The notes under the pieces were generated by a model. It ran no database searches, had not been told where the DNA came from, and saw nothing but the letters and a program-made list of their open reading frames with translations. A stretch of 45,950 nt of DNA, taken from the NCBI GenBank assembly GCA_017429525.1, contig JAFROT010000044.1, forward strand, positions 1 to 45,950, in the 5' to 3' direction. This DNA comes from Bacteroidaceae bacterium (GTDB lineage Bacteria; Bacteroidota; Bacteroidia; Bacteroidales; Bacteroidaceae). The translations under genes and the position numbers were made by a program. Below, piece after piece: positions 1 through 45,950 of this stretch. The stretch's first letter is position 1, and each line of letters begins with the position of its first letter.

Positions 1-34
1 CTTCATTCTTCATTCTTCATTCTTCATTAATAAT
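1..34. repeat. Short tandem ATTCTTC-type repeat at left edge
   Basis: The first bases are four copies of a 7-bp unit (cttcatt), running to within about 12 bp of the stop codon of the dipeptidase gene. The unit resembles the GAATGA-type intergenic repeats seen at about 9.0, 14.2 and 18.2 kb. It continues beyond the window edge, so its full size is unknown. Confidence 0.6.
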
Positions 35-45
35 TTCGTCGTTCC

Positions 46-801
46 TCACTTCACGGGGAAGGTGAAGTAGGTGTCCGGGAAGGGCTCGTCGCGGAGGGTG
101 AAATGCCACCACTCCGTGTCCATGGCCTTGAAGCCATGGGCGAGCATGGCGCGACGCAGAATCATGCGGTTGGCAAACTGCTCGGCGGTGATGGAGTCGT
201 TAGGCACATATTCGCCTGTCTCGGGGTTGCCGCCGAAGTCGGGATGGCTCTCGTGGCCGAACCAGTCGAAAGTGCCGCCCATGTCCAGTTCCTTCTCTGT
301 GTTCATGTCGAAAAGCGTCAGGTCGAGGGTCGAGCCGCGCGTATGACCGCTATGGGCCATGATGTACTCGCGCTCGAAGAGCTCGTCCTTAGGCACATCT
401 GGATAGAAATAGGCACGCATCAGCGTGTCGTTGAGGTCCTCAGCCCAGCGGACAAAGTGGTCGACGGCCACCTGCGGGCGGTAGGCATCGTAGATCTTCA
501 GCCGATAGCCGAGGGCTTTCACGTCGTCGCTGACGGCACGCAGGCTGTCGGCCGCCTGACGGGTCAGCAAGGCGGTAGGCGCGAGGTAGCCGTCGACGCG
601 TGCGCCCACGAAGTTGTAGGTGCCGAAGTAGCGAATCTCCAAGATGGCATCGGGGATGACGTCGGTGAGGGTGACGAACTGGCTATCGTCGGCTGCAGGG
701 TCGATGGCTGACTGACGGCTGCTATCGAGGCGATGGGCGGCGTAGAGGGCGATGGCTGCTACGCAAAGGGCTGCAAGCAGCCAGGGGATTAGTCGTTTCA
801 T
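46..801 (-). CDS. VanX/DdpX-type D-Ala-D-Ala dipeptidase (M15D), membrane-anchored or exported
   Basis: Predicted zinc D,D-dipeptidase that hydrolyses D-Ala-D-Ala. Families of this type act in peptidoglycan turnover and peptide scavenging, and in vancomycin resistance when part of van clusters. The 251-aa protein begins with a hydrophobic segment (about residues 4-21), so it is probably exported or anchored. Residues 150-162 carry the SGHTRGSTLDL motif with predicted zinc ligands His153 and Asp160. EWWHF at 230-234 supplies catalytic Glu230 and zinc ligand His233. Arg108 in YDAYRP matches the substrate-binding arginine of VanX. No vanH, vanA or vanRS gene lies beside it, so a housekeeping role is more likely than resistance. 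It is the last visible gene of a minus-strand run after mfd, ilvN and the thioesterase, 18 bp downstream of the latter. Confidence 0.92.
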   Translation of the reverse strand: MKRLIPWLLAALCVAAIALYAAHRLDSSRQSAIDPAADDSQFVTLTDVIPDAILEIRYFGTYNFVGARVDGYLAPTALLTRQAADSLRAVSDDVKALGYRLKIYDAYRPQVAVDHFVRWAEDLNDTLMRAYFYPDVPKDELFEREYIMAHSGHTRGSTLDLTLFDMNTEKELDMGGTFDWFGHESHPDFGGNPETGEYVPNDSITAEQFANRMILRRAMLAHGFKAMDTEWWHFTLRDEPFPDTYFTFPVK

Positions 802-819
802 AGTAGGAAGATGTTTGTG

Positions 820-1617
820 TTATTCCCAGATGACGAGGGCTTGTACGACAGTCTCGCCGGCGGGCTTGGCTTCGGCACCGACATGCTTGCGGATCTCAAT
901 CTGATAGCGGCAGGGTTGCGCGTCGGTGGCCTCGGTCAGCGTCTCCGTTGAAGGCTCGCCATAGAGGCTGAGGGTGTCACCAAGGTAGCTCTCGAGCTTG
1001 TAGGCGATCTCGAAGCGGCGGATGCGATGTCGTTCATAGGCCGTGCGGGGGAAGAGATCGAGGATGTGTTCGATGTATTTGACCGAGTTGATGTGCCCGT
1101 TGATGTCGACGTCGCTGTAGTAGGTGTCGATGTCGCGCAGGTGAGTGGGTGTCGTGAGGCGTATGCGGCCATGCTTGTCGATAGGGCAGGGCTTCTCGTC
1201 GGGGGGCATGACGTAGCGCAGGATGTCGCCGTCCTTGAGTTCGAGAAGGTTGGACGGTTGGCGCGTCTTGACGTCAATCATGGCCCAGATGCTGCGGGCA
1301 TAGCCGTAGATGCGGCCGTCGTCGGCGTTGCGGATGAGGAAGTTACGCTCGGTGAACAGCTTCATGACGCTCTCCACCCAGGTCTCCACCTCGACGTGCT
1401 CATACTGAGCGGGCATCTCGTCCAGTTCGATGCTCAGCCGCGAGAGCACCCATGTGTAGTGGACCTCGTTGAGTTGGTCGATGCCCCATCCACGATTGTG
1501 TGAGTGGCGACCTGCAGCATTCAGCAGGTGGTTGCCCAGCACGCCTAAGAACAGATGCCCTGTGAAGTCAACATGAAAAGGCTCGACGGTAAAACTGTAT
1601 TTTTCAATCTTTTCCAT
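820..1617 (-). CDS. Acyl-ACP thioesterase (FatA/FatB-like, double hotdog)
   Basis: Predicted cytoplasmic thioesterase that releases fatty acids from acyl carrier protein. The 265-aa protein has the paired hotdog layout of the bacterial and plant acyl-ACP thioesterase family (PF01643). Residues 171-180 (DINGHINSVK) carry the family N-x-H catalytic pair, Asn173 and His175. The start at 1617 (MEKIEKYSF) was chosen over an upstream start in the same frame because the extra N-terminus has no family character and would be read through ilvN. With this start the gene overlaps the 3' end of ilvN by 14 bp, which indicates translational coupling. A thioesterase beside ilvN is a recurring arrangement in Bacteroidales ilv operons; the functional link is not clear from sequence. 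Confidence 0.9.
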   Translation of the reverse strand: MEKIEKYSFTVEPFHVDFTGHLFLGVLGNHLLNAAGRHSHNRGWGIDQLNEVHYTWVLSRLSIELDEMPAQYEHVEVETWVESVMKLFTERNFLIRNADDGRIYGYARSIWAMIDVKTRQPSNLLELKDGDILRYVMPPDEKPCPIDKHGRIRLTTPTHLRDIDTYYSDVDINGHINSVKYIEHILDLFPRTAYERHRIRRFEIAYKLESYLGDTLSLYGEPSTETLTEATDAQPCRYQIEIRKHVGAEAKPAGETVVQALVIWE

Positions 1618-2164
1618 TGTTTTTTTCCTTTTCTCTTTCAGCCAAGTAGTCGTCCAACTGTTCACGCGTGCCGCGGGTGATGCAGATGCGCCCGGAGCGG
1701 GCGAACTGACGTACGACGCCAAGGCTGTTGAGGGCCTCGAAGAGTGAGAGGATATCCTCCGTTCGGCCTGTCTTCTCGATGGCGCTGTAGGTAGGGTTGA
1801 CCTCTACGATTCGTGCGCCATGCTCGCGTATGATATGGCATACATCGGGGTTGTCGAGCATGGCCGGAGTGGAAATCTTCAGGAGCGATGACTCCAGGAT
1901 GAAGATGTCATCGTCGGTGAAATAGCGGGCCTGCAGTACGTCGATGCGCTTCTCGATCTGCGCTTTCAACATCTTGACCATCTCGAGCGTGCAGTAGCAG
2001 GTGATGGTGTACTTGTGGACGCCTGGTGTGCTGGAGGCACTCACGTTGAGGCTCTCGATATTCACTTGGCGGCGCGTGAAGACCGCTGTGATCTGGTTCA
2101 GCAGACCTGCGATGTTCTCGGAGAACACGAGGATGGTGTACAGTTGCTGGTTCTCTTGGCTCAT
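1604..2164 (-). CDS. ilvN: Acetolactate synthase small (regulatory) subunit
   Basis: Regulatory subunit of acetohydroxyacid synthase, which binds branched-chain amino acids and activates the catalytic subunit IlvB in valine, leucine and isoleucine synthesis. The 186-aa protein opens with an ACT domain (about residues 8-80: YTILVFSENIAGLLNQITAV, then NIESLNV) and has a C-terminal domain of the long-form small subunit. Its catalytic partner ilvB is at 5913-7607 on the opposite strand, with mfd between them, so the two subunits cannot share a transcript here. A Bacteroidota -7 element lies 28 bp upstream of the start codon. The 3' end overlaps the thioesterase gene. Confidence 0.93.
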   Translation of the reverse strand: MSQENQQLYTILVFSENIAGLLNQITAVFTRRQVNIESLNVSASSTPGVHKYTITCYCTLEMVKMLKAQIEKRIDVLQARYFTDDDIFILESSLLKISTPAMLDNPDVCHIIREHGARIVEVNPTYSAIEKTGRTEDILSLFEALNSLGVVRQFARSGRICITRGTREQLDDYLAEREKEKNNGKD

Positions 2165-2191
2165 GATGTGTTTGCTTTAGAGTTTGCGGTG

Positions 2192-2199
2192 CAAAGGTA
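2192..2199 (-). promoter_or_regulatory. -7 element of the ilvN promoter (TACCTTTG)
   Basis: On the minus strand the sequence reads TACCTTTG, matching the Bacteroidota -7 consensus TAnnTTTG, 28 bp before the ilvN start. No clear TTTG is present at the expected -33 position, so only the -7 half is supported. Confidence 0.55.
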
Positions 2200-2275
2200 G
2201 TGAAAACTTTCTGTTTGCGCCCACGAATGGCACAACTTTCTGCTGTCGGGGGCGCGATTTTAGTCATTCTTATTC

Positions 2276-5200
2276 TCAGACATTGTCTGTTGCCATCGTC
2301 TGCATCTGCTCAAGTACGGCACAAGCTTCGCCGACCGTGTTGACACCACGGACGAGCATCGAACGCCGCCCCTTGACCTCGTCGAGCTGGCAGTCGGCGG
2401 CGTGAAGCGAGAAGTAGGCGATGCATTGTCCGAAGGCTGGACTCTGGAAGAAGGGTGAATCGTCGTCCTTGACGAAATAGAGGCGCATACGACCATTCTT
2501 GAGCATGACGCGCTCAGCACCGAAGTACTTGCCCAAACGCCTCAGTCGTACGACACGGATGAGCTCTTCGGCTGTTTCAGGGATAGGTCCGAAGCGGTCC
2601 TGCAGGCGTTGGCGGAAAGTCTTCACGGCCTCGTCAGTCTCCAACCCGTCAAGCTCACGATAGAGGAGCATGCGCTCAGCCGAGCCAGGCACGAACGTCT
2701 CGGGGAATGACATCGTCAGGTCGCTCTCCAGCTGACATTCATCGACAAAGGCTTCGCCCGACGTGACCTCGCCCGTAGCCACCTGCTCGGCATAGAGCTC
2801 CTTGAACTCGTCGTTCTTCAGTTCCTTGACTGCCTCAGAGAGGATCTTCTGATAGGTCTCATAGCCTAGGTCGGCGATGAAGCCGCTTTGCTCGGCACCC
2901 AGCAGGTTGCCAGCCCCTCGGATGTCGAGGTCCTGCATGGCGATGTGAATACCGCTGCCCAAGTCGGAGAAGTTCTCGATGGCCTGCAGTCGGCGGCGCG
3001 AGTCCTGCGGCAGGGCTGCCAGGGGCGGTGCCATCAGGTAGCAGAACGCTTTCTTGTTGGAGCGTCCCACGCGGCCACGCATCTGATGGAGGTCTGCCAG
3101 TCCGAAGTTGTGGGCGCCGCAGATAATGATGGTGTTGGCGTTGGGGATGTCCAATCCGCTCTCGATAATGGTCGTTGAGATGAGTACGTCGTAGTCGTAG
3201 GCGGCGAAAGCCATCATCACCTGCTCCAACTGCTCGGGTTGCATCTGTCCGTGGCCTACGGCTACGCGTGCATCAGGCACGTATTTATGTACCAGTTGCT
3301 CCAGTTCTGGCAAGCCCGAGATGCGGTTGTTGACAATGAACACTTGCCCGTTGCGACTCATCTCGAAGCCGATGGCCTCGGCGATGATCTCGGGCGAGAA
3401 CGTATGCACCTCGGTCTGTATGGGATAGCGGTTGGGTGGAGGCGTCTGGATGACGCTGAGATCGCGGGCGCCCATGAGCGAGAACTGCAACGTACGGGGG
3501 ATAGGGGTGGCCGTCAGCGTCAGCGTGTCGACGTTGACTTTCATCTGCCGTAGGCGTTCCTTCGTGGCGACGCCGAATTTCTGTTCCTCGTCGATGATGA
3601 GCAGTTCCAAATCCTTGAACTTGACGTTCTTGCCGATAAGTTTGTGGGTACCCACGAGGATGTCAATCTTGCCAGCCTCCAAGTCAGCCAGCAACTCTTT
3701 CGTCTGCTTGGCCGTACGTGCACGGGTCAGGTAGTCGACGCGCACGGGCAGGTCGCGCAGGCGGTCGCTGAAGGTGTGGTAGTGCTGGTAGGCCAGCACC
3801 GTCGTAGGCACCATGACAGCCACCTGCTTGCCGTCGACGGCAGCTTTGAAGGCGGCACGCACGGCAACCTCTGTCTTGCCAAAGCCGACATCGCCGCACA
3901 CCAGGCGGTCCATCGGGCGAGAACGCTCCATGTCGGCCTTGACGTCGTTGGTCGCTTTCAGTTGGTCGGGCGTGTCCTCGTAGAGGAAGCTAGCCTCCAG
4001 CTCGTGCTGTAGGTAGGAGTCGGGTGAGAACTTGAAGCCCTTTTCCTCGCGACGTCGGCTGTAGAGCTTGATCAGGTCGCGGGCGATATCCTTGATCTTG
4101 GATTTCGTCCGCTCCTTCATGCGCTCCCAGGCGCCTGTGCCCAAGCGGCTGATGCGTGGTGGCTCGCCCTCCTTACCTTTGTATTTCGACACCTTGTGCA
4201 AAGCGTGGATGGAGACGTAGACGACGTCGTCGTGGTCGTACGTGATCTTGATCATCTCCTGCATGTGCCCGTCGGCTTGCGGTACGCGGATGAGGCCTCC
4301 AAAACGCCCGATGCCATGGTCGACGTGGACGACATAGTCGCCGACTTCAAACTCCTGCAGTTCCTTCAGCGAGAGCGCGACCTTGCCCGAGCGTGCTCGA
4401 TCGCTGCGCAGGTTGTACTTGTGGAAACGGTCGAAGATCTGATGGTCGGTGAACAGGCATACCTTCAACGTATTGTCGGCATAGCCTGCGTGGAGGGTCT
4501 TGGAGACGGGGGTGAAGGTGAGGGCATCTGGTGAGGCCTCAAAGATTGCCTTCAAGCGGTCGGTCTGCTTGGCAGAGTCGGCTAATATATATAAGGTATA
4601 CCCTCGCAGTAGGTAGTCCTCGAGGGTTGAGGTGACGAGGTCGAAGTTCTTGTGGAAAATAGGTTGCGGAGTGATGTCAAACGTGATCTTGGCCTGGGGC
4701 TTTGCTGTTGCCTTCAGATTCATCTCGATGCGCTTGAAGTCTGCAAAGCCGCGTTCGAAAGCCGGCGCGTCAATGAGCAGCATGTTCTTGCGCAGGCGGC
4801 GATATTGCTCGGCCTCTTCGCGTTCGCTCGTCGCAGCCTCCTCCATCAGTGCCTGCTGCGAGAATCCCTCCTCCCAGATCTGTCCGATGCGCTCGGTCAC
4901 GTAGGTGAGGTTCTTCGCTACCACCAACGTGTTGGGCGGCAGTAGGGTAGACAGCGCCACTAAGTCCTCGCGCTCGCTGCCCAACTCGGGCACCAGCGAG
5001 ATCATCTCTTGCTGTCCGCGACTCAGCTGGCTCTCGACCTCGAACGTGCGAATGGAGTCGATCTCGTCGCCGAAGAAATCGATGCGGTAGGGGTATTCGT
5101 TTGAGAAGGAGAATACGTCGATGAGCGAACCACGGACTGCAAATTGCCCAGGCTCGTAGACGTAGTCGGTGCGCTGGAAACCAAACGCCAGCAGCGTCTG

Positions 5201-5677
5201 CTCGACAAACGAGATGTCCACGCGCTCGCCCACCTTCACCTGTAGTGTCTGCTCGTCCAGCAGTTGTCTGGACACCACCTTCTCGGCCACCGCCTCGGGG
5301 TAGGTGACGATGAACGTATTCAGCTTGCTCAGCACCTCCGTGCGCAAGATTTCATTGGCCGAGTCGCGTTGTCCGAATTTCACGGCACGACGGAATGAGG
5401 AGGGGTAGAACAGCACTTGTTCCTCGCCCAGCACCTGAACCATGTCGTGGTAGAAGTAGCCCGCCTCCTCCTGGTCGTCGAGAATGAAGAGCAGGGGCGA
5501 TGGTGTCGTGACGTAAGACGGCAATAGGTCGCGTAGGGCGGCAAATACCATAGGCGCTGCGCTGGCTTGTAAGCCGTTGATGCCGATGGTTCTGACGCTT
5601 TCGTTGGCAATGGCTTTGCCCAAAGCCTTCACCTGTGGATGGCGGTTATAGAGTTTGCAGATTTCTTGAATAGTCAT
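2276..5677 (-). CDS. mfd: Transcription-repair coupling factor Mfd
   Basis: ATP-dependent DNA translocase that removes stalled RNA polymerase from lesions and recruits UvrA for nucleotide excision repair. The 1133-aa length fits the family (E. coli about 1150). Domains in order: UvrB-like N-terminal modules (about residues 1-400, including DDQEEAGYFYHDM and GQFAVRGSLIDVFSF), the RNA-polymerase-interacting domain beginning VGDYVVHVDHGIGRF near 442, the RecG-like motor with Walker A GDVGFGKTE near 593 and DEEQ near 693, then TRG motifs (ESGLDIPNANTII, HQMRGRVGRS) and the C-terminal UvrA-binding domain. The start at 5677 (MTIQEICKLY) was preferred over an extended frame to 5806, because the upstream codons span the promoter and lack family similarity. 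The gene is divergent from ilvB. Confidence 0.97.
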   Translation of the reverse strand: MTIQEICKLYNRHPQVKALGKAIANESVRTIGINGLQASAAPMVFAALRDLLPSYVTTPSPLLFILDDQEEAGYFYHDMVQVLGEEQVLFYPSSFRRAVKFGQRDSANEILRTEVLSKLNTFIVTYPEAVAEKVVSRQLLDEQTLQVKVGERVDISFVEQTLLAFGFQRTDYVYEPGQFAVRGSLIDVFSFSNEYPYRIDFFGDEIDSIRTFEVESQLSRGQQEMISLVPELGSEREDLVALSTLLPPNTLVVAKNLTYVTERIGQIWEEGFSQQALMEEAATSEREEAEQYRRLRKNMLLIDAPAFERGFADFKRIEMNLKATAKPQAKITFDITPQPIFHKNFDLVTSTLEDYLLRGYTLYILADSAKQTDRLKAIFEASPDALTFTPVSKTLHAGYADNTLKVCLFTDHQIFDRFHKYNLRSDRARSGKVALSLKELQEFEVGDYVVHVDHGIGRFGGLIRVPQADGHMQEMIKITYDHDDVVYVSIHALHKVSKYKGKEGEPPRISRLGTGAWERMKERTKSKIKDIARDLIKLYSRRREEKGFKFSPDSYLQHELEASFLYEDTPDQLKATNDVKADMERSRPMDRLVCGDVGFGKTEVAVRAAFKAAVDGKQVAVMVPTTVLAYQHYHTFSDRLRDLPVRVDYLTRARTAKQTKELLADLEAGKIDILVGTHKLIGKNVKFKDLELLIIDEEQKFGVATKERLRQMKVNVDTLTLTATPIPRTLQFSLMGARDLSVIQTPPPNRYPIQTEVHTFSPEIIAEAIGFEMSRNGQVFIVNNRISGLPELEQLVHKYVPDARVAVGHGQMQPEQLEQVMMAFAAYDYDVLISTTIIESGLDIPNANTIIICGAHNFGLADLHQMRGRVGRSNKKAFCYLMAPPLAALPQDSRRRLQAIENFSDLGSGIHIAMQDLDIRGAGNLLGAEQSGFIADLGYETYQKILSEAVKELKNDEFKELYAEQVATGEVTSGEAFVDECQLESDLTMSFPETFVPGSAERMLLYRELDGLETDEAVKTFRQRLQDRFGPIPETAEELIRVVRLRRLGKYFGAERVMLKNGRMRLYFVKDDDSPFFQSPAFGQCIAYFSLHAADCQLDEVKGRRSMLVRGVNTVGEACAVLEQMQTMATDNV

Positions 5678-5741
5678 GTGTATGGGTCGAAAGGGGTACA
5701 CGCAAAATCGCCGGAAACGCTTGCGCTCCCGTTTTCGACTG

Positions 5742-5772
5742 CAAAGATACGTTTTTTCTTTCGGAACGCAAA
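5742..5772 (-). promoter_or_regulatory. mfd promoter (TTTG-N19-TATCTTTG)
   Basis: Minus-strand -7 TATCTTTG at 5742-5749 and -33 TTTG at 5769-5772, spaced 19 bp, match the Bacteroidota housekeeping promoter. It sits about 65 bp upstream of the chosen mfd start, which supports that start over the longer frame. Confidence 0.8.
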
Positions 5773-5849
5773 ATCTAATAATAATTATTCTCACAGAGAC
5801 CGACATAAGTCACGATATGAGTATCAAATTGTTTTTATTTCTCTTAAAT

Positions 5850-5881
5850 TTTGGTCATATTGACAATTTTCAATACCTTTG
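5850..5881 (+). promoter_or_regulatory. ilvB promoter (TTTG-N20-TACCTTTG)
   Basis: The -33 TTTG at 5850-5853 and -7 TACCTTTG at 5874-5881 are separated by 20 bp, a full match to the Bacteroidota promoter. Transcription would begin about 25 bp before the ilvB ATG at 5913, leaving almost no leader and therefore no room for an attenuator. Confidence 0.85.
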
Positions 5882-5912
5882 CGCGCAGTTTTTGAAAGTA
5901 CACGACAAAACG

Positions 5913-7607
5913 ATGACAAACAAGATTACAGGTGCCGAAGCGCTCATGCGCTCACTTGAGGCAGAGGGCGTCACCACGCTCTTTGGATATCCAGGCGGAG
6001 CCATCATGCCCGTCTACGATGCGCTCTACGACCATCAGCAAACGCTGAACCATATTCTCGTACGTCATGAGCAAGGAGCCGTCCACGCTGCGCAGGGCTA
6101 TGCGCGTGTCAGCGGACGGACGGGTGTTGCCATCGTCACCAGTGGCCCTGGTGCCACCAATACCGTCACGGGCGTAGCTGATGCGATGATTGACTCCACG
6201 CCTATCGTGGTTATCTCAGGTCAGGTCGGCGCTGCCATGCTTGGTACCGATGCCTTCCAGGAGGTCGATGTCGTCGGTATGACGCAGCCTATCTCCAAGT
6301 GGAACTATCAGATTCGCCGTGCCGAGGATGTAGCATGGGCTGTCAGCCGTGCCTTCTATATCGCCCGCAGTGGTCGTCCTGGTCCCGTCGTGCTCGACTT
6401 CACGCGTAATGCACAGGTCGGCGAGATTGACTTCGAGCCCGCTCATGTCGATTTCATTCGCAGCTATGTGCCTGTTCCAAAACCCAATATGGAAGCTATC
6501 CGCGAGGCGGCACGTTTGATCAACAATGCCGTCAAGCCCCTTGTGCTTGTGGGGCAGGGCGTAGAGCTCGCTGGCGCTCAGGCAGAATTACGCGCGTTCA
6601 TCGAGAAGGCGCAGATACCTGTTGGCTGCACGCTCTTGGGGCTCTCTGCACTGCCTTCCGACCATCCGCTTAATAAGGGTATGCTCGGTATGCACGGCAA
6701 CCTCGGCCCCAACGTGATGACTAATCAGTGCGACGTCCTTATCGCCATCGGCATGCGTTTCGATGATCGCGTGACGGGCAACCTCAAGACCTATGCTCGT
6801 CAGGCCAAGATCATTCATTTCGATATCGACCCGTCTGAGATAGGCAAACTCGTGCGCCCTGACTGCAAGGTCATCGGCGACTGCCGCCAGACGCTCAACG
6901 CCCTTCTCCCCCTCATCGAGGAGACCACCCATCAGTCGTGGGTCGACGGTTTCGCACCCTATGCCGAGCGTGAGTACAACAAGGTCATCCGCCGTGCCAT
7001 CCACCCGACTGAAGGTCCTCTACTCATGGGTGAGGTAGTGCGCGCCGTCAGCGAGGCTTCTCGTCATGAGGCAATCCTCGTTACCGATGTCGGTCAGAAC
7101 CAGATGTTTGCTGCCCGCTACTTCCAGTTCAGCCATCCACGCAGCATTGTCACCAGCGGCGGACTCGGCACGATGGGCTTTGGTTTGCCTGCTGCTATCG
7201 GCGCTACCTTCGGCGCCCCCGACCGTACCGTCTGCTTCTTCTGTGGCGATGGCGGTCTGCAGATGACTATTCAGGAACTCGGCACGATCATGGAGCAGGG
7301 CGCTCCTGTCAAGATTATCCTGCTGAACAACAATTTCCTTGGCAACGTCCGTCAGTGGCAGGCCATGTTCTGGCAAAAGCGCTACTCGTTCACGCCCATG
7401 CAGAACCCCGACTACGAACTCATCGCGCGTGCCTATGGCATCCCCGCCCGCACCGTTGTGGAGCGTGCCGATCTCGATGGCGCCATCCGCGAGATGCTCG
7501 CCACGCCTGGACCTTACCTGCTCCAGTGCGCCGTCATGGAAGAGGACAACGTGCTGCCGATGACTCCTCCCGGCTCCAATGTCGACGAAATGCTGTTGGA
7601 AGTGTGA
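5913..7607 (+). CDS. ilvB: Acetolactate synthase large (catalytic) subunit
   Basis: ThDP-dependent acetohydroxyacid synthase catalytic subunit. It condenses two pyruvates, or pyruvate with 2-oxobutyrate, in the first common step of branched-chain amino-acid synthesis. The 564-aa protein has the normal family length. Visible motifs are GYPGGAIMPVYDALY near residue 20, catalytic Glu in RHEQGAVHAAQGYAR, the central FAD-binding region, and the ThDP/Mg motif GDGG near 445 followed by NNNFLGNVRQWQ. The start at 5913 (MTNKITGAEAL) lies just downstream of a perfect promoter; the longer frame from 5676 would run through that promoter. A hairpin terminator follows the stop, so ilvB appears to be transcribed alone. 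ilvD and ilvC are not in the window, and the small subunit gene lies on the other strand beyond mfd. Confidence 0.96.
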   Translation: MTNKITGAEALMRSLEAEGVTTLFGYPGGAIMPVYDALYDHQQTLNHILVRHEQGAVHAAQGYARVSGRTGVAIVTSGPGATNTVTGVADAMIDSTPIVVISGQVGAAMLGTDAFQEVDVVGMTQPISKWNYQIRRAEDVAWAVSRAFYIARSGRPGPVVLDFTRNAQVGEIDFEPAHVDFIRSYVPVPKPNMEAIREAARLINNAVKPLVLVGQGVELAGAQAELRAFIEKAQIPVGCTLLGLSALPSDHPLNKGMLGMHGNLGPNVMTNQCDVLIAIGMRFDDRVTGNLKTYARQAKIIHFDIDPSEIGKLVRPDCKVIGDCRQTLNALLPLIEETTHQSWVDGFAPYAEREYNKVIRRAIHPTEGPLLMGEVVRAVSEASRHEAILVTDVGQNQMFAARYFQFSHPRSIVTSGGLGTMGFGLPAAIGATFGAPDRTVCFFCGDGGLQMTIQELGTIMEQGAPVKIILLNNNFLGNVRQWQAMFWQKRYSFTPMQNPDYELIARAYGIPARTVVERADLDGAIREMLATPGPYLLQCAVMEEDNVLPMTPPGSNVDEMLLEV

Positions 7608-7644
7608 AAATCATTCACAATTCAGATAAAAAATATTAAAAGTA

Positions 7645-7680
7645 AAGCGCTTGGCCGTCAGCTGGGCGCTTCTTTTGTTG
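7645..7680 (+). terminator. Intrinsic terminator after ilvB
   Basis: Stem AAGCGC (7645-7650) pairs with GCGCTT (7666-7671), with extra pairing in the 15-nt interior, followed by a T-rich tract. It is 38 bp after the ilvB stop. Confidence 0.7.
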
Positions 7681-7707
7681 TGGGTAGCCGTTTTTTTACT
7701 AATTTTG
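7678..7707 (+). promoter_or_regulatory. Promoter of the winged-helix gene (TTG-N19-TAATTTTG)
   Basis: The -7 TAATTTTG at 7700-7707 fits TAnnTTTG, with TTG at 7678-7680 spaced 19 bp. The -33 overlaps the tail of the ilvB terminator. The start codon is 54 bp downstream of the -7. Confidence 0.55.
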
Positions 7708-7761
7708 CGTCCGTCGAGAGCGAATCCGTATGCTCTCGTCCGCACCAATCCTTAAGCGTTC

Positions 7762-8490
7762 ATGAACAGATTCCTTCCCTTCCTGGTTACCGCCATGCTT
7801 GCCCTCTCGTCGCTGTGGGCAGGCGTTGAGAGCTATAGCCGTGCCGAAGCGCGCATCGCCGAGGACCTCACCCATGCGCTCGCTCAGACCGCTATGGAGC
7901 GTCCAGCTGACTGGCTCTCCACCGACACTATTCGCGTCTTCCGCAGCCATCTGCAGACCGAGCAACTGCGCGATCGTGCTTATCTGGCCTTCTCGATTCT
8001 CGATGAACGCCGGCAGCCGTTGGCTGGCGCCATCGCTACCGATACGCTTGTCGTTACTGAGGCCGTGCGCGCTCAGGGATATGCCACCTGTTCGCCTCTC
8101 ACCGTCCTACGCATGTCCGACCAGCGTCTCGCAGCCGTTCTGCTCCTGCTGACACTCATGTCCCTGTTTTATTCTCTTCGTCGCGTACGCCCAACCGTAG
8201 CTGTCTGCGTGTCCATGACCTCTCCCAGCTCATCGAGCGACGATTCCTTCATCGGCCTCCTCACTCCCATGCAGGCACGCCTCGTCCAACTCTTCATGGA
8301 GTCGCCTACGCGCGAACTCACGAAGCAGCAGATCTGCGATGCCCTGTGGCCGCGTAAGGACAATGCAGCCGAGACCCTCTATACCCTCATCCATCGCATC
8401 AAGCCAATCCTCGACGCGCACACCGATCTTCGCATCGTCAGCAATCGTGGTCGCTCCTATCGTCTGGAGCACAAAGAAGTCATGAATTGA
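7762..8490 (+). CDS. Membrane-anchored winged-helix DNA-binding protein
   Basis: Predicted one-component transcription regulator fixed in the inner membrane. The 242-aa protein has an N-terminal hydrophobic segment (about residues 4-20), an extracytoplasmic stretch of about 100 residues, a second membrane segment (about 122-142), and a C-terminal OmpR/PhoB-type winged helix (about 165-237: LTPMQARLVQLF, ELTKQQICDALWP, ETLYTLIHRIKPIL, SNRGRSYRL). There is no receiver domain. The arrangement is like ToxR or CadC with the domain order reversed, so a periplasmic signal could be passed directly to DNA. Its targets are unknown; the next gene, 19 bp downstream, is a small membrane protein and may be a partner. 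Confidence 0.75.
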   Translation: MNRFLPFLVTAMLALSSLWAGVESYSRAEARIAEDLTHALAQTAMERPADWLSTDTIRVFRSHLQTEQLRDRAYLAFSILDERRQPLAGAIATDTLVVTEAVRAQGYATCSPLTVLRMSDQRLAAVLLLLTLMSLFYSLRRVRPTVAVCVSMTSPSSSSDDSFIGLLTPMQARLVQLFMESPTRELTKQQICDALWPRKDNAAETLYTLIHRIKPILDAHTDLRIVSNRGRSYRLEHKEVMN

Positions 8491-8509
8491 TTATTCAAAT
8501 CTTCTGTTC

Positions 8510-8998
8510 ATGAAGTATCGTCGACTCATCTTCTACGTCATCATCTTCTTTGCCCTGGGCTTGGCCGTAGGTCCACTGGCCATCGTCCTTGCGCTCATCG
8601 TGCCGCTTATCGACTATCTGATCAGTCAGTACAAGGCGCGTGAGACTTATCCCGACGCTTCGTCAGTGCCCACTCATCCGTTGGAAGTCAGCGCCTTGGA
8701 TGCTCCGTCTACAGAGCCTTCCGATACCATTCTCGTCAACCCTACTCGTGGCAGCGAACCTGTTGGCGTCATCCTTGTTTACGACGATGAGGGTCTTTTT
8801 TTCTATGATGGCAACGTCATTCACAAGGCGGATATCGTCGATGTTACCTTCAACAATGCAGCCACACCCTACACCCCCAACGACTATCAAGTCGTCATCG
8901 CCACCCGCAACTCAGCCTGCTCACGCATCAGGATTCCTGTAGGTGCTGACAGCGGCTGGGCCATGGAGGTCGTCGCGCAAATCAAAAAGCATCTTTGA
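8510..8998 (+). CDS. Small membrane protein with a soluble C-terminal domain, family unknown
   Basis: I do not recognise this 162-aa protein. The N-terminus holds a hydrophobic hairpin (about residues 5-40: FYVIIFFALGLAVGPLAIVL, then ALIVPLIDYL). A polar linker follows, then a soluble domain from about 74 that looks beta-rich (VGVILVYDDEGLFFYDGN; YQVVIATRNS) and ends in a short helix (GWAMEVVAQIKKHL). The codons and spacing (19 bp after the winged-helix gene) suggest one transcript with that regulator. It could be a modulator of the regulator or an unrelated small membrane protein. Confidence 0.65.
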   Translation: MKYRRLIFYVIIFFALGLAVGPLAIVLALIVPLIDYLISQYKARETYPDASSVPTHPLEVSALDAPSTEPSDTILVNPTRGSEPVGVILVYDDEGLFFYDGNVIHKADIVDVTFNNAATPYTPNDYQVVIATRNSACSRIRIPVGADSGWAMEVVAQIKKHL

Positions 8999-9000
8999 GT

Positions 9001-9170
9001 GACGAATCGTTATGAATGACGAATGATGAATGACGAATATAAGTTACCGGTTCTTTGAAGGTAAATCTTATTCATCATTCGTCATTCATCATTCGTCATT
9101 CATCATTCGTCATTCATCATTCGTCATTCATCATTCGTCATTCTTCGTTCGTCATTTGCTTACTGTCATT
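9001..9170. repeat. GAATGAC-type inverted and tandem repeat, copy 1
   Basis: Left arm: GAATGA/CGAATGA units at 9012-9040. Centre: a small inverted motif (taagttacc ... ggtaaatctta). Right arm: at least four copies of a 14-bp unit (attcatcattcgtc) at about 9070-9145. The arms are complementary, so the whole can fold into a long hairpin. The same layout, including the GTTACC/GGTAA centre, recurs at 14229-14375. It starts immediately after the stop codon of the preceding gene. Confidence 0.8.
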
Positions 9171-9198
9171 CATCATCCGTAAATAGCTTTATTTAGTT

Positions 9199-9212
9199 AA
9201 ATAACGTTATTT
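9199..9212. promoter_or_regulatory. Perfect 14-bp palindrome AAATAACGTTATTT, candidate PadR operator
   Basis: AAATAACGTTATTT is a perfect palindrome about 50 bp upstream of the promoter for the pspC-padR operon. PadR-family proteins often repress their own operons by binding AT-rich palindromes near the promoter. Assignment to this PadR is inference. Confidence 0.4.
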
Positions 9213-9237
9213 CTTTGTGCTTTTACAGTACTATGTA

Positions 9238-9268
9238 TTGCAAGGTACTAATATTTGACCTACCTTTG
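9238..9268 (+). promoter_or_regulatory. Promoter of the pspC-padR operon (TTG-N20-TACCTTTG)
   Basis: TTG at 9238-9240 and TACCTTTG at 9261-9268 are spaced 20 bp. The first ATG of the operon is at 9357, leaving a leader of about 80 nt. Confidence 0.75.
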
Positions 9269-9356
9269 CTCCCGCTTAAGCAAACGTGCTCATGGAGTAG
9301 GGGACGCCTGAAGCTGTGAGGACGTGTATCGTAAAACATCAAAATCCAATTTGATT

Positions 9357-9545
9357 ATGGCACAAGGAAGACTGACACGTTCACGTTACAACAAATGGCT
9401 GGCTGGCATCTGCGGCGGCATCGCCGAGTATTTCGGCTGGAATGCCGATGCGCTGCGCCTAGTGTGGCTCGTGCTTACCGTAGGCACTATGTTCTGTGGT
9501 GGTATCATCTACTTGATTCTGTGGCTCATCATGCCGCAGGAGTAG
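9357..9545 (+). CDS. Small PspC-domain membrane protein
   Basis: A 62-aa PspC-domain protein. Family members sit in the inner membrane and are linked to envelope-stress responses. The sequence RSRYNKWLAGICGGIAEYFG (residues 7-26) is the PspC signature, followed by WNADALRLVWLVLTV and one strongly hydrophobic segment ending LILWLIMPQE. The start at 9357 (MAQGRLTRS) gives the standard short form; an upstream in-frame start at 9324 adds residues with no family match. It heads an operon with a PadR regulator and a much larger PspC-containing protein. Confidence 0.9.
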   Translation: MAQGRLTRSRYNKWLAGICGGIAEYFGWNADALRLVWLVLTVGTMFCGGIIYLILWLIMPQE

Positions 9546-9596
9546 GAGTTGCAATTCACAAATGGTAAATCTTAAATCGTCAAATTGTAAATCGAT

Positions 9597-9923
9597 ATGG
9601 TTGACGTAACAAATGCCAAATCCCAGATGCGCAAAGGGATGCTGGAGTACTGCATCTTGTTGCTGCTGAAGCGGCAGCCGGCTTACGCCTCCGACATTAT
9701 CCAGCAGCTGAAAGAAGCTGAACTGCTGGTGGTCGAAGGCACGCTCTACCCGCTGCTGACGCGTCTGAAGAAGGACGGCCTGCTCGCCTACGAATGGCAG
9801 GAGAGCACACAAGGGCCGCCCCGCAAGTACTATGAACTGACCCCGCTCGGACAGCAGTTCCTCGATGAACTTGACAAGGCGTGGGGCGAAATCTCCAACA
9901 CAGTAAATTATTTGAAGCAATGA
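9597..9923 (+). CDS. PadR-family transcriptional regulator
   Basis: A 108-aa winged-helix repressor of the short PadR subfamily. Visible family features are MLEYCILLLLKRQPAYASDI (about residues 15-34), the recognition region with EGTLYPLLTRLKKDGLL (about 47-63) and the wing GPPRKYYELTPLG (about 73-85), then a C-terminal dimerisation helix. PadR genes beside PspC-domain genes are common in Bacteroidota, and the regulator probably represses this operon until an envelope or ligand signal. Its stop overlaps the next start (ATGA at 9920-9923), so the two are translationally coupled. Confidence 0.92.
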   Translation: MVDVTNAKSQMRKGMLEYCILLLLKRQPAYASDIIQQLKEAELLVVEGTLYPLLTRLKKDGLLAYEWQESTQGPPRKYYELTPLGQQFLDELDKAWGEISNTVNYLKQ

Positions 9924-11815
9924 AAAAGAATATAACCATCAACCTTTGTGGGCGCCTCTTCGCCATTGACGAGGATGCCTACGAGATGCTCGCCACCTAC
10001 GAGCAGTCGCTCCGTAATTATTTCCGCACGCGTGAGGGCGGCGAGGAGATAGCCGAGGATCTGGAGGCGCGCATCGCTGAGCTCTTCGACGAATTGAAGG
10101 CGAAGGGCGTCGAAGCAATAAATATAGATCACGTGCGCGAGGTCATCCATAGGATTGGAAGGCCGGAAGAGATGGAGGGAGAGGCTCCCCATTCAGCCCC
10201 CGAAGGGGCTGCGGATGCTTCGTCCTCTGCCAACAACGGACCAGAAGCCCCCTCGGGGACTGTAGAGGGTGCGAGTAAAGCTGCCAAACGCCTCTATCGT
10301 GACCCCGACGACAAGAAGCTGATGGGCGTGCTGTCAGGCTTCGCTGCTTACTTCGGCGGCGATGTGCTGTGGTGGCGCCTGGGCTATGCTGCCATTGTAC
10401 TGCTGTCGTTCGCAGGCTCGTCGTACAACTTCCTGTGGTTCCTGCCCCATCAATACCTCTATTTTCATATCTATTTCTGGGGCATCGCCCTTATCATCGC
10501 CTACGTCCTCCTCGCCGTGCTCATGCCTGTGGCCGAGACGCCCGAGGACCGGCTGCGCATGAAGGGTAAGGAGGTGAATCCGCAGAATCTGGCTGAAGAG
10601 ATAAGCCACAACCGGCCCACCTCCAACCCCTCCTCAGGGGAGGGGCGTCCGGGCTGGCAGTATGCAAGCGGAAACGAATCCCCCTCCCTTAGGGAGGGGA
10701 AAGGGGTGGCCCAGCACCGTGGCCCCTCTGGTTGCCTTGGTTGCATCGGCGGCTTCTTCGTAGCCTTGTGGACGGTCATCTCAACCCTCTTCCGCTGGTG
10801 CATCTATGCCTTCGGCGCCTTCCTCGCCGTCATGTGCCTCATCGGCATTGTCTGCCTGACCGCTTTCGCTGTGAATCCCTTTGAATTTCTAAAGGAAGGC
10901 GACAGCTTCTTCCGGACGGAGGAGTTTGCAGCGCTCGTTCCTACGTTGACCGTTCCTTTCTACATCTTCGTGGTAGCCGCAGGTATCGTCCTTGCCATCA
11001 CGGCCTACGCGCTCATCCACAGCCTCTTGAACGAGTTCAAGCAGATGCCCTCCATGCCCTATCGCCAGCGCATCGCCCTGCTCGTCATGTGGATAGCCGG
11101 ACTGGCTGTGGCAGGCGCTGCCATAGGTTATGGATTCCCAAAACTCATCAAGGCATCGGAGGAGTACAGCAGGCAGGAGTGGCAAAAACACGATGCTCGC
11201 GAGCGTGCCGAGAACACGCACGATGGCATCTATGTCAATCCTCACGAATGGAATTTCCTGCAGGACAATGGTTGGAAGATTCTGAATGCTCAAGGCTGCA
11301 ACGACCGCTTCACGACTACAGGGCAGCACCTCTCGGGCGACCGCGATGTCCGCTATCTCGATTGTTACGATGACAATCACCGCCAGCGCTACCGCGTGGA
11401 GCGGGCAGACACCCTCCAGCCCGGCACCTACCGCCTGACCTGTGCAGCCCGAGCCAATGGCACAGGAGTTTGCATCTATGTCATTGTAGGCGACCAGAAG
11501 CCTCAGTTCAAGGAGATTCCTGCTATGGGCAACACGGGAGGCGACATCTGGGTAGAGGCTGACAAGTTCGTCCATTACCATAAGGACGTTCCTATTCCCT
11601 CTGACTCTGTCGCTTACGGCAATCAGCAATGCGAATTGGTTGAGGTCAACGACCACAAAGGCTACGGCTGGAACTGCATCACCTTCGAGCCCATCCGCGT
11701 CACCGCTCCCACCGTCATCCGCTATGGCCTGACCTCCGACAATACCTTCACAGGCAAGACCTGGCTCGGCCAGTGGTTCTCCGCCACCGACTTTCAGATC
11801 ACCCGTGTGGAGTGA
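9920..11815 (+). CDS. Large PspC-domain membrane protein with in-frame palindromic repeat insertions
   Basis: A 631-aa inner-membrane protein. Residues 1-90 form a soluble region typical of Bacteroidales PspC proteins (CGRLFAIDEDAYEML, HVREVIHRIGRPEEM). A PspC segment follows (about 115-210: RDPDDKKLMGVLSGFAAYFG, then two hydrophobic spans), then about 275-320 and 340-420 with more membrane segments (four or more in total), and a C-terminal extracytoplasmic domain of about 200 residues. The start at 9920 overlaps the padR stop. Two Pro/Ser/Gly-rich linkers (about residues 92-115 and 232-265) are encoded by GC-rich palindromic elements, described separately, and do not look like conserved protein. 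The role is likely envelope-stress sensing, inferred from PspC and PadR context. Confidence 0.82.
   Translation: MKKNITINLCGRLFAIDEDAYEMLATYEQSLRNYFRTREGGEEIAEDLEARIAELFDELKAKGVEAINIDHVREVIHRIGRPEEMEGEAPHSAPEGAADASSSANNGPEAPSGTVEGASKAAKRLYRDPDDKKLMGVLSGFAAYFGGDVLWWRLGYAAIVLLSFAGSSYNFLWFLPHQYLYFHIYFWGIALIIAYVLLAVLMPVAETPEDRLRMKGKEVNPQNLAEEISHNRPTSNPSSGEGRPGWQYASGNESPSLREGKGVAQHRGPSGCLGCIGGFFVALWTVISTLFRWCIYAFGAFLAVMCLIGIVCLTAFAVNPFEFLKEGDSFFRTEEFAALVPTLTVPFYIFVVAAGIVLAITAYALIHSLLNEFKQMPSMPYRQRIALLVMWIAGLAVAGAAIGYGFPKLIKASEEYSRQEWQKHDARERAENTHDGIYVNPHEWNFLQDNGWKILNAQGCNDRFTTTGQHLSGDRDVRYLDCYDDNHRQRYRVERADTLQPGTYRLTCAARANGTGVCIYVIVGDQKPQFKEIPAMGNTGGDIWVEADKFVHYHKDVPIPSDSVAYGNQQCELVEVNDHKGYGWNCITFEPIRVTAPTVIRYGLTSDNTFTGKTWLGQWFSATDFQITRVE
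10194..10262. repeat. Palindromic element F inside the PspC-like gene
   Basis: Left hairpin CAGCCCC-CGAA-GGGGCTG (10194-10211) and an imperfect inverted copy at 10242-10262 (CAG..GCCCCCTCGGGGACTG) flank about 30 bp. It is read in frame as a Ser/Ala/Pro/Gly linker. The arms differ in sequence from elements A-E, so it is probably a separate subfamily. Confidence 0.55.
10613..10714. repeat. Palindromic element A inside the PspC-like gene
   Basis: A 102-bp (34-codon) element with near-matching ends (CGGCCCACC... / ...GGGTGGCCCAG). Each arm contains a CCCCTCC/GGAGGGG hairpin. The core carries GCAAGCGGAAACGA, which also occurs in element C in the same orientation relative to the coding strand. Its length is a multiple of three and the reading frame passes through it without a stop. 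Confidence 0.85.
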
Positions 11816-11866
11816 ACACATTACTATCCCATAGGAGCTATATTCCAAAAATAAAATGGAACGAAC

Positions 11867-14227
11867 ATGAACAAGACAAGCATTATCACCGCCCTGCTTG
11901 CCCTCGCCACTATGGCAGGGCAGGCACGAGAGAAGATGCAAGTGTGGGAGCATCCCGCGACTGAGTACGGAAACGTCTATGGCGACGGCTACTTCAACCT
12001 GTCCTTTGACGTGACGAAGGTGGAACTGAAGGAGGACGAGACGGTGGTGTACGCCACCGTGATGCTGCGGTCGGAATATCAGTTCCAATTCGTCAGCGGC
12101 ACCTACCTGAAGGCAGGTTACCTGCGTTATGCCCTGAAGTCCGCCGACGGGATAGAACTTGACAAGTACGTCCATACGGGGCGTGACGGTCGTTGCGACA
12201 TCGTCTTTCATTTCCAGCCGTTGCCGCAGGGCACCCGCTCGTTCGACTTCATCGAAGGCGATGGCGAACGTGCTTTCCAAATCAAGGGTATCAAGCCCGT
12301 GGAAGAACGATGGAAGCAGTTGTTCCCCTCATATTGGCGCGACGTGAATGGCGATTGGAAGATCGCATTCTTTGAGGATCGCATTATCTACGACTGCCGG
12401 TTCTGGACATACAAACGATGCGACGTGAACCCGAAGACGGGCGAGGCCGACATCGTCATGAGCACTGCTGGCGAAGAGCTCCACGTCAAAGTCGGGAAGA
12501 ATAAAAAAGGTACGCGCGCGATTCGGATTGGTGGTCATCAGGCCGCGTATAGCATGATTACCAGTCGCTTCCTGCCCGACTATCCGACTAAGGACACCCG
12601 CACAGACTTCGTGGATACAGGCTATGCGACAGACACCGTGACGGTAGTCGGTTGGATAAAGGATTTCCCCGAAAAGTGGGGGAAGAAGCAGACCTTCGAG
12701 TTCGGCTACGAAGACTTCCTCACGGACAAGCAGGAGAGCGCCTATGCCGACTTGGACTCCTTGGGACGCTTCATGGTGAAGATTCCTGTCCTGAACAGCA
12801 CTGAATTCTTTGGCGACTGGAAGCACTGCTTCCTCCGTACTATGTTCGAGCCTGGCAAAACCTACTTCCTGCTCTACGACTTCAAGGAGGGTCGCCGCTT
12901 CGTCATGGGCGACGACGCCCGCCTGCAGAACGAGCTCTTCAAGTACCCGCTCGATTGGGAGTCAATTCGCATGGCTGAGGGTGGCGATTTCGACCAGTAT
13001 ATCGCGTCGGTGGATAGCCTGCTCAAAGCTCAGTATGCCTATATTGACGACCTCTGCGAGGCGCATCCCTCGCTCTCCACCCGCTTCCGCCTGTATCGGC
13101 GAGGCAACACACTCTGCCAGCAGGCCGGGGATTTCGGTCAGGCACGCTTCAACAACAAGGATCTTCAATTCCCCGAAAGTGCCCGCCGCTATGCCTACGA
13201 CACGTTCTGGACGCAGATGGAGCGACCCTACACCCTGCATCGCGACCTCTGCGGCTTCCTGCGTGATTATCTGGATGATGCCAAAAGTGCGCACGCCCGC
13301 CCGTTCACGTGGAATCCAACCGAGTATGTTCAGGACCTTGTGTCGAATGACGAGGAACGGGCTTTGGTCAACCGTTGGAAGGATTGGGTAAAAGAGGCTA
13401 ATGAGGCCATTCTTCAGGCAACGACGATGGAAGAGAAGCAGCGGCTGGCCGATGAATTCAATGCCGGGAATGCCGAACTGAATGCAGGAATGACTAAAAT
13501 TCTCAATGGCCCCAAGGCCACCCGTCTCTTCAATGAGAAGTATCTCTTAGCTCGACTGAAGACTTGGCAGTCGGTGCTGGACTCGTTGGGCGCCGACCCG
13601 TTCATCAAGGATATGCGCCTCACACAGACGGTGGTTCAAGAACTCGACCAGAACCGCGCGTCGCTGTCGGCAGAAGTCCTCGACACGCTGAGAGCGATGG
13701 TCGCTAATCCCACCTGCATCGCGATGGTCGAACGACAGAACGACCACTACATCGCCATCGAGAACCGCGAGTTCGACAGGCTGGTACTTAAGTCGTCCGA
13801 CAGCCTTGCAGGCATCAGTGAAGGCGAGGCCCTGCTGCAGAAGATCCTCGAACCCTACAAAGGCAAGTTCGTGCTGCTCGACATTTGGGGCACTTGGTGC
13901 GGACCTTGTAAAGAAGCCCTCAGCCACTCCGCCGAGGAGTATGCCCGCCTGAAGGACTTCGACATCGAATTCCTTTATCTGGCCAACAACAGCCCGCAGG
14001 AGTCGTGGGAGAATGTCATCAAGATGTACGAGGTAACCGGCGACAACGTGGCCCACTACAACCTGCCACGTGAACAGCAAGCCGCCATCGAGCGCTACCT
14101 CGACGTCCACTCCTTCCCCACCTACAAGCTCTTCGACCGCGAAGGTCGTCTGCTGGATATCAAGGTTGATGCCCGCCAGCTCGATGATTTAGTTCGGTTG
14201 CTTGAGCAGTTGAAGGGTGAAGAGTGA
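11867..14227 (+). CDS. Secreted TlpA-like thioredoxin-domain protein
   Basis: A 786-aa exported protein with a C-terminal TlpA/thioredoxin fold. The signal peptide is residues 1-20 (MNKTSIITALLALATMAGQA). The active site GTWCGPCK lies near residue 675, with the cis-Pro region in HSFPTYKLFDREGRLL. TlpA-type proteins act as periplasmic thiol-disulfide reductases. The long N-terminal part has no domain I recognise. Residues around IAFFEDRIIYDCRFWTYKR and SRFLPDYPTKD, and the C-terminal NNSPQESW and HYNLPREQQAAIERYL, match the protein at 43571-45538, so the two are paralogues; this one has an added N-terminal region of about 130 residues. It lies 51 bp after the PspC-like gene and may be co-transcribed with it. 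Confidence 0.85.
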   Translation: MNKTSIITALLALATMAGQAREKMQVWEHPATEYGNVYGDGYFNLSFDVTKVELKEDETVVYATVMLRSEYQFQFVSGTYLKAGYLRYALKSADGIELDKYVHTGRDGRCDIVFHFQPLPQGTRSFDFIEGDGERAFQIKGIKPVEERWKQLFPSYWRDVNGDWKIAFFEDRIIYDCRFWTYKRCDVNPKTGEADIVMSTAGEELHVKVGKNKKGTRAIRIGGHQAAYSMITSRFLPDYPTKDTRTDFVDTGYATDTVTVVGWIKDFPEKWGKKQTFEFGYEDFLTDKQESAYADLDSLGRFMVKIPVLNSTEFFGDWKHCFLRTMFEPGKTYFLLYDFKEGRRFVMGDDARLQNELFKYPLDWESIRMAEGGDFDQYIASVDSLLKAQYAYIDDLCEAHPSLSTRFRLYRRGNTLCQQAGDFGQARFNNKDLQFPESARRYAYDTFWTQMERPYTLHRDLCGFLRDYLDDAKSAHARPFTWNPTEYVQDLVSNDEERALVNRWKDWVKEANEAILQATTMEEKQRLADEFNAGNAELNAGMTKILNGPKATRLFNEKYLLARLKTWQSVLDSLGADPFIKDMRLTQTVVQELDQNRASLSAEVLDTLRAMVANPTCIAMVERQNDHYIAIENREFDRLVLKSSDSLAGISEGEALLQKILEPYKGKFVLLDIWGTWCGPCKEALSHSAEEYARLKDFDIEFLYLANNSPQESWENVIKMYEVTGDNVAHYNLPREQQAAIERYLDVHSFPTYKLFDREGRLLDIKVDARQLDDLVRLLEQLKGEE

Positions 14228-14228
14228 A

Positions 14229-14375
14229 TAATCTCGCTTCGCTCGGAATGACGAATGACAAATGACGAATGACAAATGACGAATGACAAATGACGAATAA
14301 GAGTTACCTTCAGGATTGGAAAGTAACTTTGATTCGTCATTTCGAGCGCAGCGAGATTCGTCATTTGTCATTCCT
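14229..14375. repeat. GAATGAC-type inverted repeat, copy 2
   Basis: Begins within bases of the TlpA-like stop codon with ATCTCGCTTCGCTCGGAATG, then tandem GACGAAT/GACAAAT units to about 14299. The centre GAGTTACCTTC ... GGAAAGTAAC is an inverted repeat. The right arm returns as CGTCATTTCGAGCGCAGCG and CGTCATTTGTCATTCC. The overall architecture equals copy 1 at 9001-9170, and the palindromic head recurs at 18226-18265. Confidence 0.8.
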
Positions 14376-14443
14376 CCTGGTTTCTCTTTCGTCCTGAATT
14401 GATAAGTTCAACAGCAGCAGGGAAGAAATAATTTCCCATTTTC

Positions 14444-14474
14444 TTGTCGCTATCGGCAAAATATGATACTTTTG
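14444..14474 (+). promoter_or_regulatory. Promoter of the CAT-like gene (TTG-N20-TACTTTTG)
   Basis: TTG at 14444-14446, 20 bp, then TACTTTTG at 14467-14474, matching the Bacteroidota consensus. The ATG is at 14533. Confidence 0.75.
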
Positions 14475-14532
14475 CAGCGAAATCAAGGGAAGAACTTGCC
14501 GATAAGAACGTCAAGCCTTTCCGTACAATGCT

Positions 14533-15165
14533 ATGCACACTTACCATCCGATAGACGTTCAGAACTGGGAGCGACGAGAGATCTACGAGCATTTCTCGCG
14601 CTTGAAGACGCCGCATTATGCCGTGGCCGCTAATATCGACGTGACGCGACTGCTGGAGTATAAGCGGCAGCACCGACTCTCGTTCTACCTCTCGCTCATT
14701 TACCTGGCCACGCAGGCGCAGAACGGGCTGGAAGCCTTCCGTATGCGCATCAAGGACGGCAAGCCTGTCGTCTACGACCGCATCCACACCAATTTCACCC
14801 ACAAGCGACCTGATGAGCAGGTGTTCCATTTCTACACGGCGCCCTTCGAGGGCTCGTTGCATGAGTACGTCGCAGCCACTTCGCTTGCCATCGCTGAGCA
14901 GACAACGCTTTTCGCAGGCATGGCCCCCTTGCAGAATGTCGTCTATTACTCCTGTGCCCCGACGCTGGACGCCACCGCAATTACGAATCCCGGTCTCGAC
15001 AGCGCCGACGACGCCATTCCCCGTATCAACTGGGGGCGCTATCAGCAGCGCGATGGCCGATGGCTGCTGAATGTCACCGTGACGGTCAACCATCGCTTCG
15101 TAGACGGCTATCATATCGGGCTCTTCTTCCAGCGTCTGCAAGCGTTGATAGACGACCTCAAATAG
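14533..15165 (+). CDS. CatA-like O-acetyltransferase (chloramphenicol acetyltransferase family)
   Basis: A 210-aa member of the trimeric CAT family (PF00302), which moves acetyl from acetyl-CoA to a hydroxyl. The C-terminal motif VNHRFVDGYHIGLFF (residues 185-199) keeps the catalytic His187 and structural Asp191 of the HHxxxDG motif, though the first His is Asn here. Length and N-terminal pattern (HYAVAANIDVTRLL, LSFYLSLIYLATQA) are typical. Chromosomal CAT-like proteins are common in Bacteroidales and often do not confer chloramphenicol resistance, so the substrate is unknown. It has its own promoter and is followed after 66 bp by the M28 peptidase. Confidence 0.88.
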   Translation: MHTYHPIDVQNWERREIYEHFSRLKTPHYAVAANIDVTRLLEYKRQHRLSFYLSLIYLATQAQNGLEAFRMRIKDGKPVVYDRIHTNFTHKRPDEQVFHFYTAPFEGSLHEYVAATSLAIAEQTTLFAGMAPLQNVVYYSCAPTLDATAITNPGLDSADDAIPRINWGRYQQRDGRWLLNVTVTVNHRFVDGYHIGLFFQRLQALIDDLK

Positions 15166-15231
15166 CGAGTGGCTTAGGCGTCGGACCTCCTTCGTCGAGT
15201 CATAAATATGAACTTCAAAATATCGGTAGTC

Positions 15232-16650
15232 ATGAAGAGAAACCCTATCTCAACTCTCCGCTCGGCTTTGCCGCTTCGCTCTGCGAAGAACTCTCCGCTC
15301 GGCTTTGCCGCTTCGCTCTGCGAAGAACTTTCAAATCTCTGCTCTCAACTCTCAATTTTCAACTTTCAATTTTCAACTTTCAACTCTCAATTTTCAACTT
15401 TCAACTCTCTCATTCTCCTGTTGGCCCTGCTGCTCGTGCCAGCGCTCACGCCCGCTCAGGACCTGCCGCGCTACAAGCGCATCGTCAAGCAACTGGCCTC
15501 ACGAAAGTACCAGGGCCGCGGCTATGCCCATGAGGGCGTGCGCAAGGCTGCCAAGTACATCGAGCGCGAGTTCCGTCGCTCGGGCGTCGACGAGGTGATG
15601 CTGCAGCCCTTCAGCCTCGACATCAACACGTTCCCTGGCCGCATGGAGCTCGCCGTCGACGGCCGCAAGCTGAAGGCTGGGCGCGACTTCACCGTGCGCG
15701 AGTACAACCCTGCGCTCTATGGCGACTTCAACCTCTACCATATCGACACGCTCCACTACGACTTCCAGCGCGTACGGGCCGACCTGGCTCGCCCTGAGAA
15801 CCGCGGGGCCTTCGTCGTCTGCGACTTCTGGTTCCCCTATCGCCATCGCAGCGATTTCGCCTTCATCCAGAACCGCGACAGCAGCGGCGTGGGCGGGCTG
15901 ATCTATACGTGGCGCGAACCGCTCAAGTTCTATAAGGCCTACGGCGAGCGCGTGGCCGACGTGCCTACGCTGTGGACGCTGGCCTCGGTGATGCCCGACG
16001 ATGCGCGCAGCATCCGTGCCTGCATCGACCAGCAGTTCTTCAAGGACTACGCTACCGATAACGTTATTGCCAAAGTCGAGGGGCAGCGCCACGACAGTTG
16101 CTACATCTTCACGGCCCACTACGACCATCTGGGCAACCTCGGGCGCAAGGTGTTCTACGGTGGTGCCAACGACAACGCCTCGGGCACGGCAGCCATCATC
16201 ACGCTGGCCCGTCACTATGCCGAGCATCGCCCGCGGTTCGACACCTATTTCATCGCCTTCTCGGGCGAGGATGCCTACCTGCGCGGCTCGCGCTGGTACG
16301 TGGACCATCCCGTAGTGCCGCTGGAGCGCATCAAGTACCTGTTCAACATCGACATGATCGGCGACAACAACCCCGTGCTCCACTGCGAACCGAGCGACGC
16401 CGGGGCGTGGGCAATGCCTGTGCTGGAGCAGCTGAACAGCCGCGGCCATTATTTCCAGGCGCTGAAGCGTGCGCCGCTCGAGGAGAAGAGCGACCACTAT
16501 CCGTTCGCCGTGCGGGGCGTGCCCTGCATCTTCTTCGAGAACGAGGAGGGCGACGCCTTCCCCTTCTACCATACGCCGCAGGACGACTGGAAGCATGTAC
16601 GCCACGATACGTACGAACCCCTCTTCCGGCTGATCACGGAGTTTTTGTGA
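15232..16650 (+). CDS. Secreted M28-family zinc aminopeptidase with a repeat-expanded N-terminus
   Basis: Predicted exported metallopeptidase. M28 motifs are all present in the last 250 residues: AHYDHLG (zinc His/Asp), NDNASGTAA (bridging Asp), FSGEDAYLRGS (catalytic Glu; the usual following Glu is Asp), NIDMIGD and KSDHYPF (zinc His). The hydrophobic signal segment SLILLLALLLVPALTPAQ is preceded by about 60 residues translated from two different repeats: two 37-bp units read in different frames, then a run of TTTCAA-type units giving FNFQFSTFNSQFSTFN. The start is uncertain: ATG at 15232 (MKRNPIS) looks like a genuine signal-peptide start now separated from its hydrophobic core, while 15208 is also possible. 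An element of the palindromic family begins 6 bp after the stop. Confidence 0.85.
   Translation: MKRNPISTLRSALPLRSAKNSPLGFAASLCEELSNLCSQLSIFNFQFSTFNSQFSTFNSLILLLALLLVPALTPAQDLPRYKRIVKQLASRKYQGRGYAHEGVRKAAKYIEREFRRSGVDEVMLQPFSLDINTFPGRMELAVDGRKLKAGRDFTVREYNPALYGDFNLYHIDTLHYDFQRVRADLARPENRGAFVVCDFWFPYRHRSDFAFIQNRDSSGVGGLIYTWREPLKFYKAYGERVADVPTLWTLASVMPDDARSIRACIDQQFFKDYATDNVIAKVEGQRHDSCYIFTAHYDHLGNLGRKVFYGGANDNASGTAAIITLARHYAEHRPRFDTYFIAFSGEDAYLRGSRWYVDHPVVPLERIKYLFNIDMIGDNNPVLHCEPSDAGAWAMPVLEQLNSRGHYFQALKRAPLEEKSDHYPFAVRGVPCIFFENEEGDAFPFYHTPQDDWKHVRHDTYEPLFRLITEFL
15254..15327. repeat. Two tandem 37-bp repeats inside the M28 peptidase 5' end
   Basis: The unit starting CTCTCCGCTCGGCTTTGCCG occurs at 15254 and again at 15291, exact over its length, with an internal CTTCGCTCTGCGAAG palindrome. 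Because 37 is not a multiple of three, the copies are translated in different frames (LRSALPLRSAKN and SPLGFAASLCEE). Confidence 0.9.
15342..15408. repeat. TTTCAA-type low-complexity repeat in the M28 signal-peptide region
   Basis: Alternating CAACTCTCAATTTT and CAACTTTCAATTTT units. Composition and pattern are those of intergenic spacer repeats, yet here they are translated between the probable start and the hydrophobic core of the signal peptide. Confidence 0.8.
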
Positions 16651-16655
16651 AAAAC

Positions 16656-16857
16656 AGACCCACCCCCAGCCCCTCCCGTCAGGGAGGGGAGAGGGGCTGG
16701 CGCAGTGAGCGATTATTTGAATTATTAATAGGAATAGGCATTGATGATGTCGTTACGATTGATGGACAATTCTTGTTTGGTAACTTTTCCCCCCTCCCTG
16801 ACGGGAGGGGTTCTCGAAGTGTCGAGCGTCCCTTTGGGCCGAGCGGGGGGTGGGTCT
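16656..16857. repeat. Palindromic element B between the M28 and AlkD-like genes
   Basis: Perfect 12-bp terminal inverted repeat AGACCCACCCCC (16656-16667) / GGGGGTGGGTCT (16846-16857). The inner hairpin CCCCTCCCGTCAGGGAGGGG at 16670-16689 is repeated inverted at 16791-16810 with the same GTCA loop. The right arm has about 33 extra bases (16811-16843) not present in the left arm. The AT-rich core of about 95 bp differs from the other elements. Confidence 0.85.
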
Positions 16858-17592
16858 TCTCTCATCCACTACATGCAGTCGCTGCGCAACGATGAGCAGC
16901 GGCGCGAACTCATGCGCTTCTTCAAGACGGGTCCTGGCGAGTACGGCGAGGGCGATGAGTTCCTGGGCCTCAAAGTGCCGCAGACGCGCGAGGTGGTGAA
17001 GTACGCCTGGAAGGACCTGCCGCTTGCTGAGGTGCCCGCGTTGCTCGAGTCCCGCTGGCACGAGGTGCGGCTGTGCGGCCTGCTGATCCTGGTTGAGAAG
17101 TTCTCGCGACTGCTGGCTCGCCGGCTGCGCGACGATGCCGAAGCCGCACAGCAGCGCGAGCAGATCATCGGGATGTACGTGAGCCATGCTGAGCGTGCCA
17201 ACAACTGGGACCTTGTCGACCTGTCGGCGCCTAAGCTCTTGGGCGAATGGGTGCTGACGGTGAATCGCGAGCGTGCCCTCGCGCTTCTCGACAGCCTTGC
17301 CGACAGCCCTAACCTATGGCGGCAGCGCATGAGCATCGTCTGCACGTGGACGACATCGCGGGCGGGCGACCCGTCGTGGTGCCTGCGCATGGCAGAGCGC
17401 CACCTGCATCATCCGCACGACCTGATGCACAAGGCCGTAGGCTGGATGCTGCGCGAGATGGGTAAGCGCGTCTCGATGGACCTCCTGCGCGACTTCCTGC
17501 GGCAGCACGTCCACGCGATGTCGCGGACGACGCTCCGCTACGCCATCGAGAAGATGGACGACGCGGAGCGGCGCCGCTGGATGACGCTGTAG
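16744..17592 (+). CDS. AlkD-type DNA alkylation repair glycosylase
   Basis: HEAT-repeat DNA glycosylase that excises alkylated purines. Conserved family blocks are RRELMRFFKTGPGEYGEGDE, LGLKVPQTREVVKYAW, ANNWDLVDLSAP (catalytic Asp region), LWRQRMSIVCTW (Arg) and HKAVGWMLREMGKR (Trp), so the active-site set appears complete. The protein is cytoplasmic. The normal N-terminus appears to begin around IHYMQSLRNDEQ; an ATG at 16873 (MQSLRND) would give a form of 239 aa. The frame stays open upstream through palindromic element B to ATG 16744, which would add about 43 residues encoded by repeat DNA. I list the longer form because the element may have supplied the start, but the true start is uncertain. 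It ends 8 bp from the converging neighbour. Confidence 0.85.
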   Translation: MMSLRLMDNSCLVTFPPSLTGGVLEVSSVPLGRAGGGSSLIHYMQSLRNDEQRRELMRFFKTGPGEYGEGDEFLGLKVPQTREVVKYAWKDLPLAEVPALLESRWHEVRLCGLLILVEKFSRLLARRLRDDAEAAQQREQIIGMYVSHAERANNWDLVDLSAPKLLGEWVLTVNRERALALLDSLADSPNLWRQRMSIVCTWTTSRAGDPSWCLRMAERHLHHPHDLMHKAVGWMLREMGKRVSMDLLRDFLRQHVHAMSRTTLRYAIEKMDDAERRRWMTL

Positions 17593-17600
17593 CGGGCACC

Positions 17601-18197
17601 TCAGAGGAATGCACGCTCGAGGATGGCCATAACGATATCGGCGGGAAAGCCTTCGTAGCGCTCGCGAATCCGCTGCGAGGAGTGGCCCATGAGGCGCGAC
17701 AAGTAGTCGTTGAAGTTGGCCAGCACGGAGGCATTGTCCTTCGGGTCGGTGGCGTAGGCGCCTATGCAGTGGCCGCGCTTCGGGTCGTAGAAAGCATCCT
17801 GATAGTTGCGTACGAACCACCAATACGTTTCGTAGAAGAGTTTCTGCTGCTTGGCCGTGAACAGCGGCTCGGGCAGCGACAGCGCCTGTCCGCCGCTCAG
17901 GAACGAAGGAGCCTCCTGGCCTTCGCTGCGCAGCCCCAGCATCAGCGGGTACTGAGCCCGATAGTAGGCAGGGGCGGCGAGAATCTCGCTCACGAGCGTG
18001 TACAGCCGCGAATGTCGTTTGATCCCGTGCGCGTCCAGCGTCGTCAGGAAGGAGATGGCGTCCGTGGCCGTCCGGGCGGCTGCAGTCAACGCGTCCCTTT
18101 GCTCGCCGTGACGCACCAGCCCGAGGCGATAGGCCAGCAGGATGGTGTCGACAAACACGTAGTCGGGGGCTGTGCTGCTGAGGCGGTTCAATTTCAT
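17601..18197 (-). CDS. Unrecognised conserved-looking cytoplasmic protein
   Basis: A 198-aa protein with no signal peptide or membrane segment and no motif I can name. It looks helical and is rich in aromatic residues in the C-terminal half (LFYETYWWFVRNYQDAFYDP, then GHCIGAYATDPKDNASVLAN). Codon use is like its neighbours and the frame is long, so it is very likely a real gene. It converges on the AlkD-like gene with 8 bp between stop codons, and its start is separated from the GH97 stop only by a short repeat, so it may be transcribed with GH97. Confidence 0.7.
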   Translation of the reverse strand: MKLNRLSSTAPDYVFVDTILLAYRLGLVRHGEQRDALTAAARTATDAISFLTTLDAHGIKRHSRLYTLVSEILAAPAYYRAQYPLMLGLRSEGQEAPSFLSGGQALSLPEPLFTAKQQKLFYETYWWFVRNYQDAFYDPKRGHCIGAYATDPKDNASVLANFNDYLSRLMGHSSQRIRERYEGFPADIVMAILERAFL

Positions 18198-18225
18198 TTA
18201 ATGATTAACTCGTTTTTAATGACGA

Positions 18226-18265
18226 TTCTTCATTCTTCATTCCGAGCGAAGCGAGATCCCTCATT
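18226..18265. repeat. GAATGA-type palindromic repeat, partial copy 3
   Basis: On the minus strand the segment reads GGGATCTCGCTTCGCTCGGA then two or three GAATGAA units. The same head (ATCTCGCTTCGCTCGGAATG) begins copy 2 at 14229. The repeat overlaps the last codons and the TGA stop of the GH97 gene. Confidence 0.75.
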
Positions 18266-20201
18266 CCTCAATGCAAGCGCACCAGCCGCCGTTGCGAGCC
18301 ATATGAATGGGCAGGGTCGTGGCGGCGCTGACCTCGCTCTGCTTTCGGATGTAGTCCATAGCCATGATGTTGGCGTTGACGCCGTCGGCAAAGCTGGTCA
18401 TCCGGAAGGTCTTGCCTGCGGGCAGGAAATCCAGCTGGATCTGGAGGTCGCGCTCGTTGTTGTTGGTGATGCCTCCGATGAACCATTTGTCGCCCTTCCG
18501 CTTCGCCGTGATGCAGTACTGACCGGCTTCGGCAGCCAGGACGCGCGTCTCGTCCCAGTTGACAGGCACGCTGGTGAGGAAGTCGCGGCAGTCGGGCCAC
18601 CGGTCGTAGCGGCAGGGGTTGTCCATCAGCATCTGCAGGTTGCTCTCGAAGAGCACGAAGACGGCCATATTGAACACCTTGGTGCCCACGCCGGCGCAGA
18701 TGGGACGGTTGCCGTGGTGGCGCTCGGGCTGGTAGTTGAGCATCGAGCCGGGCGTGTAGTCCATGGGTCCTACGGCATTACGGATGAAGGGCAGCCACAC
18801 GCTGTTGTCGGGCTTGCAGTTGCTGTTGAATTCCATGCCGCGCACGCCCTCGTAGGTGAGCACGTTGGGGTATTTGTAGTCCAGCCCGCTGGGGTGGAAG
18901 GCGCCGTGGAAGTCGATGAGGAGATGATGCTTGGCGGCTTCGCGTGCCACGCGCTCGTAGAAGTTGACCATCCACTGGTCCTGACGGTCCATGAAGTCGA
19001 TCTTCACGCCTCGGATGCCCCACTGCTCGAAGCGCTCGAAGAGGTCCATGTGGTGCTCCACCGTCAGCCACGGCAGCCACACGATGATGCCCACGCCCTT
19101 GTCCTTGGCGTAGGCGATGAGTTCGGGCAGGTGCACCTCGGGGTTGGTGCGGAAGGGGTCGCGGGTGTCCAGCGCCCACCCCTCGTCCATGAGCATGTAG
19201 CCCACGCCGTTGCGGGCTGCGAAGTCCACGAAGTACTTGTACGTCTCGAGGTTGATGCCGGCCTTGAACGTCACGTCTGGCCCGTAGGGGATGCCGTTGA
19301 GCCAGTCCCAGCACGTCTGCCCCACCTTGACCCAGCCGGCGTCGCCTATGGCGCTGGGCGGTGCCAGGCGCTCGGGCATCACGTTCTCGGGCAGTTGGGC
19401 GTCGTTCTGAGTGACGTACATGTAGCGCCAGGGGAAGGTGCGCGTGCCGGCAGTCTTAGCCACATAGTCGGCCTCCCTGAGGATCTTCTGGCGGCGATCG
19501 CCGTCGTCCTCCCACTCCAATGGGTTCTTGGGCTGTAGGATGGCGAAGGCGTTCGTGCCGGCAGCCTTGAGGAAGGTGCCGGGATAGTCGAAGAGGTCGA
19601 ACTCGGAGATGAGCACCTTCTGCCGCTCGCCCATGACGAGGATGGGCAGTTCGCTCATGCGGTCGTCGGCCTTCCAGGCGTCGCTGCCTACGACCGTGTA
19701 GTTCTCCTCGCAGCTGGTGCGGAAGCCGCCCGGCTGCTGCAGCACCAGCTTGGCGGGCGCTGCCAGCTGCCAGGTACCGTCCTCGCTCAGCACCTCGATG
19801 TCTCCCTTCAGCGACGTGACGAAGCGGTAGGCCACGGCGTCGTCGTAGACACGCCATTCCACCGCGTAGCCGCCGCCCATCGTGAGCGTGAGCAGCGTAT
19901 AGCGGTTCTCCACGCGACTGAACTTCAGGGGGTGAATGGGCACGACGGCCTCGCTGACCTGTCGCACCCGCTTGCCCTTCAGCACCGGCTGGGCGCCGAG
20001 GGTGCCCTCGCGCAGGGTCATGCTGATATGGCAACGCCGGAACAGCGTCTCGCCGTGGCTCTCCACGTCGTAATAGATGCGGTCGCCGAGGGTCACCCTG
20101 ACCGTCATCTGCCCGTCGGGACTGCTTGCGCTGACTTGCTTCTGCGCACAGGCGATGGCAGCGGCAGAGGCCAGCATCGCCAATAATAGGAACTTCTTCA
20201 T
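18261..20201 (-). CDS. GH97 glycoside hydrolase (alpha-glucosidase or alpha-galactosidase type)
   Basis: A 646-aa exported GH97 enzyme, expected in the periplasm, that cleaves alpha-linked glucose or galactose units. The signal peptide is residues 1-19. The N-terminal beta domain begins SASSPDGQMTVRVTLGDRIY, and the catalytic barrel covers roughly 280-560 with GVGYMLMDEGWALD, GVKIDFMDRQDQWMV (Asp near 400), LIDFHGAFHPSGL and NVLTYEGVRGMEFN (Glu near 450). In GH97, members with an Asp in the K-(I/V)-D-F position are the retaining branch typified by alpha-galactosidase, whereas SusB-type inverting enzymes lack it. The retaining mechanism is therefore inferred, and substrate is not settled. No susC/susD pair is adjacent. 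Confidence 0.93.
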   Translation of the reverse strand: MKKFLLLAMLASAAAIACAQKQVSASSPDGQMTVRVTLGDRIYYDVESHGETLFRRCHISMTLREGTLGAQPVLKGKRVRQVSEAVVPIHPLKFSRVENRYTLLTLTMGGGYAVEWRVYDDAVAYRFVTSLKGDIEVLSEDGTWQLAAPAKLVLQQPGGFRTSCEENYTVVGSDAWKADDRMSELPILVMGERQKVLISEFDLFDYPGTFLKAAGTNAFAILQPKNPLEWEDDGDRRQKILREADYVAKTAGTRTFPWRYMYVTQNDAQLPENVMPERLAPPSAIGDAGWVKVGQTCWDWLNGIPYGPDVTFKAGINLETYKYFVDFAARNGVGYMLMDEGWALDTRDPFRTNPEVHLPELIAYAKDKGVGIIVWLPWLTVEHHMDLFERFEQWGIRGVKIDFMDRQDQWMVNFYERVAREAAKHHLLIDFHGAFHPSGLDYKYPNVLTYEGVRGMEFNSNCKPDNSVWLPFIRNAVGPMDYTPGSMLNYQPERHHGNRPICAGVGTKVFNMAVFVLFESNLQMLMDNPCRYDRWPDCRDFLTSVPVNWDETRVLAAEAGQYCITAKRKGDKWFIGGITNNNERDLQIQLDFLPAGKTFRMTSFADGVNANIMAMDYIRKQSEVSAATTLPIHMARNGGWCACIEE

Positions 20202-20228
20202 ACAGTGTTAGTTTGTAGGTTTCGACGG

Positions 20229-20236
20229 CAAAGGTA
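20229..20236 (-). promoter_or_regulatory. -7 element of the GH97 promoter (TACCTTTG)
   Basis: Minus-strand TACCTTTG 28 bp before the GH97 start. No convincing TTTG at -33, so the second half is unsupported. Confidence 0.55.
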
Positions 20237-21279
20237 CAACTTTTTGTGGAATCAGCATGCGAAAAGCCCACAAAAGTTCATCTTTGCTGTTGAAACACCC
20301 TTTTTCCAGCTTCGTCAATGCTCCCCCAAAAAAACTCATCGGGTAGTTTTACTGATAGACAGGGTGCCGCTTCATGGCCTTGTCTTTATAGGATGCATTT
20401 TGTCGTAATTTTTCTCTCTCTTGCAATTTTTCCTCAAATAATCAATCACTCAATCACTCGCTATTGAAAGCCAATAGATTACGAGTGATTGATGCAGTGA
20501 TTGATGGGTGATTTAGTGATTGATTGAGCCTCAAAAATGGGGGTTGACACAAAATTCGACTGCTTTCTGACAGGGTATGCTATGCTGAGCATACCGCTGC
20601 TCGGACGCTGAAAGCAGGCAACAGACGGTCGCCAGCTACCAGCTCAAGGAACGAATTCAGTTTTGCCACCAATGGAAAACTGGAAGTTGCCAACAGTAGC
20701 AAAACGGTCAAGCTGAATGTATTCGGTTTTCCAACCAATTGGAAAACTGAAGACCGTTATGTGCTGTCGGTTTTCCAACCGCTTGGAAAACTGCTAAGCT
20801 ATGGACGAAAAGGCCCAGGCCTACGCTGAAGCGTGCGCCATGCCATAGTCATGGGCAAGCTATGGATAAGCCATGACCCCGTGGTCGGCATTCATCGGAG
20901 TGCAGCACGTGTAATCTTTATGCAGATGAAAATTGGATGAACGCGTTAAAAAAAGTAAATTGAATCACTAAAATGACTCATTTTTCAGCTATCTATCACT
21001 GCTAAGCGTCTGGTTTTCAGGGGTGAGTGATTTAGTGATTGATTTTTTTTGAAAAAAACTTATAGAGGGGGGCTCAATTTCCGCCCATGAAGTCGAAATC
21101 GAGCATGTTAGATGTTGCTTCTGTGCCTCGATTATCTGGCAGTTATGTTGTACCTATAAAAAGTTGCAGTCAGGAGGTTGATCTCTGCTTTTGAAAGATC
21201 CTGTTTTATGCCTCTTGGACGTTGAAGAATACGTCTTTCGCCGTAATAAGAGTTCCGTCTGCCGAGAATCCCCTTTGCA
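20237..21279. other. About 1 kb of non-coding, palindrome-rich DNA
   Basis: No credible gene on either strand; open frames are short and overlap repeats. Content in order: inverted repeat TCAATCACTCG / CGAGTGATTGA (20450-20460 / 20482-20492) with an inner CTATTG/CAATAG pair; hairpin GGTATGC/GCATACC (20574-20595); three TTTTCCAA/TTGGAAAA-type palindromes (about 20658, 20724, 20768); several GCTATGG/CCATAG motifs (20798-20875); and a second inverted repeat AATCACTAAA / TTTAGTGATT (20963-21040). Two AGTGATTGATT motifs (near 20515 and 21034) frame a segment of about 500 bp. I could not match it to a known RNA or mobile element. Confidence 0.6.
20658..20793. repeat. Three copies of a TTTTCCAA-n-TTGGAAAA palindrome
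   Basis: Copies at 20658-20682 (CAGTTTTGCCA...TGGAAAACTG), 20724-20749 and 20768-20793 (each CGGTTTTCCAA...TTGGAAAACTG). The last two are nearly identical outside the 4-bp loop. Confidence 0.8.
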
Positions 21280-21321
21280 AGAAAAAAAGGGCAGCGTCGG
21301 CACTGCGGCCGGCGACTGCCC
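21280..21321 (-). terminator. Intrinsic terminator of the first transducer operon
   Basis: On the minus strand GGGCAG...CTGCCC (21289-21321) encloses a second GC-rich stem (GCCGGC/GTCGGC) and is followed by seven T residues. It lies about 65 bp after the stop of the outer-membrane gene. A near-identical hairpin follows the second transducer gene. Confidence 0.85.
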
Positions 21322-21387
21322 ATCGGAGAGAGAGAGTATTTATGGATTAAAAGAGTTGCAGACCACTCTGAGTCAATTGCAGACCAC

Positions 21388-23979
21388 TCAGAGTCGGTTC
21401 TTCTCGGCATTGCCGGCGCCCGTGCCCTTGTACTTGCTCTTGGTCGAGTTGAAGTAATAGACGATGCCGAGTTGGAAGTAGCGGGATTGCTGATACTCCT
21501 TGATGCTATACTGGTAGCGGGTGTTGAAGAGGGCGATGTTGTAGTGGTCCGTGCGGAAGATGTCGCTCATGTAGAGTCGGGCCAGGAGTCGCTTCTGGAG
21601 GAAATACTTGTCGATGCCGAAGTTGAGACGCTGCGAGGGTTCGCTACGCACGAACTGGAAGGCGTGGGGGCTGGAGTATTCATAGTTGAGCCGGATGTTC
21701 CAGTCGTGGGGCAGACGCAGGAGGTTGTTCAGCTTCAGAATGACGCCCAGCCGCTCGAGGTTCTCGGTGATGCCGAATTGTCGGTAGTCGAAGAACTGAC
21801 GGTGGAGGTCGATGGAGGCCTGCGGGTACCACGGCCCGAAATGCGGGCTGGCGCTGATGTTGAGCTTGACGTGACCACGGCGAGGAACGTTCATGTAGGT
21901 GGAGAACATGAGGTCGGAGGTATCGTCGTAGGTGGTGGTGAAGTTGGTGTGGGAGTTGCGGACGTAGTCGTACTCCAGGGCCACGTTCAGCCATTGCCAG
22001 GCGAGGCTGTACTCGAAGGCGTAGTTGTACTGCGTCTTCAGGTGCGGGTTGCCGCCTTGGTAGCGGAAGTGCGATATGTAGTTGACGGCGCTTGACAGGT
22101 TGCTGTAGGAGGGGCGGTAGGCCAGCGTGCGCATCCCCAGCCGATGCTGCCAGCGCCCGTGCCGCCAGACGATGTTGAACGTGGGCAGCAGGTGGTGCTC
22201 ACTGCGACTCTGCTCGGGGACGAGGATGGCCTGTTCGTAGTAGTCGTTGGCGTTGTGCTCATAGCGTGCGCCGAGGCTGAAGAGCCATTCCGAGCGGTTG
22301 TACTCCAGTTCGGCGAAGCCGGCAATCATGCGTTCATTGATCCGATTGTCCGATGCCCGGACGATGCCTTCCTCATTTTCATGCTGCTGCGTGTAGCGGC
22401 TGTCGGTAAATTCCGAGCCAAACTCCGTCTTCCAATGGTCAGAGAAGGGATAGGTCATCACGAGCTTGGCCGCCCACATGGTGCCGTGGCTCTCGGAGTG
22501 GGTGGTGACGGGTTGGTCGCCATATTCGCGGCTGTGCTCCTCCACCCAGGTCGTGCCCTCGCTGTTCTTGCGCAGCCAGGTGCCGTTGAAGTCCACGCCG
22601 AGCTGCCCGAACCGACCTTGGTAGTAGGCATCCAGCGTGGGTTGTGTGCTACGGTAGGCTTCGCGCTCATGAGCATCGATGGTGCCAGAGGGCTGACCGT
22701 CGGTGAGGTAGCTGGTGGTGCTGTTGGAGTAGTGGTATTGTTCGGTGGGGTTGACAGCCTCGTTGAAACGAACGCCGACGCTGTGGTTGTCGCCAATCTG
22801 GTAGTTCATGCCAGCTGTGACGCGATAGGTCTGGTAGCGGTCTTTCATCGTCCAGTCGTGTTCCTCGTTGATGTGGTGCTGGTTACCCGTGTACTCTGCC
22901 AGCGTGTGGTCGTCCACCTGCCAATAGTAGTTCGTGTAGTCGAAGTCGGCAAAGACATCGAAGTTGCCCTTGCGGTAGTTCAGGCGGGCATAGTCGAACA
23001 TCGTGTGCTTCACGGTCCAGCGGTTGTAGTGCGAGAGGCTGCCGCTGAAGCCTTCGCCCTGACGCCGACGGGTGCGGATGCGGATGACGGAAGCGACGTT
23101 GGAGGCATACTGCGGACCTGGGTTGGTGATGACTTCGATGTCCTTGATGTCCTTGGATTGCAGCTGCCTGAGTTCGTTTCGGTCGCGCATGAGGCGACCA
23201 TTGATGTAGATGAGCGGCGCGCCCGTGCGTCCGATGATGCTCACCTTGTCATCCTTCACCTGCACGCGTGGCAGTTGCTCCAGCACGTCGAAGACAGTAC
23301 CCAAGTCGGCCAGCACCGTACCTTCCACGTTGCTCATGTAGCCGCTCTTGGTCATGCGGTACTTGGGCAGGTCGCCTTTCACGGTCACGCCCTTCAGCGT
23401 CTGCGGTAGAGGCTCCAGCTGAATGATGCCGAGGCTGTCGGCATCGCATCTTCTCCAATATGTCTTGTGACCTATATAGCTGATTTTCAATATCGCATCC
23501 TGCTGCGCCGAAGGAATGGCGAAGTATCCGCTCTCGTTCGATACGCCACCGCCAAGCAGCGTGGAGTCTTGGGACGAGAGGATGGCGATGTTGGCGAACG
23601 CCACGGGCTGGCTTTGTTCGTCGATGATGGTGCCCGTCAGGCGGCGATCGGTCTTGTGGCTACACTCCACGAAGATCTCACGGTCTTCCTCTTTCACCGT
23701 CATGCGGATGGGATAGAAACCGATCATCTGCCGGATGGCGTCGGGCACGGAAGCGTGGTGGATTGTGGTGGTGATGCGGAAGTCCTCCAGTTCGTTGTAG
23801 AGGAAGTTGATGACGTAGGTCGTCTGCGCGTTGTTCAACTGGAGCAGGGCTTCACTGAGCGACAAACCATCGAATTTACAATTTACGTATTTACCATTTA
23901 CTATTTGCTGCGCCTGTGAGCTGATAGCCTGCAACAGGGCAAGAAGTAGGAACGTTAAGATATAAAATGTGCGTCTCAT
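21388..23979 (-). CDS. TonB-type outer-membrane transducer with STN domain (beta-barrel family), copy 1
   Basis: An 863-aa outer-membrane protein with signal peptide 1-23. A secretin/TonB short N-terminal (STN) domain follows (about 35-105: LSLSEALLQL, RITTTIHHASVPDAIRQM), then a carboxypeptidase-regulatory-like domain (TDRRLTGTIIDEQSQPVAFA, about 112-195), a plug (about 210-310: YINGRLMRDRNEL, IEVITNPGPQYASN) and a C-terminal beta-barrel. The STN domain plus upstream ECF sigma and anti-sigma genes indicate a cell-surface signalling transducer: ligand capture outside is passed to the anti-sigma factor. Start and anti-sigma stop overlap (ATGA at 23976-23979). The ligand is unknown; no SusD-like lipoprotein follows. 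Its N-terminal 200 residues are far more similar to copy 2 than the barrel is. Confidence 0.88.
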   Translation of the reverse strand: MRRTFYILTFLLLALLQAISSQAQQIVNGKYVNCKFDGLSLSEALLQLNNAQTTYVINFLYNELEDFRITTTIHHASVPDAIRQMIGFYPIRMTVKEEDREIFVECSHKTDRRLTGTIIDEQSQPVAFANIAILSSQDSTLLGGGVSNESGYFAIPSAQQDAILKISYIGHKTYWRRCDADSLGIIQLEPLPQTLKGVTVKGDLPKYRMTKSGYMSNVEGTVLADLGTVFDVLEQLPRVQVKDDKVSIIGRTGAPLIYINGRLMRDRNELRQLQSKDIKDIEVITNPGPQYASNVASVIRIRTRRRQGEGFSGSLSHYNRWTVKHTMFDYARLNYRKGNFDVFADFDYTNYYWQVDDHTLAEYTGNQHHINEEHDWTMKDRYQTYRVTAGMNYQIGDNHSVGVRFNEAVNPTEQYHYSNSTTSYLTDGQPSGTIDAHEREAYRSTQPTLDAYYQGRFGQLGVDFNGTWLRKNSEGTTWVEEHSREYGDQPVTTHSESHGTMWAAKLVMTYPFSDHWKTEFGSEFTDSRYTQQHENEEGIVRASDNRINERMIAGFAELEYNRSEWLFSLGARYEHNANDYYEQAILVPEQSRSEHHLLPTFNIVWRHGRWQHRLGMRTLAYRPSYSNLSSAVNYISHFRYQGGNPHLKTQYNYAFEYSLAWQWLNVALEYDYVRNSHTNFTTTYDDTSDLMFSTYMNVPRRGHVKLNISASPHFGPWYPQASIDLHRQFFDYRQFGITENLERLGVILKLNNLLRLPHDWNIRLNYEYSSPHAFQFVRSEPSQRLNFGIDKYFLQKRLLARLYMSDIFRTDHYNIALFNTRYQYSIKEYQQSRYFQLGIVYYFNSTKSKYKGTGAGNAEKNRL

Positions 23980-24815
23980 CTTACCACCAGCTTTTTGTCT
24001 TCTACGCCTATGTTCACGGCTTCAAAGGTGTTCAACTTCTCTACGATGCGGTCGAGGCTGTCTTCGCGCTTCCAGATGAAATGGAAACGAAGCTGGCGAG
24101 CCGATTCATTCTCAAACTCCACCTGTACCCCGTGGGCTGCGGCAATGGCTGTGAGCATGGAGTCAAGTGGCACATTGTTGAAGACGTAAGGCTCGGACGG
24201 GATGGTTTCTGTCTTAATCGTATCTGCGACCAAGGAATTGCCGGGCTCGATGTCAGGCGCTTGCTCCGTCGTGGCCAATTGCGGCTTGGAAGTGTTGATG
24301 TTGCGCACGATTTGAATGGCGGCGAAGGCGATGCCCGAAACGAGGAGCACACCAATGAAGGAGGCGGCAACTTTGTGGTAAGGAATCGGCCCACCCCCAG
24401 GAAGCCAACCCCTAGGAAGCCAACCTCTATCTGGCCCACCCCTATCCCCTCCCCAAGGGAGGGGAACTCGTTTCCGCTTGTTTTCCGAGGATTGGGACTC
24501 CCCTCCCTTGGGGAGGGGCAGGGGGTGGGCCAGTTGGGAGTGGCCCAGTTGGGAGTGACCCAGTTGGGAGTGGCCCAGTTGGGGGTGGGCTTCCTGGGGG
24601 TGGGCCTTCACAAACTTCTCCCATTCGGCGTCCACGTCTGGGGTGTCGTCAGTCAGCTCATCATGTTTGAAAGCACGCTTAGCAAAGCTAAGTTGCTGCA
24701 CGAGCTGGCGCATCTCTTCGTCGGCAAGAATCTGCCGCAACTTTTCGTCGGTCAGCTCCTCGGGGTGTTCCTGTAGTTCCAGAAGCCACTCTATACGTTG
24801 CTCTTCGGTCATCAT
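23976..24815 (-). CDS. Anti-sigma factor (FecR-type, short, DUF4974-like C-terminus) carrying palindromic element C
   Basis: A 279-aa single-pass inner-membrane protein between the ECF sigma gene and the transducer gene, with ATGA-type overlaps at both ends. Residues 1-75 are the cytoplasmic sigma-binding part (EEQRIEWLLELQEHPEELTD). Residues about 146-168 are the membrane span (VAASFIGVLLVSGIAFAAI). The last 70 residues are an STN-like DUF4974 domain (FNNVPLDSMLTAIAAAHGV), the periplasmic contact for the transducer. There is no room for the usual FecR beta domain between span and C-terminus. Residues about 71-143 (LGHSQ repeats, PLPKGGES, PLPWGGDRGG, GWLPRGWLP) are encoded by palindromic element C and are absent from the paralogue at 28350-29000. 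Confidence 0.85.
   Translation of the reverse strand: MMTEEQRIEWLLELQEHPEELTDEKLRQILADEEMRQLVQQLSFAKRAFKHDELTDDTPDVDAEWEKFVKAHPQEAHPQLGHSQLGHSQLGHSQLAHPLPLPKGGESQSSENKRKRVPLPWGGDRGGPDRGWLPRGWLPGGGPIPYHKVAASFIGVLLVSGIAFAAIQIVRNINTSKPQLATTEQAPDIEPGNSLVADTIKTETIPSEPYVFNNVPLDSMLTAIAAAHGVQVEFENESARQLRFHFIWKREDSLDRIVEKLNTFEAVNIGVEDKKLVVR
24388..24606. repeat. Palindromic element C (nested) inside an anti-sigma gene
   Basis: Outer perfect 19-bp inverted repeat GGCCCACCCCCAGGAAGCC (24388-24406) / its complement (24588-24606). Inner perfect 12-bp repeat CTGGCCCACCCC (24431-24442) / GGGGTGGGCCAG (24522-24533). Inside are two CCCCTCCCCAAGGGAGGGG-type hairpins with identical loops around a core that contains CGTTTCCGCTTG (plus strand). 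Between inner and outer repeats are short direct repeats (GGAAGCCAACC; CCAGTTGGGAGTG). The 219 bp equal 73 codons. Confidence 0.9.
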
Positions 24816-25315
24816 ATTGCTCTTGAGTTTGAATTGAAATACTTTCTGATTTTCTCCACAGACTGCTTCAGGTGGGTGTGGACGGTCTGGCGACTGACGT
24901 TCAGCGCATCGGCCACCTCCTGGCCGGTCATCTCTTGCAGGTAACGCAGTCGGAAGACATTCTGCTCCATTGGCGACAGGTTGTCTCGCACGTAGCACAT
25001 CAGTTCTTCCATCTGCATTTGTTCTTCTGCTGTCTCTTTGCTGACGAGCGCGTCGCTGTCCACTGTGAGTAGGCGCGCAAAGCGTTCCCTCACCTGCTTG
25101 TGTTGCAACACGTTCAGGCAGCGATGGCGCACACTCGCCAACAGGAATGATTCCGCTTTGTCTGTTCTCATTGTTGTCTTGCCGCTGAGCAAACCGACAA
25201 ACACCTCGCTCACCACGTCTTTGCTCTCCGCTTCGTCGAAGAGCAGTGTGAGTGCCAGATGATACATCTGCGTGTAGTGTGTCTTGAACAGACTTTCAAT
25301 ATCTTTTCGTGTCAT
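24812..25315 (-). CDS. ECF-type RNA polymerase sigma factor, transducer operon 1
   Basis: A 167-aa extracytoplasmic-function sigma factor. Region 2 is at about residues 8-75 (FKTHYTQMYHLALTLLFDEA, ESKDVVSEVFVGL), region 4 at about 105-160 (LSPMEQNVFRLRYLQEMTGQ, EVADALNVSRQTVHTHLKQS). The start at 25315 (MTRKDIESLF) was chosen because the extra 19 codons upstream have no family character. It is the first gene of the operon with an anti-sigma and a transducer. Just upstream, the minus-strand motif TGTCTTATA is shared with the second ECF operon and may be the self-recognised promoter element. Confidence 0.93.
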   Translation of the reverse strand: MTRKDIESLFKTHYTQMYHLALTLLFDEAESKDVVSEVFVGLLSGKTTMRTDKAESFLLASVRHRCLNVLQHKQVRERFARLLTVDSDALVSKETAEEQMQMEELMCYVRDNLSPMEQNVFRLRYLQEMTGQEVADALNVSRQTVHTHLKQSVEKIRKYFNSNSRAI

Positions 25316-25667
25316 ACACTTATAAGACAGCTCAGACCAAGAAAGTGTAAAGCGGAAACGCGTTTTTTTCAAATCAAACTCAGTTTTTGAGGTATTTTAA
25401 TCTATTTATTTGATAATTTTCACTCTGTGTTTTTGAAAGTGAACAATAGATTCATTGTTCGACAGACTGGGCAAATAGCAAAAATGCTTCAATTATGCCA
25501 TGACGAGAAAACGAAGGATGAAATCCAACTCAGACGTGCCGACCAAGAAGTCCTCGATATCGCAGATTTCGCGCTTAATTTATTTAAATGGGGCAGCGCC
25601 GGCACTGCGGCCAGCGACTGCCCATCGAAGAGAGAGTATTTATGGATTAAAAAGAGTTGCAGTATGT
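25316..25667. other. Intergenic region between the two transducer operons
   Basis: Holds the presumed promoter of ECF operon 1 on the minus strand (TGTCTTATA near 25319-25327 and an A-tract AAAAAAACGCG near 25361) and, further right, the hairpin and conserved 3' tail of the second transducer gene. About 150 bp in the middle (25400-25580) is AT-rich, with nothing I can assign. Confidence 0.5.
25591..25623 (-). terminator. Hairpin after the second transducer gene
   Basis: GGGCAG/CTGCCC stem nearly identical to that at 21289-21321, together with a shared flank (GAGAGTATTTATGGATTAAA). Here the T-tract is replaced by ATTTAAAT, so termination efficiency may be lower. Confidence 0.55.
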
Positions 25668-28340
25668 TCAGAGTCGGTTGCGCTCGCTCTGTCCCGCATG
25701 GCTGCCCTTGTAGCGGCTGCGGGTGGCGTTGAACTTCCACGAGAGGTCGATGCCGATGCGGCGGCCATCGCGATACTCCTTGAATTGTGTACGGACATTG
25801 ATGCCACCGTATGCCGTCATCTCTATGTAGCGAGTGTGGAGGATGTCGTTAGCAAGGATGGCTACGCTAAGACTCTTGTCTTTGAGGAACTGCTTGCTGA
25901 GCCGGAGGTCTATTCCGCCTGTGGCCTTCGTCTGCGAGCAGCCCTGCTCATTGTAGGGCTCCAGTTCCATTCTGATGTTTAGCAACCAATCGTGTGGCAG
26001 TGATAATGTATTGTCAAGATTAAAGTAGGTACCAAGTCCGTTCCACTTATGCTTGATGCCGATGGCTTCTAAGTCTCGGTTGTTGAAATAGAAATCTGCA
26101 GAGTAGTTCATCTGCCAGATACCAATCTTTGGCGAGACGCTAACTTCCATTCCGTAATTCTGGCTTTTGGGCACATTGCGGCGGTCATCGAGTATTACGC
26201 CTGGATGGTCTATATCATCATAGGCGACCTGAAAAGAATAGTTGAGGTTCTTGATGTATTGGTAATACAACTCGGCGTGAACCCATCGGTAGTTAGTCGT
26301 CCATGAGACATAATGGGTTGTTGTAGGGCTAAGGTAAGGGTTTCCCGTCTGGTACTCGTATTTGCTGCGATAGTTGATGGCCGTGCTGAGCGTGGAATAA
26401 GTGGGGTTGCGCCGGAAACATTGATAACTGAGGGTGTGCATCCAATTCTCCGTGCGGTAAGTCAGAGAGAGGCGCGGGATGAGCACATGGTAGTTGGGAC
26501 TCTGCTCGAGGTCCTTCTGCCCATTGGTTTCGTAGTCATTGTGCTCGTTCTGCCAACGCAATCCGCCATTGAGACTGAACTTCTTCACTTGCAGGGCATA
26601 GTTGGCGAACAGTGACCACGTCACGGTCTGTTGGTGTACGCTATTGTCGGCAGAAAAACCGCTTTGGGTGAAGTCGCTTTTGCGGTCCACTCCCGATACT
26701 TCTTCGCCGAAGGTCAAAGTGCCTTTAGGGACGGGTGCTGTGACGACGAGTTTCTCTGCCAACAGGTTGTTCTTGGTCAGCGTATTGCTGCTGACTCCCT
26801 TCTCGCCAACGGTGCCACCTTCCATATTGCTCTCGGAATGTCCACCGTAGTAGTCGGCACTGAAGTCCAGTTTCCACTTGCCTATTTCGCCGACGTAGTA
26901 GGCATTCACAGCATGCTCCATCCGAGGCTTTCGAGAGGTAACCGTCTTGTTGGTCTCCGCTTCCTTGAATTGTCCATCACGCCACACCTCCTCGGCGGTC
27001 TCTATGCTACCTGTAGCATCGGTGATATAGTTGTTGGCGGTGTAGGTCAGTCCGAGAGAATGTTTCTCTGATATCTCCCAGTTCCAGCCGAGGTCGGCAA
27101 AGTAGTAGTTGTAGCGGTTGAGAAAGGTGATTTCTTTCTTAAAGTTCCATAAGCTGGAGGCCTGTAGTTGGTCATTGGCAATGGAGTTAATAACCTGATT
27201 GTTGCTTGTCAGAAACCCTCGAGCGAAGAAGTCCATGCCGTTGCGGGTTCGATAGTTCAGGGCTGCATTTCCATTGGCATAATTCTCTTTTCCTTGGCGG
27301 TAGACCGCGGAGAAGTTGCCGCTCCAGCCTTCGCCCGTCTTGCGGATGGTCTTGAGGCGAATGACGGAGGTGACTTCTGCGCTGTATTCCGCGCCGGGGT
27401 TGGTGATAATCTCTACCGACTGAATCTCGTCGGCACGCAGTCGGTCGAGTTCTTGCGCGTTGCGCACCTTTTTATTATTGATATAGATTTCCGGTTTGCC
27501 GTGACCTGCTACTTCGCCGTTGCTCATCATGAGGGGCAGATGGCTGAGCATGCCACTCACAGAGCCGAATTGTTCAAATGGAGTGCCCTGAACAGGAACC
27601 AGCAAGCCTCTTTCCGTTGAAGTATAAAGCAGTTGGTGGCCTTTCACCGTCACGCCTTTCAGGGTATAGTTATCTGGCTGCATCGTGATGGTTCCCATTG
27701 CTGGCTGTTCACATATCTTGTAGATGGTCTTGTAGCCGACGTAGGAGATGCGGGCGAGGACGACCTCTTGCTCGTATGGGATAGCGAAGTAGCCGCTCTC
27801 ATTGGAGACGCCACCGCCAAGGAGTGTGGAGTCGGCAGGATTGAGGATCGTGATGTTGGCGAACGCCACGGGCTGGCTCTGTTCATCGATGATGGTTCCT
27901 GTCAGTCGACGGTCGGTCTTGTGGGTGCATTCCACGAAGATCTTCTTTCCTTCTAGGTTCGTATCATCAACAATCATGCGGATGGGATATAAACCGATCA
28001 TCTGCCGGATGGCGTCGGGCACGGAAGCGTGGTGGATGGTGGTGGTGATGCGGAAGTCCTCTAGTTCGTTGTAGAGGAACATGATGGCGTAGTCGGTCTG
28101 CTGTTCGGCAAGTTGGCTGAGGGCTTCGCTGAGCGACAAACCGACGAATTTACCATTTACGTATTTACCATTTACTATTTGCTGTGGCTGAGCCGTGCCA
28201 TTTGCCTTTTGTTCTGCCTGAGTCGGACCATTCACCATTTGCTGCGCTTGTGCCGGACTGAACGATAGCGACAAAATGGCGACGAACAAATAAATTGTAA
28301 ATCGTAAATCCTTAAATTGTGAATATGAGAGTCTATTCAT
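25668..28340 (-). CDS. TonB-type outer-membrane transducer with STN domain (beta-barrel family), copy 2
   Basis: An 890-aa paralogue of the transducer at 21388-23979 with the same order: signal peptide, STN domain (LSLSEALSQLAEQQTDYAIM), regulatory-like domain, plug (IYINNKKVRNAQELD, VEIITNPGAEYSAE) and barrel. The STN and regulatory-like domains are almost identical to copy 1 (for example YNELEDFRITTTIHHASVPD in both), whereas plug and barrel have diverged. Between signal peptide and STN there are about 25 additional residues of repeated VNG/QQ-type sequence (QQMVNGPTQ, ANGTAQPQQ) encoded by AATGGTAAAT-like DNA. It follows the anti-sigma gene by 9 bp. It likely senses a different ligand from copy 1 while using a similar signalling interface. 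Confidence 0.88.
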   Translation of the reverse strand: MNRLSYSQFKDLRFTIYLFVAILSLSFSPAQAQQMVNGPTQAEQKANGTAQPQQIVNGKYVNGKFVGLSLSEALSQLAEQQTDYAIMFLYNELEDFRITTTIHHASVPDAIRQMIGLYPIRMIVDDTNLEGKKIFVECTHKTDRRLTGTIIDEQSQPVAFANITILNPADSTLLGGGVSNESGYFAIPYEQEVVLARISYVGYKTIYKICEQPAMGTITMQPDNYTLKGVTVKGHQLLYTSTERGLLVPVQGTPFEQFGSVSGMLSHLPLMMSNGEVAGHGKPEIYINNKKVRNAQELDRLRADEIQSVEIITNPGAEYSAEVTSVIRLKTIRKTGEGWSGNFSAVYRQGKENYANGNAALNYRTRNGMDFFARGFLTSNNQVINSIANDQLQASSLWNFKKEITFLNRYNYYFADLGWNWEISEKHSLGLTYTANNYITDATGSIETAEEVWRDGQFKEAETNKTVTSRKPRMEHAVNAYYVGEIGKWKLDFSADYYGGHSESNMEGGTVGEKGVSSNTLTKNNLLAEKLVVTAPVPKGTLTFGEEVSGVDRKSDFTQSGFSADNSVHQQTVTWSLFANYALQVKKFSLNGGLRWQNEHNDYETNGQKDLEQSPNYHVLIPRLSLTYRTENWMHTLSYQCFRRNPTYSTLSTAINYRSKYEYQTGNPYLSPTTTHYVSWTTNYRWVHAELYYQYIKNLNYSFQVAYDDIDHPGVILDDRRNVPKSQNYGMEVSVSPKIGIWQMNYSADFYFNNRDLEAIGIKHKWNGLGTYFNLDNTLSLPHDWLLNIRMELEPYNEQGCSQTKATGGIDLRLSKQFLKDKSLSVAILANDILHTRYIEMTAYGGINVRTQFKEYRDGRRIGIDLSWKFNATRSRYKGSHAGQSERNRL

Positions 28341-28349
28341 GGCGGCAGT

Positions 28350-29000
28350 CTATTCTACGATGATTACATTGTCCTTCAGCGTGACCTTCAGGCAATTGAA
28401 CTGGTTGAGGTCGCTGACGACTTGGTCTATGCCCTGCTGCGGATTCCAGACAAAGCGGAAGCGGAGTTCACGGGCTTCGTCGCTCTGGAACGTGACCTTG
28501 GCATCGTAGTGGGCAGCTATCTCCGCCAGCATCTTCTTCAACGGGATATTGTCATAGACGACAGGCTGCACGACGAGCGTGTCGTTGCCGAGCGTATCGG
28601 TTGGAGCCACATTTATGGGCGTTGCGTCATTGACGACTACTTCTGTCTTGGGTGACCATTGCTGCGTGTGTCTGATGAGTTGGATGGCCGCAAAGGCGAT
28701 GCCAGATACGAACAATACGCCAATGAATGAGGCGGCAATTTTCATGCGCCTAAGGTTTTGATGTCTGGGTTGCAGTTGCTGCTCAAGCCTTTGCCAGGCA
28801 CCATCCACGTCCACAGCCGCGTCCGCCTTTCGCCGGCGGCTGCTGCGTTTGGCCTCAACCATCAGGTTGTAGGCCTCTCGGGTATCGTCATCATGATTGA
28901 TGATGTCTTCTATTTCCTGCTCCGTATATGCCTCGGGATTATCAAGCATCTCCAGCAGTCGGAGGATGTGTTCTTTGGTCGTCTCCATAGGAATTGTCAT
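28350..29000 (-). CDS. Anti-sigma factor (FecR-type, short, DUF4974-like C-terminus), transducer operon 2
   Basis: A 216-aa single-pass membrane protein, paralogue of the anti-sigma at 23976-24815. The cytoplasmic part is residues 1-80, the membrane span about 85-107 (IAASFIGVLFVSGIAFAAIQ) and a C-terminal STN-like domain (YDNIPLKKMLAEIAAHYDAK to KVTLKDNVIIVE). The central FecR domain is missing, as in copy 1. Only 19 residues separate the conserved Trp (DGAWQRL) from AASF, against 84 in copy 1, so this gene shows the uninterrupted form. The start may be 29000 or Met5; the former leaves one base after the sigma gene. Confidence 0.87.
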   Translation of the reverse strand: MTIPMETTKEHILRLLEMLDNPEAYTEQEIEDIINHDDDTREAYNLMVEAKRSSRRRKADAAVDVDGAWQRLEQQLQPRHQNLRRMKIAASFIGVLFVSGIAFAAIQLIRHTQQWSPKTEVVVNDATPINVAPTDTLGNDTLVVQPVVYDNIPLKKMLAEIAAHYDAKVTFQSDEARELRFRFVWNPQQGIDQVVSDLNQFNCLKVTLKDNVIIVE

Positions 29001-29001
29001 T

Positions 29002-29481
29002 TTAGCGTTTGAAGTGTGTTCGGATTTGCTGAATGCTCTGCGCGAGGTACTTGTACGTTGTGTTCGGGTTCAGATGCAGCCGACGCGCAATCTCGGCGAT
29101 GGTCAGGTCGTCGTCGAAGCGTAGGTGAAAGATGCTGCGGTGCGGCTCTTGCAGGTGCTCGTCCACGTAGGCCGAGATGTCGTCGGCCCGCTCCTCCGTT
29201 GCTCCGCGCAGTTGCAGGTCGGCCTCTGCTCCCATGGGCAGCAGGTTCTTCACCTTCTCGCGCACCTGCATCTGCCGGATACGGTTTAGGCAGGCATTGC
29301 GAACGGCCGTCAGCAGATACCCTTCCTTCCGCGGTGGCAGGTCGGCCTCGGCCACCCGCAGGAAGATGTCCTGCACCACGTCCTCTGCCTCCGCATCATC
29401 GCCCAGCAAGACCCTGGCCAGATGAATCATCTCGCTGTAGTTCTGGCGGAACAGTTTCTCAAGTATTCTCTTGTCAAGCAT
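29002..29481 (-). CDS. ECF-type RNA polymerase sigma factor, transducer operon 2
   Basis: A 159-aa ECF sigma factor with region 2 (FRQNYSEMIHLARVLLGDDA, EDVVQDIFLRVAE) and region 4 (PHRSIFHLRFDDDLTIAEIA, RRLHLNPNTTYKYLAQSIQQ). It heads the operon with anti-sigma and transducer. The minus-strand motif TGTCTTATA upstream (about 29533-29541) is shared with the first ECF operon, next to an A-tract followed by CG. A TACCTTTG motif at 29606-29613 could provide basal transcription. It is divergent from a third ECF gene. Confidence 0.93.
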   Translation of the reverse strand: MLDKRILEKLFRQNYSEMIHLARVLLGDDAEAEDVVQDIFLRVAEADLPPRKEGYLLTAVRNACLNRIRQMQVREKVKNLLPMGAEADLQLRGATEERADDISAYVDEHLQEPHRSIFHLRFDDDLTIAEIARRLHLNPNTTYKYLAQSIQQIRTHFKR

Positions 29482-29728
29482 ATCAGTCTTTTCTGTTATC
29501 TGCGTCCCGCTTCCTGTGGGGCACGTCTATCTATAAGACACTTCAGCAGTATCGTTTTTTTACGGCGACGCTAACTTTTTTCATCATGAGCGGCAAAAGC
29601 GCCTGCAAAGGTAGTGATTCTTTGCGGCACTGCACGAACAATCCGTTAAAGAATATTAAAAGCGCGGTCAGTTCCGTTACATTTCATTTACTTTGTTGTT
29701 GTAATTGTAGAAGCGCATCGCCATTCAC

Positions 29729-30235
29729 ATGCAAGAACAACCCTTCACACAGACCGCCACGCGGTTGCGACCCCGCCTCATGGCCCTCGCACGCAGCATC
29801 CTACGCAACGACGAGGAGGCGGCAGATGCGGTGCAGGATGCTCTCGTCCTGCTCTGGCGAATGGGTGAGAGGGTGCAGACGGCGGATGAGGCAGAGCGAG
29901 TGGTGATGCGCATCACACGAAACGTGAGCCTGAACAAGCAGAAACGGCGACGGCTGCAGACCACACCCTTGGAGAGCATTGCCACCGATGCGTTGCCCGC
30001 GCTGACGGCGCGACAGCAGAATCCGCAAGAGGCGATGGAACGACAAGAGCGCGAGCGAAGCATAGACCGAGCCATCCACCAACTGCCAACGGCACAACAA
30101 GCGGCCATTTTCCTGCACTACATGGACGGACTCACCTACGGACAGATTGCTGCCATCCGAGGTTCGACAGAAGCGGCTGTACGCATGACAGCAGCCCGAG
30201 CAAAGGAACATCTCATCAAAATCCTGAAACAATGA
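29729..30235 (+). CDS. ECF-type RNA polymerase sigma factor (third)
   Basis: A 168-aa sigma factor: region 2 RLRPRLMALARSILRNDEEA with ADAVQDALVLLW, region 4 PTAQQAAIFLHYMDGLTYGQ with GSTEAAVRMTAARAKEHL. It differs from the two FecR-linked sigmas and is not paired with a transducer. Its stop overlaps the next start (ATGA at 30232-30235). The upstream 247-bp divergent region has TTTACTTTG near 29689, a weak -7 with one base less than consensus. Confidence 0.92.
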   Translation: MQEQPFTQTATRLRPRLMALARSILRNDEEAADAVQDALVLLWRMGERVQTADEAERVVMRITRNVSLNKQKRRRLQTTPLESIATDALPALTARQQNPQEAMERQERERSIDRAIHQLPTAQQAAIFLHYMDGLTYGQIAAIRGSTEAAVRMTAARAKEHLIKILKQ

Positions 30236-30762
30236 AAGAAGACGTATTCACCGACGAACAACTTTGGGACGAGGTCCTGGAAGTGCTGAACGACAACCGT
30301 CGCGAACTGACGGACGAGGAAGTGGCGTCCTTGCTGCAAGAGCGGAAGGTCTTTCCCCTAAGATACGTCCTCCTGGCGACTGCTGCCATTCTGGCAATAG
30401 GCTTCTTCCTGTGGCCGAAAGAGGATGATGGGAAGAATGAGCCGACCGTAGCTGAAGTGGTTCAGAGGGAGAAAGTATCAGACCATTCAGCGCGTATCGC
30501 TTCAGAACCGACATCGCCAATAGCGCCCAAGGCGGATAAGCTGATAGCTGCCCATCGCGCTCCACAGAAGTCCCGTCCTGAAAGGATTCAGCCAGCGGAG
30601 GGACACGATGCAGCCACAACCATCCGACAGGCTCAAGGCGAGGTCGACGAGCAACCGCAAGTGGAACTCCTCGAGATAGACATGGAGGCCGTGCACCAGC
30701 AAGGCGAAGACCTGCGCATGGCCATGGCGGCGATGAACAACGAACTCTTTGAAATGGAATAG
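30232..30762 (+). CDS. Probable membrane anti-sigma factor of the third ECF operon
   Basis: A 176-aa single-pass membrane protein. Residues 1-42 are acidic and helical (FTDEQLWDEVLEVLNDN, ELTDEEVASLLQER), then a membrane span at about 45-61 (YVLLATAAILAIGFFLW) and a low-complexity extracytoplasmic tail. Identity as anti-sigma factor rests on position, topology and translational coupling to the sigma gene; there is no domain I can name. The next gene starts 5 bp after its stop. Confidence 0.7.
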   Translation: MKEDVFTDEQLWDEVLEVLNDNRRELTDEEVASLLQERKVFPLRYVLLATAAILAIGFFLWPKEDDGKNEPTVAEVVQREKVSDHSARIASEPTSPIAPKADKLIAAHRAPQKSRPERIQPAEGHDAATTIRQAQGEVDEQPQVELLEIDMEAVHQQGEDLRMAMAAMNNELFEME

Positions 30763-30766
30763 AACG

Positions 30767-31819
30767 ATGAAACGAATACTGACCATACTCCTTTTGGCCT
30801 GCTGCGCGACGAGGGTTGCGGCACAGAGCGTGCAGCTGGACGACTTCATTGAGCACCTCACAGCGCGTGGAGCCAAGGTGTCGACATCGCGTGTCAACGA
30901 CAAGTACCACCTCTCGCGCCGCTACAACGTGACCTTCGAGAACGACCTGCCGCTTGCCGACAGCATCTGCATCCTCCTCGACCGTCTAGCACGCGGAGCT
31001 GTGGAGTCCTACCGCTACGAGAGCCACCGCAACGGGAACGACACCATCACCTACAGCATCGCCCTGCGGGGCTATGGCAGCAAGGACGACTATCTGCTGG
31101 ACCTCGCGCGCGTCGAAGATCCTGCCAGCAGTTGGACCAACGACTTCAGCGACTTCCGCAAGACCCACACCTACCTCTATCCCAACCCCTACATGCAACA
31201 GGAACTGCGCTTCTACAAACTGCTCGGCGGCAACAACCGGCGGATGTTCCTCGGAGCGCGAGAGGCGGTGATGTTCGACTACGTGCAGGGGCGCGGCAAC
31301 CTCATCGCTATGCAGACGCAAATCAATAAGGAGAAGGGTATGTACTTCCACTTCGACATATCGCCTCTGGACAGCCTGCTCGATGCCCTGCTCGCTCCGA
31401 TAGCCAAGCCCCGACCTGTTCACTACGAACATGCTGCCGGCCGGCCCGTGGACAAGAGCACCACCTACTACAGCACCGACTACCTCCTGCCCTCGCTGCG
31501 TGGCAAGAGTGAATCCACGGGCAAACTCTACGTCATCACTGCCCGTCAGGGTGCGGTCAGGATTTATCATGAACTGCTGCAAGCCGCCCAGCAACACTTG
31601 GATGTCAGCCCCGCGCAATGCTGCGTGCTGGAATATACCAAACGCCATTTCAAGTTGAGCGGTGTCCGCAACACGGTTAAACTACAAGTCAACGACATCG
31701 CCGAATCCAGTTTCCTCATGGCCGACCTCGACCGCGACGGCACGCTCTACGTCCTGCGTCTGGAAGTGAATGGCGAGTACTGGATTCCAAAAGACTGGAA
31801 GTTGAACGAAAAACGGTAA
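30767..31819 (+). CDS. Secreted protein of unknown function in the third ECF operon
   Basis: A 350-aa protein with signal peptide (MKRILTILLLACCATRVAAQ). The mature part begins with a region like the STN fold in size and pattern (LDDFIEHLTARGAKVSTSRV, DLPLADSICILLDRLARGAV), then mixed alpha/beta sequence with no motif I recognise. The start at 30767 was chosen because it opens a standard signal peptide directly after the anti-sigma stop. It is the last gene of the operon and may be the sensor or the main output of this sigma factor; both are inference. Confidence 0.75.
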   Translation: MKRILTILLLACCATRVAAQSVQLDDFIEHLTARGAKVSTSRVNDKYHLSRRYNVTFENDLPLADSICILLDRLARGAVESYRYESHRNGNDTITYSIALRGYGSKDDYLLDLARVEDPASSWTNDFSDFRKTHTYLYPNPYMQQELRFYKLLGGNNRRMFLGAREAVMFDYVQGRGNLIAMQTQINKEKGMYFHFDISPLDSLLDALLAPIAKPRPVHYEHAAGRPVDKSTTYYSTDYLLPSLRGKSESTGKLYVITARQGAVRIYHELLQAAQQHLDVSPAQCCVLEYTKRHFKLSGVRNTVKLQVNDIAESSFLMADLDRDGTLYVLRLEVNGEYWIPKDWKLNEKR

Positions 31820-31870
31820 ACAGTAAACATAAGTAAATGCAAAAAAATAGTTTATATAATAAATTGATGA

Positions 31871-31966
31871 AGATTGACGTCTCGATTGATGTCGATTGAC
31901 GTCTAACCTAAACAATAGGTTGATTTTGATTCAGACGTCAATCTACGTCAATCTAATCGTCAATCT
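31871..31966. repeat. Inverted repeat of GATTGACGTC units
   Basis: A left arm of 34 bp (31871-31904) built from three ATTGA(C/T)GT units pairs with a right arm (31933-31966) at about 27 of 34 positions. The 28-bp centre contains AACCTAAACAATAGGTT, itself a small hairpin. A related half copy is at 40428-40472. It lies between the third ECF operon and the next gene. Confidence 0.8.
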
Positions 31967-32022
31967 ATTCAAATATTATTGCTCGACTACTTACATTAAT
32001 TATTAATTATCCTTCAAAAGAA

Positions 32023-32895
32023 ATGAAAAGAATCATCACTCTCGCTACCGTCGGCCTACTGACTGCGGCAAGCGCCTTCGCCCAAGGCGAAAACCCTCAT
32101 GGACTCTACAAACTTCAGCGTCTCGGCTACGAGAACGGCCGCCCCGACCACGTTCCGGAACTGACGCAGTACAAGTACTTCTCGGACTTCGTGCCCGTGA
32201 CGATCATGCTGATGCGCAACACGCCCAAAGAGTACATCTACGTCCTGAAGCAGGACGAACCGCACCCCTATGTCTTCACAGGCGACGTAGCCGTGGGCGA
32301 GGACGGACGCGGCACCCGCATCTACGGCACCGACAGCAATCACGTGACCGTCAAATGGTACAACACCATCCGCCCTGGCAACGGCGACCTGTTCCCCATG
32401 AACCAGTTCATCACCGAGTACTATGACCGCAACGGCTTCGAACGGCAGATGCAGCGCTCCATCGAGATGCTGCAGCAGAAGCACGAGCAGCCCAACCACC
32501 GCCTCGCCGGCTGCTGGCGCCTGGTGGGAACCTACAAGCAAGTGGAAGGCGAACGTGTGCTGACCAGCACACCTGCAGATACCTACAAGATCTATGGCGA
32601 CAAGGACGTCACCTGCCTCATCTGCCGAGGTGACCAGATCATGGGCGCCACCATCCTCTACAGGGCTATGGAGTACAAGCCCGAGACGAAAGATGCCAAC
32701 ACAGCCGGTTTCAGCGAAGGGGGCAGCACCGAGAATGAAGAAGGCGCCGCCACAGCGGGAGTCATCAAATGGAAGAACGACAATAGCTTCGAGGCAATTA
32801 CCATTCGACCCAACGACACCGTCGTCGAAGAACTCTGGAAACGCTCCACACTACCCGAAGCGTTCCAAAAACTCTTTGGCACCCAAAAGCCCTGA
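32023..32895 (+). CDS. Secreted DUF4488-like protein
   Basis: A 290-aa exported protein with signal peptide residues 1-20. Two similar lipocalin-like segments are suggested: residues 25-140 (NPHGLYKLQRLGYENGRPDH, KYFSDFVPVTIMLMRN) and 165-285 (LAGCWRLVGTYKQVEGERV, TYKIYGDKDVTCLICRGDQ). The GCWRLVG and YKIYGDK patterns match Bacteroidales DUF4488 proteins, whose function is not known. It has a short polyglycine/glutamate loop near 235-250. No operon partner is obvious; a small TGACAAC/GTTGTCA hairpin follows the stop. Confidence 0.7.
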   Translation: MKRIITLATVGLLTAASAFAQGENPHGLYKLQRLGYENGRPDHVPELTQYKYFSDFVPVTIMLMRNTPKEYIYVLKQDEPHPYVFTGDVAVGEDGRGTRIYGTDSNHVTVKWYNTIRPGNGDLFPMNQFITEYYDRNGFERQMQRSIEMLQQKHEQPNHRLAGCWRLVGTYKQVEGERVLTSTPADTYKIYGDKDVTCLICRGDQIMGATILYRAMEYKPETKDANTAGFSEGGSTENEEGAATAGVIKWKNDNSFEAITIRPNDTVVEELWKRSTLPEAFQKLFGTQKP

Positions 32896-33230
32896 CAACC
32901 ACACCGTTGTCAGTTCACCTCATTCCTCTTATAAACTCATCGTTTCAAATAAGCAGTTAGTTAATTAAGGACTAGTCGATTTGGCCCCCGCTGCGTCGTG
33001 AGACGCGGTGGGGCAAGTCGATTCTGCTCCCACAGTCGCCTCGTCGCCTTTACCCGTATGGAAGCAGCGCCCGTCCTCGTCCTTGGCCAACTATAACACC
33101 CAATAAGGGTGACTTTGAGGAAAATGGGAATCTTGCAAAAATGTAGGAGGAAAAAAATGAATAATAGAGCGCGTAATCAGAAGAAATATCGTATCTTTGC
33201 AGCGCAAAACACACTTATAATGTTATTACA
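32896..33230. other. Intergenic region before superoxide dismutase
   Basis: Contains the stem TGACAAC/GTTGTCA at 32893-32912 (possible weak terminator), a strong hairpin CCCCGCTGCGTC/GACGCGGTGGGG at 32984-33013 flanked by direct AGTCGATT repeats, and the -7 TATCTTTG of the dismutase promoter at 33191-33198. The GC-rich hairpin resembles those at 36252 and 40359. Confidence 0.65.
33191..33198 (+). promoter_or_regulatory. -7 element (TATCTTTG) of the superoxide dismutase promoter
   Basis: TATCTTTG 33 bp before the ATG fits TAnnTTTG. There is no TTTG at the expected -33, so another regulator may assist. Confidence 0.6.
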
Positions 33231-33863
33231 ATGACTACAACAATGCCCACCAACGGTCAGTTTCAATTAATGGAACTTCCCTACGAGCCCAATGCTTTGG
33301 CGCCCGTCATCAGTGCCGAGACCCTGAGTTTCCACCACGGCAAGCATCTGCAGACCTACATCAATAACCTCAATGCCTTGTTGCCCGGCAGCCGCTTCGA
33401 GGGATTGTCGCTGGAAGATATTGTGCGGACGGCTGACGGCGGCGTGTTCAATAACGCAGGTCAGATCCTGAACCACAACCTGTACTTCAGCCAGTTCCGT
33501 GCGCCGCAGGAGAATAACCAGCCTGTCGGTCGCCTCGCAGTAGCCATCGAGGCGCAGTTTGCAGCCGAGGCCGCAGACGGACAGACCGCCTTCGATGCCT
33601 TCCGTGCCGCCTTCGAGAAAGCAGGTACCACGCTCTTTGGCTCTGGCTGGGTTTGGCTCTCAGCCGATGCCGACAGCCAACTCGAGATTTCCCAGGAACC
33701 CAATGCCAGCAACCCCATCACCCGTGGCCGCACACCCCTGCTGACCTTCGATGTCTGGGAGCACGCCTACTACCTCGACTATCAGAACCGCCGTCCCGCT
33801 CACCTCTCAGCCCTCTGGAGTATCATCAACTGGGAAGAAGTGGAGCGACGCTACGTAGGGTGA
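33231..33863 (+). CDS. sodB: Iron/manganese superoxide dismutase
   Basis: Cytoplasmic enzyme that converts superoxide to hydrogen peroxide and oxygen. The 210-aa protein keeps the four metal ligands: His35 (FHHGKHLQTY), His82 (ILNHNLYF), Asp174 and His178 (DVWEHAYYLDYQNRR). Gln78 in NNAGQILNH is at the position typical of Fe-type enzymes, while Bacteroidales dismutases are often able to use either metal, so specificity is open. The start at 33231 gives a slightly long N-terminus; Met14 (MELPYEPNALAP) is an alternative. It is transcribed from its own promoter and converges with the next gene with only 11 bp between stops. Confidence 0.95.
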   Translation: MTTTMPTNGQFQLMELPYEPNALAPVISAETLSFHHGKHLQTYINNLNALLPGSRFEGLSLEDIVRTADGGVFNNAGQILNHNLYFSQFRAPQENNQPVGRLAVAIEAQFAAEAADGQTAFDAFRAAFEKAGTTLFGSGWVWLSADADSQLEISQEPNASNPITRGRTPLLTFDVWEHAYYLDYQNRRPAHLSALWSIINWEEVERRYVG

Positions 33864-33874
33864 AGCAAGAGCTT

Positions 33875-34762
33875 TTACTCTTTGCTTAAATACATCTTTC
33901 TCTTGTCAAAGTCGAAGATAGCTGGCGATGTAAAAAACTTCACGCCTAAGAAGCCGCATTCGTCAAGAGACGGGAATTTACTGACTCCCACGGATGCGTC
34001 GTTGAATGTTCTGCCACAAATGGTCAGCTTATCAGCAAAGAGGCCTTCAGCCACTACTTTGCCATTTCTGTCACGGGCCTCTTTCAACGTGACATGACTG
34101 TCGGCCAGAGTTCTCTCCACGATAGACTGGCTCTTATTGAGGAAGAGCAACGAACCATTACCCATGTCGGCAATGAAGTTGCCTTTCAACTTGATGTTGC
34201 GCCCATTGACGTTCATGCTTAGCTGTGTGTTGACAACAGGCATTCCGAATTTGTTGTAGGACAAATCCATGGGCATGGCACCCTTGACAAGGCTTGGCAG
34301 GGAGGCTCTGCTGATGATACGTAGTTCGTTGTTGCTCAAGTCTATCCTGGCGATTCCGCTATCGTCGGTGGCATTCCTGAACATATTGATGGGAATCATA
34401 AGCGCGTGGTCACCATCAGCAATCTTTATCGTTCCTTCGAAGATGGCATCGCCAATACGCAGTCGGGCCTGAGCGGTATATTTTATGTTGTGCATTCCGC
34501 GTAAATAGCGGATTTTTTCGTTGCACGGCTTAACTGGGAGTTTTAGTACGTCTTTGTGTGCTTCATAGAAAGATTCACTCATCATGAAACCGGGCACTCC
34601 ACTTTCGAGCATCAGCTTGGCATCGATGCCATTTACGCTTGTGTTGAGGAAGTAATGTCCATTTTCTTTCTCTAGCTTGAACGCCGGGTCTGATTGAGCC
34701 ATAGCCTGTACGGCCGTCAGCAAATGGACAAGCAGAATGGCGAGAATTCTTATGCTCTTCAT
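33875..34762 (-). CDS. Secreted retropepsin-like protein with altered aspartate motif
   Basis: A 295-aa exported protein with signal peptide (MKSIRILAILLVHLLTAVQA). It has the two-lobe pattern of Bacteroidota retropepsin-like proteins: first lobe FLNTSVNGIDAKLMLESGVP, second lobe NGRNIKLKGNFIADMGNGSL followed by GFLGVKFFTSPAIFDFDKRK. In active enzymes the first motif is D-(T/S)-G; here it is ESG, and the second is DMG, so the catalytic pair looks damaged or adapted. The start at 34762 was chosen because it opens a signal peptide; the longer frame overlaps thioredoxin. It lies 40 bp downstream of thioredoxin on the same strand. Confidence 0.72.
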   Translation of the reverse strand: MKSIRILAILLVHLLTAVQAMAQSDPAFKLEKENGHYFLNTSVNGIDAKLMLESGVPGFMMSESFYEAHKDVLKLPVKPCNEKIRYLRGMHNIKYTAQARLRIGDAIFEGTIKIADGDHALMIPINMFRNATDDSGIARIDLSNNELRIISRASLPSLVKGAMPMDLSYNKFGMPVVNTQLSMNVNGRNIKLKGNFIADMGNGSLLFLNKSQSIVERTLADSHVTLKEARDRNGKVVAEGLFADKLTICGRTFNDASVGVSKFPSLDECGFLGVKFFTSPAIFDFDKRKMYLSKE

Positions 34763-34802
34763 ATTCAAAACACTTAATGGTTGATAAATATTACATCGGC
34801 TG

Positions 34803-35099
34803 TTATAGATAATTGTTGACCACAGACGCGAGTTGGGGCAGGGGCAAGGCACCGCTTTGCCGCCACAGCTGCCGGCCGTTGCGGAAGAGCATGAGGGTAG
34901 GCACGGCCTGCACACCGTATTGTGCGGCTGTCTGCTGGTACTTATCCACATCCACCTTGATGATGCGCAGACGTTCGCCCAGCTGTTGCTTCAGGTTTTC
35001 GAGCACAGGGTGCATAGCCTTGCAGGGACCACACCAGGTGGCGAAGAAATCGACCAGCACGAGGCGGTCGGCAGAGATGACATCGTTGAAGGTTTCCAT
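34803..35099 (-). CDS. Thioredoxin
   Basis: A 98-aa cytoplasmic thioredoxin that reduces protein disulfides. The active site is ATWCGPCK (about residues 18-25) and the cis-proline motif AVPTLMLF is at about 62-69; overall length is slightly short but complete. The start at 35099 (METFNDVISADR) fits the family and the promoter; the longer frame to 35168 crosses the -7 element. A second gene (retropepsin-like) follows on the same strand. Confidence 0.92.
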   Translation of the reverse strand: METFNDVISADRLVLVDFFATWCGPCKAMHPVLENLKQQLGERLRIIKVDVDKYQQTAAQYGVQAVPTLMLFRNGRQLWRQSGALPLPQLASVVNNYL

Positions 35100-35141
35100 A
35101 TTCTTGACAGATGTTTTATCGAAAGAGGTTGTTGTCTTTTG

Positions 35142-35171
35142 CAAAGGTACTGCTTTCCACTTGAACACAAA
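35142..35171 (-). promoter_or_regulatory. Thioredoxin promoter (TTTG-N18-TACCTTTG)
   Basis: Minus-strand -7 TACCTTTG at 35142-35149, with TTTG at 35168-35171, spaced 18 bp, one short of the usual range. Confidence 0.6.
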
Positions 35172-35225
35172 AACTTTTCACTCTAATTTGCTCCATACGC
35201 TCGATAAAAAGCCTTTTTAACATCT

Positions 35226-35753
35226 TCAGCGCTTCAGTCCGTCTGTTTTTACCTCCAGCACGTAGCCGCGCTTCTTCAGGGAGGTGATGGCGAGCGTGTT
35301 GTCTGCCGCAAGCAGATGGCGGAGGTAAGAGATTTGCACGTTTAGGGCGAGGGAGTTGGCATAGCTGGCATTGCCCCACACGCGTTCGAGGATGAAGTCG
35401 CGCTCCACGATGCTCCCAAGGTCTTGAGCCAGAAGGAGCAAGATATCACTCTGCCGCACGGTGAGGTGCTGGCGCCTACCTGCATACTCGATGGTGGCGA
35501 GGTTGGGATTGAAGAGGGTGTGGCCGAGGAGGAAGGGAGAAGACCCTCCCCCCTGTCCCTCCCTTGTAGGGAGGGGAGTAGGATGTATCAGACCTGATGA
35601 AGGAATGTCGCCCTCCAAGGTATATACTCCCCTCTCTACAAGGGAGGGGCAGAGGGGAGGGTCCAAGTCTATTTGCTTAGTTCTTTCCTTTATCCTCGCT
35701 ATCAACTCCTCCGGGTAGACCTGCAAACTGACTTCGTCCGCCGTTCGCCTCAC
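35226..35753 (-). pseudogene. 5'-truncated response regulator with OmpR-type DNA-binding domain and palindromic element D
   Basis: The 175-codon frame encodes the end of a receiver domain (TDDVVVRRTADEVSLQVYPE, then ELIARIKERTKQ) and a full winged helix (EYAGRRQHLTVRQSDILLLL, FILERVWGNASYANSLALNV, SLKKRGYVLEV). The phospho-acceptor part of the receiver is absent. The frame stays open upstream for at least 50 codons but without an ATG and without receiver-like sequence. No histidine kinase gene is near. About 45 residues between receiver remnant and DNA-binding domain (PPLCPSLVERGVYTLEGD to PTREGQGGGSSP) come from palindromic element D. Translation from GTG 35753 could still yield a DNA-binding protein, so it may not be wholly dead. 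Confidence 0.65.
35542..35663. repeat. Palindromic element D inside the response-regulator remnant
   Basis: About 122 bp. The left arm (35542-35580, GACCCTCCC... with loop TTGTA) and right arm (35625-35663) are inverted copies over 39 bp with few mismatches. The 44-bp core is homologous to the core of element E when read in the coding orientation. Confidence 0.9.
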
Positions 35754-35950
35754 TACTACGTCATCGGTGCGACCTTCGAGGAAGTCAGATGATGAGGCCT
35801 CTTGGAAGCGTTCAGAAATGAATGCGCAACTATTGAAAAACGTTAAATCTTCGAACTCTGAGCGTGACTTTGACGAACGCTTTGCGTATGATAAGTGTAA
35901 GCAGTTATGAAAGCAAAGCCGACAAGAAAGATGTGAATCTGAACGCCGAC

Positions 35951-35988
35951 TGTTCGGAAATGAACACGCAGGTGTTCGGTAACGAACA
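35951..35988 (+). promoter_or_regulatory. Paired activator-site palindromes, copy 1
   Basis: TGTTCGGAAATGAACA (35951-35966) and TGTTCGGTAACGAACA (35973-35988), each an inverted repeat, with start points 22 bp apart. The same pair with the same spacing occurs at 41934-41971. Confidence 0.7.
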
Positions 35989-36044
35989 ATAACGCCACAC
36001 TGTAGAAACGGCTTTCTCCTTCAAAACCAAAGCATTGCCATTTT

Positions 36045-36059
36045 TGGCACACCTTTTGT
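36045..36059 (+). promoter_or_regulatory. Sigma-54-like promoter, copy 1 (TGGCAC-N5-TTGT)
   Basis: TGGCAC at 36045-36050 and TTGT at 36056-36059, with GG to GT spacing of 10 bp. The last base of the -12 element is T rather than C, so it may be weak or decayed. The next gene on this strand starts about 400 bp away. Confidence 0.5.
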
Positions 36060-36179
36060 TAAGAAAAGGACGGCATAAAGCAGCTAAAGAGAAAAAGTAC
36101 GCTCGGCCCGAAGAGTGGCTTGAAGACGAAGCTAAGTGTTTCGGCAGGAAAGACTTTCTTCGAGCAAGGCGAGACAGAA

Positions 36180-36316
36180 GAAAAGTAAACGCTGAAGAAA
36201 GCCTAGGCATTTAGGTGATCTCATTCACCTGAAGTAAATTTTCTTCGATCGCCCCGCTGCGTCGTGAAAGGCTACAGGTAGGCGAGCTTGCTCGGGAATG
36301 ACGCGACGGGGATTTT
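36180..36316. repeat. Conserved intergenic repeat with GC-rich hairpin, copy 1
   Basis: Starts GAAAAGTAAACGCTGAAGAA and is almost identical to 40287-40393. It includes a small hairpin AGGTGA/TCACCT and the stem CCCCGCTGCGTCG...CGACGGGG. Relative to copy 2 the hairpin loop has about 30 extra bases, themselves containing GCGAGCTTGCTCG. Confidence 0.85.
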
Positions 36317-36385
36317 GTCAAAGATACTCTATCATACAAAAGAGCGTTTTTCTTAGATACAAGGTGAAAACAGAGCACAAATGTT

Positions 36386-36393
36386 TATCTTTG
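36386..36393 (+). promoter_or_regulatory. -7 element (TATCTTTG) upstream of the fourth ECF gene
   Basis: TATCTTTG about 70 bp before the ATG at 36462. No clear -33 partner. Confidence 0.55.
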
Positions 36394-36461
36394 CAGCCGA
36401 AAGTTCCTTTTTATGTTTCTTTAACGTTGAAGAATCCGCCTTTCAGCGTGATAAATGTGTA

Positions 36462-36962
36462 ATGCAAGATCAAGAAATCCTCCAGCTCATCCCTCGCCTG
36501 CGCCCATTGGCTTTCGAAATCGGGCGTCAGTTCTTCGGCAATACCGAGGATGCGGAGGACGTGGCGCAGGACACGTGTCTACGTCTGTGGGCTGCACGCA
36601 GCCATATAGATGTCTCACAATCCATGGAGCCTCTGATGGCGAGGATAGCAAAAAATGTGTGCGTGAGTATGTGGAGGAAGCGTTCGGTAGGGAATGAGGC
36701 AGACATCGTTTCGGATTTCCCGTCTGATGACACCTCTCCTCAAGCCTTGCTTGAAGAGCGCGAAGATGCCATTTGGGTCGAACACCGGTTGCGGGCTCTG
36801 CCTGAATACCTCCAGCGTGTCCTGCGCCTAAAGCAAGAAGAGGGGCTCACCACCGAGCAGATTGCCGAAATCCTGGGCACAGACCCGCACTCAGTGCAAA
36901 CCCTCATCAGCAAAGCCCGCCGACAACTGATGAATGAACTCAAACGCCGATACCGCAAATGA
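36462..36962 (+). CDS. ECF-type RNA polymerase sigma factor (fourth)
   Basis: A 166-aa sigma factor with region 2 (LIPRLRPLAFEIGRQFFGNT, EDVAQDTCLRLW) and region 4 (LPEYLQRVLRLKQEEGLTTE, QIAEILGTDPHSVQTLISKA). The start at 36462 (MQDQEILQLI) fits the family; the longer frame to 36381 would read through the -7 element. It is followed by a membrane anti-sigma-like protein and a large secreted protein, the same layout as the third ECF operon (29729-31819), though the proteins differ. Confidence 0.93.
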   Translation: MQDQEILQLIPRLRPLAFEIGRQFFGNTEDAEDVAQDTCLRLWAARSHIDVSQSMEPLMARIAKNVCVSMWRKRSVGNEADIVSDFPSDDTSPQALLEEREDAIWVEHRLRALPEYLQRVLRLKQEEGLTTEQIAEILGTDPHSVQTLISKARRQLMNELKRRYRK

Positions 36963-36984
36963 ACCCTCAAACATCGTTACAACA

Positions 36985-37866
36985 ATGAAAAATAATAACC
37001 CTCAAACCCCAAAGGGAATAGCATCAGGTGATTCTTTAAGCGTGAAGCCACCCATTGGGGCGAGCGCTGTCGCTGAGTTCCTTTCTCGTTTCCTCAGTGG
37101 CCTCACTACAGCTGAGGAAGAGCGCCTGCTCCGCTCGGCAATCGAAACCAAGGCAGCCCATGGAACTGCGCTCACTGAAGACGAGCGTGCTGCCTTTGCC
37201 ATCTTACGACTCTCCTTTCCCGAAGAGGATACAACCACGCTGTTAACAGAAGACCTCAGTGATGAATATGAAACCTTGATTGCCAATAGACAGACAATCC
37301 AGTCGAGTTTGAATTTCAACAACAGCGGATTGATACATCATCGTTCCCTTCCCCTGCATTCACGCCTCTTCCGCATTGCAGCCTCCTTCACAGCCATAGC
37401 AGCCGTTTTCGCGCTCGCGTTCCTTATTATAATTAAAGATAAGCCTGCTCATCCAACGGAAAAAGAAAGCCAGGAGCTAATCTCATTATCCTCGGTAGAA
37501 CATGAGGTAGGGGAAACCCTGGACTCTCCCCCCGAGGACTCTCCCTCTGCCCTGGACTCTCCCCCCGCCCTCCCTGCTAGGGAGGGAGCAGTCACCCTTG
37601 TAGGCAGCAATCCTTCATCCAGTCTAATGCATTCTGCTCCCTCCCTAGCAGGGATGTCGGGGGGAGAGTCTTTGAGGGGAGGGCCTGTGTCTTCGGGGGG
37701 GGAGTCTGACTCGGCTTCACATCCTATCGACGACCCTGATGGTGCCGCCATCCTCGCAGCCGAACAGCAACGTATCATTGAGGCAGAGGCGGCTGCAATG
37801 GCACGTGCCATTGCCGTTCAACAGGAAAACACCCTCGCAAGCCTCAAGGCAACGTCCCCGTCGTAA
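36985..37866 (+). CDS. Probable membrane anti-sigma factor carrying palindromic element E
   Basis: A 293-aa single-pass membrane protein 22 bp after the fourth sigma gene. The N-terminal cytoplasmic part includes AVAEFLSRFLSGLTTAEEER and ALTEDERAAFAILRLSFPEE, like the helical sigma-binding regions of other anti-sigmas. The membrane span is about 129-151 (IAASFTAIAAVFALAFLIII). The outer part is low complexity: residues about 180-241 (LDSPPALPAREG, SLAGMSGGESLRGG) are encoded by palindromic element E. The C-terminus is an Ala/Glu helix (AAILAAEQQRIIEAEAAAMA). Function is inferred from position and topology. Confidence 0.7.
   Translation: MKNNNPQTPKGIASGDSLSVKPPIGASAVAEFLSRFLSGLTTAEEERLLRSAIETKAAHGTALTEDERAAFAILRLSFPEEDTTTLLTEDLSDEYETLIANRQTIQSSLNFNNSGLIHHRSLPLHSRLFRIAASFTAIAAVFALAFLIIIKDKPAHPTEKESQELISLSSVEHEVGETLDSPPEDSPSALDSPPALPAREGAVTLVGSNPSSSLMHSAPSLAGMSGGESLRGGPVSSGGESDSASHPIDDPDGAAILAAEQQRIIEAEAAAMARAIAVQQENTLASLKATSPS
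37522..37707. repeat. Palindromic element E (nested) inside an anti-sigma gene
   Basis: Inner perfect 12-bp inverted repeat GACTCTCCCCCC (37555-37566) / GGGGGGAGAGTC (37659-37670), enclosing two CCCTCCCTGCTAGGGAGGG-type hairpins with the same loop. An outer imperfect repeat GACTCTCCCCCCGA (37522-37535) / TCGGGGGGGGAGTC (37694-37707). Core 37592-37633 is homologous to that of element D. The whole is read in frame. Confidence 0.9.
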
Positions 37867-37925
37867 AACCCGAGTGTTTTGGCTTGTGGCCTCAAATTGA
37901 TAAGAAAATCAAATATGATAATAAT

Positions 37926-40256
37926 ATGAAACGATCTCATTCTTTACGTCTCATTCTCTTCATTGTTGTCATTGGCCTTTCGCCAGCTTCATGGTCGCAA
38001 CCGCTTCATGTGGAGCAAGCCTTCACTGCCCTGCTTCAGGCTTCTTCCAATGGCAAAGACTTGAAGACGACCACTTACGTGGATGCACAAACGGGCGCGC
38101 AGGCCAAGCACTCCAGCTACAATTTTACCATTCCTGTCGCGCAGGGCTCACTCATCGATGACATCTATAAGGCCTTCGAGGCCGACGAACATCTATGCAC
38201 GCAGTATGAGCGCGACGATGCTCACTCAGCACATACTTGGGCAGTGCCTATTCAGGTGCCCGGCACGGTGTTCGAGGCGAATGTTGACGCCAACACCAAC
38301 TACCTGCAAGGCGGGTTTATCGATTCCAGCAGCGTGCCCACGGCCTACTTCTACTACGTGCTGACATGGCAGGCTTCGGCAGATGGGAAAAGCCTCTCTG
38401 GGCGTGTGAATCTCTTTTTCATGGACGCCCACACACAGCACCCGGCCATCCGTCAGCCCTCCAAGCCCTCCTACGATGCGTTGCTCACCGCCATCAAATC
38501 CTTCACCTCCAGTCCTCAGAACTATGTCTCATGCAGTTTCCATTGGGCACGTGCAGCTGCCACGGGGCAATGGATCCGACGCTACAACACATGGGGGTTC
38601 AACTTCCCGCTTGAACGAGAGAGTGAACTCCTCTCGCCCCTCTACTGTGCTTTCGAGGCCGAGCGCAGCCGTGCCTACCGCTTCCTGAACAAACCTGCTG
38701 GACAGACGGCTGAGAACGTCAGCATCATTGTCGATGACCAAGGCGGCAACCTCGGCCTCGGCAGTCAGACCGACTGGAACATCATCTATGCCTATTTCGC
38801 CGACGAGGACTTCCCTCAGAACCGCTACGTCTATGCGCTCTGGTACAAAGTCGATGTACCGCGCCAGTGTATCGTAGGCGAGCTCATGGAAATCAATACG
38901 GAACGTCCCGACGGAGGCATCATCACCAATCCCTTCGTCCAACGCTCTGTACCAGAGTACCTTTGGCAATTCGGGGCGCCTAAGGTCAGGGAACTTCAAA
39001 AAGGCCAAGGTGCGTTGCCTGCTTCAACGGTCCACCCAGAAACGCAGACCTCAGCTGCATCCAGCGTAACGATGAAAGGCTTGCACGGCGAGGAACTGGT
39101 AATGAGTTATGAAGGAAATGTTGATGATGCCTTTTCTCCTGAACTATCGACACTTCGCGACGTGCTCACAGGCAAGGAATATATCAGTTTTGATAATAAC
39201 GCCACCACAATAGACTGTGAAGCAGGACTGCTCAACCGCGGCATGGATCTCGGCGCTCTCAATCGTGAGCTGGACAGCTATGCACGTGAGTTCGCGCTCA
39301 ATCGCACGCTCTACGCCAAAGGCATGGACACGTATGCTCAGATGTACAAAGAGACTAACGACCAGCTCCGCCAGCAGTTGCAACTGCAAACCAACGAAGC
39401 CACATGGATACGCGAACAGGATTTAGAGAGACTTTTGGAGGCGCGGAAGAGTCTCGCCAAAGCCGACTACGACAAACAGCTGGTCGGCCTCAACGAAAAG
39501 TATGGCAGCACTTTACGCCAGATGTCCACAGACTACAGCCAAGCCCTGCAAGCCGCTAACGCCGATTACGAGACCCAACTAAAACAATTGGCCGAAGAGT
39601 ACAACGGACGCATGAGCTTCTTCGGCAAGGACGGCACGCCGGCTCAGTTCATCCATCGCGTCTTCGACCACCTCATCACAGCTTATCATGCCGACGGAAC
39701 CCTCCTCGATGCTGCCGTAGCCAAGAAGATGAGTACGCTCGCCAAGCTGATGGGTGAGTTCGGTAATGCCGAGACCAAGGCATTCTATTTGAACCGCCTC
39801 CAGCTTCTTCAGAACAAACGTCGGGGGACGCTTGCCGACAGCTCACTCGCCGACGCCGTTGTCTGTCTCGGAGGTGAACGTGGCACGCCAGGTATCACCA
39901 CCTCCAAACAGTTCAACAAGCAGTTCAACAAACACTACGATGCTGCCAACTCTGCCATTAAGCGCTATCGTCGGGGCAAGAAAGCCAACATGCACACAGT
40001 TCGCTACTACCTCACTCAGCTCTCCACCTTCTGCTGCAATTCAGCCAGCCTGGCCACGAATCCTGCAGCCTATATCGATCGTCTCAACCAGCTGCGCGCT
40101 GCCTTCGTTGATGCCAACACTAGCTACTACACCCGTAGCTACCACACTTCAGTGGAAGACGTAACGCCTATCCACACTCTCTTCGACCAAGCCATAGAAG
40201 CCTTCAGCCGGCACGTCCACGACGTCCTCTCCATGAACTCTGATAAACCGAAGTGA
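37926..40256 (+). CDS. Large secreted protein with a central coiled coil, unknown function
   Basis: A 776-aa exported protein (signal peptide MKRSHSLRLILFIVVIGLSP to SWSQ). Residues 20-350 are of mixed composition with many aromatic residues. About 440-560 is strongly helical and likely coiled coil (DTYAQMYKETNDQLRQQLQL, LRQMSTDYSQALQAANADYE). The C-terminal 200 residues are helical. I recognise no domain. The start at 37926 was chosen for the signal peptide. Placement as third gene after ECF sigma and anti-sigma suggests it is the main product of that operon, comparable in position to the secreted protein at 30767-31819. Confidence 0.75.
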   Translation: MKRSHSLRLILFIVVIGLSPASWSQPLHVEQAFTALLQASSNGKDLKTTTYVDAQTGAQAKHSSYNFTIPVAQGSLIDDIYKAFEADEHLCTQYERDDAHSAHTWAVPIQVPGTVFEANVDANTNYLQGGFIDSSSVPTAYFYYVLTWQASADGKSLSGRVNLFFMDAHTQHPAIRQPSKPSYDALLTAIKSFTSSPQNYVSCSFHWARAAATGQWIRRYNTWGFNFPLERESELLSPLYCAFEAERSRAYRFLNKPAGQTAENVSIIVDDQGGNLGLGSQTDWNIIYAYFADEDFPQNRYVYALWYKVDVPRQCIVGELMEINTERPDGGIITNPFVQRSVPEYLWQFGAPKVRELQKGQGALPASTVHPETQTSAASSVTMKGLHGEELVMSYEGNVDDAFSPELSTLRDVLTGKEYISFDNNATTIDCEAGLLNRGMDLGALNRELDSYAREFALNRTLYAKGMDTYAQMYKETNDQLRQQLQLQTNEATWIREQDLERLLEARKSLAKADYDKQLVGLNEKYGSTLRQMSTDYSQALQAANADYETQLKQLAEEYNGRMSFFGKDGTPAQFIHRVFDHLITAYHADGTLLDAAVAKKMSTLAKLMGEFGNAETKAFYLNRLQLLQNKRRGTLADSSLADAVVCLGGERGTPGITTSKQFNKQFNKHYDAANSAIKRYRRGKKANMHTVRYYLTQLSTFCCNSASLATNPAAYIDRLNQLRAAFVDANTSYYTRSYHTSVEDVTPIHTLFDQAIEAFSRHVHDVLSMNSDKPK

Positions 40257-40286
40257 CACACATTGAATTTTGGTTAATAAAGTAAA

Positions 40287-40393
40287 GAAAAGTAAACGCT
40301 GAAGAAAGCCTAGGCATTTAGGTGAATTCATTCACTTGAAGTAAATTTTCTTCGATCACCCCGCTGCGTCGTGAGATGCGACGGGGATTTTCT
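40287..40393. repeat. Conserved intergenic repeat with GC-rich hairpin, copy 2
   Basis: A 107-bp segment nearly identical to 36180-36316 but without the loop insertion. Its right half is a terminator-like hairpin. Confidence 0.85.
40359..40393 (+). terminator. Probable intrinsic terminator of the fourth ECF operon
   Basis: Stem CCCCG.TGCGTCG (from 40359) pairs with the complement ending CGACGGGG (40386), followed by ATTTTCTT. It is about 100 bp past the stop of the secreted protein gene and forms part of the repeat. Confidence 0.6.
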
Positions 40394-40505
40394 TACTAAG
40401 CGTAAATGCCCAGAAATAATTTAGAAAAGATTGATGAAGATCGACGTTAAGATTCACGTCGATTGGCGTCTCAATCAAAATGTCAGACAAATGTCAGGGA
40501 TATAA

Positions 40506-40538
40506 TTTGCAGGGAATAGGGTAGGGGATGTACCTTTG
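40506..40538 (+). promoter_or_regulatory. Promoter of the DUF4369/TlpA gene (TTTG-N21-TACCTTTG)
   Basis: TTTG at 40506-40509 and TACCTTTG at 40531-40538, spaced 21 bp. The ATG is at 40611. Confidence 0.8.
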
Positions 40539-40610
40539 CAGCCGCTATGCCGAGGGAACTGGCATCGTGCACGTATATTTAATAAAGTATAACTCCAAAA
40601 TGAACGAACA

Positions 40611-41660
40611 ATGAAAAAGAACTTGCTGGCAGCAATGCTGCTGATGACGCTTGCGCTTGCGACACAGGCGCAGGAACTGAAATGGAAAGTCACGGGACGC
40701 GTGGCAAACGCTGAGGCTCAGGACACCCTGACGGTCATTGATGTCAAGACGCAACGCTCAGTGACTACGCTCAACGTGAAGGACGGGCAGATCATACCTG
40801 CAGTAGGGACGCTGACGGAGCCTGTCTTCTGCGCCATCCAACGTGAAGGCAGAACGGGCTGGATTATGTCTTTTGTGTTGGAGGGCGGAACCGTCACCTT
40901 GGACGTCGACCTCGACAACAGCGTGCTCCCGGGTGCCAGCGGTACGCCGATGAACGATGACCTCTCGCCCCTTCTCCGTTACCTCGCTCATCCCGTTGGC
41001 GGCTATAATCCTACAAAAGACGAGGAGTATGCAGGCCACATCCTTTCACTTGTTCGCGAAATCGTCCTACGCCACGCTTGGGATGCCCTCGGCCCGTTCA
41101 TCATTCAGATGACGCAGACGCGCTACACACCCACAGAGACTTTGGCACTCATCAGCCTCCTGAGCGAGCAGCAGAAGGGCGACTTGGACATGCAACGCTT
41201 GCAGGATAATATGACGTTGGCGGCCGAGACGGACGAGGGATGCATGTTCCGTGAACTGACGGGAGTGGGGCGCGATGGTCAGTTGGCACGTCTCTCGGAC
41301 TACGTAGGGCGCGGCCATTATGTCCTCGCCGACTTCTGGGCTTCGTGGTGTGGCCCCTGTAAGGCACGTATGCCGCAGGTGATAGGCCTCGCCCGCCGCT
41401 ATGCCGACCGTGGCTTGCAGGTCATTGGGATCACCATGAAGGAACCCGTCGAAGCCTCCGAACGTGCTGTAGGACAACTCGACATCCCCTTCCCGCAAAT
41501 CTACCAGTCCACGCCCATGTCCACCTACGGCATCACCGCCATCCCAGCCTTCATCCTCTTCGCCCCCGACGGCACCATCCTCCTGCGCCGCACCATCAGC
41601 CCCGAAGCCGTGGAGGCAAAGCTCGAGAGCCTGCTTGCATCGTCTAGAATCGTTAAATAA
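40611..41660 (+). CDS. Secreted TlpA-type thioredoxin with DUF4369-like N-terminus
   Basis: A 349-aa exported thiol-disulfide oxidoreductase. Signal peptide 1-20 (MKKNLLAAMLLMTLALATQA). The N-terminal domain (about 22-115: LKWKVTGRVANAEAQDTLTV, GWIMSFVLEGGTVTLDVDLD) has the DUF4369 pattern. A helical linker follows, then a TlpA/AhpC-TSA fold with active site WASWCGPCKARM near residue 245 and cis-Pro loop ITAIPAFILFAPDG. It probably maintains or reduces disulfides in the periplasm. It has its own housekeeping-type promoter. Confidence 0.92.
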   Translation: MKKNLLAAMLLMTLALATQAQELKWKVTGRVANAEAQDTLTVIDVKTQRSVTTLNVKDGQIIPAVGTLTEPVFCAIQREGRTGWIMSFVLEGGTVTLDVDLDNSVLPGASGTPMNDDLSPLLRYLAHPVGGYNPTKDEEYAGHILSLVREIVLRHAWDALGPFIIQMTQTRYTPTETLALISLLSEQQKGDLDMQRLQDNMTLAAETDEGCMFRELTGVGRDGQLARLSDYVGRGHYVLADFWASWCGPCKARMPQVIGLARRYADRGLQVIGITMKEPVEASERAVGQLDIPFPQIYQSTPMSTYGITAIPAFILFAPDGTILLRRTISPEAVEAKLESLLASSRIVK

Positions 41661-41933
41661 AGCAAATAAAGAATCTGTCGTATGAAAGTAATTCACTCAT
41701 AATCTTTGCGGAATAGATACTTTATGTAAATTTGGAAAGTAATTCCGAATTTGCATAAACGATGGACAATACGTTTATAAATAGAGAATAAGGGAGTACG
41801 CCGCCATTGTCCGTTAATCTTCCTTAAATAATCGCCTCTGTACGTTGACAAATGCGAACGTTGTGCGTTATATAAGTGTATGCTGTTGTGAAAGAATCGC
41901 AGGCAATTGAAGTGTGCGAATCTGAACACCGAG

Positions 41934-41971
41934 TGTTCGGAAATGAACACCTAAGTGTCCGATAATGGACA
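41934..41971 (+). promoter_or_regulatory. Paired activator-site palindromes, copy 2
   Basis: TGTTCGGAAATGAACA (41934-41949) and TGTCCGATAATGGACA (41956-41971), start points 22 bp apart. They lie about 70-107 bp upstream of the predicted start of transcription, the usual distance for sigma-54 enhancer sites. Confidence 0.7.
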
Positions 41972-42014
41972 GATGACTTTTAGACGTTTGCTCATAATCA
42001 ACGCATTATCGGCT

Positions 42015-42029
42015 TGGCACCCTTCTAGC
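42015..42029 (+). promoter_or_regulatory. Sigma-54 promoter, copy 2 (TGGCAC-N5-TAGC)
   Basis: TGGCAC at 42015-42020 and TAGC at 42026-42029 give the required GG-N10-GC spacing. Transcription would start near 42041, 31 bp before the ATG of the TlpA-like gene. No TAnnTTTG promoter lies between it and the gene. Confidence 0.7.
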
Positions 42030-42071
42030 TATATAATTGATGAATAATATTATCCATAAAGTATAGTTTCA

Positions 42072-43541
42072 ATGAAGAAAACCATCATCACCATCCTGCT
42101 CGCCCTCGTCGCAATGGGCGGACATGCACAAAGGCATCTGCCAGCGTTCCAGTACTCCAAGGAGCCTGCTGTATTAAACGGAATTATTATTGGGGATGCG
42201 GCCACAAAGAGACCAGATAGCGTGCGCGTGCGTTACGCTTTGAAATACAGCTCGGGCATGGGGGACGCTGTAAGACGTAGCAGTTCGGGTGTGGATGCTA
42301 ATGGACATTTCAGTCTGAGTCTGCCTACAGGTACGACGATAGATTGCCACGTAACAGTAGGCGAATGTCGTTTCACCTGCTATGTAGTGCCAGGTCAGAC
42401 GGTTTCTTTCAAACTTAATCTTAAAAAGCAGAATACGCAGGGGCTGACCAAAGCGTTGACGTTCGGTGGACACTTGGCCGACTTCAATCAGGATTTAGTC
42501 TATGCCACAGAACGGGGTTTTGACCCAGAGACCATCTACCGCGATGTAGAAGCGAAACGTAACATGGGACAACTGGCAGCTGAACTGTCCGAGAAAAACG
42601 AAGAGGGCTACTTCCACTATCTGGATTCCACATACCACCGAATCAATGAACTAATAGACAACGACCGAAAGATTGGCAAAGCCTATCGTGAGTTTGCAAA
42701 AGCGGCAAACCTATATGAACAGGGAGCGATGATGCCCTTCTGCGGCCAGGCTATCCAATATGAGGGCATCAGTACAGACGAAGAGTATGATGCTTTCGAA
42801 GGACGCTTGAAACAGCGTTTGGATTGTTATATGCAGGATGATCCTTGGGTCAATCCCGTGCTATGCTATGTCATGTGGGGTATGCCAGCAACTTTCGTAG
42901 ACTCGTATGTCAGCCAGCCAGTGAAGTTGCCTTCAGACTATCAGCAGTGTCTTCTGGCCTCGAAGTTTCTGCAACAGATGGGAGCAGAGAAACTGTTGCT
43001 TACAGAAGAGCAGAAAGATAGTGTACGAACGTTCTTGCCAGTTCTGGGGCGGGATGTGTTAGATTATAATGACCGGATGGACCGGGAGCTGTCATTTGTG
43101 AGTGAGCAGGGGATGTCTCGCATTTGCACTTTGCCTGACAATACAAAAGATTCTAGTGACATCCTTTCAGCTATCCTAAAACCATATCGCGGGCAGCCCG
43201 TGCTGTTAGACCTCTGGGAAACCACCTGCGGCCCGTGCCGATTTGCGTTCAAAGATATGCATGAGAAGAAAAAGGAACTGGCTAGACGTATGCACTTCGT
43301 CAGCATCGCAAGCGAGAACTCCGACCTCGCCACGTGGCAACGGCTCATTCCCAACTACATCGGAGATCACTACCGCTTGACCATGCAGCAACTCCAGGCA
43401 TTACACCGACAAATTCCTTGCGACACAAACGGAGTTCCCGTGTGGGTGGTGGTTAACTCCGACGGCACCATACACCATGCTTTCAAGGGTTGGGGCGGTC
43501 TCGACCAGATGATGGAAGAAATATCGCCAGTACTAAAGTGA
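42072..43541 (+). CDS. Secreted TlpA-like protein with TCGPC motif
   Basis: A 489-aa exported protein with signal peptide (MKKTIITILLALVAMGGHAQ). An N-terminal beta-rich domain (about 30-125: VLNGIIIGDAATKRPDSVRV, GTTIDCHVTVGECRFTCYVV) recalls DUF4369-type domains, then a helical middle and a C-terminal thioredoxin-like domain from about 360 (ILKPYRGQPVLLDLWETTCG, then PCRFAFKDM). The active-site CxxC is kept, but the Trp normally before the first Cys is Thr. The cis-Pro region reads CDTNGVPVWVVVNSDG. It is preceded by the sigma-54-type promoter and followed after 29 bp by another TlpA-like gene, so the two are probably co-transcribed. Confidence 0.85.
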   Translation: MKKTIITILLALVAMGGHAQRHLPAFQYSKEPAVLNGIIIGDAATKRPDSVRVRYALKYSSGMGDAVRRSSSGVDANGHFSLSLPTGTTIDCHVTVGECRFTCYVVPGQTVSFKLNLKKQNTQGLTKALTFGGHLADFNQDLVYATERGFDPETIYRDVEAKRNMGQLAAELSEKNEEGYFHYLDSTYHRINELIDNDRKIGKAYREFAKAANLYEQGAMMPFCGQAIQYEGISTDEEYDAFEGRLKQRLDCYMQDDPWVNPVLCYVMWGMPATFVDSYVSQPVKLPSDYQQCLLASKFLQQMGAEKLLLTEEQKDSVRTFLPVLGRDVLDYNDRMDRELSFVSEQGMSRICTLPDNTKDSSDILSAILKPYRGQPVLLDLWETTCGPCRFAFKDMHEKKKELARRMHFVSIASENSDLATWQRLIPNYIGDHYRLTMQQLQALHRQIPCDTNGVPVWVVVNSDGTIHHAFKGWGGLDQMMEEISPVLK

Positions 43542-43570
43542 ATTACTCGAAGAAACTTCAAAAAGACATC

Positions 43571-45538
43571 ATGAACAAGAAAACCATCATCACCATCCTG
43601 CTCGCCCTCGTCGCTATGGCGGGGCGAGCACAAGTGAAATCTGGTCTTGACCTCTGTCTGAGGGATGAGGCGACGGGCGAATGGCTTATCGGGCTGTTCG
43701 ATGATTATGCCATCTATGACTGTGATTATTGGGACTATGCGGAAGCTGAGAAAGATCACGTTGTGCTGACTAAGGATGGGCTGCGGAAGGAGATACGGCT
43801 GAAGAAGAATACGATTACCATTGACGGCAGGAAACATAAGACTTCGGTGCTGACCGCAAGGAGTCTGCCAGATTACCCATCCAAGGATGAAACAGCATGG
43901 CCAAGCGGCATACCAGCAGAGGAGGATAGTGTCACACTGCGTGTCTGTGTGAACACATACAGAGAGAAGGCTGAATTTGTGACATTCATTAACCGAATGT
44001 TCAATGATAAACAAGTCAAGGAACTCACATCGGTGGATGCTCTTGGCCGCTTCGAGGTTAGGATGCCTGTGGTGGGACCTGCGGTGATGGGCATCTTCAG
44101 CGACTCCCAACATCCGTTGGAGCACACCTTATGGAGATTGTTGGCAGTAGAGGGAGGCGACACGCTGTTGCTTTACATGGATGATAAGAATGACCGCACC
44201 TACGTGATGGGCGGCAAATTTGCCCGATTCAACAATGAACTGATTGGCTGTGATTTCCAACCGGACTTCGTGAGGACCGACGAACAGACCATTGACAGCA
44301 CCATCGTGCAACAGCGGCATTATATGGAGGCGTGCCATGAGAGGATGGATTCTTTGTATGCTTCCCGCCCCAATCTCTCCCGCCGTTTCCGAACCTATTA
44401 TCAAGATTACATACAGTATCAGTTTGCCTATCCGATGCTCCTGAAATGCTGCTGGCCGTCCGCAGGTGAGAGCCAAAACCAACTCCTGCAGAAAACAGAG
44501 GCCGAACTGAACCCATTGAAGTGGACACGCTCGGAACTGCCTTTGATGTGCCGCTATGGTTTTGGGACAATTATCAAATATTATGTCTCTGCACTAACAG
44601 ACATCCGCCAAACAAGCCTGACCGATCCCTCCGATTTCATTATGCAGCTCTACCAAGACGGTAAGGTGCAATTGAGCGATGACGAACTGCAGAAAGTAAA
44701 GAGTTTCCAGACGTTGCGCGCCAATTATAACGGGGATGTTGACCTGAACAATGCTTTTCAGTCGGACATTATCCCTATCTTAGGCAAGCCTCTCATCACA
44801 CAATATTGGGACTGGGAACAAAGCGAACGGAGTGTGCCAATCGAGGTAAGTGTCATCAATTCCCTCGATTTGGACGAGGCCACCCGCGAGATACTGAAAA
44901 CGCATACATTCATGAAGGATATCGACGGCAAGAGCCACGTAGCATCACCACGTGTGATGGAACTGGCTCATCAAGAAATTCATCATCCCCGACTTATCCA
45001 AGCTATAGACGACACCAATCAGCGTATTGCGGATTTCTTGGCTGAACAGCTAAGACAGCAAAAGGTAGCCCCAGAATCCGGAACACCCGCCTCACGTCGT
45101 GTCGCAGAGGAGGAACTAAAGGGTATCACAGATGGAAACCAACTCTTTGATCGTATCGTGGCGCCATTCCGCAACTACGTCGTTTATGTGGATGTCTGGG
45201 GTACATGGTGTGGTCCCTGCTGTGCTGAAATGGAGTATGTTCCCGACCTGAAGAAAAGACTGGTAGACAAGCCTGTGGTCTATCTCTATTTCTGTAACAA
45301 CAGTCCCGAAGATGCTTGGCGTACTTTCATCAGCCAGAAGCATCTTGACACTGACAACGCCGTCCACTATAACCTGCCCAAAGCACAGGAAAGTGCTATT
45401 GAGCAATACCTTGAAGTAAGTGGCTTTCCCACCTATCGGCTCGTAGATACTGCGGGGCGACTTATGCCTGGCGCTGCACCCCGACCTTCCAACCTTAGCG
45501 GTACGGTTTCTGCTATTGAGCAGTTGTTGAATCCCTGA
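43571..45538 (+). CDS. Secreted TlpA-like thioredoxin-domain protein, paralogue of 11867-14227
   Basis: A 655-aa exported protein. The signal peptide (MNKKTIITILLALVAMAGRA) shares 38 identical bases with that of the preceding gene. The C-terminal thioredoxin domain has GTWCGPCC near residue 543 and cis-Pro loop SGFPTYRLVDTAGRL. Blocks LFDDYAIYDCDYWDYA, ARSLPDYPSKDE, NNSPEDAW and VHYNLPKAQESAIEQYL match the protein at 11867-14227, which is longer at the N-terminus. The middle is helical with no named domain. The start at 43571 opens the signal peptide; the longer frame overlaps the preceding gene. It likely works with that protein in periplasmic redox chemistry. Confidence 0.87.
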   Translation: MNKKTIITILLALVAMAGRAQVKSGLDLCLRDEATGEWLIGLFDDYAIYDCDYWDYAEAEKDHVVLTKDGLRKEIRLKKNTITIDGRKHKTSVLTARSLPDYPSKDETAWPSGIPAEEDSVTLRVCVNTYREKAEFVTFINRMFNDKQVKELTSVDALGRFEVRMPVVGPAVMGIFSDSQHPLEHTLWRLLAVEGGDTLLLYMDDKNDRTYVMGGKFARFNNELIGCDFQPDFVRTDEQTIDSTIVQQRHYMEACHERMDSLYASRPNLSRRFRTYYQDYIQYQFAYPMLLKCCWPSAGESQNQLLQKTEAELNPLKWTRSELPLMCRYGFGTIIKYYVSALTDIRQTSLTDPSDFIMQLYQDGKVQLSDDELQKVKSFQTLRANYNGDVDLNNAFQSDIIPILGKPLITQYWDWEQSERSVPIEVSVINSLDLDEATREILKTHTFMKDIDGKSHVASPRVMELAHQEIHHPRLIQAIDDTNQRIADFLAEQLRQQKVAPESGTPASRRVAEEELKGITDGNQLFDRIVAPFRNYVVYVDVWGTWCGPCCAEMEYVPDLKKRLVDKPVVYLYFCNNSPEDAWRTFISQKHLDTDNAVHYNLPKAQESAIEQYLEVSGFPTYRLVDTAGRLMPGAAPRPSNLSGTVSAIEQLLNP

Positions 45539-45555
45539 AAATAAAGTATAAATAA

Positions 45556-45696
45556 GGCAATGATATAGCAGTTGACCCGCAAACTCCGCGGCACTCGAAT
45601 AACCACCGACCGAGAGCAGGTTTTCCCCTGCCTAAATTCCGACGCCCCTCTGGGGCTTACTTCTACGCTCATAGGGTCAACTCCTATATTATTGCC
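45556..45696. repeat. 141-bp unit with 23-bp terminal inverted repeats
   Basis: GGCAATGATATAGCAGTTGA at the left end (45556-45575, arm to 45578) and its complement at 45674-45696 match at 21 of 23 positions. Inside are hairpins GCAGG/CCTGC (about 45616-45631) and GCCCC/GGGGC (about 45643-45655). Confidence 0.85.
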
Positions 45697-45712
45697 CAAT
45701 TTTAAGGTAAAG

Positions 45713-45822
45713 CACGTCCATTCGCGCAGCCCTTCACGTCCGTTCGCATCACCCTTCACGTCCATTCGCAACGCCCTTCACGACCATTCGCATCGCCCCT
45801 CACGTCTGCTCGTGAAGGGCTG
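45713..45822. repeat. Five 22-bp tandem repeats
   Basis: The motif CACG(T/A)CC(A/G)TTCGC starts at 45713, 45735, 45757 and 45779, with a diverged fifth unit at 45801, exactly 22 bp apart. The last unit runs into CGTGAAGGGCTGC, which is the complement of GCAGCCCTTCACG in the array, so the array can fold back on itself. Confidence 0.88.
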
Positions 45823-45858
45823 CACATATAGACGCATCGCCCTGCGCGACTATATGTG

Positions 45859-45888
45859 TTCGTTATTCGGTCGCGACCGAATAACGAA
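45859..45888. repeat. Perfect 30-bp palindrome
   Basis: The half-site TTCGTTATTCGGTCG is followed with no spacer by its exact reverse complement. Such a site could bind a dimeric protein or form a cruciform. Confidence 0.9.
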
Positions 45889-45950
45889 GTCCTCTATATC
45901 AATTCACCGATTCCTCCAGCCAACTTGCTCTGCACGAGCAGGGCATTCTC

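Follow-up and report, generated by a model that had tools for sequence, protein, structure and literature searches.

Palindromic elements within genes of a Bacteroidaceae bacterium and their probable origin in DUF559-carrying elements

What kind of element is a palindrome that lies in frame inside a bacterial gene, and how could it have got there? To our knowledge, no mobiliser is known for such palindromes. The question is raised by a stretch of 45,950 nt from a Bacteroidaceae bacterium (assembly GCA_017429525.1, contig JAFROT010000044.1, positions 1 to 45,950; the window in what follows), in which the original prediction recognized five palindromic elements (A to E) sharing one plan, i.e. 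terminal arm, hairpin, variable core, and the same two parts inverted. All five were found at the predicted places. The hairpin core CCCTCCC-loop-GGGAGGG occurs seven times in the window, while none of 100 dinucleotide shuffles contained any, and the long inverted repeats of D, E and C were also recovered by an independent repeat search. The common plan is real, but the arm sequences differ by subfamily (GGCCCACC in A and C, GACCCACC in B, GACCCTCC in D, GACTCTCC in E). As predicted, four of the copies (A, C, D and E) are inside open frames, and B lies ahead of a gene start. The features are as follows.

10181..10272, unstranded: second palindrome, GCCCCCGAAGGGGC type, in frame in the same PspC-domain gene as element A
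10613..10714, unstranded: element A, two inverted units, in frame in the PspC-domain gene (9920-11815, + strand)
16656..16857, unstranded: element B (GACCCACCCCC, GTCA loop), flanked by an M28 peptidase gene and by the start of a DNA-alkylation-repair gene
24388..24607, unstranded: element C, lying within a FecR-type gene (reverse strand) and in frame with it; arms 24431-24465/24499-24533, 91% complementary
28350..29000, - strand: FecR paralogue without the C insert, an empty site (about 70 residues absent from the alignment)
35542..35663, unstranded: element D (GACCCTCCCCCC, TTGTA loop), inside the open frame that encodes a Trans_reg_C protein (35226-35753, - strand); arms 35542-35580/35625-35663, 92% complementary
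37555..37670, unstranded: element E (GACTCTCCCCCC), inside the open frame 36934-37866 (+ strand); arms 37555-37591/37634-37670, 95% complementary

At the site of A, orthologues of close relatives carry other palindromes, and distant ones show a short linker (readable rows only, out of 81, taking the first tblastn segment of each). The older-looking GCCCCCGAAGGGGC-type palindrome of the same gene has matches at scattered places in other genomes of the genus. The right unit of B is split by about 34 nt, and the homology of relatives to the flanking genes ends at the element. Element C contains four 15-nt tandem repeats (24521-24595). Relatives of D were found in genome G058 and elsewhere in the genome of origin. 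For E, six further open frames, in G058, G015 and G018, hold relatives of the whole element. The window gave no Rfam match at gathering thresholds, and syntenic sequence in the closest genome, G057, was too scant to define the exact junctions.

The original prediction called for a genome search for further copies, and the same hairpin was indeed found 128 times in the genome of origin (reversed control, 0); neither of the two outcomes that the prediction named as refuting it was obtained. It is present in 54/61 genomes of the genus, at 0-157 copies per genome; the relatives are rumen Bacteroidales MAGs. In the listed units, AGYRG often follows the hairpin; REP/BIME elements have a GTAG or CGTC tag at the foot of theirs. 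In the sampled stretches of the own genome (649,752 bases, partly picked because they hold hits), 25/52 clusters are intragenic with an open frame; genes were called with a home-made caller, and "intragenic" here means an open frame by construction. Whole elements, core included, recur in unrelated open frames, and occupied and empty sites of short elements occur between species. Threonine synthase, OMP decarboxylase and an AIRS-domain enzyme are also among the hosts in these stretches, where an insert can be located inside a domain; the predicted restriction of intragenic copies to linkers of membrane or regulatory proteins thus does not hold genome-wide. BLAST of short elements against phages returned nothing, and against plasmids nothing for one query and a single Novosphingobium record for the other.

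A coding partner was found between the same kind of ends. In the own genome, each of the four DUF559 genes found (PF04480, a Vsr/homing-type nuclease) has an arm-hairpin unit of the same class on either side, the two being inverted relative to each other. Across the genus, 33 DUF559 loci were tested and 29 of them are bracketed by inverted repeats scoring above the 99th percentile of 1000 random positions drawn from the own-genome stretches (maximum score 33), compared with 0/21 RAYT loci and 1/47 other genes of 300-700 nt. The 33 loci are the 4 own ones and 29 others, mostly the best match per genome, taken from at least 74 places with at least 73 bits. The full elements measure 445-678 nt, plus one of 975 (median 513, n=29). 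Arms found without any hairpin criterion contain an internal stem in 25/29 and 27/29 cases (shuffle means 6.6 and 8.0; in the plasmid part of this test the control was a plain shuffle). In genome G015, the DUF559 element L342 and the short element L413 have identical 36-nt ends; in the own genome, the end type of the DUF559 element L331 is that of a short element in L002. In the window, the left unit of B equals the end of the DUF559 element L355 at 35/36 positions, and for the units of B, C, D and E the match to DUF559-element ends exceeds in each case that of all 100 shuffles of the unit. The median hairpin number is 30 in the 34 genomes with DUF559 vs 2 in the 27 without (p=1.9e-6, uncorrected for relatedness and MAG completeness). 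No target-site duplication was seen at the 29 DUF559 elements: the longest shared string averaged 4.59 for own pairs of flanks vs 4.41 for other pairs, and reached 8 or more in 0/29. Among the cores of short elements in the own sampled stretches, no significant DUF559 remnant was found besides L058.

Because the short elements and the larger DUF559-bearing copies have common ends, a palindrome family standing alone is a poorer description of the former than non-autonomous derivatives of a nuclease-encoding element. The prediction of a dispersed, in-frame palindrome family stands; it missed the ends shared with DUF559-bearing copies. We consider it fairly probable that the palindromes of the window are MITE-like derivatives of a small DUF559 mobile element, spread by nuclease-driven copying. 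The full element, of about 0.45-0.7 kb, consists of a terminal unit (a C-rich arm plus a GC-rich hairpin), one gene for a predicted endonuclease of the Vsr/EDxHD type (about 125 aa), and the terminal unit inverted; in short copies only the two terminal units and a short core are left. The nuclease may act either at the element ends or at the empty target, both in cis and in trans, and copying of an element into the break would then repair it, by analogy with homing. Copies would persist at sites that leave the frame open, or in junctions between operon genes, where the core could give a new start codon; this idea of a gene-start cassette comes from single cases.

Several observations count against an origin in DUF559 elements. 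DUF559 was not found above the cut-off in genome G017, a MAG 80% complete with 123 hairpins, nor in four other genomes, which contain 23-35 hairpins. DUF559 clade and end sequence correlate weakly (rho 0.125, 52/2000 permutations). Element A matches DUF559 ends poorly, its left unit not above shuffles and its right unit barely so. Homing would account for conserved sites, but not by itself for the spread of short copies to many new ones. Finally, while the anatomy is observed directly, mobility and nuclease action are predicted.

Could the elements be of the REP/BIME type, moved by a RAYT (TnpA-REP, Y1 HUH) transposase? Their paired, inverted, GC-rich hairpins at many sites resemble BIMEs, and a RAYT-like family (NCBIfam REP_Tyr_transpos, below its cut-off) occurs in 37/61 genomes, its presence tracking hairpin number (medians 35 vs 2.5, p=2.2e-5; relatedness and MAG completeness uncorrected) about as strongly as that of DUF559, which weakens the case for the latter. 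However, no RAYT locus was bracketed by these units in the test that bracketed most DUF559 loci, and the RAYT genes' own linker holds other palindromes, of the GCTGCGGC and GCCGCTGT types. REPs inside tnpA-REP genes are described for subclass 2.4 in the accessible part of PMC6006769. In addition, REP/BIME are mostly extragenic, whereas nearly half of the clusters here are intragenic (in stretches partly picked for hits). In spite of the good copy-number correlation, RAYT was rejected as the mobiliser on account of its flanks and linker palindromes, and this explanation appears unlikely. MITEs of a conventional DDE transposon, in turn, would have the terminal inverted repeats, short size and lack of coding capacity of the short elements; yet target-site duplications are missing (as measured on the full elements), and at the loci inspected no transposase was seen between such ends, the partner found carrying DUF559. 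We regard this origin as very improbable.

A third possibility is that these are old hairpins which gene conversion and selection on RNA or DNA structure have kept or remodelled, whole elements having moved little. It would fit the presence of different subfamilies at one site in different species, at times with a common core, the location of half of the copies outside genes between co-directional genes, and the single units present in phage contigs. Nevertheless, whole elements with their core do recur in unrelated open frames, empty sites exist, and the two ends of one element are more alike (0.84) than ends of different elements (0.763; as high in 0/10000 permutations), so that this explanation is rather unlikely too.

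The nearest known thing by behaviour is the Rickettsia RPE, short palindromic elements in frame inside unrelated genes (described in the accessible parts of PMC3733652 and PMC10969869). The likeness, drawn already in the original prediction, is borne out by dispersed palindromes in frame in unrelated genes, with occupied and empty sites, one of which is the FecR paralogue of the window. The present elements differ in occurring outside Rickettsia, with other sequences as far as seen, and in having a coding partner, DUF559, with the same ends. Mitochondrial double-hairpin elements and GC clusters are likewise GC-rich double hairpins and presumed mobile, but they are organellar.

As to the coding partner, DUF559 has the sequence homologues 3hrl (E 2.4e-27) and 3r3p ("Mobile intron protein", E 1.2e-8) in the PDB, the latter presumably I-Bth0305I, and it matches the homing endonuclease model of PADLOC. 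The accessible part of PMC9403480 places it in the EDxHD/Vsr-like homing endonuclease family, and a homing-family nuclease is thus the predicted product of the DUF559 elements. Known members are in introns or free-standing in phages, according to the portion of PMC3943268 available, whereas here hairpin-tipped inverted repeats enclose the gene and short derivatives of it exist. As with homing endonucleases, there are occupied and empty alleles of one site, here between species. As with inteins, the nuclease is in frame inside host proteins and the frame is kept; in contrast to inteins, Pfam (E 0.001) found no protein-splicing domain in L331-type, L332, L336, L339, L340, L342 and L343, the seven scanned, where DUF559 is fused to a host domain or stands alone.

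Beyond the genus, flanking inverted repeats were found at 15/22 plasmid DUF559 loci of other phyla, and 7/22 had none; these loci were chosen among the 40 rows listed of 48 records, leaving out near-duplicates and some weaker rows, and included no Neisseria, E. coli or P. aeruginosa record. In the Deinococcus hpa operon, a DUF559 site is occupied or empty depending on the species. Distant viral DUF559-like loci were bracketed in 2/27 cases; this, like the 7 plasmid loci without repeats, counts against the DUF559 origin. It is an even question whether DUF559 elements form a cross-phylum class of mobile DNA, with a Vsr-like nuclease, hairpin-tipped inverted ends, no target duplication and in-frame presence in core genes without splicing, whose short derivatives would be many of the C-rich palindromic repeats in Bacteroidota, Cyanobacteria, Deinococcota and Alphaproteobacteria.

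What is new here is the probable origin of the palindromes in DUF559-carrying elements. If this is true, a common unnamed domain gets a role and a repeat class its origin, and transposon-like ends would belong to an element driven by a nuclease that is not known to transfer strands. Core genes (guanylate kinase, IspG, phosphoglycerate mutase) would tolerate insertion as a simple fusion, and this could be a way for new linkers, termini and fused domains to arise. Elements of this kind appear able to settle in working genes without breaking them. It was also noticed that the inner TTACCTTTG motif may be read as a promoter, and the G-rich side as a possible G-quadruplex.

All five palindromic elements that the original prediction had claimed for the window were located (A at 10613, B at 16656, C at 24388, D at 35542 and E at 37555; A, C, D and E in open frames), and D, E and C are among its 25 longest inverted repeats. 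The hairpin CCCTCCC-N(2-8)-GGGAGGG occurs seven times in the window, as against 0 in 100 dinucleotide shuffles, and 128 times across the 3.3-Mb genome of the same assembly, in which the reversed pattern, taken as a control, gave 0 matches. The hairpin was found in 54 of the 61 genomes of the genus (0 to 157 copies) and in 68 of 393 genomes of an order-wide sample, mostly in 1 to 13 copies, with outliers, besides this genome, of 61, 51 and 33. Where relatives have named records, most of these are MAGs from rumen or gut labelled Prevotellaceae, Bacteroidaceae or Bacteroidales; the nearest, judged by the PspC protein, is UBA4372.

In the sampled copies, the repeated unit comprises a C-rich arm of about 12 nt, 2-4 nt, a hairpin of roughly 18-20 nt and an inner portion, which frequently opens with AGYRG. 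Most commonly two inverted units surround a core of about 30 to 300 nt, and lone units also occur. Among the subfamilies distinguished are the following.

Subfamilies of the unit
GACCCACCCCC, loop GTCA
GACCCTCCCCCC, loop TTGTA
GACTCTCCCCCC, loops TGTTA-like
GCCTCTCCCCC, loop CTGTTA
GACCCCCTCCCC, stems CTCCCCC

Unit similarity is 0.84 within elements versus 0.763 between them (30 pairs; 0 of 10000 permutations). Element B has its right unit split by about 34 nt including CTCGAAGTGTCGAG (window 16811-16844), perhaps a nested insertion. Tandem 14-mers of the ATTCATCATTCGTC type lie in both orientations at several intergenic spots (window 9070-9153, 14246-14298 and 18225-18242).

Units of this kind also bracket a gene. 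At locus L058, a phosphoglycerate mutase ORF continues into a DUF559 domain (PF04480, a Vsr/homing-type nuclease domain) flanked by two units of one subfamily. A PF04480 search of the window's own genome returned four places, each lying between an L unit and an inverted R unit; 37 of the 61 genomes of the genus have a DUF559 match. Inverted repeats scoring beyond the 99th percentile for 1000 random positions flank 29 of the 33 DUF559 loci tested; among other genes 300-700 nt long, taken from 20 stretches, they flank 1 of 47. These DUF559 elements measure 445 to 678 nt between outer ends, one 975 nt (median 513). Their arms, picked without a hairpin criterion, have an internal stem of 6 or more in 25 and 27 of 29 cases, versus means of 6.6 and 8.0 for shuffled arms.

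Short elements, which lack the nuclease gene, share these ends. The DUF559 element L342 of genome G015 has 36-nt ends, GGCCCCTCCCCCGACCCCTCCCCTGTTAGGGAGGGG, and both ends of a short element on a different G015 contig are the identical 36 nt; in the window's own genome, L002 holds a short element whose CTGTTA end type is also that of the DUF559 element L331. In comparisons with DUF559-element ends, elements B, C, D and E scored better with their units than with any of the 100 shuffles of each, and of element A the right unit alone did so, barely. The DUF559 protein clade correlates weakly with end sequence, which counts against the DUF559 reading.

Uncorrected for kinship and MAG completeness, the median hairpin number is 30 in the 34 genomes with DUF559 (E below 1e-10) versus 2 in the 27 without (p=1.9e-6). 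Against the DUF559 reading, no DUF559 was found at the same threshold in G017, with 123 hairpins, and in four genomes with 23-35. The presence of RAYT, the REP-associated Y1 HUH transposase considered as a rival mobiliser, correlates with hairpin number to a similar strength, likewise uncorrected for kinship and MAG completeness, and the flank test found RAYT loci bracketed in 0 of 21 cases. The DUF559 profile matches PDB 3hrl (E 2.4e-27) and 3r3p, 'Mobile intron protein' (E 1.2e-8), and its top PADLOC model is a homing endonuclease; the NCBIfam vsr model gave a weak match under the cut-off (E 0.0042). No target-site duplication was found around 29 DUF559 elements. From this absence and the kinship with homing nucleases we therefore infer that nuclease-driven copying is the best-supported path. 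The hairpin ends might be recognised by the nuclease or help in strand invasion, and the spread of short copies to many sites would require relaxed targeting or an additional step.

Several sites are occupied in more than one genome, which fits homing or common descent: the phosphoglycerate mutase site in L331, L342 and L351, the guanylate kinase site in L340 and L343, and the junction behind an EtfA-like gene (named by translation) in L330 and L345 (L335 and L353 resemble them in the upstream flank). Vacant sites were also found. That of element C is vacant in the FecR paralogue of the window; the paralogous receptor/FecR regions (window 21284-24374 and 25586-28742), one with element C and the other without, are about 80-90% identical in DNA in patches. 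A histidine kinase site has no element in G058 and G063, nor has the MacB junction in G058, and PspC linkers likewise include empty sites. The start of an Hsp15-like gene (by translation) is vacant in G017 and G070 and carries differing elements in G000, G015, G058, G063 and G018. A single site may carry different subfamilies in different species, which we read as replacement or repeated site use. Complete copies of element E with its core, 80-89% identical across 99-122 nt, turn up in six further open frames, putative genes of G058, G015 and G018, and all are read in the same frame of the element.

In 0.65 Mb of the window's own genome, in stretches partly picked for containing hairpins, 52 clusters were counted, of which 25 lie within genes, 24 at junctions of co-directional genes, 2 at convergent junctions and 1 at a divergent one, the intergenic bases being 58,449 tandem, 15,745 convergent and 18,495 divergent. 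Among the genes hit are those for histidine kinases, MacB-like permeases, TamB and outer membrane proteins, and equally for threonine synthase, an AIRS-domain enzyme, phosphoglycerate mutase and OMP decarboxylase, whose Pfam match ends about where the insert starts. At some operon junctions the next gene's start codon sits in the element core; the MacB-like gene of this genome begins with an element-encoded peptide, and its G058 relative with MKQAFRIISRMKGY. The gene with element D (window 35226-35753, minus strand) has an N-terminus that resembles a receiver domain's end, and Trans_reg_C is its sole match; the gene's upstream part seems to be missing or frame-shifted. RAYT-like genes (L082, L083, L085, L091, L097, L098) have a variable linker with in-frame palindromes of their own, of GCTGCGGC, GCCGCTGT and other types, distinct from the window's family.

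Full elements lie inside host genes as well, 18 of 74 strong DUF559 places (at least 73 bits) being in open frames 250 aa or longer. Pfam searches of examined frames gave phosphoglycerate mutase-DUF559, GcpE(IspG)-DUF559 and, in two genomes, a DUF559-guanylate kinase fusion. In L339, DUF559 lies inside a Polysacc_synt_C domain, whose match breaks into two stretches. The frame is not always preserved, because in L336 a stop codon precedes the element in the host frame.

The literature presents RPE as palindromes that keep the frame (PMC3733652, PMC10969869), treats REP/HuH classes (PMC6006769), reports a Vsr-like DUF559 protein of Caulobacter (PMC12907096) and places DUF559 among EDxHD homing endonucleases (PMC9403480), of which known members lie in introns or are free-standing in phages (PMC3943268); PMC11879112 was consulted as well. 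Among the matches listed, as far as their available text goes, there were no such elements for in-frame palindromes of Bacteroidetes or Prevotella, nor for DUF559/Vsr with inverted repeats or MITEs. Within these searches, with most subscription journals outside them, we know of no printed description of such elements.

On plasmids of other phyla, 15 of 22 hand-chosen DUF559 loci have flanking inverted repeats that outscore 200 of 200 shuffles, and 13 of these 15 have arms with an internal stem.

Plasmid DUF559 loci bracketed by inverted repeats
Deinococcus, 4 of 4
Sphingomonadales, 6 of 6
Cyanobacteria, 3 of 6
Azospirillum, 1 of 2
Sinorhizobium, 1 of 2
Photobacterium, 0 of 1
Methylobacterium, 0 of 1

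In the Deinococcus hpa operon, genes overlap in one species versus an arrangement of TGA, element and ATG in another. On a Pseudanabaena plasmid (L365), DUF559 is flanked by inverted repeats just under 90 nt long and composed of two hairpins that carry a GCCCCCTAAATCCCCC motif; GCCCCCTAAATCCCCC-like motifs are frequent in cyanobacteria. A further result against the DUF559 reading is that the shuffle test gave no bracketing at 7 of the 22 plasmid loci and at 25 of 27 loci of distant viral homologues; the two viral loci that beat shuffles carry one and the same AT-rich string. Arm plus hairpin occur together in 36 viral-contig stretches, some of about 70% GC, a few of them forming inverted pairs, and on viral contigs (L295, L297, L299, L306, L316 and L321) lone units lie just upstream of phage gene starts.
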